From Mayamaea pseudoterrestris (taxonomy: Eukaryota > Bacillariophyta > Bacillariophyceae > Sellaphorales > Sellaphoraceae), in contig BROI01000008.1 of NCBI GenBank assembly GCA_027923505.1, positions 744,001 through 808,000 on the forward strand: a DNA stretch of 64,000 nucleotides, in the 5' to 3' direction. Position 1 is the first letter of the stretch. Each line of letters begins with the position of its first letter. The notes beneath the pieces are model-generated. The model did no database searches and had not been told where the DNA came from. It worked only from the letters and a program-made list of their open reading frames with translations. The position numbers were made by a program, and so were the translations under genes. This document shows positions 1-64,000 of this stretch, one piece after another.

Positions 1-885
1 CTGCGCCAAAATCAGACGGAAGAGGAGCAAGCGGAAGCAGCGAACGATGGCATTGCCATACCCAATGTAGTTACTGCGCCACACATAGAGCTTCCCGTTT
101 TCACCAACAATACCAATCAGTGTAAAGGAGAAGATATCCGCGATGCTGCGCTGCATACTGAACTGGCATTTCGGAAGAAAGGCCTCACGAGCTTGCACAT
201 TTACGGCGCCTTCATACCTCTTCCAGTTACGCTTAAGCGAATTCTTGTCGACGCATGGGAAAATATCACCCAGTGCAGCTCAGTTCCAATTCTTCCAGCG
301 AAAGTTAGCGTCAAAGATGCTCTAAACCTTTACATACAACGCAAGGGAGTTGAGCTCGAGTGCGCCACAGTTGATGCTGAGCTAAATGACGCGAACGCGT
401 CCGCTTCCGCTGCTAGCCTTCACGATATAAATGCGAACAAGCAGCAATGGATTGACATGATAGATGGCATTTGCCAGTATTTTGACGAGACACTTCCTTG
501 TCACCTCTTGTATGCGGAGGAATTGGCCCAACTTCACACCATGTGCGCGGACGATGAAACAAACATCGAATCCTATTCGGAAATTTACGGGTGTGAACAT
601 TTACTTCGACTGTTGACGAGGTTGCCGGCGCTACTCCTCGACAATGCCGCCGAGCAGGAGCTGCGTCCGATCCTTGCCAAGGTGAATGACTTTGTTCGCT
701 TCATGCACAAGAGTGATTCGCTGTGGGCGTTGAGCTACCGACCATTAAATGACGCGGAGCTTGGTGAGAAGATAAAGTTGGAAAAGATGAAAGATACAAA
801 AAGAAAGCGCGATACCAAGTCTGATGCTATGGGAGATTTTTCTTCTGAAATGGGAGGCAAGCGACAGATGACTGTGCCGGATTAG
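1..885 (+). CDS. MRG-domain protein (Eaf3/MRG15-like), 3' part only
   Basis: The frame is open from base 1, so the 5' end lies outside the window; the stop is at 883-885. From about base 210 the protein reads as an MRG domain: the start IPLP, then LPAKVSVKDAL, an acidic linker, the LLYAEELAQ helix, YGCEHLLRLLTRLPALL, and a closing helix VNDFVRFMHKS. MRG proteins are subunits of NuA4-type acetyltransferase and Rpd3S/Sin3-type deacetylase complexes and bind partner peptides through this domain. The tail (about 40 residues) is Lys/Arg/Asp rich, which suits a nuclear protein. A chromo-barrel domain would lie upstream and cannot be seen. An intron further upstream cannot be excluded. The domain assignment is firm; which MRG paralogue it is remains open. 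Confidence 0.85.
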   Translation: MRQNQTEEEQAEAANDGIAIPNVVTAPHIELPVFTNNTNQCKGEDIRDAALHTELAFRKKGLTSLHIYGAFIPLPVTLKRILVDAWENITQCSSVPILPAKVSVKDALNLYIQRKGVELECATVDAELNDANASASAASLHDINANKQQWIDMIDGICQYFDETLPCHLLYAEELAQLHTMCADDETNIESYSEIYGCEHLLRLLTRLPALLLDNAAEQELRPILAKVNDFVRFMHKSDSLWALSYRPLNDAELGEKIKLEKMKDTKRKRDTKSDAMGDFSSEMGGKRQMTVPD

Positions 886-1204
886 ACACACCTCCTGTTT
901 GATCTGTGCTTCCACTAATCTGGTATCAGGTCGGTGCCATATAAAAGTGTAGTCTATTACAATCTTCTGCTGGTATGTACAGAGTTTGAATTATTTACCG
1001 CACATAACTTACATCGTCTATGTACTGGGACGATGGGAAAAGGTGTGTCGCGGCAGGTCGTTCTTATCCCGTTGTGACACTTTCGGCATCTTCCTCGACG
1101 AAGACGCTCTTCATTTTCACGAAGTAACTTCATTACACGCTGTTTTTAATCCGATTGCTGTAAGGAACTAACTGTTGAATTGGGGTGAACTTTAAAAGGG
1201 AATC
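886..1204. other. intergenic: MRG gene 3' end and proteasome gene promoter
   Basis: This 319-bp stretch separates two plus-strand genes. A TATAAAA string sits at 940-946, but it lies about 265 bp before the proteasome ATG, so it may be chance. No gene is visible in it. Confidence 0.5.
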
Positions 1205-1963
1205 ATGGCATATGAAAAACGATGGAACGCTCATTCGTTGATCGCCAGCCAGATCTTTCTGTCAGGCATTTTCGCGCTGCTTCGGTTATGTCACACAGCC
1301 GCACATGGACCAGTTCCCATTGACCTAGGAACAACTTTGATTGCACTCAAATACAAAGATGGTGTCGTTGTCGCCGCTGACACTCGAACTTCCATGTCAA
1401 GCTACGTGAGTCACCGATCGGCCGACAAGATTGTTCCAGTCTCCTCGCATTGTCTTGTTGCTCGGTCAGGCAGTGCGGCTGACACACAGATGTTGGCGCA
1501 CGTTACAACGCAACATATTCTAGAACGCTTTTATAAACATGGAATGGTTTCTACAGTTTCGCAAAGTGCAAGGCTGATGGAAAATCTGGTGGGGTCGTCC
1601 TCGAACGAGTTGGGTGTGAGTTTACTAATCGCTGGCTACGACAAGGAGAGCTGTGCTAGTAAAATTTACAGCTTAGCAGCCAGTGGAGCGCTGTTGGAAG
1701 AAGGAACTTTTGCTATTGCAGGCTCTGGGTCGTCTTTTATCTCGGGATACATGGATACGCATGCCGTCGGAGGCTCAGAAATCTTGGACGAAGCGGCAGC
1801 GATTCGAGTATGTCAACACGCGATGCAGCTGGCCATGACGCGAGATGCTTCCTCGGGAGGCTTTATTCGCATCTTCGTATGTAATGATAAGGGATGTCGG
1901 CAGGAAACCAATCGTCCCGCGTCATTGCAAGTTGATGCAGGTGCAGATCGCAGAGTTTCATGA
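1205..1963 (+). CDS. PSMB6: 20S proteasome beta-1 subunit (PSMB6-like, caspase-like site)
   Basis: This is a 252-aa precursor of the N-terminal nucleophile hydrolase family. A 42-residue propeptide ends in Leu-Gly just before Thr43, which becomes the catalytic Thr1 after self-cleavage. Counting from Thr1, Asp17 (in AADTR), Lys33 (in ADK) and Arg45 (in VARSGSAADTQ) fall where the active site needs them. Arg45 is typical of beta-1, which cuts after acidic residues. The late motifs GSGSSFISGYMD and RDASSGGFIR also match the family. The propeptide holds a hydrophobic stretch (residues 12-28), unusual for a cytosolic/nuclear subunit. The last 25 residues are poorly conserved, so a missed 3' intron is possible. 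The stop lies 39 bp from the stop of the converging CABIN1-like gene. Confidence 0.9.
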   Translation: MAYEKRWNAHSLIASQIFLSGIFALLRLCHTAAHGPVPIDLGTTLIALKYKDGVVVAADTRTSMSSYVSHRSADKIVPVSSHCLVARSGSAADTQMLAHVTTQHILERFYKHGMVSTVSQSARLMENLVGSSSNELGVSLLIAGYDKESCASKIYSLAASGALLEEGTFAIAGSGSSFISGYMDTHAVGGSEILDEAAAIRVCQHAMQLAMTRDASSGGFIRIFVCNDKGCRQETNRPASLQVDAGADRRVS

Positions 1964-2002
1964 CGGCTGGATTAGTTTTGATCAAGCACAAAAGAATAGC
2001 CT

Positions 2003-5000
2003 CTATGTAATACTTTTCTTTGCGTCACTAGTGTTATCCATTTGTGGATCTTTGATAGCACCCGGCAAACAAAAACGCATTATTGCTGGGACAGGATCAG
2101 GGACTGTCAAACGAACTTTCCTACCTTGGCCATCGACCTCAACGGTTACAACAAATGAGTCTCCCGTCTTCGATCCCTCCGGCACTTTTATATCAAACGA
2201 CTTATCCATGCTGATATCCGAAGCTTTCCGCTTCCGCTTTTGAATTGGCTTTCTCGAATAGTAATTACCAGATAGGTTCGGGAAGAGCTTCTTACTGTGA
2301 TTTAGTGACGAGCGGAGCAGGGACGTCTGGCGAGAGTCGCCATTCCAGTCTGCTAGCTGGTCATGGATCAGTGGACCATTGCTAAATTGCGCATATGTCT
2401 CGATTAAAGAAAGGGCGACGGCCTTGATTGGGTCGAACATATGGTGAATCGTCCATAAGCGGAAGCATTTCGCGAGAGCTTCTTCCGAGCAGTTGAGGCG
2501 GAGGAAGCATGAATAAGCAGTTTTAAGACTTCTTTCTTTAGCGAATTCTGATAATAGCTTGCCTGCTTGAACGTCTTGTACTATGAGTTGAGCAAGACAA
2601 CCATTAGCATGCCGTTTAACAGTCGTCAGAAAGAAATGCGACGACAGCGACCGGGTCGGCAATAAACGATCACTGGAATGGTGCACCTGGGGAGCACCTC
2701 CTTGTGCCTTGGCACTTGCTGCGAAGAAAGAAGGCAGATCGCGGCCAGCCCCATAGAAAAATTTCATGAGCGTCTCGATGTCGTCTCGACGACTGCATAG
2801 TCGCAACAGGTTTAAGTATGCCAATATATATTTTCCTCGGAGACGATCGTATTTCCGGACTGTCTGATTTAGTACAGCAAATGGCGATGCGGAGCCCGTC
2901 GTTACCCAAACCGCGCAAAGTTGAGGCCGCCGCTTTTCAAAGAGAACGCTTAGAACCGTTGCTGCACTTGAATACGCGTTCGACGAGTTAAACCCTCGAA
3001 GCTTGGCCGCCTTTGACGCCGACACAGTACCAGCGCTGCCGCGACACCACTGGTCGATAGGGTTGTCCAATACAGGTGCCCACAAAAGCGCCTGAGCATG
3101 TCGATACACTGAACGGTGAAAATAAGAGAAGTCAAGTCTACATCTGGCAAGCGCATCGACAACGTCTGTGAGGACCGTCCAAACCCTTTCACGGACGCCC
3201 GACTGCCGATGCACAGGATCAGAGTAGAAATTCATTTCCGTGAGTCGAAGTGCCTCGGTTTCGGCCAAATACCGTTCGCCTTCCTGGTGGTTCACACCAT
3301 AAATGAGGCATTTCAGACGCAACGCATGCAAGCGATAAAGTACCTCGGCAGAACCGTGATCGCTTCCTCCGTTCTGTTCCGCATTAAGCAATCCTCCCTT
3401 TTCGACTGCCAAAGAGACTTCTAGGGAATACGCGTATTCAAGTAATGCAGTCTTCATATGAACTTCATATCTTCGAATGGTGTCTGGGCCGCTTATTGTC
3501 CCACTAAAGGATTCATTCCGAAATGTGTTCGCAATCTTCTCGTGGCACTTTCCTTGCATAAATCGAAGGCCGTACTTGTGCAGCCTAATGTCACCATCAT
3601 GTGTCAGAGCAGCGTCGGCCCTCGCAAAACACTCCAACGCGACTTCTGCAAGATCACGTTTACGCTTACTTGTAAGAGCACTCATGGGACACCCATAGCG
3701 CTGACACCCTGAGAGTTCCGAGTACATCACGACACCCAAACATTCCATACATTCAGAAAGCATTTGCTTCGACTCATTATTTGAAACATCTGTGTCTTGA
3801 GCAAGAATGTAGAGAGCAAGACATATGCATCGGGTAGCGATTATACGTAAGGAGGCGACGAACAAACCTCCCCATGTCTGTTGCCAGTTACTGACGTCCT
3901 CATTTTCTATACACGATAGTTTCAAGCATAGTAAGCGCTCATTTGTTTCATTGTCATCAATGCAGGGGTCGCGATAGAATGCTGCAGCTTCGGCGGAACA
4001 TGCTTGCAGTGAAGCGAATGAAGACCAGATATATCTTGTGTAAAGGGAGAGGTTCGCGCCAATTGAGCTTACCCAACCTTCACCTTTATAATTCGACTCG
4101 TTTTCATGCTCCTGCAGTAGCTCCGGCAGTCTGCGGCGACGCCCCAATGCCACTGGACGCTCAGGGACTGTAAAGCAACTGTTGTGATTGTCACTGCGAC
4201 TAGGGCCAATTCGATCAGCAATGAGATTTGCCTTCTCCACGATGCATTGCGCGGCTTTGTACCAGCCACGAAAATCGCTTGCATCTCCAAGCCAAAGACT
4301 TTCAAGAATAGCATTGAATTTTTTGGACAACTCCTCCTCGATTCTTATTGATTCGGCCCTATCGCAGTCGTTTGCCTGCTCTGGTAGCGCTCCTTGCGCA
4401 AGTAGTTGCGAAATTCCACGCCGAACAATACTTGTTGCTTCGTCCTCGCTTTCTCGCGTGCCATTTTTATTAAAAACATTTCTTACTTTTGTAAATGGTA
4501 GCTCCCAATACTCACTGCGATTAATAATAGCACGTACTTCTGAGAGGGGATTACATGATTGTCGCGAGAATAGATACGTCTGTATATCGTCCCGCTGAGC
4601 CCCATCCTCCGAGGAGAGCGGTGGGAGCGCATCCAGAATAACATCCAGAGCTGCCTTGGGTGGTGACTTCCTTCCTTGGGAGTAAGCTCGCATGATGCAT
4701 CGATATAGCGCTATAGCTGCATTGAGATTCTCAGGCTTGTACTGATGTACCTTCAAAGGACTACAACTCGGCGCTACTACGTCCTTTATTTCGTTGTTGT
4801 TAGTGAGGATGACGCGATGGAGACACTTGTACGCTTTATAAAGTAGCCTGTCCAGCAACGCGCCTATCGTTCTGGTACCAAATGGATAGTCGTTCCAGAT
4901 TGCTTTTTGGCGGGTAGAATCGTCGCCGTCAGCAAACGCAATGAGAAGCTTGTCGGCGATCCAATTAAGAACGCGCGCGACCACAAGAGGCAGCAATGGG

Positions 5001-8000
5001 CCATTTTTAGTTGTAGACCCTTCATAATGCTTAATAGACACTGCTTCTTCTTCGTCGATGGCCGAGAAAACGCCATTGATAGCTTGTACCATCTGACCGA
5101 GTAGACAAAGAAGGTTTTTTCCTTGCCTTGCCGCCACTATTTCAGCGTCGGCACTGCTAGTCTCGCTTATTAACTGTGCTGCGCTAGTATCTGAGTCAAA
5201 AATATCTGTAGCTGAAGTTGCAGCATGAGTGTTTGACGCCCGTGCGCCACTGTCACCCGAGAAGCCGCACAATCCAACTATAGCGGTTGCCACCGGTACC
5301 ATAAGCCTTGCTTTCAAGTTTAACTCGTTTATTAAGGCAGTCTCCCATAAACACAAGAGACTTTCGCATACTTCTGCGAGCATCGTACTCAAGGAATCAT
5401 GGTCGTTTAAGACGTCAGGGTCAAAGGAACCAGATTTTGTCACAATTATGTCAGACAATTCCTGCCCAAGCATACAACATGCTTTAGCGAGCAACGTTGC
5501 TCTCGACTTCCCAAGCCTTTGTCGAAGAAATTGGCCTGTGGGGCCCTGTTCATGGTTAACGATGGCACGCAGGACGGATGTTTGTTTAATAATTATGTTC
5601 GCAGCTCCTCGTACAACCGATTGACGAAGTGTGCCTAATAACTGGGGATGGAGTTGGATCGTTTTTAAAAAAGTCATGACAGAATTTAAAAGGTCGACGT
5701 CATCTTGAGGACCGTCAACCGCATAAGGAGGCTGATTAAGAGAATACACGAACCAATCAGCGCAGAGACACAACGAAAGTTGAACCATGTGAATGCAGAT
5801 CTCCGACGCAACAAACGTAAAGAAAAGTTGCTCATTCTCTTCCGTTATTGCAATTGCGTGTATCTTTCCCAAAAGAAGTTGGAGAAGCGTCATGTGCTTC
5901 CTTAAACCTTCGGTGACTGAGGAAAAGCTCGTTCCTGCGCTCTTGTTAAAAGACTCATCGTCAGTATCATCCAATGAAATTTTTTTGCAATTCGACCGCC
6001 CTTGCGATAGTTTCGACCGACAATAAATGCAGATGGCAATAATGAGACGACTATATAGCTTCAGCAATGCAGATGTCTCCTTCTGTGCTACCAAACAACA
6101 GCTCATGATACTGAGGATAGATATTGACGCGCAACTGGACAAGCCCTGAAGTACTGTTGAGTCGACGGAACTCGAAAGCACCAACGAATCGAACCAATCT
6201 TTCAACGAGATTATGTCCGTCAATTCCATTCGACTTCGGATAAGTGTGTTGCCATGAAGCCGCAAAAAGTCATCGACTATTTCGTGAAGCTTTTCGTCCA
6301 AAACTTCACCAGTTCCATGATAACGTTCAAGTAGAGCCTGCCCGACGTCTAAAAACACACGCGCACTGTCACTGCCCGACAGATTGTTGCGTATTATATT
6401 CGAAATTGCTTCCAAACACGCCTCTTGTGTTGACAAAATTACCGATGATGCCGTAATTTCATTGTAGAACACTTCGAGAGATTGCGCCGTCAGAACTTTG
6501 CAGTAGCTGGCCTCGGCTTCAGACTCCAAGTGTGGTGTCGCAACTTCTCCGACCATGTCAAGTATCTCAATTGTAAATTTTAAGTATTTTAAGGCTTCCC
6601 CTTCGGCAGATCTTGATTCGGACACGTTTCGCGTTGACCTACACTTCCAAAGTAAGTATCGAGTGGTCATCCAGTAAATTCGAACCTTCAAGCTTGAAAC
6701 GTGTTGTGTGCCACTTTGCAACATTAAGTCGGTATTTTGGAGCGATTGACATAGCGTTGACACAAGAAGGGAAAGTTTGCTTGGTTCAGAATCGAAGCTA
6801 AAGCTCTGTGTCTCTAGGCGCTTTTCCACTCGCGTCAAAAGCTGCTCGCCATGCAAGAGGTCGATCGCAACTTTTTCCAAAAAACTTAAATTAGCGTCTG
6901 CAGGAGCTTTAAGATCACCTCTTGACCAGCTTGGTACAAGTGCAACATGACAGTGGGATTGGCGAAGAAGTAACTCGATACCTGCGAGAATCGGGTGGAG
7001 AAATGAGCGTGTTTTGAAAAGTATCAGACGACAGCACTTGATGGGGAAACAACTTACATTCATTTAAAGACGACGAGAGAGTCTGCGACGAACCTCTATC
7101 ACTTGCAAAAATTTCTCCAATGTGAAGACTGATGTGTGACGCGAAACGGAACAACAAGCCGAGCGCAGAGATAGGCCAGTCGATGGTAAGAAATGCTGCA
7201 AGGGTCGAGTCACTCAGCCGCTCTTTAGTCTCTTCACGCACTCGACTAGCACTGGCTGCAGGTATTCGAGTAGTGATTCCGCTGAAACGATCAAGACTCA
7301 CGGCCCGTGGAGGTAGTAAGCTGTCACAATCCAACGTCGTTTCGTTGAGAGCGCTCGTCTCGCCATTGCATCGCAACATAAGCGCTCGCAAGCAATACGC
7401 AACAGATTGTCGCCGCTTCAAACGCTCTGCGCGTTTTCCTTCCGTTATTACCTGTGTCCGAAGCCGCTTTGAAACGCGATTGATTGGAGTCGTTGGGTCG
7501 TCGATCGTTGGCTTGTCCGTCTTGCTTTCGGGCGATTCTACCAATTCTAAGATCTTAAAGTCTTCCTGTAACAGCGATTCATCTTTTCTAGCGATAGTTT
7601 TTAGATGATCCACGGTGGCTCGAGTTGAAACGACCGAAAGCGATAAATCTTTGCAGGTACACTCTAATGAGTGTTGATCGATTGCAGACAAGTAGGAACA
7701 CACGATTCCCACAATGCCACACGGCAGTCTAAGAATCGGCGCCAAATCTAACTCCACAACAGTTGATATACCAGCTATTTCCTGCTGTACAGTAGCCTTC
7801 CAGTGTTGATGAGTTGCATGTGGACCTCCGCCACGAACGATACGAAGCAGAGTTCTGGCAAGTGTCGACCAAGAATTGTATCTCGAAATGACAATCCTCG
7901 TTCTCGTAACAAAGAATGGTTGTCTTATTAAAGAGGCATAGCCCGAAGGATTTTCTTCCAAGTTCCATTCCTTGATAGCAATTTTTAGCAGAGTAGAAGG

Positions 8001-8711
8001 AGGTACATTCGGAGAAAGAGCCCTGCTACTCATTTGTAGCGCATGCGTCTCGAGTCGGCGATACATTAAAAGTGCTGGAGGAAGATCATGGGACGAACCG
8101 CGTACATGACCAAGCCTCCTCGCGAGACTCGCAATCTTTAGCCACAAAATTAAATCCGATCCGTCCAAGACGGAAGCATCCACGAGAGCGGAAAGTGCGC
8201 GTCGCACTGTCCGTTCCTCCTCCTCATCCCAGCAAGAGACAATATCGTCTTGAAACGATTTTAAAGGTCGAACCAAACCACGCTCCAATAGTAGATTGCT
8301 GTTGGATTTTAAAGCAGATCTCCCAGCAATGAGTAAATCGGAATAGTTTACCAAGGCGAGATATGCAAGTGTCTTGACCATGTCGTGGTGCGCTGCCGAT
8401 GTGAGGGCCGGAGGCTCGCGTCGTCGTTCAATAAAACACAAGCTCGCCAATTGCGGTACATGCGGCAGAAGTAGTGGATCCCATAATAAAGTTTCCTCCA
8501 AAGCCTTTCTCGCAGCTCTGCCAACTTGTTTCATAAGGTCTAAATTGAGTGAGGCGTCCGCTCGATGCCATGCGGCTACACATTCCATGCTGGTTTGATA
8601 GGCTTTTGAAAGACGATTCAATGCGGCTTCGACAGTTTCTTGACTCTTTCGGTTCGCGCCGCTCTTTATTTGAGAGTGAGAAGCTACGTTTGCTCCTTCC
8701 CATGAGCTCAT
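2003..8711 (-). CDS. CABIN1: CABIN1/HIR3-like subunit of the HIRA histone-chaperone complex
   Basis: Two exons on the minus strand, 8711-7058 and 6981-2003, joined across a 76-bp GT-AG intron, give 2210 aa in one frame. The protein is almost entirely helical and repeat-like. The N-terminal part (LILWLKIASLARRLGH, then a run of tyrosine/leucine helices) resembles the TPR start of CABIN1/Hir3. Near the C-terminus, the block FHRSVYRHAQALLWAPV, followed by LFEKRRPQLCAVWV and a leucine-rich helix ending RRDDIETLMKFF, matches the conserved block of that family. CABIN1/Hir3 proteins hold the HIRA complex together for replication-independent H3-H4 deposition in the nucleus. A basic KRKRK segment near the end may be a nuclear signal. 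The family call rests on motif order and size; a search with the spliced protein would settle it. Confidence 0.7.
6982..7057 (-). other. intron in the CABIN1-like gene
   Basis: On the minus strand the donor is GTAAGT (starting at 7057) and the acceptor is TTCTCGCAG (ending at 6982). Joining splits one codon (T|GT, Cys) and links two long open frames that otherwise overlap by about 150 bp. Exon lengths 1654 + 4979 sum to a multiple of three. Confidence 0.85.
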
Positions 8712-8947
8712 AGTTCATTTTTTACTGGCAACAGGATGTTGATGCCCTCGTCGCTCGATTGATTTATTTTGTGTCGCCAGCGCGCGCTCGGCGCCTCATT
8801 CGCTGCATCTGAAACTTACGGTTTGCGTTATTCTAGCTATCAGACGTGTACCCAATTTTAGATGAAACCAACAGTAACTTTTAAAACGATTGTAGCTCCA
8901 TATTCATGAGAAGTAGACAAAAAGTTTAAAAATCGAGCTAAGTCAAC
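8712..8947. other. intergenic: CABIN1-like promoter and ankyrin gene 3' end
   Basis: This 236-bp spacer lies between two minus-strand genes. Nothing clear is visible apart from a G+C-rich patch (about 8,775-8,800) upstream of the CABIN1-like ATG. Confidence 0.4.
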
Positions 8948-10594
8948 TTAAGCAATCCGAGTACTTTCAGCAGTGCATCGAAGCCGATCTACTCCGGCAA
9001 ATGGTTCCCATATGTGACACGCAACTGACGGCGACATTTGAACAAGCCAAGAAGGAAGCGCCAGTGATTTAGAGCTCAGCAGCCACTTTGTAATAGCACG
9101 CTCCTGACTTGCTAAATATTCCGCCAACGATTCATGCCCTTCCATGCCGGCAAGGTCGGATGGCATGCACCCTTCCTTATCGGGTCGAATCATCTCCAGT
9201 GTCAATAACGCCGCATTCAAACCCACCAACATGTCACCGAAAAACCAATGGCAGAGTTCGCGCTTGCCGCGTTGCGCGGCCTTGTGTAGCAATCCATGAT
9301 GATTATCATTTAACACGAGGCAAGAGCAGCCGACGGAATCGAGCCAACGCATAATGTCAGGCGAACCATGACTTCCTTGGGCGGCCCACAATGCTGCGTT
9401 GCAGCCAAACGAGTTGACGGAGGATACATTGCATTTTCTCTCATGCAAGTATACCATGACGCCCAGATGCCCCTGCCAGGCTGCCCAGCAAAATGCGGTC
9501 GTCCCATCAGCCGTCACCGCTTCCAAATTGACGCGACATTCTTCCACCAAATACTGCACAACATGCAAATGGCCGTTCCTTGCTGCCCAGTGCAAGGCCG
9601 TTCGACCTCGAAAGCCTCGTCTGCCCCGCTGCGCAAAGTTTGGGTCGCAGTTACACGTAGCAATGAAGAATTTGACCATGTCAAGCCGCCCGGATCCAGC
9701 GGCCCATAGCAGTAGACTGGCACCTTTGTTGTCAATGAATGTAGATGGGCTAAAACCTTCCTCGATCATCACCTTCATTTGAAGTATATTGCCTTGTTTT
9801 GCAATATTGACCGGATCGACCGGAGACGACAGTCGTCGAGGAACAAACGTCTCCTTCGCCGCGACTTGAACGGCACCAATAACAGCATTGTTTGCATCGT
9901 ACACAACAATGGCATTTGTCATCACTGTACTGGCAGTAGTACCCATGGCTTCGGAATGATTTTGTGCGTGAGTCTGTTGAATATGCCACCACAATCCTTT
10001 GTCGCCTCTGAGCCACTGGCAGCAATGCGGACAAGGCAGACGACCCGACTCACGAAGGGCAAGAAAGCGAGCTTGCGTTGTTATGCAAATTATACCAGCA
10101 TTGTTGCAGCGGATATCAAGTGAATAACCCAAGTCACGCGTAGATTGTTCGAGGGATAGCATCAATAATCGAGCAAACTTTTGCGGCGAGTGGATGGTCC
10201 GAATGGAACCAAGATCCGATTCAATGCACAGAGTGTTTACTGTAGCATCTTTAAAGCGATGAAAATAGGATACAGCCGTTCTTACTTCCACGTCCCATGG
10301 TTTTCCCTCCAAACTATCCGAATCTTTCGAGCATGTCAACGAGACTGTCGATGACGCCAGTGTCAGCATTGCGGCTTTCCATGCTGGTGTTGCATGTCCA
10401 CCGCATAATTCTTCTATACAGTCTACTACGGTTTCTTTTAAATGTTGGCATAGTTTAGAAGCACAAACTTGATTGTCTTGAGAACTTTTCATGGTGACAA
10501 ATTTGGAAGGTCGTTTTGTCCGTCCATCTACGGAATGAGCGAAATTTGAGTCTTGGTGCGACAGAATAATCAATGAGAGCTGATGCCTTATCAC
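8948..10594 (-). CDS. zinc-finger and ankyrin-repeat protein
   Basis: Intronless frame of 548 aa from the first ATG (10,594); the ATG at 10,492 has a better context (GTCACCATG) and would give 514 aa. Residues 188-208 form a single C2H2-like finger (C-x2-C-x12-H-x3-H, in PCPHCCQW...WWHIQQTH). From about 259 to 495 there are ankyrin-type repeats with the signatures LLLWAAGSGRLDMVKFF, TALHWAARNGHLHVVQYL and TAFCWAAWQGHLGVMVYL. Ankyrin repeats bind proteins; the finger may bind nucleic acid or protein. Its partner and pathway cannot be told from sequence. The start codon lies about 20 bp from the first satellite unit, so its promoter must lie inside the satellite or the gene was cut there. Confidence 0.8.
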   Translation of the reverse strand: MIRHQLSLIILSHQDSNFAHSVDGRTKRPSKFVTMKSSQDNQVCASKLCQHLKETVVDCIEELCGGHATPAWKAAMLTLASSTVSLTCSKDSDSLEGKPWDVEVRTAVSYFHRFKDATVNTLCIESDLGSIRTIHSPQKFARLLMLSLEQSTRDLGYSLDIRCNNAGIICITTQARFLALRESGRLPCPHCCQWLRGDKGLWWHIQQTHAQNHSEAMGTTASTVMTNAIVVYDANNAVIGAVQVAAKETFVPRRLSSPVDPVNIAKQGNILQMKVMIEEGFSPSTFIDNKGASLLLWAAGSGRLDMVKFFIATCNCDPNFAQRGRRGFRGRTALHWAARNGHLHVVQYLVEECRVNLEAVTADGTTAFCWAAWQGHLGVMVYLHERKCNVSSVNSFGCNAALWAAQGSHGSPDIMRWLDSVGCSCLVLNDNHHGLLHKAAQRGKRELCHWFFGDMLVGLNAALLTLEMIRPDKEGCMPSDLAGMEGHESLAEYLASQERAITKWLLSSKSLALPSWLVQMSPSVACHIWEPFAGVDRLRCTAESTRIA

Positions 10595-10611
10595 TCAATT
10601 AATGCGCATAA

Positions 10612-13600
10612 AGCATGCCATGTATACACCCATATCACACCAGAATGGTGCCAACAACATTATTCAGGCTGCGCTACAAGATGGTAGGCTTGGCTGGTGT
10701 CTCAGAGGATGTCAATGTATTTGGTGACAACTTGTCACCAATCTCAGCCCAAAGATGCCGTGACATTCAAACGCCCCTACAGCAAGCCCTGTAGGTGCCC
10801 AAATTACACCAGAATGGTGCCAACATCATTATTCAGGCTGCACTACAAGATGGAAAGCTTGGCCGGTGTCTCAGGGGATGGCAATGTATTTGGTGACAAC
10901 TTGTCACCAGTCTCAGCCCGCAGATGCCATAAATTCAAACGCCCCTACAGCAAGCCCTGTAGGTGCCCAAATTACACCAGAATGGTGACAACATCATTAT
11001 TCAGGCTGCGCTACAAGATGGTATGCTTGGCTGGTGTCTCAGGGAATGGCAATGTATTTGCTGACAACTTGTCACCAGTCTCAGCCCGCAGATGCCATGA
11101 CATTCAAACGCCCCTACAGCAAGCCCTGCAGGAGCCCAGATTACACCAGAATGGTGCCAACGTCATTATTCAGGCTGCACTACGAGATGGAAAGCTTGGC
11201 TGGTGTCTCAGGGGATGGCAATGTATTTGGTGACAACTTGTCACCAGTCTCAGCCCGCAGATGCCATGACATTCAGACGCCCCTACAGCAAGCCCTGTAG
11301 GTGCCCAAATTACACCAGAATGGTGCCAACATCATTATTCAAGCTGCACTACAAGACGGTAGGCTTGGCTGGTGTCTCAGGGGTTGTATGGCAATGTATT
11401 TGGTGACAACTTGTCACCAGTCTCAGCCCGCAGATGCCATAAAATTCAAACGCCCCTACAGCAAGCCCTGTAGGTGCCCAAATTACACCAGAATGGTGAC
11501 AACATCATTATTCAGGCTGCACTACAAGATGGAAAGCTGTTTTGCTGGTGTCTCAGAGGATGTCAATGTATTTGGTGACAACTTGTCACCAATCTCAGCC
11601 CACAGATGCCGTGACATTCAAACGCCCCTACAGCAAGCCCTGTAGGTGCCCAAATTACACCAGAATTGTGCCAACATCAATATTCAGGCTGCACTACAAG
11701 ATGGAAAGCTTGGCCGGTGTCTCAGGGGATGGCAATGTTTTTGGTGACAACTTGTCACCAGTCTCATCCCGCAGATGCCATAAATTCAAACGCCCCTACA
11801 GCAAGCCCTGTAGGTGCCCAAATTACACCAGAATGGTGACAACATCATTTTTCAGGCTGCACTACAAGATGGAAAGCTTGGCTGGTGTCTCAGAGGATGT
11901 CAATGTATTTGGTGACAACTTGTCACCAGTCTCAGCCCGCAGATGCCGTGACATTCAAATGCCCCTACAGCAAACCTTGTAGGCGCCCAAATTACACCAG
12001 AATTGTGCCAACATCATAATTCAGGCTGCAGTACAAGTTGGTATGCTTGGCTGGTGTCTCAGGGGATGGCAATGTATTTGGTTACAACTTGTCACCAGTC
12101 TCAGCCAGCAGATGCCGTGACATTCAGACGCCCCTACAGCAAGCCTTGTAGGCGCCCAAATTACACCAGAACGGTGCCAACATCATTATTCAGGCTGCAC
12201 TACAAGACGGTAGGCTTGGCTGGTGTCTCAGGGGTTGTATGGCAATGTATTTGGTGACAACTTGTCACCAGTCTCAGCCCGCAGATGCCATAAAATTCAA
12301 ACGCCCCTACAGCAAGCCCTGTAGGTGCCCAAATTACACCAGAATGGTGACAACATCATTATTCAGGCTGCACTACAAGATGGAAAGCTGTTTGGCTGGT
12401 GTCTCAGAGGATGTCAATGTATTTGGTGACAACTTGTCACCAGTCTCAGCCCGCAGATGCCGTGACATTCAAATGCCCCTACAGCAAGCCCTGTAGGTGC
12501 CCAAATTACACCAGAATTGTGCCAACATCAATATTCAGGCTGCAGTACAAGTTGGTATGCTTGGCTGGTGTCTCAGAGGATGGCAATGTATTTGGTGACA
12601 ACTTGCCTCCAGTCTCAGCCAGCAGATGCTCACGTGACATTTAAACGCCATACAGCAAGCCCTGTAGGTGCCCAAATTACACCAGAATAATGCCAACATC
12701 ATTATTCAAGCTGCAGTACAAGAAGGAAAGCTTGGCTGGTGTCTCAGGGGATGGCAATGTATATGGTAACAACTTGTCACCAGTCTCGGCAAGCAGATGC
12801 TGTGACATTCAAACGCCCCTACAGCACGCCCTGTAGGTGCCCAAATAACACCAGAATGGTGCCAACATCATTATTCAGGCTGCGCTACAAGATGGTATGC
12901 TTGGCTGGTGTCTCAGGGAATGGCAATGTATTTGCTGACAACTTGTCACCAGTCTCAGCCCGCAGATGCCATGACATTCAAACGCCCCTACAGCAAGCCC
13001 TGCAGGAGCCCAGATTACACCAGAATGGTGCCAACGTCATTATTCAGGCTGCACTACGAGATGGAAAGCTTGGCTGGTGTCTCAGGGGATGGCAATGTAT
13101 TTGGTGACAACTTGTCACCAGTCTCAGCCCGCAGATGCCATGACATTCAAATGCCCCTACAGCAAGCCCGTAGGTGCCCAAATTACACCAGAATGGTGCC
13201 AACATCATTATTCAGGCTGCACTACAAGATGGAAAGCTTGGCTGGTGTCTCAGGAGATGGCAATGAATTTGGTGACAACTTGTCACCAGTCTCAGCCCGC
13301 AGATGCCATGACATTCAAATGCCCCTACAGCAAGCCCCGTAGGTGCCCAAATTACACTAGAATGGTGCCAACATCATTGTTTAGGCTGCGCTACAAGATG
13401 GTAGGCTTGGCTGGTGTCTCAGGGGATGGCAATGTATTTGCTGACAACTTGTCACCAGTCTCAGCCCGCAGATGCCATGACATTCAGACGCCCCTACAGC
13501 AAGCCCTGCAGGTGCCCAAATTACACCAGAATGGTGCCAATATCATTATTCAGGCTGCGCTACAAGATGGTATGCTTGGCTGGTGTCTCAGGGGATGGCA

Positions 13601-14610
13601 ATGTATTTGCTGACAACTTGTCACCAGTCTCAGCCCGCAGATGCCATGACATTCAAATGCCCCTACAGCAAGCCCTGCAGGTGCCCAGATTACACCAGAA
13701 TGGTGCCAACATCATTATTCAGGCTGCACTACGAGATGGAAAGCTTGGCTGGTGTCTCAGGGGATGGCAATGTATTTGCTGACAACTTGTCACCAGTCTC
13801 AGCCCGCAGATGCCATGACATTCAAACGCCCCTACAGCAAGCCCTGCAGGTGCCCAGATTACACCAGAATGGTGCCAACATCATTATTCAGGCTGCACTT
13901 CGAGATGGAAAGCTTGGCTGGTGTCTCAGGGGATGGCAATGTATTTGGTGACAACTTGTCACCAGTCTCAGCCAGCAGATGCTCACGTGACATTCAAACG
14001 CCCCTACAGCAAGCCCTGTAGGTGCCCAAATTACACCAGAATGGTGCCAACATCATTTTTCAGGCTGCACTACAAGATGGAAAGCTTGGCTGGTGTCTCA
14101 GGAGATGGCAATGTATTTGGTGACAACTTGTCACCAGTCTCAGCCCGCAGATGCCATGACATTCAAATGCCCCTACAGCAAGCCCCGTAGGTGCCCAAAT
14201 TACAGCAGAATGGTGCCAACATCATTGTTTAGGCTGCGCTACAAGATGGTAGGCTTGGCTGGTGTCTCAGGGGATGGCAATGTATTTGCTGACAACTTGT
14301 CACCAGTCTCAGCCCGCAGATGCCATGACATTCAAACGCCCCTACAGCAAGCCCTGTAGGTGCCCAAATTACACCAGAACGGTGCCAACATCATTGTTTA
14401 GGCTGCACTACGAGATGGAAAGCTTGGCTGGTGTCTCAGGGGATGGCAATGTATTTGGTGACAACTTGTCACCAGTCTCAGCCAGCAGATGCCTTCATAT
14501 TTAATTGCCCCTATAAGAAGCCCTGTGGGGGCCCAAATTACACCAGAATGGTGCCAACATCATTATTCAAGCTGCGCTACAAGTGGGTAGGCTTGGCTGG
14601 TGTCTCAGGG
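10612..14610 (+). repeat. 169-bp satellite, block A (about 24 units)
   Basis: Head-to-tail units with a period of 169 bp (172-173 bp in variants). Typical landmarks in order are GGTGCCCAAATTACACCAG, CATCATTATTCAGGCTGC, CTACAAGATGG, GGCTGGTGTCTCAGGGGATG, the dyad TGGTGACAACTTGTCACCA, CAGTCTCAGCCCGCAGATGC and CCCCTACAGCAAGCCCTGTA. Short open frames of 67-178 aa recur here but are by-products of the repeat. A segment at about 11.0-11.2 kb reappears almost unchanged at about 12.87-13.06 kb (about 1.87 kb apart, roughly 11 units), which shows segmental amplification. Two units carry a CACGTG variant (12,631-12,636 and 13,984-13,989). The block is cut off at 14,610 by a copia element. Confidence 0.97.
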
Positions 14611-14995
14611 TAACACCGTTGACGATTTCGCAGTCAACGTCTTACCTCCAAAAAGCTCCGATACAGGGTCCTTGGCCACGGTCTGTACAGCTCTGATGGA
14701 GATGGCTCGTCAAATAGTCTTGCGCTCGCCACTACACGAATACGACTGCACTCTCGTCGCAAACTAGTAGTTTTATATTGTGAGCTTATCGCTACATCGC
14801 TACATCGACCACTCGGAAGATCATCCGATCAATCCAATCACATTACATCAGTCGTAACTGGTCGTTCCATTCATACAACGCATCCACACGACGGTTGCGC
14901 ACTTTCTTCATTCACATGTCACATACGACAGCTGCGGACTCGACACAAGCTAATTAGGGTTCGGGCTCTTGACTTCGCCGCTCTACGACTTGTCA
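14611..14995 (-). repeat. 3' LTR of element 1
   Basis: 385-bp terminal repeat, the downstream LTR in minus-strand sense. It lacks the 9-bp GTTTCTTTC found in the other copy. The purine-rich tract GAGGGGAG lies directly next to it at about 14,996-15,003. Confidence 0.95.
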
Positions 14996-17900
14996 CTCCC
15001 CTCGGGTACGCCGCTCGTCGTAGCCGCATTCTTGTCCTTCACAATTGCATACGATGTATCGCCGCGCCAAAACAATACTGGCTTGAGCAATGGCATCGCA
15101 TCACAGTACGGCAGGTACTTCGTCAGTACGTCCGCAATGTTCTCCTTTCCGTCAATCTTTACAAACTTGATAATCCCCGCAGCAACTGCCCAACGAACAC
15201 GATGGTAGGCCAACGCATTGTGTCGCTTGGACAATGTCGAACTCGGGATTGTAGATTGCGTAATCACTGCTTGGTTGTCTCCGTACATCCAGGCAGACTT
15301 CTCCAATGGTACGCCCATAGCCATGAGCGACACACGTAGAGAAATGCTGATATCCGTTCCACTCTTTGCTACGCCGAATTCCGATCCGAAGGTCGCAGTC
15401 TCGACTGTAGCCTGGAGTTTGCAATGCCAGTCGACAGGCGTCTGATTGACAAATGACAAAACTCCTTCCAATGACTTGCCTGTCACCATGCAATGCATGA
15501 GACACGCATCCTCGAAAGTTGATGTTCGTACGGTCACACCCTTTGGCGGTGGGTAGACGTCCAACATCTCATCAACTCCGTCCTTCCCGTAAACGCTGCG
15601 CTCCCAATCTTGTTCCTCCATGGTGCCGAAGTGCTCCTCGTTGGCTGGCCACTTTGTACGGAAACGGATTGCTGCGTCCGGTAACTCTCGCAAATATCCA
15701 CAGACTCGCTTCACACGCTGCAGGTGTCCCTTGCGCGGCTCCACACGGAATCGCGACAGACTCACAACTGCTACGGCAATGTCAAATCGTCCCAAAGTAA
15801 TCGCCCACTGAAGTGCTCCGACTAGAGACTGGTAAATCTTCTTCTCTTGGTCGTTCAGTAGCTCGCTTTGGTCGGTCGATGCTTGCTTGTCGATTTGGTG
15901 ATGGTACTTCTTCGGAGGACCTTCAAACAAACGCTCGTACTGCGCCAAGAATGCAACTTTCAGACGCCCGTAGGCAGTAAAGGGTTCCGTCAGGGTCTCG
16001 TCCAAAGTCACCGCCGAGATGATACTCGGGATGTCCAACACCTTTAAGCTTAAACTTGTACTTCTCCTCTAGCATCTTGAAGAACGCTGCTGGATCGTCT
16101 GAAATATTTAACAGATCGTCGACCCATACACAGAGGTAGTCGTAGCTGTCGCCGGCGTCCTTGATCCACAGATCGGAATCGCAATAGGACGGCTTCCACC
16201 CTTCCGCAAGTAGGGCGTCGGCTAAGCGTTCGTGAAATCGTGCTCCGCTCGTTCGCAATCCGTACAAAGCCTTGACGATGACCAGGATGTGTCCTTCGCG
16301 CTCCCCGAACTCGGGGCCTCCAACGAAGTATACCTTCTCCTTGGTGAACGCTTCGAGATAAGCATTCCCAATGTCACCGACCATGCACTTCTTGCCGTTC
16401 GCTTCTCCAATGACGAGAGCTAGACGCATTGCCTTCAATGAGATAACACTGGAGTAGGCATCGTCGTTGTCTTTCGTCATGTGGCCGCCTGCAACGAGAC
16501 GTGCCTTGTATCGCAAATCGTGCTTGACATCGTACACAAAATGGACTCGGATCTTCTGGTAACCAGTTGGTGGTGTTGTGGTGGAACTCGGACCAAGATC
16601 TTGAAACGTCTCGTACTCGTCCAGGTTCGCAAGCTCCACGCCTTCCGCATCCGTCCACTTCGTGTGCCCTGCAGCTTCTTGTAGACGACGCGCTTCCTTC
16701 CAGTCTCGGGGTACTTGGACTCCAAACTTGTAGCGCGGTCCGTTCTTCTGCTGCTCCATTCGGGCGGTCGCCACCTTGCGCGCAACCTTCTTGGCGTTCC
16801 GGCCCATCGATTCAACGATGTCCATCCGTCCTTGTCGAGAAGATTATGCTTTTGCGCGTAGGCTGCCACTGATACTTTGTCGCTTTCGATCATCGCGTTG
16901 AGAGGCTCCCAAGTCTTGGATCCATCGTCCCATTGTACAAGGACGTTCCACTTGGAGTGCTTCCAGTTCTTCGACTTGCTCGTCAGCGGACCCTGATGGT
17001 CTAGAATCTCCTTGAAGAACCATTTACGCTCAGGATTTGCCATGTCTTGGTTCACTTTGGCCTCATAGAGATCGGAAACCTCGACATAGGACATGACTTC
17101 ATCCGCTTCGCCGTTACCAAGTTTCAGCATCATTTTAATGTTCTGATGGTTCTGGGCGTCGCGATTGTTCAGCTTGCTCATGACGGTCGCTCGAACTTCT
17201 TGCCCGTCGTCCGTCTTCATGAGAAACGACTTGCCGATAAGTTCATCGGGTGCATACTTCGGGAGTTTGCGCCACGGATTGATGTTCTTCTTCTTCGGCT
17301 TGTCGTCGTCGTCATCGGCAGGAAGCATCGGCAGTGGATCTAGCTCCCCGTCGGTCATATCGTCATCTTCCGGGTATTCCACCGTCTCGACCAAAGGGGT
17401 ATCGTCTTCGTCAGGAATGAAAGAATCTTCGTCTCTGCTGTCGGCGTCGGTAATCTTCTTGATCATTTCCGGCATAAGGATCTCGCCACCTAGACCAGGT
17501 ACGGTATAGCGCGGCTCCCCTTCTTTCATGACTGGGGAAGCAGGTGCCGGTACGCGAAGGTTCAAAAATTTTGGGTTGTTTCGGGGTAAGCAAACCGATC
17601 GCGTCATGATCTCGTGTGTCTCGCAATCGCAGATGAAGTACGTCAGGTCGTCTCCGCACGTCGTGTTGGGACCAAGCCAGTACGCCGCGCGCTGGCGGGT
17701 ACCCGGGGCCTCGACATCCTTGACAAAGTAGTTGACAATTTCAAACCAACGAAAATGCAAATACTTCGACACGTCGGGGACTTGCCCAGTGATAAACTCA
17801 ATGGGAGATTTGCCGTCCAAGGCAGGATGCGACAAATGACGGTACATCTCGGTCTGAAAGAGTAAAGCGCGTAGCCAGAAGCATGCCGGAGTGCCCGTTC

Positions 17901-20283
17901 GGTCCATAAGTCGTTCATGACTTTCCTTTACGTGCCCGATGATGCGATCGGCTGGGTTTTGATTCTGATAGTACGGCTCCGATGTATGACGACGGCGAAT
18001 CATGAACTCGCGCATTACTTCGTCAAACTCGGCACTCATCGCTTCTTTCGCATTATCCGAGAAGACTTCCAACGGAGCTCCAAACTCGCGGATGAAATCA
18101 CGGAATCGTTTTGGTACGTCACCTTTCGTCCGCATGGGATACACGACAATGATCTGACTGCGACAACCATAGAATAGCTGCACGCATGTGCACCCTGCAT
18201 GTCCGTCGATATGGTCATCCATGGCAGGTTCGTCGAAGAACATGGTGTCATGGGCCACTCGATCATCTAGACGGTAGACGTTCAGGAATCGGCTCTTTCG
18301 ATGCATTCGTGGGGGGTATCGGCGCTCGTGCATGTTGAACTGCGTGCTATGGCGCAAAGTATCCTTGATCGTCTGCGCCGGGTACCATGCAAAGTTCGGC
18401 AGCAATGCGTCGATATCGGGTTTCTTTGGCAGGATAGACTTGTAGGGCTGATAGACGAGATCCGCATTGTATTTCTGTACGACGGCACAAACATTCAGCT
18501 CCTTCTCGGTGTAAACAGGTTGATTGTCGTGTCCGAGATTCGTATAAGTCAGGTTGCTCTGACAATGGGTGCGATTCCGCGTACGCGAGCGTGTCACGCG
18601 CGTGAAGCCCTCTTCGTCGTCACTGTCTTCGTCGTCTTCATCGCGCGACAACAAGTCCGGTACGTCGTCCTCGTCGTCATCGTCATCCGAAGAGTCATAG
18701 TCGTCGTCCTCGGTCGGCTCGACGTCAAACTCATTCGGATCCCAAGGCCCATCGAAAGTCATCATGACCCGAGGTAAGGTGTGAAGCTCATGCGCCGACA
18801 CTGGAAACATTGGCAAGGTCGCCATGCCACTTTCCATTCCGAGCATAAACTTGTATCCATCTGGCGTTTCGATTCGTAACTTGCCACCAAAGTTGTAATG
18901 CTTATCATTGACATGAAGTCCGAAGGCTTCCATCTGCATACTCGAATGAATCGTCTTGCCGGTTCCAGAATATGCGTAATTATGGAACTCGCCGATGACC
19001 CAACCCTTGGTGCTCTTAAGCTTGGCGACTGCTGTGACGGTAGACAGGTCCGGAAGCTTGAGACCACCGACTCCAGTGACTTCAATCTTGTGGAACTTGT
19101 CCTCGGTAAGGATGCGGCCATCCGCTCCCCATACTCCGCCACTCGCGCCGCGATCGACAGTCGACGCTGAATGCTTATCCAAGTCAATGCTCGCGACTTT
19201 GTACTTGCGACTCTGAGCAATGTTTGCTCCCCGAGTCGTAGTCGTGGGCTGGTCTGGACCTAAGAAACTTCGCATCGCTGAGCCACGGCTGGTGTTGTTC
19301 ACACATTCGGTCGCCGCACTCGCCGTCGTTGCCGCTGATGAAGTGGCTGCGACGTTTGCGTTGCGTGTTGTACTCGTCGTCTGCGTGGTGCCTGCCTGTG
19401 TTGCTGATGCCGAACCACCTGCAGCACTGGCCGCTCGACTCGTACCACGGCGTTCAAACACTTCATGTTGCTGATCGCGGGTAAGGAGTCGCCACGTGTT
19501 TGGTGGAATCGTCGCATTCACGTCGCTGGGAATTTCGATCGTCTTCGTGTCGGCATAGCTGCGAACATACGAACGAGTATCTCCCCGACCGCGGCCGCCG
19601 CCGCCTCGTCCCGTGCTCAAGTCGCCGCAACCACCGCCCCCCTGATTGGATTGCTGATTGTTGCTGCTACTTGGCGTAGACTGGGAATTGTTTGCGCTTG
19701 CCTTCTTCGTCTTCTCCTTCTCTTTCTTGGTTTGCTCAGATTGGTTCGCCTGGCGCTTCTCGGTCTCCTTGATGCCACGACGATTGTCAGATTGACGTGC
19801 GACGTCGTTCAGGAGGTTCCAAAACTGGGTGTACGTCATCGGGTTGCCGGTCTTGGACTCTTCGATCAGCGCCATGTTCACCGCCGATGCCATATCCGCA
19901 TGGCGGAAAACCACGGTCAGCTCTGACGCTTCGTGCTGAGGCTCGGTTTCCTCAGCGTAGTCATTGTAGTTCTCTTCCTTGCTGGACCACTGGATAAGCC
20001 AATCTGACGAGAGACTGCCATGACGGGATTCAAATTGCCCTTCGTCTTCGCGAGCACGGTGCCCAACTCCAGAATGTCGCCTCCAACTCTGCATGACGCA
20101 GGCATTTGCGCTGTCGATGTGCTTGCGGCAATGGACATGAGCTTGCTCTGCGGTGTCTTGCAGGTAAGGCGGCAAAGTTCGGTGACACTGATACTGGCAC
20201 CGGGCTCGGAGTGCAGCTGGTGCCTTGACCCTCTCGTCCCCAGCCAAGCGCCAGTAGGTGCCAGAGGAGCAGAAGGGCGACAT
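14983..20283 (-). pseudogene. pol: pol of element 1: protease, integrase, chromo-like module, RT, RNase H
   Basis: The main open frame (20,283-16,477) holds an aspartic protease, integrase and a chromodomain-like segment (LVQWDDGSKTWEPL). It then shifts at about 16.80 kb into the RT frame (16,825-15,923; RT box VWVDDLL) and again at about 15.97 kb into the RNase H frame (16,041-14,983; ETATFGSEF, GDNQAV, ADVLTK). The protease motif is Asp-Arg-Gly-Ala instead of Asp-Ser/Thr-Gly-Ala. The integrase position matching the catalytic Glu of element 2 (NPCER) reads Asp (NPADR). Either change would probably kill activity. A highly acidic spacer (about 18.6-18.73 kb) lies between protease and integrase. 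Confidence 0.85.
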
Positions 20284-20716
20284 CGTTTTGAGGCCTCCAT
20301 GTCAGCTTGATGTCGTGTCGCTTTGTCGTGGTGTCGTTGCCTCCGATAACGCTGAAGTCTCCGAAACTGCGGTTTCCTGCGGTCGGTGACCCCGGTGCTG
20401 CTGGGAGGTCTCGGCTCGTAATGTGGTCTTTCTCCAGGTCTTGCCATTGCGCAGTCGTCCGACGTTGCTCGTGAATCCAACTCATGAGCTTGCGCAACCG
20501 GCTTGTTCGTATCGTCGACCACTGGTGCTGGGTCTTAATGTTTGTCACGTCTTGTTCCGACAGCTCGGCCATCGCCTCCGCAGTCGTGAGTTCCTCTTGC
20601 TCGAAACACACTGCGGTAGGGTCGTTTGGATCCCAAGTTGCGGATGCTGCGAGCCACGGAATGTCAAAGACTTTACCGACGGCACGCTTGTAGGTCGTTA
20701 CATCAATTGTCGCCAT
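19917..20716 (-). pseudogene. gag region of element 1, frameshifted
   Basis: The frame opens at ATG 20,716 and reads as a copia-type Gag (LTWRPQNDVALLLLWHLLA) down to about 20.3 kb. The plausible Gag sequence then moves to a second frame (ASISVTELCRLTCKTPQ to about 20.0 kb) and to a third (SSDWLIQWSSKEENYND onward), which leads into pol. At least two indels are therefore present. No CCHC zinc knuckle is visible, but a Gly/Arg-rich stretch follows at about 19.6 kb and may serve for RNA binding. Confidence 0.75.
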
Positions 20717-20813
20717 GGTGGAGGTTGATCAGAGGAATCGGACTTGCTGCAGATGAATGTGTCACGATAGCTCCCTCGCTCATTCTTGCTCTCGAAGCAC
20801 TGAAATGTTAATC

Positions 20814-21208
20814 TAACACCGTTGACGATTTTGCAGTCAACGTCTTACATCCAAAAAGCTCCGATACAGGGTCCTTGGCCACGGTCTGTACAGCTCTTGA
20901 TGGAGATGGCTCGTCGAATAGTCTTGCGCTCGCCACTACACGAATACGACTGCACTCTCGTCGCAAACTAGTAGTTTTATATTGTGAGCTTATCGCTACA
21001 TCGCTACATCGACCACTCGGAAGATCATCCGATCAATCCGTTTCTTTCAATCACATTACATCAGTCGTAACTGGTCGTTCCATTCATACAACGCATCCAC
21101 ACGACGGTTGCGCACTTTCTTCATTCACATGTCACATACGACAGCTGCGGACTCGACACAAGCTAATTAGGGTTTGGGCTCTTGACTTCGCCGCTCTACG
21201 ACTTGTCA
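20814..21208 (-). repeat. 5' LTR of element 1
   Basis: 395-bp terminal repeat, the promoter LTR in minus-strand sense, about 99% identical to the other copy outside the indels. The internal side continues with GATTAACA, which is also found just inside the LTR of element 2. Confidence 0.95.
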
Positions 21209-22918
21209 CAGGGGATGGCAATGTATTAGGTGACAACTTGTCACCAGTCTCAGCCCGCAGATGCCTTCATATCAATTGCCCCTACAGCAAGCCCTGTAGG
21301 TGCCCAAATTACTCCAGAATGGTGCCAACATCATGAGTCAGGCTGCACTACAAGATGCAAAGCTTGGCTGGTGTCTCAGGGGATGGCAATGTATTTGGTG
21401 ACAACTTGTCACCAGTCTCAGCCCGCAGGTGCCATGACATTCAGACACCCCTACAGCAAGCCCTGTAGGTGCCCAAATTACCTCAGAATGGTGCCAACAA
21501 CATTACTCAGGCTGCGCTACAAGTGGGTAGGCTTGGCTGGTCTCTCAGGGGATGGCAATGTATTTGGTGACAACTTGTCACCAGTCTCAGCCAGCAGATG
21601 CCGTGACATTCAAATGCCCCTACAGCAAGCCCTGTAGGTGCCCAAATTACACCAGAATGGTGCCAACATCATTATTCACGCTGCGCTACAAGATGGTAGG
21701 CTTGTCTGGTGTCTCAGGGGATGGCAATGTATTTGGTGACAACTTGTCACCAATCTCAGCCCACAGATGCCGTGACATTCAAACGCCCCTACAGCAAGCC
21801 CTGTAGGTGCCCAAATTACACCAGAATGGTGCCAACATCATTATTCAGGCTGCACTACAAGATGGAAAGCTTGGCCGGTGTCTCAGGGGATGGCAATGTA
21901 TTTGGTGACAACTTGTCACCAGTCTCAGCCCGCAGATGTCATAAATTCAAACGCCCCTACAGCAAGCCCTGTAGGTGCCCAAATTACACCAGAATGGTGA
22001 CAACATCAATTTTCAGGCTGCACTACAAGGTGGAAAGCTTGGCTGGTGTCTCAGGGGATGGCAATGTATTTGGTGACAACTTGTCACCAGTCTCAGCCAG
22101 CAGATGCCATGACATTCAGACGCCCCTACAGCAAGCCCTGTAGGTGCCCAAATTACACCAGAATGGTGCCAACATCACTATTCAGGCTGCACTACGAGAT
22201 GGAAAGCTTGGCTGGTGTCTCAGGGGATGGCAATGTATTTTGTGACAACTTGTCACCAGTCTCAGCCCGCAGATGCCATGACATTCAAACACCCCTACAG
22301 CAAGCCCTGTAGGTGCCCAAATTACACCAGAATGGTGCCAACATCATTATTCAGGCTGCACTACAAGATGGTATGCTTGGCTGGTGTCTCAGGGGATGGC
22401 AATGTATTTGGTGACAACTTGTCACCAGTCTCAGCCAGCAGATGCCATGACATTCAAACACCCCTACAGCAAGCCCTGTAGGTGCCCAAATTACACCAGA
22501 ATGGTGCCAACATCATTATTCAGGCTGCACTACGAGATGGAAAGCTTGGCTGGTTTCTCATGGGATGGCAATGTATTTGGTGCCAACTTGTCACCAGTCT
22601 CAGCCAGCAGATGCTCACGTGACATTCCAACGCCCCTACAGCAAGCCCTGTAGGTGCCCAAATTACACCAGAATGGTGCCAACATCATTATTCAGGCTGC
22701 ACTACGAGATGGAAAGCTTGGCTGGTGTCTCAGGGGATGGCAATGTATTTGGTGACAACTTGTCACCAGTCTCAGCCCGCCAATGCCTTGACATTCAAAC
22801 GCCCCTACAGCAAGCCCTGTAGGTGCCCAAATTACTCCAGAATGGTGCCAACATCATTATTCAGGCTGCACTACAAGATGGAAAGCTTGGCTGGTGTCTC
22901 AGGGGATGGCAATGTATT

Positions 22919-22937
22919 TGGTGACAACTTGTCACCA
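22919..22937. promoter_or_regulatory. satellite dyad A (example): TGGTGACAACTTGTCACCA
   Basis: A perfect 19-bp inverted repeat with 9-bp arms around a central C. It recurs once in nearly every unit of all three blocks. Such a site could bind a dimeric protein or form a cruciform; no binder is known from the sequence. Confidence 0.8.
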
Positions 22938-22972
22938 GTCTCAGCCCGCAGATGCCATGACATTCAAACACC

Positions 22973-22992
22973 CCTACAGCAAGCCCTGTAGG
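22973..22992. repeat. satellite dyad B (example): CCTACAG-6 nt-CTGTAGG
   Basis: A second inverted repeat in each unit: 7-bp arms and a 6-nt spacer (CAAGCC). Some units change one arm (CTGCAGG, CAGTAGG), so it is less strictly kept than dyad A. Confidence 0.75.
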
Positions 22993-25900
22993 TGCCCAAA
23001 TTACACCAGAATGGTGCCAACATCATTATTCAGGCTGCACTACGAGATGGAAAGCTTGGCTGGTGTCTCAGGGGATGGCAATGTATTTGGTGACAACTTG
23101 TCACCAGTCTCAGCCAGCAGATGCTCACGTGACATTCCAACGCCCCTACAGCAAGCCCTGTAGGTGCCCAAATTACACCAGAATGGTGCCAACATCATTA
23201 TTCAGGCTGCACTACAAGATGGAAAGCTTGGATGGTGTCTCACGGGATGGCAATGTATTTGGTGACAACTTGTCACCAGTCTCAGCCCGCAGATGCCATG
23301 ACATTCAAACGCCCCTACAGCAAGCCCTGTAGGTGCCCAAATTACACCAGAATGGTGCCAACATCATTATTCAGGCTGCACTACGAGATGGAAAGCTTGG
23401 CTGGTGTCTCAGGGGATGGCAATGTATTTGGTGACAACTTGTCACCAGTCTCAGCCAGCAGATGCCATGACATTCAAACGCCCCTACAGCAAGCCCTGTA
23501 GGTGCCCAAATTACACCAGAATGGTGCCAACATCATTATTCAGGCTGCGCTACAAGATGGTAGGCTTGGCTGGTGTCTCAGGGGATGGCAATGTATTTGG
23601 TGACAACTTGTCACCAGTCTCAGCCCGCAGATGCCATGACATTCAGACACCCCTACAGCAAGCCCTGTAGGTGCCCAAATTACACCAGAATGGTGCCAAC
23701 ATCATTATCAGGCTGCGCTACAAGATGGTAGGCTTGGCTGGTGTCTCAGGGGATGGCAATGTATTTGGTGACAACTTGTCACCAGTCTCAGCCAGCAGAT
23801 GCCATGACATTCAGATGCCCCTACAGCAAGCCCTGTAGGTGCCCAAATTACAACAGAATGGTGCCAACATCATTATTCAGGCTGCACTACAAGATTGAAT
23901 GCTTGGCTGGTGTCTCAGGGGATGGCAACGTATTTGGTGACAACTTGTCACCAGTCTCAGCCCGCAGATGCCATGAGATTCAGACGCCCCTACAGCAAGC
24001 CATGTATACACCCAAATCACACCAGAATGGTGCCAACATCATTATTCAGGCTGCACTACAAGATGGTATGCTTGGCTGGTGTCTCAGGGGATGGCAATGT
24101 ATTTGGTGACAACTTGTCACCAGTCTCAGCCCGCAGATGCCATGACATTCAAACACCCCTACAGCAAGCCCTGTAGGTGCCCAAATTACACCAGAATGGT
24201 GCCAACATCATTATTCAGGCTGCACTACAAGATGGAAAGCTTGGCTGGTGTCTCAGGGGATGGCAATGTATTTGGTGACAACTTGTCACCAGTCTCAGCC
24301 CGCAGATGCCATGACATTCAGACGCCCCTACAGCAAGCCCTGCAGGTGCCCAAATTACACCAGAATGGTGCCAATATCATTATTCAGGCTGCGCTACAAG
24401 ATGGAAAGCTTGGCTGGTGTCTCAGGGGATGGCAACGTATTTGGTGACAACTTGTCACCAGTCTCAGCCCGCAGATGCCATGAGATTCAGACGCCCCTAC
24501 AGCAAGCCATGTATACACCCAAATCACACCAGAATGGTGCCAACATCATTATTCAGGCTGCACTACAAGATGGAAAGCTTGGCTGGTGTCTCAGGGGATG
24601 GCAATGTATTTGGTGACAACTTGTCACCAGTCTCAGCCCGCAGATGCCATAAAGTTCAAACGCCCCTACAGCAAGCCCTGTAGGTGCCCTAATTACACCA
24701 GAATGGTGCCAACATCATTATTCAGGATGCGCTACAAGATGGTAGGCTTGTCTGGTGTCTCAGGGGATGGCAATGTATTTGGTGACAACTTGTCACCAGT
24801 CTCAGCCCGCAGATGCCATGACATTCAAACATCCCTACAGCAAGCCCTGTAGGTGCCCAAATTACACCAGAATGGTGCCAACATCATTGTTTAGGCTGCG
24901 CTACAAGATGGTAGGCTTGGCTGGTGTCTCAGGGGATGGCAATGTATTTGGTGACAACTTGTCACCAGTCTCAGCCAGCAGATGCCATGACATTCAGATG
25001 CCCCTACAGCAAGCCCTGTAGGTGCCCAAATTACAACAGAATGGTGCCAACATCATTATTCAGGCTGCGCTACAAGATGGAAAGCTTGGCTGGTGTCTCA
25101 GGGGTGCCGTCTCAGCCAAGATTACACGCAGAAGCCATGTATACACCCAAATCACACCAGAATGGTGCCAACATCATTATTCAGGCTGCACTACAAGATG
25201 GAAAGCTTGGCTGGTGTCTCAGGGGATGGCAATGTATTTGGTGACAACTTGTCACCAGTCTCAGCCCGCAGATGCCATAAAGTTCAAACGCCCCTACAGC
25301 AAGCCCTGTAGGTGCCCTAATTACACCAGAATGGTGCCAACATCAATATTCAGGCTGCACTACGAGATGGAAAGCTTGGCTGGTGTCTCAGGGGATGGCA
25401 ATGTATTTGGTGACAACTTGTCACCAGTCTCAGCCTGCAGATGCTCACGTGACATTCAAACGCCCCTACTGCAAGCCCTATAGGTGCCCAAATTACACCA
25501 GATATGGTGCCAACATCATTATTCAGGCTGCGCTACAAGATGGTAGGCTTGGCTGGTGTCTCAGGGGATGGCAATGTATTTGGTGACAACTTGTCACCAG
25601 TCTCAGCCAGCAGATGCCGTGACATTCAGGCGCCCCTACAGCAAGCCCTGTAGGTGCCCAAATTACACCGGAATGGTGCCAACATCATTATTCAGGCTGC
25701 GCTAGAAGATGGTATGCTTGGCTGGTGTCTCAGGGGTTGTATGGCAATGTATTTGGTGACAACTTGTCACCAGTCTCAGCCCGCAGATGCCATGACAGAC
25801 AAACGCACCTACAGCAAGCCCTGTAGGTGCCCAAATTACACCAGAACGGTGCCAACATCATTATGCAGGCTGCACTACAAGATGGTAGGCTTGGCTGGTG

Positions 25901-28900
25901 TCTCAGGGGATGGCAATGTATTTGGTGACAACTTGTCACCAGTCTCAGCCAGCAGATGCCATGACCTTCAAACGCCTCTACAGCAAGCCCTGTAGGTGCC
26001 CAAATTACACCAGAACGGTGCCAACATCATTATTCAGGCTGCACTACAAGATGGTAGGCTTGGCTGGTGTCTCAGGGGGTGGCAATGTATTTGGTGACAA
26101 CTTGTCACCAGTCTCAGCCAGCAGATGCCGTGACCTTCAAACGCCCCTACAGCAAGCCCTGTAGGGGCCCAAATTACACCAGAATGGTGCCAACATCATT
26201 ATTCAGGCTGCGCCACAAGATGGTAGGCTTGGCTGGTGTCTCAGGGGTTGTATGGCAGTGTATTTGGTGACAACTTGTCACCAGTCTCAGCCAGCAGATG
26301 CCATGACATTCAGACGCCCCTACAGCAAGCCCTGTAGGTGCCCAAATTACACCAGAATGGTGCCAACATTTTTGTTTAGGCTGCGCTACAAGATGGTAGG
26401 CTTGGCTGGTGTCTCAGGGGATGGCAATGTATTTGGTGACAACTTGTCACCAGTCTCAGCCAGCAGATGCCATGACATTCAGACACCCCTACAGCAAGCC
26501 CTGTAGCTGCCCAAATTACACCAGAATGGTGCCAACATCATTATTCAGGCTGCACTACAAGATGGAAAGCTTGGCTGGTGTCTCAGGGGATGGCAATGTA
26601 TTTGGTGACAACTTGTCACCAGTCTCAGCCAGCAGATGCCATGACATTCAGACGCCCCTACAGCAAGCCCTGTAGGTGCCCAAATTACACCAGAATGGTG
26701 CCAACATCATTATTCAAGCTGCACTACAAGATGGAAAGCTTGGCTGGTGTCTCTGGTGATGGCAATGTATTTGGTGACAACTTGTCACCAGTCTCAGCCC
26801 GCAGATGCCATGACATTCAAACGCCCCTACAGCAAGCCCTGTAGGTGCCCAAATTACACCAGAATGGTGCCAACATCATTATTCAGGCTGCACTATAAGA
26901 TGGAAAGCTTGGCTGGTGTCTCAGGGGATGGCAATGTATTTGGTGACAACTTGTCACCAGTCTCAGCCAGCAGATGCTCACGTGACATTCAAACGCCCCT
27001 ACAGCAAGCCCTGTAGGTGCCCAAATTACACCAGAATGGTGCCAACATCATTATTCAGGCTGCACTACAAGATGGAAAGCTTGGCTGGTGTCTCAGGGGA
27101 TGGCAATGTATTTGGTGACAACTTGTCACCAGTCTCAGCCCGCAGATGCCATGACATTCAGACGCCCCTACAGCAAGCCCAGTAGGTGCCCAAATTACAC
27201 CAGAATGGTGCCAACATCATTATTCAGGCTGCACTACAAGATGGAAAGCTTGGCTGGTGTCTCAGTGGATGGCAATGTATTTGGTGACAACTTGTCACCA
27301 GTCTCAGCCGGCAGATGCCATGACATTCAAACGCCCCTACAGCAAGCCCTGTAGGTGCCCAAATTACACCAGAATGGTGCCAACATCATTATTCAGGCTG
27401 CACTACAAGATGGTATGCTTGGCTGGTGTCTCAGGGGATGGCAATGTTTTTGGTGACAACTTGTCACCAGTCTCAGCCTGCAGATGCCATGACATTCAAA
27501 CACCCCTACAGCAAGCCCAGTAGGTGCCCAAATTACACCAGAATGGTGCCAACATCATTATTCAGGCTGCACTACAAGATGGAAAGCTTGGCTGGTGTCT
27601 CAGGGGATGGCAATGTATTTGGTGACAACTTGTCACCAGTCTCAGCCGGCAGATGCCATGACATTCAAACGCCCCTACAGCAAGCCCTGTAGGTGCCCAA
27701 ATTACACCAGAATGGTGCCAACATCATTATTCAGGCTGCACTACAAGATGGTATGCTTGGCTGGTGTCTCAGGGGATGGCAATGTTTTTGGTGACAACTT
27801 GTCACCAGTCTCAGCCTGCAGATGCCATGACATTCAAACACCCCTACAGCAAGCCCAGTAGGTGCCCAAATTACACCAGAATGGTGCCAACATCATTATT
27901 CAGGCTGCACTACAAGATGGAAAGCTTGGCTGGTGTCTCAGTGGATGGCAATGTATTTGGTGACAACTTGTCACCAGTCTCAGCCGGCAGATGCCATGAC
28001 ATTCAAACGCCCCTACAGCAAGCCCTGTAGGTGCCCAAATTACACCAGAATGGTGCCAACATCATTATTCAGGCTGCACTACAAGATGGTAGGCTTGGCT
28101 GGTGTCTCAGTGGATGGCAATGTATTTGGTGACAACTTGTCACCAGTCTCAGCCGGCAGATGCCATGACATTCAAACGCCCCTACAGCAAGCCCTGTAGG
28201 TGCCCAAATTACACCAGAATGGTGCCAACATCATTATTCAGGCTGCACTACAAGATGGTATGCTTGGCTGGTGTCTCAGGGGATGGCAATGTTTTTGGTG
28301 ACAACTTGTCACCAGTCTCAGCCTGCAGATGCCGTGACCTTCAAACGCCCCTACAGCAAGCCCAGTAGGTGCCCAAATTACACCAGAATGGTGCCAACAT
28401 CATTATTCAGGCTGCACTACAAGATGGAAAGCTTGGCTGGTGTCTCAGTGGATGGCAATGTATTTGGTGACAACTTGTCACCAGTCTCAGCCGGCAGATG
28501 CCATGACATTCAAACGCCCCTACAGCAAGCCCTGTAGGTGCCCAAATTACACCAGAATGGTGCCAACATCATTATTCAGGCTGCACTACAAGATGGATAG
28601 CTTGGCTGGTGTCTCAGGGGATGGCAATGTATTTGGTGACAACTTGTCACCAGTCTCAGCCAGCAGATGCCGTGACCTTCAAACGCCCCTACAGCAAGCC
28701 CTGTAGGTGCCCAAATTACACCAGAATGGTGCCAACATCATTGTTTAGGCGGCGCTACAAGATGGTAGGCTTAGCTGGTGTCTCAGGGGATGGCAATGTA
28801 TTTGGTGACAACTTGTCACCAGTCTCAGCCAGCAGATGCCATGACATTTAGACGCCCCTACAGCAAGCCCTGTAGGTGCCCAAATTACACCAGAATGGTG

Positions 28901-30105
28901 CCAACATCATTATTCAGGCTGCACTACAAGATGGAAAGCTTGGCTGGTGTCTCAGGGGATGGCAATGTATTTGGTGACAACTTGTCACCGGTCTCAGCCC
29001 ACAGATGCCAGCCCCTACAGCAAGCCCTGTAGGTGCCCAAATTACACCAGAACGGTGCTAACATCATTATTCAGGCTGCACTACAAGATGCCAAGCTTGG
29101 CTGGTGTCTCAGGGGATGGCAATGTTTTTGGTGACAACTTGTCACCAGTCTCAGCCAGCAGATGCCGTGACCTTCAAATGCCCCTACAGCAAGCCCTGTA
29201 GGTGCCCAAATTACACCAGAACGGTGCCAACATCACGATTTAGGCTGCGCTACAAGATGGTAGGCTTGGCTGGTGTCTCAGGGGTTGTATGGCAATGTAT
29301 TTGGGGACAACTTGTCACCAGTCTCAGCCTGCAGATGCCATGACATTCAGATGCGCCTACAGCAAACCCTGTAGGTGCCCAAATTACAACAAAATGGTGC
29401 CAACATCATTATTCAGGCTGCACTACAAGATGGAAAGCTTGGCTGGTGTCTCAGGGGATGGCAATGTATTTGGTGACAACTTGTCACCAGTCTCAGCCAG
29501 CAGATGCCATGACCTTCAAATGCCCCTACAGCAAGCCCTGTAGGTGCCCAAATTACACCAGAACAGTGCCAACATCATTATTCAGGCTGCGCTACAAGAT
29601 GGTAGGTTTGGCTGGTGTCTCAGGGGTTGTATGGCAATGTATTTGGTGACAACTTGTCACCAGTCTCAGCCCACAGATGCCATGACATTCAGATGCACCT
29701 ACAGCAAACCCTGTAGGTGCCCAAAATACACCAAAATGGTGCCAACATCATTATTCAGGCTGCACTACAAGATGGATAGCTTGGCTGGTGTCTCAGGGGA
29801 TGGCAATGTATTTGGTGACAACTTGTCACCAGTCTCAGCCAGCAGATGCCATGACCTTCAAACGCCCCTACAGCAAGCCCTGTATGGGGCCCAAATTACA
29901 CCAGAATGGTGACAACATCATTATTCAGGCTGCACTACAAGATGGTAGGCTTGGCTGGTGTCTCAGGGGATGGCAATGTATTTGGTGACAACTTGTCACC
30001 AGTCTCAGCTAGCAGATGCCATGACATTCAGATGCCCCTACAGCAAGCCCTGTAGGTGCCCAAATTACACCAGAATGGTGCCAACATCATTATTCAGGCT
30101 GCTCC

Positions 30106-30810
30106 CAAGGCAGTCTCCCAACAAGGTCGGCAAGTCTAACCAAAGGAATGGGAGGCAACCCAATCAACATCGGCATGTGGTCTGCCCATTGTCGGTAGCT
30201 GTTCCCATTCTCCCCCCGCACCACTGATGACATGACTATCGATCACAGTGTACTCATAAGGTATCAATGGTGCCCCACAGCAGGCCCTCGTAGCCGGAAC
30301 AATCATCAGAATGCGTGCCACTTCATTCTTCGGCTGTTCCTACTCGCACGCCTGGCTGCGCCCGGCCAGCTGCCCAAAAGTTGGCAGCGATGTATTTGGT
30401 GCAACTATGGACCAGTCAACTCCCCAGTCCATGACATCAACCACTTCAGCAGGCGACCTGTGAGGAGGATTCGCCACAACCCACACGAACAACAGCTTGC
30501 TGGGGGCAGTCACGCCACACAAACAAACAAGAAGCCGTGTGGCGAGAACCGCGGAAGAAAGGAAAGAGAAAGGAGAACGAGAAGACTCTGGATCTGGTGG
30601 AAAGACCCTGGAGGTTGCTCCTGATAAGGAGGAGCTAGCTAAAGACGAGGAGCGCACAAGCAGCCAGCCCGGAGGATGGCGACTCGGATGCAAACCTTTA
30701 GCTACAGTCTCGTAACCTATAAATCTCAACGATGCAGAAGAGTGTAACGTCTGCTAGTAGATGAGGTCTTGTATGACCCTCAAAGTAGAACGGCTCCCTG
30801 GATGGCCTTG
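30106..30810. repeat. degenerate satellite edge and unrecognised repeat sequence
   Basis: Beyond the last regular unit, pieces of the satellite remain recognisable but diverged: GCCCCACAGCAGGCCCT at about 30,270, ATGTATTTGGTGCAACTATGG at about 30,390, and CCCAGTCCATGACATC at about 30,420. A 129-aa open frame (30,729-30,340, minus) covers part of it and has no recognised family. The rest holds no gene that I can support. Confidence 0.6.
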
Positions 30811-31518
30811 AGCGTGAGGCGCCCAACTTCCTGGGAGCTTTCTCAAAGGTAATGCTGCACAGAAGGCGCTGACCATCTTAAACGGAAAGCAATCTCCTGT
30901 ATATCAAGGCCTGCGTTCTACAAAGCAACTGCCGCCATGACGCGATTGGAATGAGCCACTATGCGGGTCACATTTTGGCGCAGGAAATGTTGTGGGTTTG
31001 GGTATGCTCCAACCACCGCTGCTCGCATCACTTTGATGATATCCCGTGACTGTAGATAGTCATAACTCCCAGTGGAAGACGTTCGAAAGACACCCAAAGG
31101 CTCCTTGAATGGTTTGCTGTGAAGGCACCATGCGCGTCCAATGATGGACATACTTGCTGCGATGGGGCAAATGAATGGATGCCCGGACCATTTAAATTTT
31201 CGTATGGTGAAATTGGTTTGGCTCTTGTCATAGCGAAAGCGCAAGTGCAATTCAGCCTGTCATGTGTGATCAGGACGCTGTCAGCCGTGTAAAACATGAA
31301 ATCTAAATCAATGAATGCCAGCGGTTGGTTGGCCCATTCACCGGCATCCCTATTTGCTGGGACCTTGCTGAAGCATCCTCTACGTGCTGTAGTCTGTGCG
31401 TATTCATTTGCTCGCGAGCCAGTGAAAGCCCCAAGGCATGTCCAGTCGAAAACGGTGGTTTGTACGTCAAGATTTACTGTTGCGTTGGTGGCCGTCTCCT
31501 TTTTCAATGTGGCGTATA

Positions 31519-31724
31519 TAGCAGGTATGCAACAGAAAGTAGTATCACTATGCCGTTAAAAGTAGCGCACCTCGGAATCGAACCAAGGATAACCGGCTAT
31601 ATCACCTCTAAACACGCTGCTACTTTTCCGTCTGCTAGTGTACTATATGCTGCATACAAGGCACCATGCACTATGACAAGTAAAGGTATCGCTCTGGTTG
31701 CTGTTTTTCGTGTGCAACCTGCTA
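31519..31724 (-). repeat. TRIM 3' terminal repeat with tRNA-like segment
   Basis: The minus strand of 31,558-31,627 holds GGTTCGATTCC (31,584-31,574), an exact match to the pol III B-box consensus, enclosed by a 9-bp inverted repeat AAAAGTAGC/GCTACTTTT. The region is about 10 nt too short for a tRNA, and no convincing anticodon arm forms. Confidence 0.75.
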
Positions 31725-31988
31725 CTCCCCTAGCTTTGCGCGTCATAGTGCTAACTCGTCTTCCGTTTCAGCTGGCATTTTCGTCTCGCGGGGGAATGTC
31801 ACTTTTCAGTTTTTCCTGCGGCGTTTCGGGCTCGGCGCATCTTTGTGCACTCCCCAGGGTCCGCGACTCCCCATCGTTCGTTCGTGACAAACCCGTGCAA
31901 CCAGTGAATTTTTGCTTTTTCTTCGCTTGATTCGATCGCAACTCGAACCAGCAGCCTCAGTCCAGATCTCTCGATAGGGACGCTACCA

Positions 31989-32194
31989 TAGCAGGTATGC
32001 AACAGAAAGTAGTATCACTATGCCGTTAAAAGTAGCGCACCTCGGAATCGAACCAAGGATAACCGGCTATATCACCTCTAAACACGCTGCTACTTTTCCG
32101 TCTGCTAGTGTACTATATGCTGCATACAAGGCACCATGCACTATGACAAGTAAAGGTATCGCTCTGGTTGCTGTTTTTCGTGTGCAACCTGCTA
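31989..32194 (-). repeat. TRIM 5' terminal repeat with tRNA-like segment
   Basis: Identical to the other copy over 206 bp (offset 470). The B-box-like string is at 32,054-32,044. TGGTAGCG follows on the internal side (31,988-31,981). Confidence 0.75.
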
Positions 32195-33022
32195 TATAAG
32201 TACTCAAACATCTTGTTGGTGAATGGCTCGCGCTTCTCTCACGCCTTCTGCCACTTGCGCCGACTGGCCAGTATGTCGGCAAGCATTGGATGATATCCCT
32301 CCTTGCTTATATTTTGGATTGGAAATTTCCTGTTGAGGAACAACTCGAGGAGGGAGTGTGCTGCATTTAAGTAGCCCACCAATGTTTTCACCATCAATGG
32401 ATCTTGTTGGGCGCCGGCCTTCCCTTGGAGTTTCTTTTTGTCAATCTCAAGTGATGTTTTACCAGAGGCCACAGCAAACAAGTATCCCGCTAGGATCGCA
32501 ACTTCTTGCCCCGGTGAGACTTCCGCAAAAGACTTGTCTGTGAATCCTGCCTGGAGACTCCATCTTCCAAAATGCGAGGCTCTCTGATCAAACGCGCAAT
32601 CGTTTCTGGCCCGTATGTCGCCTCGCTCGCGCTCCCATTGATCAGGGACAAGATCGTTGAAAGCAGCTCTCGCTCCACTAGGAAGATTTTGCAGGCTGCC
32701 AATGCCTGCGTGTCCTGTGAGATAACGGACGCCCACGACATTGTTGATGGAGTGAATCGAGAGAGTTGGTCGGCTTCCACAAGCGCCGAGGTGTTGTCTG
32801 ACAATACATTGAGAATGTGTTGTCGATCTCGAATGGCTGGTGTGTGGCAGATGGCACACAAAGACAGTACCACGTTTATGACAATGGCCACGAATTCCAA
32901 AATATTGATATGGTATTCATCCGTGACGAGCGGTCGTTGAGAAGGCTTGGTATTGAATTTGCGCATTTTGAATTTGCAGGTAGCCAAGTCCTCGTCATTC
33001 AAGCGCCACATAAAGAGCAAGG

Positions 33023-33335
33023 TTGCAGGATGCGAACGAAAACAGCGAAAATCGGGCAAGTCACACCGAATGTCCGATAGGGTGACACAGCGGCACTCGC
33101 GGCTCACCACAGCCTCACGATCGCGTGATGCGTGGCAGCGACGGCTTCGAAGCGATTCAACAAGTATATTGCTGAAACTAGTGCGATATAGAGTAGAAAC
33201 AAGCAGACTTACTAAGCTTGAAGAGTTAAGAAAGCGATTTATTCGTCTCTCGTATTGTAGCAACTGCAAGCTTGGATTGGCCATCCAAGGACAGCTACAA
33301 GCGAAAGGTGCAACGATTTGATTTACAAGTTACAA
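33023..33335 (+). repeat. 5' LTR of element 2
   Basis: 313 bp, identical to the copies at 39,295-39,607 and 41,434-41,746. Ends are TTG...CAA (or TG...CA one base further in). Confidence 0.95.
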
Positions 33336-33484
33336 GATTAACACTGTCTTGAGACTCATTGCCTCGGCATAGAGACTTTATCGACGAAGAGTACTATTGA
33401 TTTACGAAGTAACGTGGACGCACGTTGGTTCTTGGCCCGGAAAGTTCCGCAGGTGATAGCAAGAACATTGTCACGACGACAACG

Positions 33485-36400
33485 ATGGCGGAAACTCGCG
33501 CGCAGAAAGACGCGGCGTTTGCGCATGTTTACGAAGAGAACGTAGGCGTTTTCCAAGATCCTCAGTTCAAGGAGTTATTCGACGAACTCGGAGTAGAATC
33601 GCTTACGCAACTGATCGAGATGGAGTACGACGATTTCGCGACGAAGTGGAACGTCACGACGACGACAACGACGACGACTGACGATGGCGACAATGTCACG
33701 CAGGAAACGAGCGAACACTCGCTAACGAAGATGAAACAACGCACGATCACGAACGCGATCGAATGGTATTTGGCGCAAGAGTCGCCGGACATCAAGACAT
33801 GGTCGCAACTGACCACCGAAACGCTGGCGACGTTCGTCACAGCACGAGCGAAGGAACGAGTCCAAGCGCGCAACATTGCGAGCGTGGGCAGCGGAAGCGG
33901 AGCGAAACCTCCAGCGAAGGAAAGCGAAACGGAATCCAAGAAGGACGAATCCAAGGACTCCACGCTAACGAACGAAGGCGACGAGTCGAAGCCTGACTCG
34001 GCCGACAAGGTGCCACCGACGAGTGTGGACGTGGACACGAAGCAGTCACCGACATCCGTACTGGACCTCGGCGACGACGAAGACGACGAGAAGTATTCAG
34101 ACCAATTTACGAAGTCTATCAAGTTCTCGGCGAGGGATTGTAAAGAAATGAAGCTGGATTCCTCGTGGAAACAGTGGATTTCCGAGTTGAAAGTCATCGC
34201 TACATTGCATGACTTCCACGAAGTCTTTGACGACGATTATGACCCGAAGGAAAAGGGACCGAAAGAACAGAAGGCGTATGCAAAGAAGAATGTGTTTGTA
34301 TACAGGATCTTTCTCACGCACTGTCGAACTCCGTCTGCATCACTCGCAGTACAGCAGTTCAAGAAGACGATGGACGGACGCGAAGTCTACCAACGATTGC
34401 GAACGCGATACGAAGAAGGCGCTACTGCTCACATCGAGAAGGAACGCGCGCGAACGGAACTGCAGGGAATGCGGCTGACCGAGAAGTGGTCACGGCCGAC
34501 GATCGAATTTCTCGCACTGTTCTACAAGAAAGTCATCTGGCTGCTCGAAATGGACGCAGAAGCTCTGACAGGTTTACAACGATACGACATGCTACGCGAC
34601 GCTTTCTCCGAGCACACAGGATTCAGCGCATCACTAGCAGGTTTTGACGGAATGATTGCCATCAAGAAACACATGGGGCAACACGACTCGGAAGACAATT
34701 TCGCGCAGTTGTACGCGCACTTAGAAGAGTGCTGCATCAAGTATGACAAGAAACACCCATCGACGACGAAGACTAAGCGCACAATCAATCAAGCGCAGTC
34801 TAGTGGAACGAAAGGAGGCGGCGGCGGCAATGGCGGCGCGACTCCAAGCGGCTTATCGGCGGAACGATTTGCAGCGATCATGAAGAAACCTCACGCGAGC
34901 GTGAAGGATGAAGTCTGGTTGGAGATGAAGTTTGATCAGCGAAAGCAGTTGAAGGACAAGCGTGCGACGGCGCCCAAGACACCCGAAAACGGATGGCGAC
35001 CGCGCAACCAACGAGGCACGGCTACGACGCAGACGCAAGTCAACGCGGCGCATCAAGAGCGTCACGCGACGGAATCTGTAGCGAACGATCACGCAAGCGT
35101 TCCTGGCACGATTAATATTCAGCCCGGCAATAGTGGAATGTCAGTCCAAACGGCTGCACGATCGGTTCTGCAAGCGAACAATGCGAGTACTACAACTCAG
35201 CAAGTGACAGGATCGTTGACGACTGATAACACCGGACGAGGTACATTCAGCTTCAACATGCATCGTCGTATGCGCGTCAATCGCGCACACTACGAGCGGA
35301 TCAACGAAGGCGCGCTCATCGACAGCGGCGCGAACGGAGGCTTATGCGGAGGAGACATGCTCGTCGTTTCGGAAACGAACGCCGAGGTGGATGTGACTGG
35401 TATTGACGATCATATTGTCCCAGCTCTCAAGATTGGCACTGCAGCTGGACTGGCAAAGACCCTTAGTGGCGAAACCATTCTGCTTCTGTGTCACCAGTAT
35501 GCTTTAAAGCGAGACGGACCGACGATTCATTGCCCGAATCAATTGCGCGCAATGGGACATCGCGTCGACGATATTCCGACCATGTTTGGCGGAACGCAAC
35601 GAATTACGACGAACATTGGAGGCTACGTTTTGCCATTGGCAATTCGCGATGGCCTGGTGTACTTGGACGTGACGAAACCCACGTTCGATGATTTGGATAA
35701 GTATCCGACTGTCATCATGACGTCGGACGTGCCGTGGGACTCGACTGTTTACGATGTCGAGCACGCGCACGACGATTTCGACGAACGAGATCATGATTAT
35801 GGATCTTTCGACGAACGATTCGATGATGACGGTATCACGCACCGCAATCGTCACACGCCGACACGCACTGGCGACGAACTTGACGTACTGATCAATCGGT
35901 GCGTGCGACACGCTCAGTTTTCACGCGTTAATTTGCGGAAGCTAAGAAGCAAGGAACCGGACTATAATGCTCTTCGGCCGTACCTCGGATGGGTCCCGAC
36001 TGAGCGCGTTCAACAGACTTTACGTCACACGGAAGCATGGTATCATCTCAGCGCACACCCGCGATTACCATTTCGACACCTCACGAAATCACGATTTCCG
36101 GCCGCGAACGTTCAGCGGTTGCGCGAACTATTCGCCACGGACACGATACACTCTGACACGCCAGCTTTGGATGATGGAATTCTAGGGCATGGGGGAGCTA
36201 CTAAGATGCAGCTCTTTGTTGGACGAGAAAGTTTTTACACGCGCGGCTACCCGATGAAGTCGGAGAGCGAAATGTCAAACGCGTTAGAGGATTTTATCCG
36301 CGAAGTGGGCGCTCCTAACGGACTGCTCAGCGACAATGCCAAGTCGGAGACTGGCAAGGCTGTGAGGGATCTCTGTCGGATGTACAATATTCCTCAAGTG

Positions 36401-39277
36401 ACCACAGAACCGGGTCATCCAGAACAAAATCCATGCGAACGTCACACGTCGCACATTAAGCCAATGATGGAGAACCTCCAACGAGATTCGGGTTCGCCAG
36501 GCCATTGCTGGGTTTTGCTGATTAAATTCGTAATCATGATACTGAACGTCCTCGCGACGAAATCGCTGGGATGGCGCACGCCAACGGAAGTTGCGTTCGG
36601 AAATCTGCCGGATATTTCGCCTTTGTTACATTTCAAGTGGTGGGAACCGGTCACGTTTGAGGCGCAGGGGAGCTTTCCCTCGGCGGTACGATCTGGCAAC
36701 GGCCGATTCGTGGGCATCGCAGAGAATAGCGGTCCGCACATGACTTTTCTCGTTCTGACGGACGACACGCTTCAGGCGATTCCGCGCTCCAACGTGGTCT
36801 CGCGCAGCTACTTGTTACCACGAGAGTTGCCTTCCTTCCCTGAGTCTGGAGGGGAGATTTCTGAAGAAGCTACACGCGCAAGCGAGCGAAATTTTGAAAC
36901 TCCAGATCTCGCGACAGGACGCTACCATAGCACGCATGTGACAGAAAGTAGTCACGACAACTACGAAGGAAACGACGACGAAACGATTCCGATGGCGAAC
37001 CACGCCAACGTACCAGCGAAGTTCTTCAGAAGGGCTGAGCAAGAATCAGGGAATAAATGCCCTCTGTTCTCTCCAAGCGAACTCATCGGACGCACGTTCG
37101 TAAGGGAACACGAAAACGGTCAGAAAATGCGAGCGACTGTATGCGAATATATCGAAGTACGCGATAACGAGCTACTCGAAACGACGAAAGGTTTCCTAAT
37201 CCAAATGGGAGAGGAGCCAGCGAAAGACTTAATAAGTTACAACGAACTGTCGGATTTAATCGAACGACAGATGGACGAAGATATACGAAACGATCCGGCG
37301 ACTCAGTGGGTATTCACGAAGGTAATCGGACACGAGCTTAATTTGAAACCGAACGATCCGACATACAAAGGAAGTTCAAGTAACGTTCTCGTCGAATGGA
37401 CTGACGGAACGACGACGTGGGAGCCTCTCGCGATCATGAAGAAGGACGATCCGATAACGATCGCAGAGTATGGACTCAAGCACGGCTTACTCGACAAGCC
37501 AGGATGGAAGCAGCTGGAGCATTACACTCGGAAGCGAAAGAAGTTTCGACAGATGGTAACAGCGGCGAAACGAAAATCGAAAGCAAACGGCGTACGCTAC
37601 AAATTCGGCGTAAGGTTGCCGCGCAATTATAAAGATGCGAAAGCTCTCGACGAGATCAACGGCAACACGCTGTGGACGGATGCGATTCGAACGGAATTAA
37701 ATCAGATAAATGATTACGACACGTTCGCAGATCAAGGAGTCGGTAAGGTTATGCCGGCGCCGTGGAAACGAATAAACGTGCACATGATATTCGATGTCAA
37801 GCACGATTTGCGACGGAAAGCACGACTCGTTGCAGGAGGACATATGACAGAGCCGCCGAAGGATTCAGTTTACTCGGGCGTTGTGTCATTGCGAAGTCTA
37901 CGAATGGTAGCGATGTTAGCGGAACTCAACGGTCTGGAACTGTGGGCAGCTGACGTCGGCAACGCATACTTGGAAGCGAAAACGAAAGAGAAGGTTTATA
38001 TCGTGGCAGGTCCGGAGTTCGGGGAGCTCGAGGGTCACACGCTCACGATCGTGAAGGCATTATACGGTCTTCGCACGTCAGGCGCACGCTGGCACGAGCA
38101 CTTTGCAGACACGCTCCGCGACATTGGCTTCATGCCGTGTATCGCAGAACCGGACGTGTGGATGCGCGATAAAGGCACGCACTACGAATACGTTTGTGTG
38201 TATGTCGACGATTTAGCGATAGCGATGAAGAATCCGAAGGAACTAACGGATCTTTTAATTGAGAACTACAACTACAAGTTGAAGGGCGTCGGTCCATTGG
38301 CATATCATTTGGGCGCAGACGTTTGGCGAGACGACGACGGCGTACTCTGCTTCGGAGCGAAGAAGTACGTCACAAGACTACTAGCGAACTACAAAGAAAT
38401 GTTCGGCGAGGAACCGCGACCGCAGACAAGTCCACTACGCGACGGCGATCATCCGGAACTCGACGAAACGAAAGAACTTGACGACGACGGAATTGCGAAG
38501 TATCAATCGATAATTGGTGCGTTGCAATGGGCAGTAAGTTTATGTCGATTCGACATTCACTGTGCTGTCATGACTATGGGGAGATTCCGAGCTGCGCCAC
38601 GAGCGGGGCACTTGGAACGGTTGAAGCATATTTGCGGATACTTACGAAGATACCCGGATGGAGCGATTCGATTCAACGTTTCGATTCCAACGGACGAGCG
38701 ATACGCGACAGTTGACAAGATGGATTGGGATTACAGTGTGTACGGCAAGATCTGCGAAGAGCTTCCGTGGAACATGCCCACGCCGCGCGGCAAGGCGGTG
38801 CGAATGTCAACGTTCGAAGATGCGAACCTGTACCACGATTACACGACGGGACGGGCAGCGATGGGCATGCTACACATGTTGAATGGAACAGTCGTTGATT
38901 GGTTTTCGAAACGCCAAGCGACGGTCGAGACGGCGACGTACGGCTCGGAGTTTGTAGCAGCGAGAGTGAGCACGGAGCAGATCATGGATCTTCGCTTCAC
39001 GCTACGCATGTTGGGAGTTCCGCTCGACGGACCTTCATGGATGTTTGGAGACAACAAGTCGGTAACGCAAAGCAGCAACCTACCGCACTCTAGTCTGACG
39101 AAGCGACACAATGCACTGGCATTTCACCGTGTACGCGAAGCGATTGCGGCGGGAATTATTAATTTCAACCACATCATGGGAACGACAAACCCGGCGGATG
39201 TACTTACCAAGTTTCTTCCACGGGCTACGGCAAGCAAGCACTTAAAGAACCTGCTCTTCAAGGAATCTAACTATTAG
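33485..39277 (+). CDS. copia Gag-Pol polyprotein of element 2
   Basis: The first in-frame ATG (33,485) gives 1930 aa; the frame is open a little further upstream without an ATG. Order: Gag (to about 35.1 kb, Gly-rich near 34.82 kb, no CCHC knuckle seen); aspartic protease with DSGANGG (about 35,320); integrase with Asp in HSDTPALDDG, Asp in SDNAKSE and Glu in NPCERH (about 36.15-36.45 kb); a chromodomain-like segment LVEWTDGTTTWEPL (about 37.39 kb); RT with VYVDDLAIA (about 38.2 kb); and RNase H with ETATYGSEF, GDNKSV and PADVLTK. The protein would form particles, copy its RNA and integrate the cDNA. No frameshift separates gag and pol, so the Gag:Pol ratio must be set some other way. Confidence 0.93.
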   Translation: MAETRAQKDAAFAHVYEENVGVFQDPQFKELFDELGVESLTQLIEMEYDDFATKWNVTTTTTTTTDDGDNVTQETSEHSLTKMKQRTITNAIEWYLAQESPDIKTWSQLTTETLATFVTARAKERVQARNIASVGSGSGAKPPAKESETESKKDESKDSTLTNEGDESKPDSADKVPPTSVDVDTKQSPTSVLDLGDDEDDEKYSDQFTKSIKFSARDCKEMKLDSSWKQWISELKVIATLHDFHEVFDDDYDPKEKGPKEQKAYAKKNVFVYRIFLTHCRTPSASLAVQQFKKTMDGREVYQRLRTRYEEGATAHIEKERARTELQGMRLTEKWSRPTIEFLALFYKKVIWLLEMDAEALTGLQRYDMLRDAFSEHTGFSASLAGFDGMIAIKKHMGQHDSEDNFAQLYAHLEECCIKYDKKHPSTTKTKRTINQAQSSGTKGGGGGNGGATPSGLSAERFAAIMKKPHASVKDEVWLEMKFDQRKQLKDKRATAPKTPENGWRPRNQRGTATTQTQVNAAHQERHATESVANDHASVPGTINIQPGNSGMSVQTAARSVLQANNASTTTQQVTGSLTTDNTGRGTFSFNMHRRMRVNRAHYERINEGALIDSGANGGLCGGDMLVVSETNAEVDVTGIDDHIVPALKIGTAAGLAKTLSGETILLLCHQYALKRDGPTIHCPNQLRAMGHRVDDIPTMFGGTQRITTNIGGYVLPLAIRDGLVYLDVTKPTFDDLDKYPTVIMTSDVPWDSTVYDVEHAHDDFDERDHDYGSFDERFDDDGITHRNRHTPTRTGDELDVLINRCVRHAQFSRVNLRKLRSKEPDYNALRPYLGWVPTERVQQTLRHTEAWYHLSAHPRLPFRHLTKSRFPAANVQRLRELFATDTIHSDTPALDDGILGHGGATKMQLFVGRESFYTRGYPMKSESEMSNALEDFIREVGAPNGLLSDNAKSETGKAVRDLCRMYNIPQVTTEPGHPEQNPCERHTSHIKPMMENLQRDSGSPGHCWVLLIKFVIMILNVLATKSLGWRTPTEVAFGNLPDISPLLHFKWWEPVTFEAQGSFPSAVRSGNGRFVGIAENSGPHMTFLVLTDDTLQAIPRSNVVSRSYLLPRELPSFPESGGEISEEATRASERNFETPDLATGRYHSTHVTESSHDNYEGNDDETIPMANHANVPAKFFRRAEQESGNKCPLFSPSELIGRTFVREHENGQKMRATVCEYIEVRDNELLETTKGFLIQMGEEPAKDLISYNELSDLIERQMDEDIRNDPATQWVFTKVIGHELNLKPNDPTYKGSSSNVLVEWTDGTTTWEPLAIMKKDDPITIAEYGLKHGLLDKPGWKQLEHYTRKRKKFRQMVTAAKRKSKANGVRYKFGVRLPRNYKDAKALDEINGNTLWTDAIRTELNQINDYDTFADQGVGKVMPAPWKRINVHMIFDVKHDLRRKARLVAGGHMTEPPKDSVYSGVVSLRSLRMVAMLAELNGLELWAADVGNAYLEAKTKEKVYIVAGPEFGELEGHTLTIVKALYGLRTSGARWHEHFADTLRDIGFMPCIAEPDVWMRDKGTHYEYVCVYVDDLAIAMKNPKELTDLLIENYNYKLKGVGPLAYHLGADVWRDDDGVLCFGAKKYVTRLLANYKEMFGEEPRPQTSPLRDGDHPELDETKELDDDGIAKYQSIIGALQWAVSLCRFDIHCAVMTMGRFRAAPRAGHLERLKHICGYLRRYPDGAIRFNVSIPTDERYATVDKMDWDYSVYGKICEELPWNMPTPRGKAVRMSTFEDANLYHDYTTGRAAMGMLHMLNGTVVDWFSKRQATVETATYGSEFVAARVSTEQIMDLRFTLRMLGVPLDGPSWMFGDNKSVTQSSNLPHSSLTKRHNALAFHRVREAIAAGIINFNHIMGTTNPADVLTKFLPRATASKHLKNLLFKESNY

Positions 39278-39294
39278 GTATGACTTGAGGGGAG

Positions 39295-39607
39295 TTGCAG
39301 GATGCGAACGAAAACAGCGAAAATCGGGCAAGTCACACCGAATGTCCGATAGGGTGACACAGCGGCACTCGCGGCTCACCACAGCCTCACGATCGCGTGA
39401 TGCGTGGCAGCGACGGCTTCGAAGCGATTCAACAAGTATATTGCTGAAACTAGTGCGATATAGAGTAGAAACAAGCAGACTTACTAAGCTTGAAGAGTTA
39501 AGAAAGCGATTTATTCGTCTCTCGTATTGTAGCAACTGCAAGCTTGGATTGGCCATCCAAGGACAGCTACAAGCGAAAGGTGCAACGATTTGATTTACAA
39601 GTTACAA
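39295..39607 (+). repeat. 3' LTR of element 2 (middle LTR of three)
   Basis: 313 bp, identical to the 5' LTR. Its end joins directly to internal pol sequence (TATGGACTC) rather than to flanking DNA. Confidence 0.95.
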
Positions 39608-41416
39608 TATGGACTCAAGCACGGCTTACTCGACAAGCCAGGATGGAAGCAGCTGGAGCATTACACTCGGAAGCGAAAGAAGTTTCGACAGATGGTAACA
39701 GCGGCGAAACGAAAATCGAAAGCAAACGGCGTACGCTACAAATTCGGCGTAAGGTTGCCGCGCAATTATAAAGATGCGAAAGCTCTCGACGAGATCAACG
39801 GCAACACGCTGTGGACGGATGCGATTCGAACGGAATTAAATCAGATAAATGATTACGACACGTTCGCAGATCAAGGAGTCGGTAAGGTTATGCCGGCGCC
39901 GTGGAAACGAATAAACGTGCACATGATATTCGATGTCAAGCACGATTTGCGACGGAAAGCACGACTCGTTGCAGGAGGACATATGACAGAGCCGCCGAAG
40001 GATTCAGTTTACTCGGGCGTTGTGTCATTGCGAAGTCTACGAATGGTAGCGATGTTAGCGGAACTCAACGGTCTGGAACTGTGGGCAGCTGACGTCGGCA
40101 ACGCATACTTGGAAGCGAAAACGAAAGAGAAGGTTTATATCGTGGCAGGTCCGGAGTTCGGGGAGCTCGAGGGTCACACGCTCACGATCGTGAAGGCATT
40201 ATACGGTCTTCGCACGTCAGGCGCACGCTGGCACGAGCACTTTGCAGACACGCTCCGCGACATTGGCTTCATGCCGTGTATCGCAGAACCGGACGTGTGG
40301 ATGCGCGATAAAGGCACGCACTACGAATACGTTTGTGTGTATGTCGACGATTTAGCGATAGCGATGAAGAATCCGAAGGAACTAACGGATCTTTTAATTG
40401 AGAACTACAACTACAAGTTGAAGGGCGTCGGTCCATTGGCATATCATTTGGGCGCAGACGTTTGGCGAGACGACGACGGCGTACTCTGCTTCGGAGCGAA
40501 GAAGTACGTCACAAGACTACTAGCGAACTACAAAGAAATGTTCGGCGAGGAACCGCGACCGCAGACAAGTCCACTACGCGACGGCGATCATCCGGAACTC
40601 GACGAAACGAAAGAACTTGACGACGACGGAATTGCGAAGTATCAATCGATAATTGGTGCGTTGCAATGGGCAGTAAGTTTATGTCGATTCGACATTCACT
40701 GTGCTGTCATGACTATGGGGAGATTCCGAGCTGCGCCACGAGCGGGGCACTTGGAACGGTTGAAGCATATTTGCGGATACTTACGAAGATACCCGGATGG
40801 AGCGATTCGATTCAACGTTTCGATTCCAACGGACGAGCGATACGCGACAGTTGACAAGATGGATTGGGATTACAGTGTGTACGGCAAGATCTGCGAAGAG
40901 CTTCCGTGGAACATGCCCACGCCGCGCGGCAAGGCGGTGCGAATGTCAACGTTCGAAGATGCGAACCTGTACCACGATTACACGACGGGACGGGCAGCGA
41001 TGGGCATGCTACACATGTTGAATGGAACAGTCGTTGATTGGTTTTCGAAACGCCAAGCGACGGTCGAGACGGCGACGTACGGCTCGGAGTTTGTAGCAGC
41101 GAGAGTGAGCACGGAGCAGATCATGGATCTTCGCTTCACGCTACGCATGTTGGGAGTTCCGCTCGACGGACCTTCATGGATGTTTGGAGACAACAAGTCG
41201 GTAACGCAAAGCAGCAACCTACCGCACTCTAGTCTGACGAAGCGACACAATGCACTGGCATTTCACCGTGTACGCGAAGCGATTGCGGCGGGAATTATTA
41301 ATTTCAACCACATCATGGGAACGACAAACCCGGCGGATGTACTTACCAAGTTTCTTCCACGGGCTACGGCAAGCAAGCACTTAAAGAACCTGCTCTTCAA
41401 GGAATCTAACTATTAG
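39608..41416 (+). pseudogene. truncated pol (RT and RNase H) in the tandem copy
   Basis: About 600 codons, open from the duplication junction to the normal pol stop. They cover the region just after the chromo-like module, the whole RT (YVDD box at about 40.35 kb) and RNase H. Gag, protease and integrase are absent. The frame runs back into the preceding LTR, so any product would need a non-standard start. Confidence 0.9.
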
Positions 41417-41433
41417 GTATGACTTGAGGGGAG

Positions 41434-41746
41434 TTGCAGGATGCGAACGAAAACAGCGAAAATCGGGCAAGTCACACCGAATGTCCGATAGGGTGACACA
41501 GCGGCACTCGCGGCTCACCACAGCCTCACGATCGCGTGATGCGTGGCAGCGACGGCTTCGAAGCGATTCAACAAGTATATTGCTGAAACTAGTGCGATAT
41601 AGAGTAGAAACAAGCAGACTTACTAAGCTTGAAGAGTTAAGAAAGCGATTTATTCGTCTCTCGTATTGTAGCAACTGCAAGCTTGGATTGGCCATCCAAG
41701 GACAGCTACAAGCGAAAGGTGCAACGATTTGATTTACAAGTTACAA
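41434..41746 (+). repeat. third LTR of the element 2 family
   Basis: 313 bp, identical to the other two. It is preceded by the purine tract TTGAGGGGAG and followed by satellite-like CACCAGTCTCAGCCCGCAG. Confidence 0.95.
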
Positions 41747-42545
41747 CACCAGTCTCAGCCCGCAGATGCCGTGACACTCAAACGCATCTACAGCAGATGG
41801 CCCACAAAGTCGGTACCCAAATTATGACCAGAATGGATGCCAAAATATTATATGTATTCATCCGCTGCGCTACAAGGTGGTAGGCTTGGTTGAGCGTTTG
41901 AATCTCAGGGATGGCCAAGTCCTCTTCACCAGCCACATAAAGCAGCAAGGTGATTCATCCCCCCAAGACTCTGGCATCACTCCGCTGGAGTGGCTCAATT
42001 TGCCCACGAAGGGGCCAAACATTGCTACTTGCGGCTGCGCAAAAATTGACAAGATGCGGAGGCTTTGGCTGGTGTGAATTGTGGCAATGAATTGCAGGTG
42101 ACAACTTGTCACCAGTCTCAGCGCAAAGATGCCATGACATTCAAGCGCCACAGCAAGCCCTGTAGAGATTACACCAGAGTGGTGGCATCATCGCAAGTTA
42201 TTCGGGCTGCGCAACCATGAGGCCAATTGGTTTGGGCCACACGTGATGGATTGTTCAAAGTAGGATACAGCATGCGCGAGTCATCTAAGACTTCTTTTGA
42301 GAGAGCAATCCGACCCTTGCGCCACCAAGCTCTTGAGGAAGGCTTGGAAGTGCGAGCTTTAGCTGCCACACGCCTTGCCTGTTCATCAGCCTTTCGGGCC
42401 GCATCCGATAGAGACTGTTGGACTCTAATAGAAAGAAAATTGGCTAGGTCTGCCACAAAGGCACCGTGTCGCATCAAACCAACAATGGAGGATTTATCAG
42501 CGGCAGTGACGACTACCGTTTTAAATTGTTTGTTTGACAACCAAT
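41747..42545. repeat. degenerate satellite mixed with old retroelement pol sequence
   Basis: 41,747-41,945 starts as a satellite unit but drifts: it shares CTGCGCTACAAGGTGGTAGG with the satellite, and CCAAAATATTATATG, TATTCATCCG, GCCAAGTCCTC and CCACATAAAG with the decayed pol at 32,850-33,022. A second diverged unit with an intact dyad core (GGTGACAACTTGTCACC) lies at about 42,000-42,200. The last part (42,540-42,169, minus) has a 123-aa open frame with an alanine/arginine-rich helix and a Trp-rich end (SSRAWWRKGRIALSKEVL). It is probably a pol fragment, but its family is not certain. Confidence 0.65.
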
Positions 42546-45500
42546 CCGAGTGTAGGTACGGCCCAAATTACACCAGAATGGTGACAACATCATTATTCAG
42601 GCTGCGCTACAAGATGGTAGGCTTGGCTGGTGTCTCAGGGGATGGCAATGTATTTGGTGACAACTTGTCACCAGTCTCAGCCAGCAGATGCCATGACATT
42701 CAAACGCCCCTACAGCAAGCCCTGTAGGTGCCCAAATTACACCAGAATGGTGCCAACATCATTATTCAGGCTGCACTACAAGATGGAAAGCTTGGCTGGT
42801 GTCTCAGGGGATGGCAATGTATTTGGTGACAACTTGTCACCAGTCTCAGCCCGCAGATGCCATGACATTCAAACGCCCCTACAGCAAGCCCTGTAGGGGC
42901 CCAAATTACACCAGAATGGTGCCAACATCATTATTCAGGCTGCGCTACAAGATGGTAGGCTTGGCTGGTGTCTCAGGGGATGGCAATGTATTTGGTGACA
43001 ACTTGTCACCAGTCTCAGCCAGCAGATGCCATGACATTCAAACGCCCCTACAGCAAGCCCTGTAGGTGCCCAAATTACACCAGAATGGTGCCAACATCAT
43101 TGTTTAGGCTGCACTACAAGATGGAAAGCTTGGCTGGTGTCTCAGGGGATGGCAATGTATTTGGTGACAACTTGTCACCAGTCTCAGCCCGCAGATGCCA
43201 TGACATTCAAACGCCCCTACAGCAAGCCCTGTAGGTGCCCAAATTACACCAGAATGGTGCCAACATCATTATTCAGGCTGCACTACAAGATGGAAAGCTT
43301 GGCTGGTGTCTCAGGGGATGGCAATGTATTTGGTGACAACTTGTCACCAGTCTCAGCCAGCAGATGCCGTGACCTTCAAACGCCCCTACAGCAAGCCCTG
43401 TAGGGGCCCAAATTACACCAGAATGGTGCCAACATCATTATTCAGGCTGCACTACAAGATGGTAAGCTTGGCTGGTGTCTCAGGGGATGGCAATGTATTT
43501 GGTGACAACTTGTCACCAGTCTCAGCCAGCAGATGCCATGACATTCAAACGCCCCTACAGCAAGCCCTGTAGGTGCCCAAATTACACCAGAATGGTGCCA
43601 ACATCATTATTCAGGCTGCGCTACAAGATGGAAAGCTTGGCTGGTGTCTCAGGGGATGGCAATGTATTTGGTGACAACTTGTCACCAGTCTCAGCCCGCA
43701 GATGCCATGACATTCAAACGCCCCTACAGCAAGCCCTGTAGGTGCCCAAATTACACCAGAATGGTGCCAACATCATTATTCAGGCTGCACTACAAGATGG
43801 AATGCTTGGCTGGTGTCTCAGGGGATGGCAATGTATTTGGTGACAACTTGTCACCAGTCTCAGCCCGCAAATGCCATGACATTCAAACGCCCCTACAGCA
43901 AGCCCTGTAGGTGCCCAAATTACACCAGAATGGTGCCAACATCATTATTCAGGCTGCACTACAAGATGGAATGCTTGGCTGGTGTCTCAGGGGATGGCAA
44001 TGTATTTGGTGACAACTTGTCACCAGTCTCAGCCAGCAGATGCCGTGACATTCAAATGCCCCTACAGCAAGCCCTGTAGGTGCCCAAATTACACCAGAAT
44101 GGTGCCAACATCATTATTCAGGCTGCACTACAAGATGGAAAGCTTGGCTGGTGTCTCAGGGGATGGCAATGTATATGGTGACAACTTGTCACCAGTCTCA
44201 GCCCGCAGATGCCATGACATTCAAACGCCCCTACAGCAAGCCCTGTAGGTGCCCAAATTACACCAGAACGGTGCCAACATCATTTTTGAGACTGCGTTAC
44301 AAGATAGAAAGCTTGGCTGGTGTCTCAGGGGATGGCAATGTATTTGGTGACAACTTGTCACCAGTCTCAGCCTGCAGATGCCATGACATTCAAACGCCCC
44401 TACAGCAAGCCCTGTAGGGCCCCAAATTACACCAGAATGGCGCCAACAACGTTATTCAGGCTGCACTACAAGATGGAATGCTTGGCTGGTGTCTCAGGGG
44501 ATGGCAATGTATTTGGTGACAACTTGTCACCAGTCTCAGCCTGCAGATGCCATGACATTTAAACGCCCCTACAGCAAGCCCTGTAGGTGCCCAAATTACA
44601 CCAGAATGGTGCCAACATCACTATTCAGGCTGCACTACAAGACCGAATGCTTGGCTGGTGTCTCAGGGGATGGCAATGTATTTGGTGACAACTTGTCACC
44701 AGTCTCAGCCCGCAGATGCCATGACATTCAAACGCCCCTACAGCAAGCCCTGTAGGTGCCCAAATTACACCAGAATGGTGCCAACATCATTATTCAGGCT
44801 GCACTACATGATGGTAACTCGGCTGGTGTCCCAGGGGATGGCAATGTATTTGGTGACAACTTGTCACCAATCTCAGCTGCAGATGCCGTTACATTCAAAC
44901 GCCCCTACGGCAAGCCCTGTAGGTTCCCAAATTACACCAGAATGGTGCCAGCATCATTATTCTGGCTGCGCTACATAATGGAAAGCTTGGCTGGTGTCTC
45001 AGGGGATGGCAATGTATTTGGTGACAACTTGTCACCAGTCTCAGCCGTAGATGCCATGACATTCAAATGCCCCTACAGCAAGCCCTGTAGGTGCCCAAAT
45101 TACACCAGAATGGTGCCAACATCATTATGCAGGCTGCGCTACAAGACGGAAGGCTTGGCTGGTGTCTCAGGGGATGGCAATGTATTTGGTGACAACTTGT
45201 CACCAGTCTCAGCCCGCAGATGCCATGACATTCAGACGCCCCTACAGCAAGCCCTGTAGGTGCCCAAATTACCCCACAATGCTGCCAACATCATTATTTA
45301 GGCTGCACTACAAGATGGAAAGCTTGGCTGGTGTCTCAGGGGACGGCAATGTATTTGGTGACAACTTGTCACCAGTCTCAGCCCGCAGATGCCATGACAT
45401 TCAAACGCCCCTACAGCAAGCCCTATAGGTGCCCAAATTACACCAGAATGGTGCCAACATCATTATTCAGGCTGCGCTACAAGATGGTAGGCTTGGCTGG

Positions 45501-48260
45501 TGTCGCAGGGGATGGCAATGTATTTGGTGACAACTTGTCACCAGTCTCAGCCAGCAGATGCCATGACATTCAGACGCCCCTACAGCAAGCCCTGTAGGTG
45601 CCCAAATTACACCAGAATGGTGCCAACATCATTATTCAGGCTGCACTACAAGATGGAAAGCTTGGCTGGTGTCTCAGGGGATGGCAATGTATTTGGTGAC
45701 AACTTGTCACCAGTCTCAGCCCGCAGATGCCATGACATTCAAACGCCCCTACAGCAAGCCCAGTAGGTGCCCAAATTACACCAGAACGGTGCCAACATCA
45801 TTATTTAGGCTGCACTACAAGATGGTAGGCTTGGCTGGTGTCTCAGGGGATGGCAATGTATTTGGTGACAACTTGTCACCAGTCTCAGCCAGCAGATGCC
45901 ATGACATTCAGACGCCCCTACAGCAAGCCCTGTAGGTGCCCAAGTTACACCAGAATGGTGTCAGCAGCATGATTTAGGCTGCACTACAAGATGGTAGGCT
46001 TTACTGGTGTCTCAGGGGATGGCAATGTATTTGATGACAACTTGTCACCAGTCTCAGCCCGCAGATGCCATGACATTTAAATGCCCCTACAGCAAGCCCT
46101 GTAGGTGCCCAAGTTACACCAGAATGGTGACAACATCATTATACAGGCTGCGCTACAAGATGGTAGGCTTGGCTGGTGTCTCAGGGGATGGCAATGTATC
46201 TGGTGACAACTTGTCTGACACCAGTCTCAGCCAGCAGATGCCATGACATTCAGACGCCCCTACAGCAAGCCCTGTAGGTGCCCAAATTACACCAGAATGG
46301 TGCCAACATCATTATTCAGGCTGCGCTACAAGATGGAAAGCTTGGCTGGTGTCTCAGGGGATGGCAATGTATTTGGTGACAACTTGTCACCAGTCTCAGC
46401 CCGCAGATGCCATGACATACAAATGCCCCTACAGCAAGCCCAGTAGGTGCCCAAATTACACCAGAATGGTGCCAACATCATTATTCAGGCTGCGCTACAA
46501 GATGGAAAGCTTGATTGGTGTCTCAGGGAATGGCAATGTATTTGGTGACAACTTGTCACCAGTCTCAGCCCGCAGATGCCATGACATTCAAACGCCCCTA
46601 CAGCAAGCCCTGTAGGTGCCCAAATTACACCAGAATGGTGCCAACATCATTATTTAGGCTGCGCTACAAGATGGTAGGCTTGGCTGGTGTCTCAGGGGAT
46701 GGCAATGTATTTGGTGACAACTTGTCACCAGTCTCAGCCAGCAGATGCCGTGACCTTCAAACGCCCCTACAGCAAGCCCTGTAGGTGCCTAAATTACACC
46801 AGAATGGTGACAACAGCCTTATTGAGGCTGCGCTACAAGATGGTAGGCTTGGCTGGTGTCTCAGGGGATGGCAATGTATTTGGTGACAACTTGTCACCAG
46901 TCTCAGCCAGCAGATGCCGTGACCTTCAAACGCCCCTACAGCAAGCCCTGTAGGTGCCCAAATTACACCAGAATGGTGCCAACAGCCTTATTGAGGCTGC
47001 GCTACAAGATGGTAGGCTTGGCTGGTGTCTCAGGGGATGGCAATGTATTTGGTGACAACTTGTCACCAGTCTCAGCCCGCAGATGCCATGACATTCAAAT
47101 GCCCCTACAGCAAGCCCTGTAGGTGCCCAAATTTCACCAGAATGGTGCCAACATCATTATTCAGGCTGCGCTACAAGATGGAAAGCTTGGCTGGTGTCTC
47201 AGGGGATGGCAATGTATTTGGTGACAAGTTGTCACCAGTCTCAGCCCGCAGATGCCATGACATTCAGACGCCCCTACAGCAAGCCCTGTAGGTGCCCAAA
47301 TTACCCCACAATGCTGCCAACAGCATGATCCAGGCTGCGCTACAAGATGGCAGGCTTGGCTGGTGTCTCAGGGGATGGCAATGTATTTGGTGACAACTTG
47401 TCACCAGTCTCAGCCAGCAGATGCCTTCATATTCAATTGCCCCTATAGCAAGCCCTGTAGGTGCCCAAATTACACCAGAATGGTGCTAACATCATTATTC
47501 AGGCTGCGCTACAAGTGGGTAGGCTTGGCTGGTGTCTCAGGGGATGGCAATGTATTTGGTGACAACTTGTCACCAGTCTCAGCCAGCAGATGCCATGACA
47601 TTCAGACGCCCCTACAGCAGGCCCTGTAGGTGCCCAAATTACACCAGAATGGTGCCAACAGCATTATTCAGGCTGCACTACGAGATGGAAAGCTTGGTTG
47701 GTGTCTCGGGGGATGGCAATGTATTTGGTGACAACTTGTCACCAGTCTCAGCCCGCATATGCCATGACATTGAAACGCCCCTACAGCAAGCCCTGTAGGT
47801 GCCCAAATTACCCCACAATGGTGCCAACATCATTATTCAGGCTGCACTACAAGATGCAAAGCTTGGCTGGTGTCTCAGGGGATGGCAATGTATTTGGTGA
47901 CAACTTGTCACCAGTCTCAGCCAGCAGATGCCTTCATTTTCAATTGCCCCTATAGCAAGCCCTGTAGGTGCCCAAATTACACCAGAATGGTGCCAACAGC
48001 ATGATTCAGGCTGCACTACAAGATAGAAAGCTTGGCTGGTGTCTCAGGGGATGGCAATGTGTTTGGTGACAACTTGTCACCAGTCTCAGCCAGCAGATGC
48101 CGTGACATTCAAACGCCCCTACAGCAAGCCATGTATACACCCATATTACACCAGGATGGTGCCACCAATCTTGTTTAAGCTGCGCTACAAGATGGTATGC
48201 CTGGCTGGTGTCTCAGTTGACTGCAATGTGACTGGGGAGAACTTCGCAACAGTAGCATGC
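42546..48260 (+). repeat. 169-bp satellite, block C (about 34 units)
   Basis: Same unit and orientation as blocks A and B. Units near the left edge are highly uniform; those beyond about 47.3 kb are more mixed (for example CCTTCATATTCAATTGCCCC in place of CATGACATTCAAACGCCCC, a variant also seen at 14.5 and 21.27 kb next to element 1). The last units decay at 48.13-48.26 kb with the CATGTATACACCCAT variant that also marks the far left edge at 10.62 kb. Confidence 0.96.
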
Positions 48261-48680
48261 CCAGGATGGCAGAGTGGTGCTTGTCGGGGACGAAAAGAAT
48301 CTGGCAAAACAAGAGATGAGCCAAGGAGGATGCAACCGTGCACATACATATCATTACAGATCAAACATAAAGCCTATTTCCGCCTCACACTCATTGGAAC
48401 CAAGGCTGCTGATGTTGCAGAATGCCAAATCTTTAGCCAAGTAAGGCAAATTGTGTAGTCTCTACTATAATATGTTGTCTATATGACTCTTCAATCATTA
48501 GCCATCCTCATACTGATAAGCATAAACTATGTTTTGGCTTCATGGGCAGGATGGACAGGAAGAGCAAGAAACCTATCGTAGGAGACAAGAGTTATCACAT
48601 AGCTAAACTGTAATCCGATCAAAGAATCCGGGTCTTTTGGTCGGCCGTCATTTTTGTGTGTCGCCACTAACTGACTGACC
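48261..48680. other. intergenic: satellite edge to RECQ4 start
   Basis: 420 bp of unique-looking sequence. No coding region, RNA gene or clear promoter element is recognised. It should contain the helicase gene's promoter and 5' UTR. Confidence 0.5.
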
Positions 48681-51600
48681 ATGGGGAGGGACCAGCCGCT
48701 GCTCGCCCGCTCCAAGGCCCTTTCAGTGCCTCTAGATGAGACATCCAAGTATTTGACAGCATTATTGGATGGGAGTGTGAACAAAAAGCCGAAGAAACCC
48801 GACAAAAAAGCCTCACAAGGCGATCATCCACGTCGTCCAGCAGTGGCATCAATAGTTGCTGCAAAATTAACCTCATCTTTGTCCCAACCAAAACCCAAAG
48901 TATCGGGTCTTGGTGTTTACACGCTTTCTGATCTTCCGGGAGCTTTCAAGAATGCGAATAATGACGCAGTCAACATTTTACGAAGCAAAAAGAGGCATGC
49001 TGCAAACGACGACGACGTCTCCGTCTTTCCTCCTCACCAAAGCAAGCCTCTGCTCGCACCACAAGCATCTACGCTGAACGTGCCACCAACTCAATGCCTT
49101 TCTGAACCAAAAAGGGCCACAAGTTATAAGACTCTTTTGCCAACTCGTAAAGTAACTGCTCCGACACGTGTTAGTGTGGAAGGCCGTGCTCCGTCTTTGA
49201 CAATCACCCAACATGACAATGCAGCTCCGGCGAGAACACTTGCTCTGCAGCTAAAGCCTACAAAACGCGCTCGATACTCACAGAACCAAATTCAGCAATC
49301 ATCATCTTTATCTTTATTGAGGGACAAAATTAGTGTCGAGTCGGAGGTGAAAGTTATCAATTGCACCTCACTGCAGATGCCAACGATGGACTCACAGTCA
49401 CGAGGAATAAGCGAAGCATCGAAAGAAACGAAACTGACTTGCGATAATGACTTGTCCATTGGTCTCGACGAGAACAAGTTGAAGGCATCAGTGGTATCAG
49501 AATCATTGCCATCTTCGGCAATAGCAACATCAACGTCAACAATTTCTCAAAAGCAGAAGCCATCAATCAACATCAGTTCCGTTCGTCAGGAAATTCCTCG
49601 GCCCGAACAAATAAGCACCGACACATCGAAAAGAAACTTGAATAAGGGAAACTTTGTACGGCTTAACATGAAGAACCACGCCGGAGCGTGCCGAGGAGCG
49701 CGGAACAAGAAGCAACCTTACATCAAACGAAAATATCAGCCGCATGATCCTGACAATCCAACACCCAACACGGCCACGCGGGTGTGGCAAGCGACAACAA
49801 TTGGAGCCAAGGAAGCAGGCGGACTCGCCTCAACGTCTGGAATTGATCCCGTCGATGACTTTTTAGATGGCATATACACTGGCAATGTCGATGTCGCCGC
49901 CACGGCCAAACAGAGCAAGATAACCAACAAGCGCAGCTCAACTATTCCAAACTGCTCTGGTCACCAGCAGCCATGTAAACTACTGACAGTAAAGAAGAAT
50001 ACAGAAAACAAGGGTCGACAGTTTTATTGCTGTTCATTTCCGCGAGGCGACCAGTGCAACCATTTTGAATGGGCCGACGATACACTGGAGGCGGCGCAGG
50101 CAGCCTTGCTGAAAAACCAATCTGTCTCTGGCTTTATTGCTCGACAAGTGGCAGCTTACATGGCGCAAATCAAGCAACACACGGTACCAGAACTTGCTGA
50201 TCTGTTGCAGCGTCATGGACTCGACGGAAAAGGAAAGAAGCAGCAGCTGTTGACGCGGATCGCCGTCTGGGTACGCGACGAGGTGGCAAAGGGGATTGCT
50301 TTGAATGAAGGCAATACCGATGATGACGAACAGTCCGCCAAAAATGACAATCTTCTTGACGAAAGGTCGGGGGCGGCGTCTGGCGATCACACCGATGATG
50401 ATTATACTTGCTCGTCCGATGACGAACTCGAATTTGTCGGGCAATCCATGGACAAGATTGATAGTGTATATGAATTGGCCAAAAACGACGAAGCCGGGAA
50501 TGACGCGGAACCACAATGCGAATCAGAAACTATTCTTCATACCACGTTGCGAAAGCTTTTTGGACACTCTACATTCCGCGAAGGACAAGAGTGGACGATT
50601 CGTCGCTGCCTAGACAATGAGCGAACTTTATTGGTCGCCCCCACCGGATTCGGAAAATCCTTATGCTACACGTTGACTGCAGCATTGAAGGAAGGTGTCT
50701 GTATTGTGGTGTCTCCTCTGCTATCTCTGATCCAAGATCAGCTGCGGTTGCTTCCGCCAGGCATGGCAGCAGTGACTTTGTCTGGCACCATGACGAGGTC
50801 GAAATTGGCTGCAACGCTTGATGACATTGCTCGTGGACGAATCAAGATTGTCTTCGTTTCTCCAGAACGCCTAACGAGTGCATCCTTTCGGCGCCTCTTT
50901 CGATTGAAGTGGAGTCCTGAGCTAAAGACTCACAAGCGTATATTTCCGCCGGTCTCGCTATTTTGCGTCGACGAAGCTCACACCTTGAGCCAATGGTCGC
51001 ACCACTTTCGCCCTTCATATCTGCGTCTTCGTTCGGTCATGGCAATGATAGAGCCTCAAAGTGTGCTCGCCATTACAGCCACTGCCGGACCAAAGGTTGT
51101 GAATGACATTTGTCACATACTTGACATTCGTCGGCATCAGGAAGTGACGGATGCAGATGGATCAAAGACGCACGAGGGTATTCGACTAATGAGTTGCGAC
51201 CGCGATAATATTGACATTTCTTGCTGCATTTTATCGTCACAGGAGCAACGGCTTGCAAAGGTAAGCTATAACCGCTAGAGTTTTGCACCAGTGCGTAGGA
51301 CAACGCTCATCAATTTATCCTTCTTTCTAGTTGATTGGTCTTCTCGGCCATCGCAAACACGCCAAAGCAGACTGTGACGCGACAGCCGGTCTTCTATCTT
51401 CCGGCAGCGTAATCATATATGTATGGCGGCAGCGCGACGCCGAGGCAGTCGCTGAAAATATTCAAGCCGCAGCAGAAGTGCGAGGAGGTGTGACCGTTTA
51501 TCACGGAGGGATGGATGCTGCCGCCCGCAGCAAGGCTCAAAGCAAGGTGCGAATATGCGCTGAAGTATTAACTAGAAAAACTTCAAGTGATCTCACACCA

Positions 51601-52955
51601 AAAAATATTGTACACAGTTCATGCGGGGAAAGATACGCATTTGCGTGGCGACAGTTGCCTTTGGCCTGGGGATCAATAAAGGCGATATTGCCGGTGTCAT
51701 TCACATGTACCTCTCCGCCTCTCCAGAACACTATCTTCAAGAAATCGGACGAGCTGGCCGCGACGGTCAACAAGCTCATGCAGTCGCCTTAATTCTGGCG
51801 GACGAAGTCCTGGTACGCCACTCACTTGCACACAGCGACATGATCTCGATAAGCCAGTTAAAATCGCTTCTTCATTACTTAGCACGCTGCGTCGACGAGG
51901 CCTTAAAAATGTTACCAGGCGAAAGCATGAAACCTGACATGATTAGCGTCGGCTTGATGATGTCTGAGTGTACGAAGGTTTGCGATTGCAAAGCTGAAAC
52001 AGTGGAGACCGTTGTTTCTTTATTGGAGCAGCGAGAGGAATCGCTCCTGGTCGTGGAAGGGTGGAAATATGATAAGGCCCACGTGTCGCCCCGACGCAAT
52101 ATCGAGAAACTTGCGGCCCGCGAGCCTGTTGTTCGTGCCATTTTGATGTGCGCAAAGTGCACCGAACAGCCAGCCGGGGAACGACCTGAAGAAGCATCAA
52201 ATGATTACGCGAATGACCAGAAACTTGCCAGCAATGTCTTTGGTGCGTACAGCTTCTCCGTCGCACAATGCGCTAACTGTCTAGGATCTGGTGCAGAGCC
52301 TCGCCATGTCTTTGCAGCGTTGCGGAGGTTGAAACTAAGTGGCGACATCGATTACGTCTTGGACCTGTCCGATGCTGGAAAAGGTTTAAATATTAAAATT
52401 CTTCGCGCTGGACTGAAACGCTTGAAAGTTGAAGGTCTTGGCTTAATTGATGGCCTCGCAAAGGAGCTCGCCCAAATTTTGAACGGATCTGTCGCTGCGT
52501 CTTGCCGTAAAGTTTTGAATCTGGACCGCATTCTACGCCAAGTTGCGTCCTTGCCATCAAGCACGGTGACCAAAGCGAAGTCATCAAGGCTTTGCCTATT
52601 TCAGCAACTTATACGGGAATATTTTGAGGCCGACAGGCATGACGAGCCGAATCCTGATAAAGGCAAGGATGTTTCCTTGTTTGCGGATCTCAACCAGCGA
52701 AGCGTATCAGCAGACGTTCGCTCCATCTTTTCGTATCTGACAGGCATGGAAAATTCACTCAACACTTTGGGGAGCTTGGCACTAAGTGATTGTTCAGACT
52801 ACGCTTCATTGGCAATCGCAAAATTCTTGCATGGTATAAATGCATCGGGACGCTATCCGTCGGCAGCGTTTTATCAGCATGCTCTGTTCGGACGATTACA
52901 AGACTCACAATTCAGTCGTTTGCATAATGAAATACACAAAATCATCAACAACTAA
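48681..52955 (+). CDS. RECQL4: RECQ4-type DNA helicase
   Basis: Three exons, 48,681-51,260, 51,331-51,546 and 51,618-52,955, with GT-AG introns of 70 and 71 bp, both in phase 0; 1377 aa. The start has a strong context (ACCATGG). The long disordered N-terminus contains GNFVRLNMK (323-331), a motif of RECQ4 proteins. A GRF-type zinc finger (about 425-468) and a SAP-like helix pair (about 500-532) follow. The helicase core has Walker A APTGFGKS (653-660) and DEAH (764-767); SQWSHHFRPSYLR is characteristic of RECQ4. Exon 3 gives ATVAFGLGIN and QEIGRAGRDGQ. RECQ4 unwinds 3'-5' and acts in replication initiation and repair in the nucleus. The GRF and SAP modules are additions relative to the animal protein. 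Confidence 0.9.
51261..51330 (+). other. RECQ4 intron 1
   Basis: 70 bp, donor GTAAGC, acceptor TTCTTTCTAG, phase 0 after codon 860. Confidence 0.85.
51547..51617 (+). other. RECQ4 intron 2
   Basis: 71 bp, donor GTGCGA, acceptor TACACAG, phase 0. The join gives AQSKFMRGKIRICVAT, the usual RecQ motif IV/V text. Confidence 0.85.
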
Positions 52956-53004
52956 ATAAAATAGAGTGACCTTATAAGTGTGCCTTGAAAGATTGGATAG
53001 ATGC

Positions 53005-55299
53005 TCACCCCGAGGAGTGTCGGCCAGATGTCACCTTACCCCCTGGCGGTTTCGCCTCAGTCGTCCGTGGCACGGTAGTCACGTTAATAAGCGAAGGGCG
53101 ATGTATCAGATTAGCGCTCATGTCCGCAGGCCGAGCGGAGCCAGTCGTCATAGTATCCTTTCGCTCCGAATGGCCTACACCGGCCAAATGAAGTGCAGTC
53201 ATCAGTTTTTGCTGCTTGCCCATATCACGATGCTGCTGTTCCGTCACGTCCAATGAGGATTGCGCCTGCGGCGGGGAATCCGAAGACGTCTCCGCAGCCC
53301 CATTATTCGCAGACCGTCGCTCAAGCACCGACGCATCCACAGCTGCAACAAATCTGGCTCTCTTAATGAAGATACATCGACACGGACCATCACTTACAAA
53401 CGCGGAGAAGTCTGGCTGATAGCTGTTGTCTAGCAGAGCATTGCGACCAAGGAGTGACCAATTAGCAACGTCCGAGCGAAAATTATCGGCTCCAGCGACT
53501 ACCGTCACCTTGCCAGTCAAAATAAGCGTCGCAAAGTCAGCATCAACACCACGCTCATAAAGCAAATCGGTCGGAATGGACTGATTAGCTTGCTGTGGTG
53601 CAGTCGGAAGAACAGCAACTGGAGTTTCAGCTATCAAGCGATGCAATTGGTGTTCGGTTAAAAGAGACACAGCCTGAGGATAGTTGACCCAAAGGTGGGC
53701 AGTAACAGCACGAGCCTCTTCGTACGATAGGTTCTGGTCAACAATTTTTGAATCTAGCATCCGCAGCCTTGCCCACCTGAATGCTTCTTCGCGATCTTCT
53801 GCTGCGTCCATAGTCTTTTCTGGAACGTCTGTCTCATCGACAATTTCGTCACCTAGACAACGAGATAGTCAGAAAGTGTGTCTTTGAAAACCTTGCTCTC
53901 AACGCGACGAACGTACCCAATATTTCCTCAATAATGTCTTCGAGGGTAATAATCCCCTTTAATTCGTAGTAAGGGTCCTGTGTTCCATCCTTGTTGTTCA
54001 CATCTCGAATCAGAACCATGTGCGATCGTCCCTTCTTCAACTCACGTAATATATCGCCCAGCTTGTCGTCGACCCATGCAACGTGGAGAGACCGGCCAAA
54101 AATGTCAATGACATCCGCGACGCGTGTTGCTGCAGAGCAGAGAAAGGATAGAGAGTGAGGGACAGTTTGCGGGCTGTTGAAGGAGCACGTACTTCACGTC
54201 ACCTACCATCTTCTGGATCGATAAAGATTAGATCCTTTACAAATAAAAGACCAATGACATTGTTCTGCAAAGCATTAGAAAAGTGGTAACGAAATGTGAG
54301 CGGTGTTGAACATCCATTAGTTATAATCAGGCATCACAAATAACGTGCTTTGTCAACTTCGTATACGGGTATGCGGCTATACCCCGTTTTAAAAATCTGC
54401 GCCATGGTCTCGTAGTTGAGTTTGTCGTCCACGGAAAGCATAAAGATGCGCTCCACTGGCGTCATGACGTCCTTCACCGAAAGGTTCTTGTACTTGAGAG
54501 CGCCCGTCATGGCTACGGCCGTCTCTGGATCAAGCGCATTCTCTGTAACATGAATTTGTAGCAACTTCATGAGCTCCGCTGTACTGTAAGTTGTAGCTAT
54601 CTCACTGCCTAGCGCCTTGTCAAGCACCCAAGAGAGCGGATAAGCTATAGGAAACAAGAAAACCATGACGCATCGAACCATTGGCACCGAAGCACTCCCA
54701 ATCGCCAGCGAATAGCGACTGCACAGAGCTTGCGGAATAATTTCTCCAAAAATAACAATCAATATTGTCGACAAGAGAAAGCCAATTAATCCACCAGCCT
54801 TGTCAGCCAAAAGAATGGACAGGAGCGAGTTTGCTCCAACGTTACCAAGTACCAGCGAGCACAACAGAAGGTTGCCACGTTTCCGCAAGGGAAATATTCG
54901 TTTTGCTCTAGCCGCATTAACGGCATCGTCGCCTGCCATGATGATTTCAAGCCCAGTCTTGTCCAAACCGATGAGACCCAGAGTGAGACCAGCAAAGGCG
55001 GCCGTGATCACAAGGAGCAGTATAATGAGTAGTATCTGCACCGCAAATGGTACGCCTTGAAAAACGTTTGATTCACCTACGGGCTCAGGACACTCGGTAA
55101 CATATTGCTGGCAGCAAGTTTCCGTACAATTTTGCTGCAGCATACGATTTATAGTAACATCTTGGCTAGAGCGGAGAAACGTATGTGACAATTCCGAATA
55201 AGTAAGCACACATTGCGCCGCGGCGACGGAAGCGACCAGAGTTGCTACAAGACGGCCGATACCATTTCCGTAGCTACCATTTGAATTAAGGTAGTGCAT
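53005..55299 (-). CDS. CNNM-type membrane protein with DUF21 and CBS domains
   Basis: Four exons on the minus strand: 55,299 to about 54,349, 54,264-54,207, 54,129-53,917 and 53,852-53,005; about 689 aa. A hydrophobic N-terminus (16-33) and a Cys-rich segment are followed by a DUF21 transmembrane region (about 84-220). A CBS pair follows (KDVMTPVERIFMLS, YSRIPVYE, GLLFVKDLIFIDPED, KGIITLEDIIEEILG), then DEIVDETD and a long C-terminal region. This order is that of CNNM/CorC proteins, linked to Mg2+ transport. Introns 2 and 3 have clean GT-AG ends. Intron 1 has a clear acceptor, but the only frame-keeping donors near 54,350 are GC (AAA|GCACGT) or a weak GT, so that border is uncertain. The stop is 49 bp from the RECQ4 stop. 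A divergent promoter is shared with SPCS1. Confidence 0.85.
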
Positions 55300-55538
55300 T
55301 CAGAACTTGCCAGTGATGCTGGTTTTCAAATAGAAAAGTAGTAGGAAGTGGCTAGCAAGAGGTAGCCTTGGTGGTAGATATTCGGAGCCAGATGGAAGAC
55401 GAAAGTGCGATCGTTCCACGAAATCAACAAGCCTGAGTCGTATCGTTACTCAGTTGTACCGGAGTGACACTCAACATTCATGCATATCAACCGTCGGTTT
55501 CACTCGTTCCAACAAAGGCAGACTTGCAACTTGCAACA
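55300..55538. promoter_or_regulatory. divergent promoter region, CNNM-like and SPCS1
   Basis: 239 bp between two start codons facing away from each other. It must hold both promoters. No TATA box or known motif stands out. Confidence 0.5.
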
Positions 55539-55877
55539 ATGGTGGACTACGAGGGCCAAAAGCTAGGGGAAATCATTTTTCATGTTCTCATCATCTCCTT
55601 TGGCAGTATCGGATGGGTGATTGGTTACTTGAAACAAGATTTTACAATTTGCGTCCAAGCGTGGCTGGTTGGCGTTGTTCTTTCGATTATTGTGAGTCTT
55701 CGCTCAGCATCCTTGTTGCGTTCGACAAACATGTTGAATTGATTGCTGACTTGAATTCGATTTGTTTTCTGTTTGCAGCTATGCGTGCCGGATTGGCCTT
55801 TCTACAATCGGCATCCGGTAAAATGGCTTGACTCTGTTCCGGATCGACGACTGCCAAAGGCAACTAAGGCGGATTAA
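55539..55877 (+). CDS. SPCS1: signal peptidase complex subunit 1 (SPC12)
   Basis: Two exons, 55,539-55,691 and 55,779-55,877, with an 87-bp GT-AG intron in phase 0; 83 aa. The start chosen is ATG 55,539 (MVDYEGQKLGE), since the family begins with this M-D-Y-x-G-Q-K-L text; an ATG 75 bp upstream in frame would add 25 residues. Two hydrophobic helices (about 15-32 and 38-55) are followed by WPFYNRHPVKWL, the family signature. SPC12 is a small non-catalytic ER membrane subunit that helps the signal peptidase choose substrates. It is shorter than the human protein (102 aa) at the C-terminal tail. Confidence 0.88.
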
Positions 55878-56783
55878 GTGCATTGATAATTATGTTTGAC
55901 ACTTGAAAGGCGATGAGTTGTTTCTATTGGATTGTATTGACGATGATTGGCGACTGTTTACGTTTATAATACACCTTGCCTTTGCATGGATATTGGCAGT
56001 TGCCAAAGTGAGCCGTGGGGAACATGAGGCTTTGGAGGCACTACGAGGGAAAACTTTAAGTATTTATAGCGACGTCTTATATGGTACCAAGTAGCGCTAT
56101 TTTTGGCCTGCAGCTACTACCATAGTCAGGGTAGGGTGGCTCTGCAATGGCAATCAATCATGTCGAGTGGATATGACTTGTAAGGCACCGCCGATTACGT
56201 CTGGTACGACCTTCTTCGTGTTTGCGGATTCTGGATTCTTCCATCCGCTACTTTCACCGGTGATGGTATGCATGGCAACGCTACTTTTAGGTCTGCTTCG
56301 ATTCGGTCTATTAGTCAGAACAATCCCGGTCCTTCGACGCAATAGCTGAAATGTCAACTCCGACCCTTCACCACGTGGCCATTTTGCGTGCAGCACCATG
56401 TGAAATGCTCGACCATCACTCGCTTCATCAAAATACGGAAATGGAAAAGATCGGCAACTGCAACTACCGGTAATATTCGCAACGACCAAGGAGAAATCGT
56501 TAGATTGCAGACCGCCCAACACGTTTAAAAGAGTCATCGCATGCGAGTGAACTTTTGGCGACTGCGAGTGGCTACGTTTGTTACACGACAAGACGCGTTG
56601 GAGCGATTTAGAGTCGTGAAGCTGTGAAAGGCGAAAGACTGTGAGAGTATAGTGAATTGACACACGCATTGGTGACCAAGCGTTTATTGCAATTGAAATT
56701 GTTTATGAGTCGGTGTACAAGCACTTGCTTCTCGTGCCAGTAGTCATCTGTCATCTACGGTACTCGAGTTTGCGGAGGCGAAC
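55878..56783. other. intergenic: SPCS1 to HMG-box gene
   Basis: About 0.9 kb. A 171-aa open frame lies on the minus strand (56,669-56,154), Ser/Arg rich and without a recognisable domain. It could be an unknown gene or chance. The rest appears to be UTR and promoter. Confidence 0.4.
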
Positions 56784-57836
56784 ATGTCGGACAGCAACGA
56801 CGATGCAAACGGCGAATTACCAATCTCCTCTCAACCTGCTCATTACGAGGAATGGCGTGGAGGAGGCCAAACTGACGAAAGGTACCATTTGGAAAGAGAC
56901 GAGTCTACTGCTTTCCGTCCCGCCCATGACAGTGCTCAGGTTGGATCGATCAAAGAACAAGATGCAGACAATGCCATTCCACCCCCGCAAATTCTGTCGA
57001 CAACCGATGCACCACCTTGGCTATCCAACAATACATCAACGAGACGAAGAAAGAAGCCTCGAGGCATGCCAAAGAGACCGTTGAGCGCCTATAATATATT
57101 CTTCCAGACACAGCGACCCATTGTCTTGTCCTCGGCGGACAATCATGTTGACGGAAAGGGAGTGGGCTTTGCTAATCTAGCTAGGATTATTGGAGCTCAA
57201 TGGAAGGAGATTGATGACGTTGAAAGAGCAAAGTATGATCAGTTGGCGGACGAAGATACAGCGCGATACCGGTTGGAGATGGATGCCTATCATGATTGGA
57301 AACGCAAGCAAAACTTATATCAACATGACGACAACATGCAACAATTAGCACCGCCAGACGATCCTGTTACGAAGAACCATCAAAATTTTCTAATACTTGA
57401 TTATGACGAGCCACCACCTGTGACCAACAGTCGTCTTGCTTCCTTTTTAACGTCGCCGCTGCACGCTCGTTTACCCGACTCGGAAGCCCAATCGTCAGTA
57501 TACAATGTCTTTGACCATTCCAGTCACCATTTTGACTCGCAACACTCTTATCAATCCGCATGGTATCGAAGAGACTACTCAAATGGTGCTGCAGCTACGG
57601 GACGACGAATCGCCCCATTGTCTGTGGACGCACTGCCCATTCCACAAGGCGTGACTATCACTCTACCTGACCATACAGGCGTTGAACGTCTCTACACTGT
57701 CGATTATCGTCTCTATGTCATGACTAGACGCGAGGCGCGAGAATATATGCAGAGGCTTCGAGACATTCCCCGACTAGGTGTCCCCGAAATTGAGCCGCGG
57801 GCGCCATGGGATGCTGTCATTCCTCGACGATTTTGA
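56784..57836 (+). CDS. HMG-box protein
   Basis: Single exon of 350 aa, start in good context (GCGAACATG). Residues 88-98 are basic (RRRKKPRGMPKR). An HMG box spans about 94-176 (KRPLSAYNIFFQTQR, VGFANLARIIGAQWK, YDQLADEDTARYRLEM), with a longer-than-usual loop between helices 1 and 2. The box bends DNA, so a nuclear architectural or regulatory role is likely. The C-terminal half lacks a known domain apart from a compact, conserved-looking segment at about 280-350 (VTITLPDHTG...YRLYVMTRREAREYM). An AATAAA string follows the stop by about 65 bp. The target genes are unknown. Confidence 0.85.
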   Translation: MSDSNDDANGELPISSQPAHYEEWRGGGQTDERYHLERDESTAFRPAHDSAQVGSIKEQDADNAIPPPQILSTTDAPPWLSNNTSTRRRKKPRGMPKRPLSAYNIFFQTQRPIVLSSADNHVDGKGVGFANLARIIGAQWKEIDDVERAKYDQLADEDTARYRLEMDAYHDWKRKQNLYQHDDNMQQLAPPDDPVTKNHQNFLILDYDEPPPVTNSRLASFLTSPLHARLPDSEAQSSVYNVFDHSSHHFDSQHSYQSAWYRRDYSNGAAATGRRIAPLSVDALPIPQGVTITLPDHTGVERLYTVDYRLYVMTRREAREYMQRLRDIPRLGVPEIEPRAPWDAVIPRRF

Positions 57837-58230
57837 GCGCTAATTATAAGTAATTGAGAATGCGTGTAGGACTTGATTCACATTGCGAACTTGTAATGGC
57901 AATAAAATTATTGGTTCCGATTTCTGAGGGACATGCGATCATCACAGGTAAAGCGCTAAGGGAACACTACGGAGGTGCATAAACAGACGTTAAAACTACA
58001 TTGGCTGCTTTAATTTCATTTGTATTACTTGGACTGCTGCTATAATGGGATGCCAAAGGTAGCTACCGTATGACAGTCGATGGAGCTACTGTACGGTACC
58101 CCACTATCGAAAGAAGAAACGGACATCGCACTGAGCGTCGCACTGTGTTTCAGTGCTCCTCACAGCCACGAAAAGGATAAAATAATGGAGCACTCACTCT
58201 GTTGCGTAAAAGAACAGATCAAGCGATACC
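57837..58230. other. intergenic: HMG-box gene to NOP14
   Basis: 394 bp with AATAAA at about 57,900, a probable polyadenylation signal for the HMG-box gene. No other feature is recognised. Confidence 0.5.
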
Positions 58231-61200
58231 ATGGTAAAACGGAAGCAGAGATCCAAACGATCTGTCTCCAGTCTTCCAAAGGGATTGCCAACCCGTGGTG
58301 GCGGAGAGAATCCCTTTGAAGCCGTTCACCGCGCCAAGCGTCCCAAGCATGATGTCGTGAATCGCCCAACGATGAAATCGGCTGGCCCGTCAGCGCTGGC
58401 TCGTTCCATTCAGCAGCGACAGGAAGCTATTCAGGCCGCCCGCAAAGCGAGTCAATCGGCTAATGTGTTCCAGGATAAGCGTATTGGCGAGTACAACCCT
58501 GAGCACTCACAAGACGACAAGCAGATTGCTCGCTTGGTGCGAGAGCGAAGTCAACGAAGCAAACGGAGCCAAAAGTTTAATTTGGATGGCGACAACGAAG
58601 AATTACTGACTCACAAAGGGAAAACGCTAGACAAGCTCACTGCCGCTGACCATATCATTCTGTCGGATGACGAGGACGACGACTTTGGAGGGTTGGAGAC
58701 GGACCTCCATTTCGGCGGTGGAACGCAAAAGGCATCCATCTATGGCCACTCGGTTGACATGGCGGATGTTTACGCCCAGCGCAAGAACGACCTTGACGAT
58801 ATCATCATGCGACGTAAAATCCTCAAGGCGGAACGACTCGAGAACAAGCACATGCAGGAGGAAAAGATTGAAACCATGGACGAACAGTATCAGGAACTTG
58901 CTAATCTGCTCCAGTTTCGTGACAAAGAGAAGGAGATTAGAGAGTATACTGCGAGCCGACGTAATGGGACGCTTACGAAAGAGGATGAAGAGTTTGAAGA
59001 GTGGAATAAAGAGCTCAAAACCTTTCAATTTGCATCAACTAAGGTCAAGGCTGCGGATCGCACCAAAACACCCGAGGAGGTGGCCAAGGAGGAGGCGGAC
59101 CGGTTGCAGGAGCTTGAGACGAGGCGGCTGGCGCGAATGAATGGTGATTTTGATAGCGATAGCTTGGCTGATATCTCGGATGAGGAAGGCTATTCATCAA
59201 AGGTAACCATGTCGAAGAAAAGAAGGAAGGCAGATTCGGCTGAAGCGTTAGACTATGCCGACAGCGACGACGACGAGGGCGACCAACGAAAGCCACGTTT
59301 TACACCTGATGGGTTGGTTATGGTGAACAGGAGAGGAGAAGTTGTTGTTGAAAATGCAGAGGAAGAAGACGGCGATGATGAGGAGGTAGATGGAATCGCT
59401 AACGCGTCCATGCCGGAGCACGCCGTGGAGACGCGGATTCTCGCCAATTATCATGCGCATGCGCAATTTGATGGGCACGAATCTTGGTTTGAAGGAGTTG
59501 TTACGAATGTTAACAAAGATGTTGAATCCGGAAAGGTATCATATGATATAACGTACGACGATGGTGACTTCGAAGAATGCGTTTTGGCTCGTCATGTACG
59601 ATTACCGAGCGAGGCTGTTGTTGCAAACGTTAACCAGCCTTGTGAAACGGATAAGACGGCAAAGGCAAAATTAAGCAAAGCGAAGTCTAGAGCCAGGTAC
59701 GTCAATGGGGACAGGTAATCGTCGTAGATAGACGGTGTGTTCTTGAATTCGCGCTTTCGTGCCATTCGAATGCTGTTGGACCTGGAAGGGCGTTATGCTC
59801 CAGATAGGTTCTCGAAAATGATATTCACCCAGAGCAATAAAGACCATAATAGTACTTTTTGGATTGAGAATCCTCCCTTGAGTCTCCTTGGTATATACAT
59901 CTGCTAACGAACTTCTATGCCTCTTTTTAGAGCGACCATACCCTATGTTTTTGAAGTCCCTACTACTCTCGATGCTCTTCACGAGTTGATCGCTGCGCAT
60001 GCATCAACCGGGGAGGACGCCTCAACGATAATCGATCGCATTTACAAAGTTAACTCTGTACGACTTGATCGTCGCAACACAGAACGTATGCAAAATTTTT
60101 ACGATGTATTGCTGCGTCGCTTCGTGGCAATCGGCGATGCGATATTTGAGTCGGGCGGTGGTGGTCCACAGCTTGGCCGCTATAAGCAACTTAATGCACT
60201 TCTTAAAGCATTGTACGCAATGGCTCAAGATGCCCCGGATAGCGCAACAGCTGTATGGAGTCGACGATTGGGCGTATTGCAGAGTGCCCACGCGAAGCGT
60301 TTGCGCGATGCCGAGCTCGACACCCAAGATGAAGATAACGACGAAGAAATAACCGCTTGGCCTTCAACGGGAGTTTTTTTGGCCTTACGGAGTATAGGCC
60401 ACATTTTTCCCGTGACGGATCGGCGGCATCATGTTGTGACGCCAACGCTTCTATTCCTCGCGCAAATAATCGGTCACACTCCCGTTACATCTCTCTACGA
60501 TCTGGTTCTTGGCGTCATGTGTTCAGGCTTGTTGCTCGAATATTCAAAAGGAGCACAACGTATCGTGCCAGAATGCTTAGTTTTTCTTGCTGATGTGATT
60601 CGGCTCTATACGCCTGATGTTACTACGTCTGCAGGCGCCTTTGCACTTCCTTCACTTGGTGCTGCTTCCACTATGCATATATTTACGTCACTACGACTAG
60701 CGGTGTCGAAATTTGAAGCCAGTGACTGCTTACGATTGTCGCTGGAGAAAAGCAGAATTAACGGCGAAGAAATCAAGTCTGCGATTTTAGCGTCAGCCCT
60801 TCAACTGACGGAAATGGCTGCCAATTTCTTCGGTGTCCCTCAATCGTCAGTGACACAAGAGTCATTCGTCGTGCTAGCCGAGAGTGTACTCTCACTTGAA
60901 CCGAAGTCACGTCAGTATCCATTTCCTAAAGTTATGCAACAGAAAGTGAGCGACTGCGTGTCGGCAATATCAAAAGTTTGCCCCGGAGGATTGAGGGCAC
61001 CATTAAGGTTACGATCTGGTCCAACGATACGTGAAAAGGCAATAAAGAGCTTGGCTCCACGCATGGAAGATCCTTCAAAGTACTCCTTGTCCAAGGATAA
61101 AGGCAAAGGCGCGACGCAAGCTGCGCTGGACCGCACTCGTCGTGAGTATAAGCGCGAGCACAAGGCAGTGGCAAGAGAATTGCGAACGGATGCTGCGTTC

Positions 61201-61413
61201 TTCGAAGCTGAACGACGGAAGGATAAAGAAAAGAAAGACTCATCCGCACGTGCCAAGCGGCACAAGGCCTTTTCTTGGATGGAAGGAGAGCAGGCGACAA
61301 TGAATCAACAAGTCCGCCAAGGTGGCGGCTTACTGTCCGGTGGAGGTATTGGAGCTGCTCGAGCTAAGGCGAAGAGCGCCAAGGTTGGAATGAAGAAGGG
61401 CGGAAAGCTTTAA
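58231..61413 (+). CDS. NOP14: NOP14, small-subunit processome protein, with an inserted Tudor-like segment
   Basis: Exons 58,231-59,714 and 59,931-61,413, joined across a 216-bp GT-AG intron (branch-like CTAAC), give 988 aa. NOP14 features: NPFE near residue 27, DKRIGEY, the signature DRTKTPEEVAKEEADRLQELE (about 276-296), acidic runs, and after the intron ATIPYVFEVPTTLDALHELI plus the helical C-terminal domain with FPVTDRRHHVVTPTLLFLAQI. NOP14 acts in the nucleolus in 18S rRNA maturation with NOC4 and EMG1. Residues 400-459 (ILANYHAHAQF...SWFEGVV...YDITYDDGDFEE) look like a Tudor-type beta barrel inside the acidic linker, which is not a standard part of the family. The C-terminus is Lys/Arg rich. 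Confidence 0.88.
59715..59930 (+). other. NOP14 intron
   Basis: 216 bp, donor GTAATC, acceptor CTCTTTTTAG, phase 2 (AG|A, Arg). The join reads NGDR-ATIPYVF. It is the longest intron that I can place in the window. Confidence 0.8.
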
Positions 61414-61466
61414 TTATCATAATTGGAAGAAGGCGTTAGTTTTACAGAAAATTAAGTCGCAAGTTT

Positions 61467-63024
61467 TTATAAATTAGAGATGCCAATCAAAGCAAGACGT
61501 TTGTCCTGGCGCTCCAGAAAGGCGCGCTCGACTTCCTTGAATTCAGCCAACATGCTTGTGATCTCTTCCTCTGTCTTTGCTTGCTGCTCATTCATCGACG
61601 CTTCGATATTACGAAGCTCTGCCTCCGACTCTTGCCGGCGCGCCATAGCGTCTCGTCGACCCTTTTCAACAACCAAGAGACTAGCTTTCAAAGTGTCAAG
61701 AGCTTCTTGAGCCCCATCAATTTGCAATTTGTGATGCTTGCGCTGCGAAATAATCTTCTCCTGCAGCAGTTTGTGCTGATGCTTCGCCTTGTCAGTTTCG
61801 TACTGAATAGCGGATGTTTCCTTCTCATTGGTCTTGATCTGTTTCAGTGTCAGTTCGAGCTCATTGACCATCTCCTTGAATTTGTCCATTTGCTCGAGCA
61901 AGTCATCTAACTGGACTTCCACTTCCTCAGACTCCTTGTTAGCCTGCTCGAGCCGAACAATCTTGAGCTTGACCTCTTGCAGCTGCATTTCAAGTTTGGC
62001 ATTTGCTTTCTTTTGCTTCTCCACCTCGTCCTTCACGCACTGTACACTTGCTTTGCGCCTATCTGGACTGGTAACTATCTGCATCCGCAAGTTTTCTTCC
62101 TCTGCTTGCGCTTCCTGCAGGGACCAAATTGCAGTGGCCAGCTCATCCTTCAAATCGTTCGTCTGCTTTTTGAGGGCGGCAGCCTCCTCTCGCGAAGCCG
62201 ATTGTAACTGATTGTTGCGAGCAATATCCGCTTCAAGCTGACGGCACTCTTCTATAATAAAAGTGACTTCTTCACTTGACGAATGCGCATGGAGCTCCAC
62301 TTGTGCGTACTCGTCATTGAGCTGAACATTGTCCTTGTTAATTTGATCAAGCGCCACCATCAAGTCATTGCGCTGGGATGAATACGGTATGAGTCATGTT
62401 AGATTGTACCTTGATATTGAAGTAACAATTACAAAAAGCGTAATTCGTGTTGAGTACTTACGGCTTCATTCAACTCGGCAAAGACTTTGACTTGTTCATT
62501 GTAGAAGTTGCCAGCCAAGTTGCATATCGCCGAGAGCTGCTGCTGCAACCGCTTGGGGGTCGGCGTACCATAAATGTCTCTCCAGCTGAATTCATAGTAC
62601 CCGCAAGACTCGAACAAGTGTCGAAGGGCGAGAAAGAGTTTCATCTCAACAAACTGTTGCGTTTCCGAGTGAAGCTGTGTGTCGTTGTCGGGCGCCCAGG
62701 CACTGAGTGCTTTGTCGCTGATAAGAAAATCCTCTTCCTGCTTCCCGGAACAATAAGACAGCTGCACAGCGATAGCGACATTAGATGATGTTGTTTAAAC
62801 ATCGAGTTTAAACATCTGCTACAGCTGTTAGTACTCACCAAATGGAGAAAAATGTTGCGGAGTTTCTCTCGATTGCGATGCGGCTCATTCAGTTCATTCT
62901 TGGTTATGTCAATCTTCAAACCGGCCAAAGCTTGAATGATTTCTGACTGATGGAGAATTGGAAAACTGATGCGACCGCCAATGCTAGAGCTACGGCTCCG
63001 TTGGGGCGTCCCGTTGACAACCAT
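61467..63024 (-). CDS. NUF2: NUF2, Ndc80 kinetochore complex subunit
   Basis: Three exons on the minus strand: 63,024-62,839, 62,761-62,462 and 62,372-61,467; introns of 77 and 89 bp, both GT-AG and phase 0. The start at 63,024 (CACCATGG context) gives 463 aa, essentially the length of human NUF2 (464); an upstream ATG (63,150) would add 42 residues. Exons 1-2 form the calponin-homology-like head (FPILHQSEIIQAL, RNIFLHLLSYCSGKQEEDF, FVEMKLFLALRHLFESCGY). Exon 3 is a long coiled coil (about 165-460) that would pair with NDC80. NUF2 links kinetochores to spindle microtubules. The stop lies 53 bp from the NOP14 stop. Confidence 0.82.
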
Positions 63025-63621
63025 GGTGACGAAGGTACGCAATGCAGTTGCGTTTTGGAGAGGAAAGCGTTTGGCTAACTGTAAACGTGACGTATCGGCA
63101 CTCGTTAACGTCTGTTTGCTGGCTTTGCGCGCGTGCCAGTCATGTCTCACGATTCACTTAACTTCAACATGGACGCTTCCATTATTTCATTGCCCATTGG
63201 ATGGCCAAGCGAACCGATTGATATTCATCCGTCATTCCTTGATGGCATTGTGTCATAAAACGAGTGGCGTGGGCTAAAAGGCGTTTCGGTTGGACATAGA
63301 GGCGGTGCCGGAAGGACCGAACGTAGAACAGCACGCGGGGTTGGAGACGGGCGATCGAGCGACCACGATCAGCGCATTGAGCAAGCGACGTTCTCCGGAA
63401 GCCTTCTAATTGCGTCGAATCTGCATCGTTGTGGTTCAAAGGTAGGCTGATAAGGAAGAATCTTTAGGAGTAGAGCTTAAAAACATCAAGGAAATTATTC
63501 TCGCTCTTGGAGATTCAGATGAGAATCTTGGATTGTTGCGATTTTCGATTGACATCCCGTGCGTCCTCGCTCATTTATTATATTCTCCATTTATCATCTT
63601 TCAGCTTGTACAAAGACAGCA
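63025..63621. other. intergenic: divergent region upstream of NUF2 and the last gene
   Basis: About 600 bp with short open frames only. A pyrimidine-rich acceptor-like TTTATCATCTTTCAG ends at 63,605, so the last gene may have an earlier exon here. Confidence 0.45.
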
Positions 63622-64000
63622 ATGCCACAGAAGCAGTCGCCGGCAATGCCGTCGAATCTCGCTCCTCGATCGCGGAGTCGAACCGTCGGCGGATCGACCG
63701 AGCTTTCGCATGGCAATGGTAATGATGAACCAGTGGCAGATTCACAAATACCACGGCGATCCATCATTTTACCCAGTGCAGATAGACAACAATACATTGG
63801 ATCAGCGCCAAATACAGTCAATGTGTTTGGCAGAAGTCTCATCCCGCCGCAAAGCTCGTTTGCTCGAGCCATCGTCGGAAGCACTGACAAATTACATGTT
63901 ACCTCGAATGCCAGCCTGGGCATGGCACGAGGCACTGCGACGATGAGTAACAATTCGCTTCATCCGGGCATGTCTGGCCTTTCTGTACTTCTAAATCAGC
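63622..64000 (+). CDS. unrecognised protein, 5' part only
   Basis: From ATG 63,622 a frame stays open for 126 codons to the end of the window. The product starts basic and Ser/Pro rich (MPQKQSPAMPSNLAPRSRSR) and continues with low-complexity text (RRSIILPSADRQQY, VFGRSLIPPQSSFAR). It looks like a disordered N-terminus; no domain is visible. Shadow frames on both strands are shorter and closed. It is transcribed away from NUF2. A basic tail next to NUF2 might suggest NDC80, but nothing seen proves that. Confidence 0.5.
   Translation, partial: MPQKQSPAMPSNLAPRSRSRTVGGSTELSHGNGNDEPVADSQIPRRSIILPSADRQQYIGSAPNTVNVFGRSLIPPQSSFARAIVGSTDKLHVTSNASLGMARGTATMSNNSLHPGMSGLSVLLNQ

What the first reader, a model, noticed from the sequence alone, without database searches (positions are those of the whole stretch)
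10612..48260. A nucleosome-length (169 bp) satellite of about 110 units, pierced by retrotransposons
Three blocks in one orientation add up to about 18.6 kb, and the junction at element 1 shows that blocks A and B were once continuous. A unit near 170 bp, two-unit and three-unit higher-order repeats and nested LTR elements are the layout of regional centromeres or pericentromeric heterochromatin in other eukaryotes. Published diatom centromeres are described as AT-rich without such satellites, so this may be a heterochromatic knob or a different kind of centromere.
Basis: partly seen in the sequence, partly recalled or inferred. Interest (0 to 1): 0.85.

Follow-up and report, generated by a model that had tools for sequence, protein, structure and literature searches.

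The report
Dispersed nucleosome-length satellite with retrotransposon hotspot
A 169-letter DNA unit repeated about 110 times here is a real satellite, but the same unit lies in dozens of scattered places of this alga-like genome, is worn down in the way methylated DNA is, and catches one jumping-gene family again and again at nearly the same spot of the unit, so it looks like silent chromatin rather than the one centromere of a chromosome.

Summary
In detail: three same-strand blocks of a 169-bp unit (18.5 kb, about 110 units), split by a Ty1/copia element with 96.4% LTRs and CAGGG on both sides, and by a second copia element. The centromere reading is only partly supported. The unit core occurs 8,643 times (about 5% of 30.6 Mb), in 94 sampled clusters on 30 of 41 contigs, five places on this contig alone. 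Best explanation: dispersed, CG-methylated, nucleosome-phased heterochromatin islands that serve as a copia landing platform. A centromere role of some or many arrays is not excluded: 11 of 42 sampled contig ends lie in satellites, so copy counts are lower bounds.

The parts
10612..14610 (+). Satellite block A, 169-bp unit, 23.5 copies; degenerate first unit at the left edge
   Evidence: TRF; unit search; sequence
14606..14610 (+). Target-site duplication CAGGG, left copy
   Evidence: sequence
14611..21203 (-). Element 1, Ty1/copia LTR retrotransposon; LTRs 14611-14990 and 20814-21203 (96.4%)
   Evidence: RVT_2 in ORF 15923-16825, - strand
21204..21208 (+). Target-site duplication CAGGG, right copy
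21204..30102 (+). Satellite block B, about 52 units, with one truncated and rearranged stretch at 25105-25145
30103..33021 (.). Non-satellite insert of unknown kind with a 207-bp exact direct repeat (31518-31724 and 31988-32194)
33022..41746 (+). Element 2, Ty1/copia LTR retrotransposon with an exact 2,139-bp tandem duplication giving three LTR copies (33022-33338, 39294-39610, 41433-41746)
41747..42210 (+). Decayed satellite pieces (41747-41795, 42049-42165, 42168-42210)
42561..48260 (+). Satellite block C, 33.5 units, decaying at the right edge
10722..10740 (+). Example of the conserved palindrome TGGTGACAACTTGTCACCA (unit positions 94-112), once per unit
10743..10759 (+). Where the copia insertion hotspot (unit positions 115-131) lies in the first unit; the insertions themselves were mapped in other arrays, the one in this window is at unit positions 75-79

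Best explanation
This is one island of a dominant, genome-wide dispersed satellite family of nucleosomal unit length. Shown: about 5% of the assembly, on at least 30 contigs; units somewhat more alike within than between arrays; a conserved 19-bp palindrome per unit; strong CpG decay; preferred and phased presence of one Ty1/copia family. Inferred: each unit carries one positioned nucleosome (169 = 147 + 22 bp) with the CpG cluster at unit positions 122-145 in or near the linker; the islands are CG-methylated, kept so by a DNMT5-type enzyme, and silent; a protein or a fixed nucleosome edge at the palindrome exposes positions 115-131, where the copia integration complex lands; the arrays spread and are homogenised by unequal exchange and reinsertion, not by transposition of a unit with fixed ends.
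For: Genome-wide: 4,467 + 4,176 core matches, reversed-pattern control 0; about 1.59 Mb or 5.2% after calibration; 94 sampled clusters on 30 contigs. CpG o/e 0.27/0.18/0.21 in blocks A/B/C against 1.15 and 1.10 in two genic stretches and 1.23 and 1.54 in the two copia elements, while satellite GpC stays at 1.21-1.26; 1.04 in four flanking C8 loci and 0.18-0.31 in other satellites. Transitions at the four CpG sites 13.0% against 1.8% at other C/G positions in 541 units. Palindrome: 9-bp arms, P 0.005 in 1,000 base shuffles; the best-conserved 17-bp windows of the unit lie in it; first of 169 windows in 35 units under 85% identity, second in 51 under 88% and in 77 under 90%. Copia family: 80 LTR starts; of 48 outer flanks 17 match this satellite and 5 other satellites, two of these 22 weakly; for 16 of 48, P about 1e-9 at the genome share and 0.002 at three times it; 11 of 16 placed sites within 17 bp, P <= 1e-5, and 0.0006 if only distinct positions count. 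A DNMT5-like ORF.
Against: No methylation, nucleosome, small-RNA or ChIP data were available; methylation is read only from mutation patterns. CpG depletion could in part be inherited from the founding units, and there are only four CpG sites in the consensus. The palindrome is not first in every array: rank 1 in 5 of 16, within the best 10 in 13 of 16, rank 20, 20 and 30 in three. The phased insertion could be a sequence preference of the integrase. 21 of 48 flanks are neither satellite nor the two copia elements. The insertion in this window itself (unit positions 75-79) is outside the hotspot. Only 4 of 9 satellite insertions read on both sides show an exact 5-bp duplication.
Confidence: 0.6

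Rival explanations
1. Pericentromeric or centromeric satellite of ordinary monocentric chromosomes: a few large arrays, partly missing from the assembly, carry CENH3, and the scattered islands, including this one, are derived copies.
For: 11 of 42 sampled contig ends lie in satellites (7 in the 169-bp one, 4 in the 352-bp one), so the largest arrays are probably unassembled. Several satellites of similar unit length lie next to each other. Small contigs C30 and C33 are very rich in arrays. A divergent H3 with CENH3-like features, by eye, is encoded.
Against: Several arrays on many contigs, spacing not different from random; ORFs within 0.5 kb on both sides here.
Confidence: 0.28
2. Repeat-based holocentromere or polycentromere like Tyba in Rhynchospora: every array is a small centromere unit.
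For: 172-bp Tyba in domains of about 20 kb along the chromosomes (passage of PMC11538461) resembles 169-bp arrays of about 3-30 kb on at least 30 contigs; dyad symmetry in each unit.
Against: Tyba is described as evenly spread; here spacing is not more even than random (P 0.88), density runs from 1.3 to 23 sampled clusters per Mb among 15 contigs, and on C2 all six sampled clusters lie beyond 1.7 of 2.78 Mb. No cytology.
Confidence: 0.07
3. Neutral junk: the satellite has no chromatin role; copia elements simply survive there and the integrase prefers the local sequence.
For: Survival bias is real in compact genomes (recalled); positions 118-120 alone hold 6 of 16 placed insertions, as a sequence preference would give.
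Against: Excess over three times the genome share; insertions also in the 176-, 183- and 352-bp satellites; palindrome kept under decay; CpG decay in unrelated satellites but not in the genic stretches read.
Confidence: 0.15
4. The array is the internal tandem part of a mobile element that moves as a whole.
For: Arrays in both orientations on at least 30 contigs. Three of the array edges read abut related 176- and 183-bp satellites.
Against: The 27 edges read by eye start at different unit positions and share no single flanking sequence; the core 28-mer has no exact match in viral contigs.
Confidence: 0.05

Closest known systems
Nucleosome-length (peri)centromeric satellites, such as human alpha satellite or the Arabidopsis 178-bp repeat (recalled); review PMC8122249 (start of abstract in the listing)
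   Same: Unit near one nucleosome, tandem, partly homogenised, retrotransposon load, dyad symmetry
   Different: In many islands on at least 30 contigs, here between genes; no demonstrated CENH3
Tyba, 172 bp, Rhynchospora holocentromeres (passage of PMC11538461)
   Same: Unit length; arrays of tens of kb at many sites
   Different: Spacing not even here; no CENH3 data
Phaeodactylum tricornutum centromeres (passages of PMC9266582; Diner 2017 not held)
   Same: Possibly the same broad group of organisms
   Different: Those are proposed as low-GC windows; this is 50% GC satellite DNA
Copia elements that prefer centromeric satellites, such as Tal1 of Arabidopsis lyrata (recalled)
   Same: A Ty1/copia family enriched in a nucleosome-length satellite
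   Different: Here the satellite is dispersed, and insertions cluster in 17 bp of the unit
DNMT5-dependent CG methylation (abstract and passages of PMC9998398; linker methylation in passages of PMC4247016)
   Same: DNMT5-like gene present; CpG decay in repeats; a CpG cluster once per nucleosome length
   Different: Methylation not measured here; PMC4247016 says that regularly spaced methylation was not detected in P. tricornutum

Membership tests
Satellite DNA | Long head-to-tail arrays of a unit in many copies | tested here: met
   the unit length, 169, is not a multiple of 3
Satellite DNA | Concerted evolution (units more alike within than between arrays) | tested here: met
   0.942 within, 0.919 between, 16 loci; modest
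Regional centromere satellite | One main locus per chromosome | tested here: not met
   six sampled clusters on C8, two of them this window's own blocks, so five places; 94 clusters in all; unassembled arrays could change this
Regional centromere satellite | CENH3 occupancy | not testable with these tools
   no ChIP data; a CENH3-like gene fragment exists (L133, by eye)
Tyba-like holocentromere satellite | Even spacing of arrays along chromosomes | tested here: not met
   mean nearest-neighbour distance 130 kb against 152 +- 18 kb at random on 15 contigs; sampled positions only
Phaeodactylum-type AT-rich centromere | Local minimum of GC | tested here: not met
   satellite GC 0.50-0.51, genic surroundings 0.46-0.50, 2-kb windows
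Heterochromatic (CG-methylated) satellite | CpG depletion with excess CpG transitions | tested here: met
Heterochromatic (CG-methylated) satellite | 5mC or H3K9me on the DNA | not testable with these tools
   no epigenome data
CENP-B-box-like motif satellite | A short protein-binding motif kept in each unit | tested here: inconclusive
   the 19-bp palindrome holds the best-conserved windows but ranks first in only 5 of 16 arrays; no binder known
Ty1/copia (element 1) | LTRs, 5-bp target-site duplication, RVT_2 reverse transcriptase | tested here: met

The most novel reading that the evidence does not exclude
In this organism the nucleosome-length satellites, led by the 169-bp one, are the chromatin platform of a dispersed (polycentric or holocentric) or satellite-based centromere, the conserved palindrome serves as a binding box for a CENP-B-like protein, and a copia family has evolved to integrate beside that box; a system that I did not find described for diatoms in the listings searched.
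Probability: 0.1. Interest if true: 0.88.

Novelty: new member of a known kind. Interest (0 to 1): 0.55.

Why it matters
My searches for diatom satellites and centromere satellites (capped listings) showed no description of such a family. Here one family makes up about 5% of a small genome and gives a natural read-out of chromatin phase: copia insertions on different contigs lie at the same few bases of a nucleosome-length unit. That makes three open questions testable with standard assays: whether DNMT5-type methylation marks linkers in this lineage, what binds the palindrome, and whether satellites or AT-rich sites form the centromere. If the islands were centromeric, the low-GC picture from Phaeodactylum would not hold for the whole group.

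Tried and rejected
Sole centromere of one chromosome: rejected for this locus by the copy map. RNA gene or tRNA-derived unit: no Rfam match at the gathering score and no tRNA in the window. Viral origin: no exact match of the core 28-mer in viral contigs. Mobile element with fixed ends: array edges differ. Species name: the Nop14 search gave 262 proteins, 120 listed, the best 79% and unnamed; the one organism named in the listed rows is a Bacillariaceae MAG at 55%; the chlorophyll protein matched Fcpb5 and FCP chains, not identically. Strong higher-order repeats: faint in the window. Evenness of arrays (a holocentric sign): not seen. The map is a sample: searches list only the first 100 places; searches list all matches of rare variants (56, 52 and 39); one search scored 40 of 605 candidates. 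From these lists 223 positions, thinned by hand, went into; positions over 15 kb apart count as different clusters, so one array split by an insertion, as in this window, counts twice. Rows dropped or judged: L119 left out of the phase test because its other flank is not satellite; L042 counted as not satellite because the last 48 bp before the LTR are not; L098 counted as satellite (71%, weak) but not placed; L051's match to the 347-bp satellite is 27 bp. Nine of the 20 right flanks were not used as events: internal, other LTR sequence, unreadable LTR end, or an element already counted. Sites in the unit were worked out by hand; one (L049) was 2 bp off and was put right, which leaves the 11 of 16 unchanged. 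One search stopped on an error after 13 arrays and was redone in full. The scan tests treat insertions as independent.
Full report
What is there. A Ty1/copia element splits blocks A and B; its LTRs are 96.4% alike and CAGGG stands on both sides. A second copia element, with an exact 2,139-bp tandem duplication that gives it three LTR copies, and about 2.9 kb of other DNA separate B and C. Decayed units lie at 41747-42210 and at the outer edges. An ORF with ankyrin repeats lies about 20 bp to the left and an ORF with helicase and GRF zinc-finger domains begins about 420 bp to the right. Nothing in the window reaches an Rfam gathering score, and there is no tRNA.

Where else it is. The 28-bp core of the unit, with up to 3 mismatches, occurs 4,467 times forward and 4,176 times reverse; the reversed control gives 0. 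With 184 bp of satellite per core match in the loci read, this is about 1.59 Mb or 5.2% of the assembly. Rare variants sample the map (searches list all their matches; 39, 8 and 22 are cut at 100 rows): 223 hand-thinned positions fall into 94 clusters on 30 contigs, six of them on the window's contig, of which two are this window's own blocks on either side of element 2. On 15 contigs of known length the spacing of clusters does not differ from random placement (130 against 152 +- 18 kb), and sampled density runs from 1.3 per Mb (C1) to 23 per Mb (C30). Of 42 sampled contig ends, 7 lie in this satellite and 4 in a 352-bp one, so the assembly breaks in satellites and copy counts are lower bounds. 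Exact copies of several kb inside arrays (C23: 3.2 kb, C2: 3.7 kb compared) point to recent exchange or to assembly duplicates.

The unit. The consensus was made from 541 units. Units agree 0.942 within and 0.919 between arrays (16 loci). The unit has a 19-bp palindrome with 9-bp arms, TGGTGACAACTTGTCACCA, at positions 94-112 (an arm of 9 or more: P 0.005 in shuffles), and the best-conserved 17-bp windows lie in it. By array it ranks first in 5 of 16, within ten in 13 of 16, and at 20, 20 and 30 in the other three; in 35 units less than 85% alike to the consensus it is kept at 0.967 against a mean of 0.882 and ranks first, in 51 units under 88% and 77 under 90% second. Those units were found by similarity search, which may favour conserved words in general. 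Higher-order structure in the window is faint.

CpG decay. CpG observed/expected is 0.27, 0.18 and 0.21 in blocks A-C, 1.15 and 1.10 in two genic stretches, 1.23 and 1.54 in the two copia elements, 0.83 in the 2.9-kb insert; GpC in the satellite is 1.21-1.26. The consensus keeps four CpGs, three of them within positions 122-145; transitions there are 13.0% over all four sites against 1.8% at other C/G positions. Other tandem repeats found beside the arrays, with periods of 176, 183, 172/180 (dimer 352) and 347 bp, are depleted as well (0.18-0.31). The 176- and 183-bp ones are relatives (about 71%); otherwise no similarity between these families, or to the 169-bp unit, was found at the level searched. 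The 176-bp one is rarer: 115 core matches. The genome has three places with a C5-methylase domain: one matches DNMT2 chains, one bacterial-type methylases, one matches chain 7r76, which the table names Rad8 and which I recall as Cryptococcus DNMT5. In P. tricornutum loss of DNMT5a goes with global depletion of DNA methylation (abstract of PMC9998398). So the satellites look CG-methylated over long times; that is inference from mutation.

Retrotransposon landing. Element 1's LTR start occurs 80 times. I read the DNA before 52 of these (50; the window; L019): 15 proved internal, 37 are outer flanks. Eleven further elements were judged by the other flank (all; 40 right flanks were fetched). Of these 48 events, 17 abut the 169-bp satellite (one weakly), 5 other satellites (one weakly), 5 copia DNA and 21 anything else. 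Sixteen satellite sites could be placed in the unit: 11 have the centre of the assumed 5-bp duplication within positions 115-131, six of them at 118-120; scan P <= 1e-5, with distinct positions only 0.0006. Both element orientations occur. The insertion in this window, at 75-79, is outside the hotspot. Exact 5-bp duplications were seen in 4 of 9 satellite insertions read on both sides; the other five look rearranged or abut a second element.

How it most likely works. 169 bp is one nucleosome plus 22 bp. I infer that each unit positions one nucleosome, that the CpG cluster at 122-145 is in or near the linker and is methylated, and that the palindrome fixes the phase or is bound by a protein, leaving 115-131 open to the copia integration complex. 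Periodic, linker-specific CG methylation is reported from other microalgae but was not detected in P. tricornutum (passage of PMC4247016). The arrays would then be silent islands that take up retrotransposons away from genes. Spread would be by exchange and reinsertion: 27 array edges start at different unit positions and share no one flanking sequence, although three abut the 176- and 183-bp satellites and some abut copia DNA.

Centromere or not. A centromere per chromosome marked by this locus is not supported. A centromere made of some large, unassembled array, or of many arrays, is not excluded: a divergent H3 (L133) that looks CENP-A-like to my eye shows that ChIP is possible. Published Phaeodactylum centromere candidates are low-GC windows (passages of PMC9266582); these arrays are 50% GC.

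In print. Searches for satellites or centromere satellites in diatoms (30 of 40 papers listed, 9 of 9, 15 of 345; and passages of PMC3155517 and PMC8147415) showed none like this. PMC3155517 (2011) says that no evidence for centromeric sequences had been found in T. pseudonana. The species here is not identified, so a description that I did not see cannot be excluded.

Noticed in passing
33022-41746: Element 2 has an exact 2,139-bp tandem duplication (37469-39607 = 39608-41746) and three LTR copies; flanks of element 1 relatives on C10, C27 and C41 hint at similar LTR-internal-LTR-internal-LTR layouts.
   Followed up: partly
30103-33021: 2.9 kb between block B and element 2 with a 207-bp exact direct repeat; its end looks like part of the decayed stretch after element 2; CpG o/e 0.83, between satellite and genes.
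   Followed up: partly
L016:1-3854, L021:1802-2853, L008:205-1045, L017:7991-9954: Further satellites (periods 352, 176, 183, 347 bp) near the 169-bp arrays, all CpG-poor; the 352-bp one also lies at four sampled contig ends.
   Followed up: partly
L133 (C2:130100-130700): Fragment of a divergent histone H3 that reads like a CENH3 (by eye).
   Followed up: no
L130:829-3231 (C2 near 18.6 kb): ORF of 800 aa that matches chain 7r76 (recalled as Cryptococcus DNMT5), near the start of contig C2.
   Followed up: partly
2003-7063 and 6915-8711, - strand: Two long ORFs (1,686 and 598 aa) left of the array without a Pfam match at E 0.001.
   Followed up: no
C23:227425 and 232073; C2 spacing 6,295 bp (L022): Several kb of array repeated letter for letter: recent exchange or an assembly duplicate.
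   Followed up: partly
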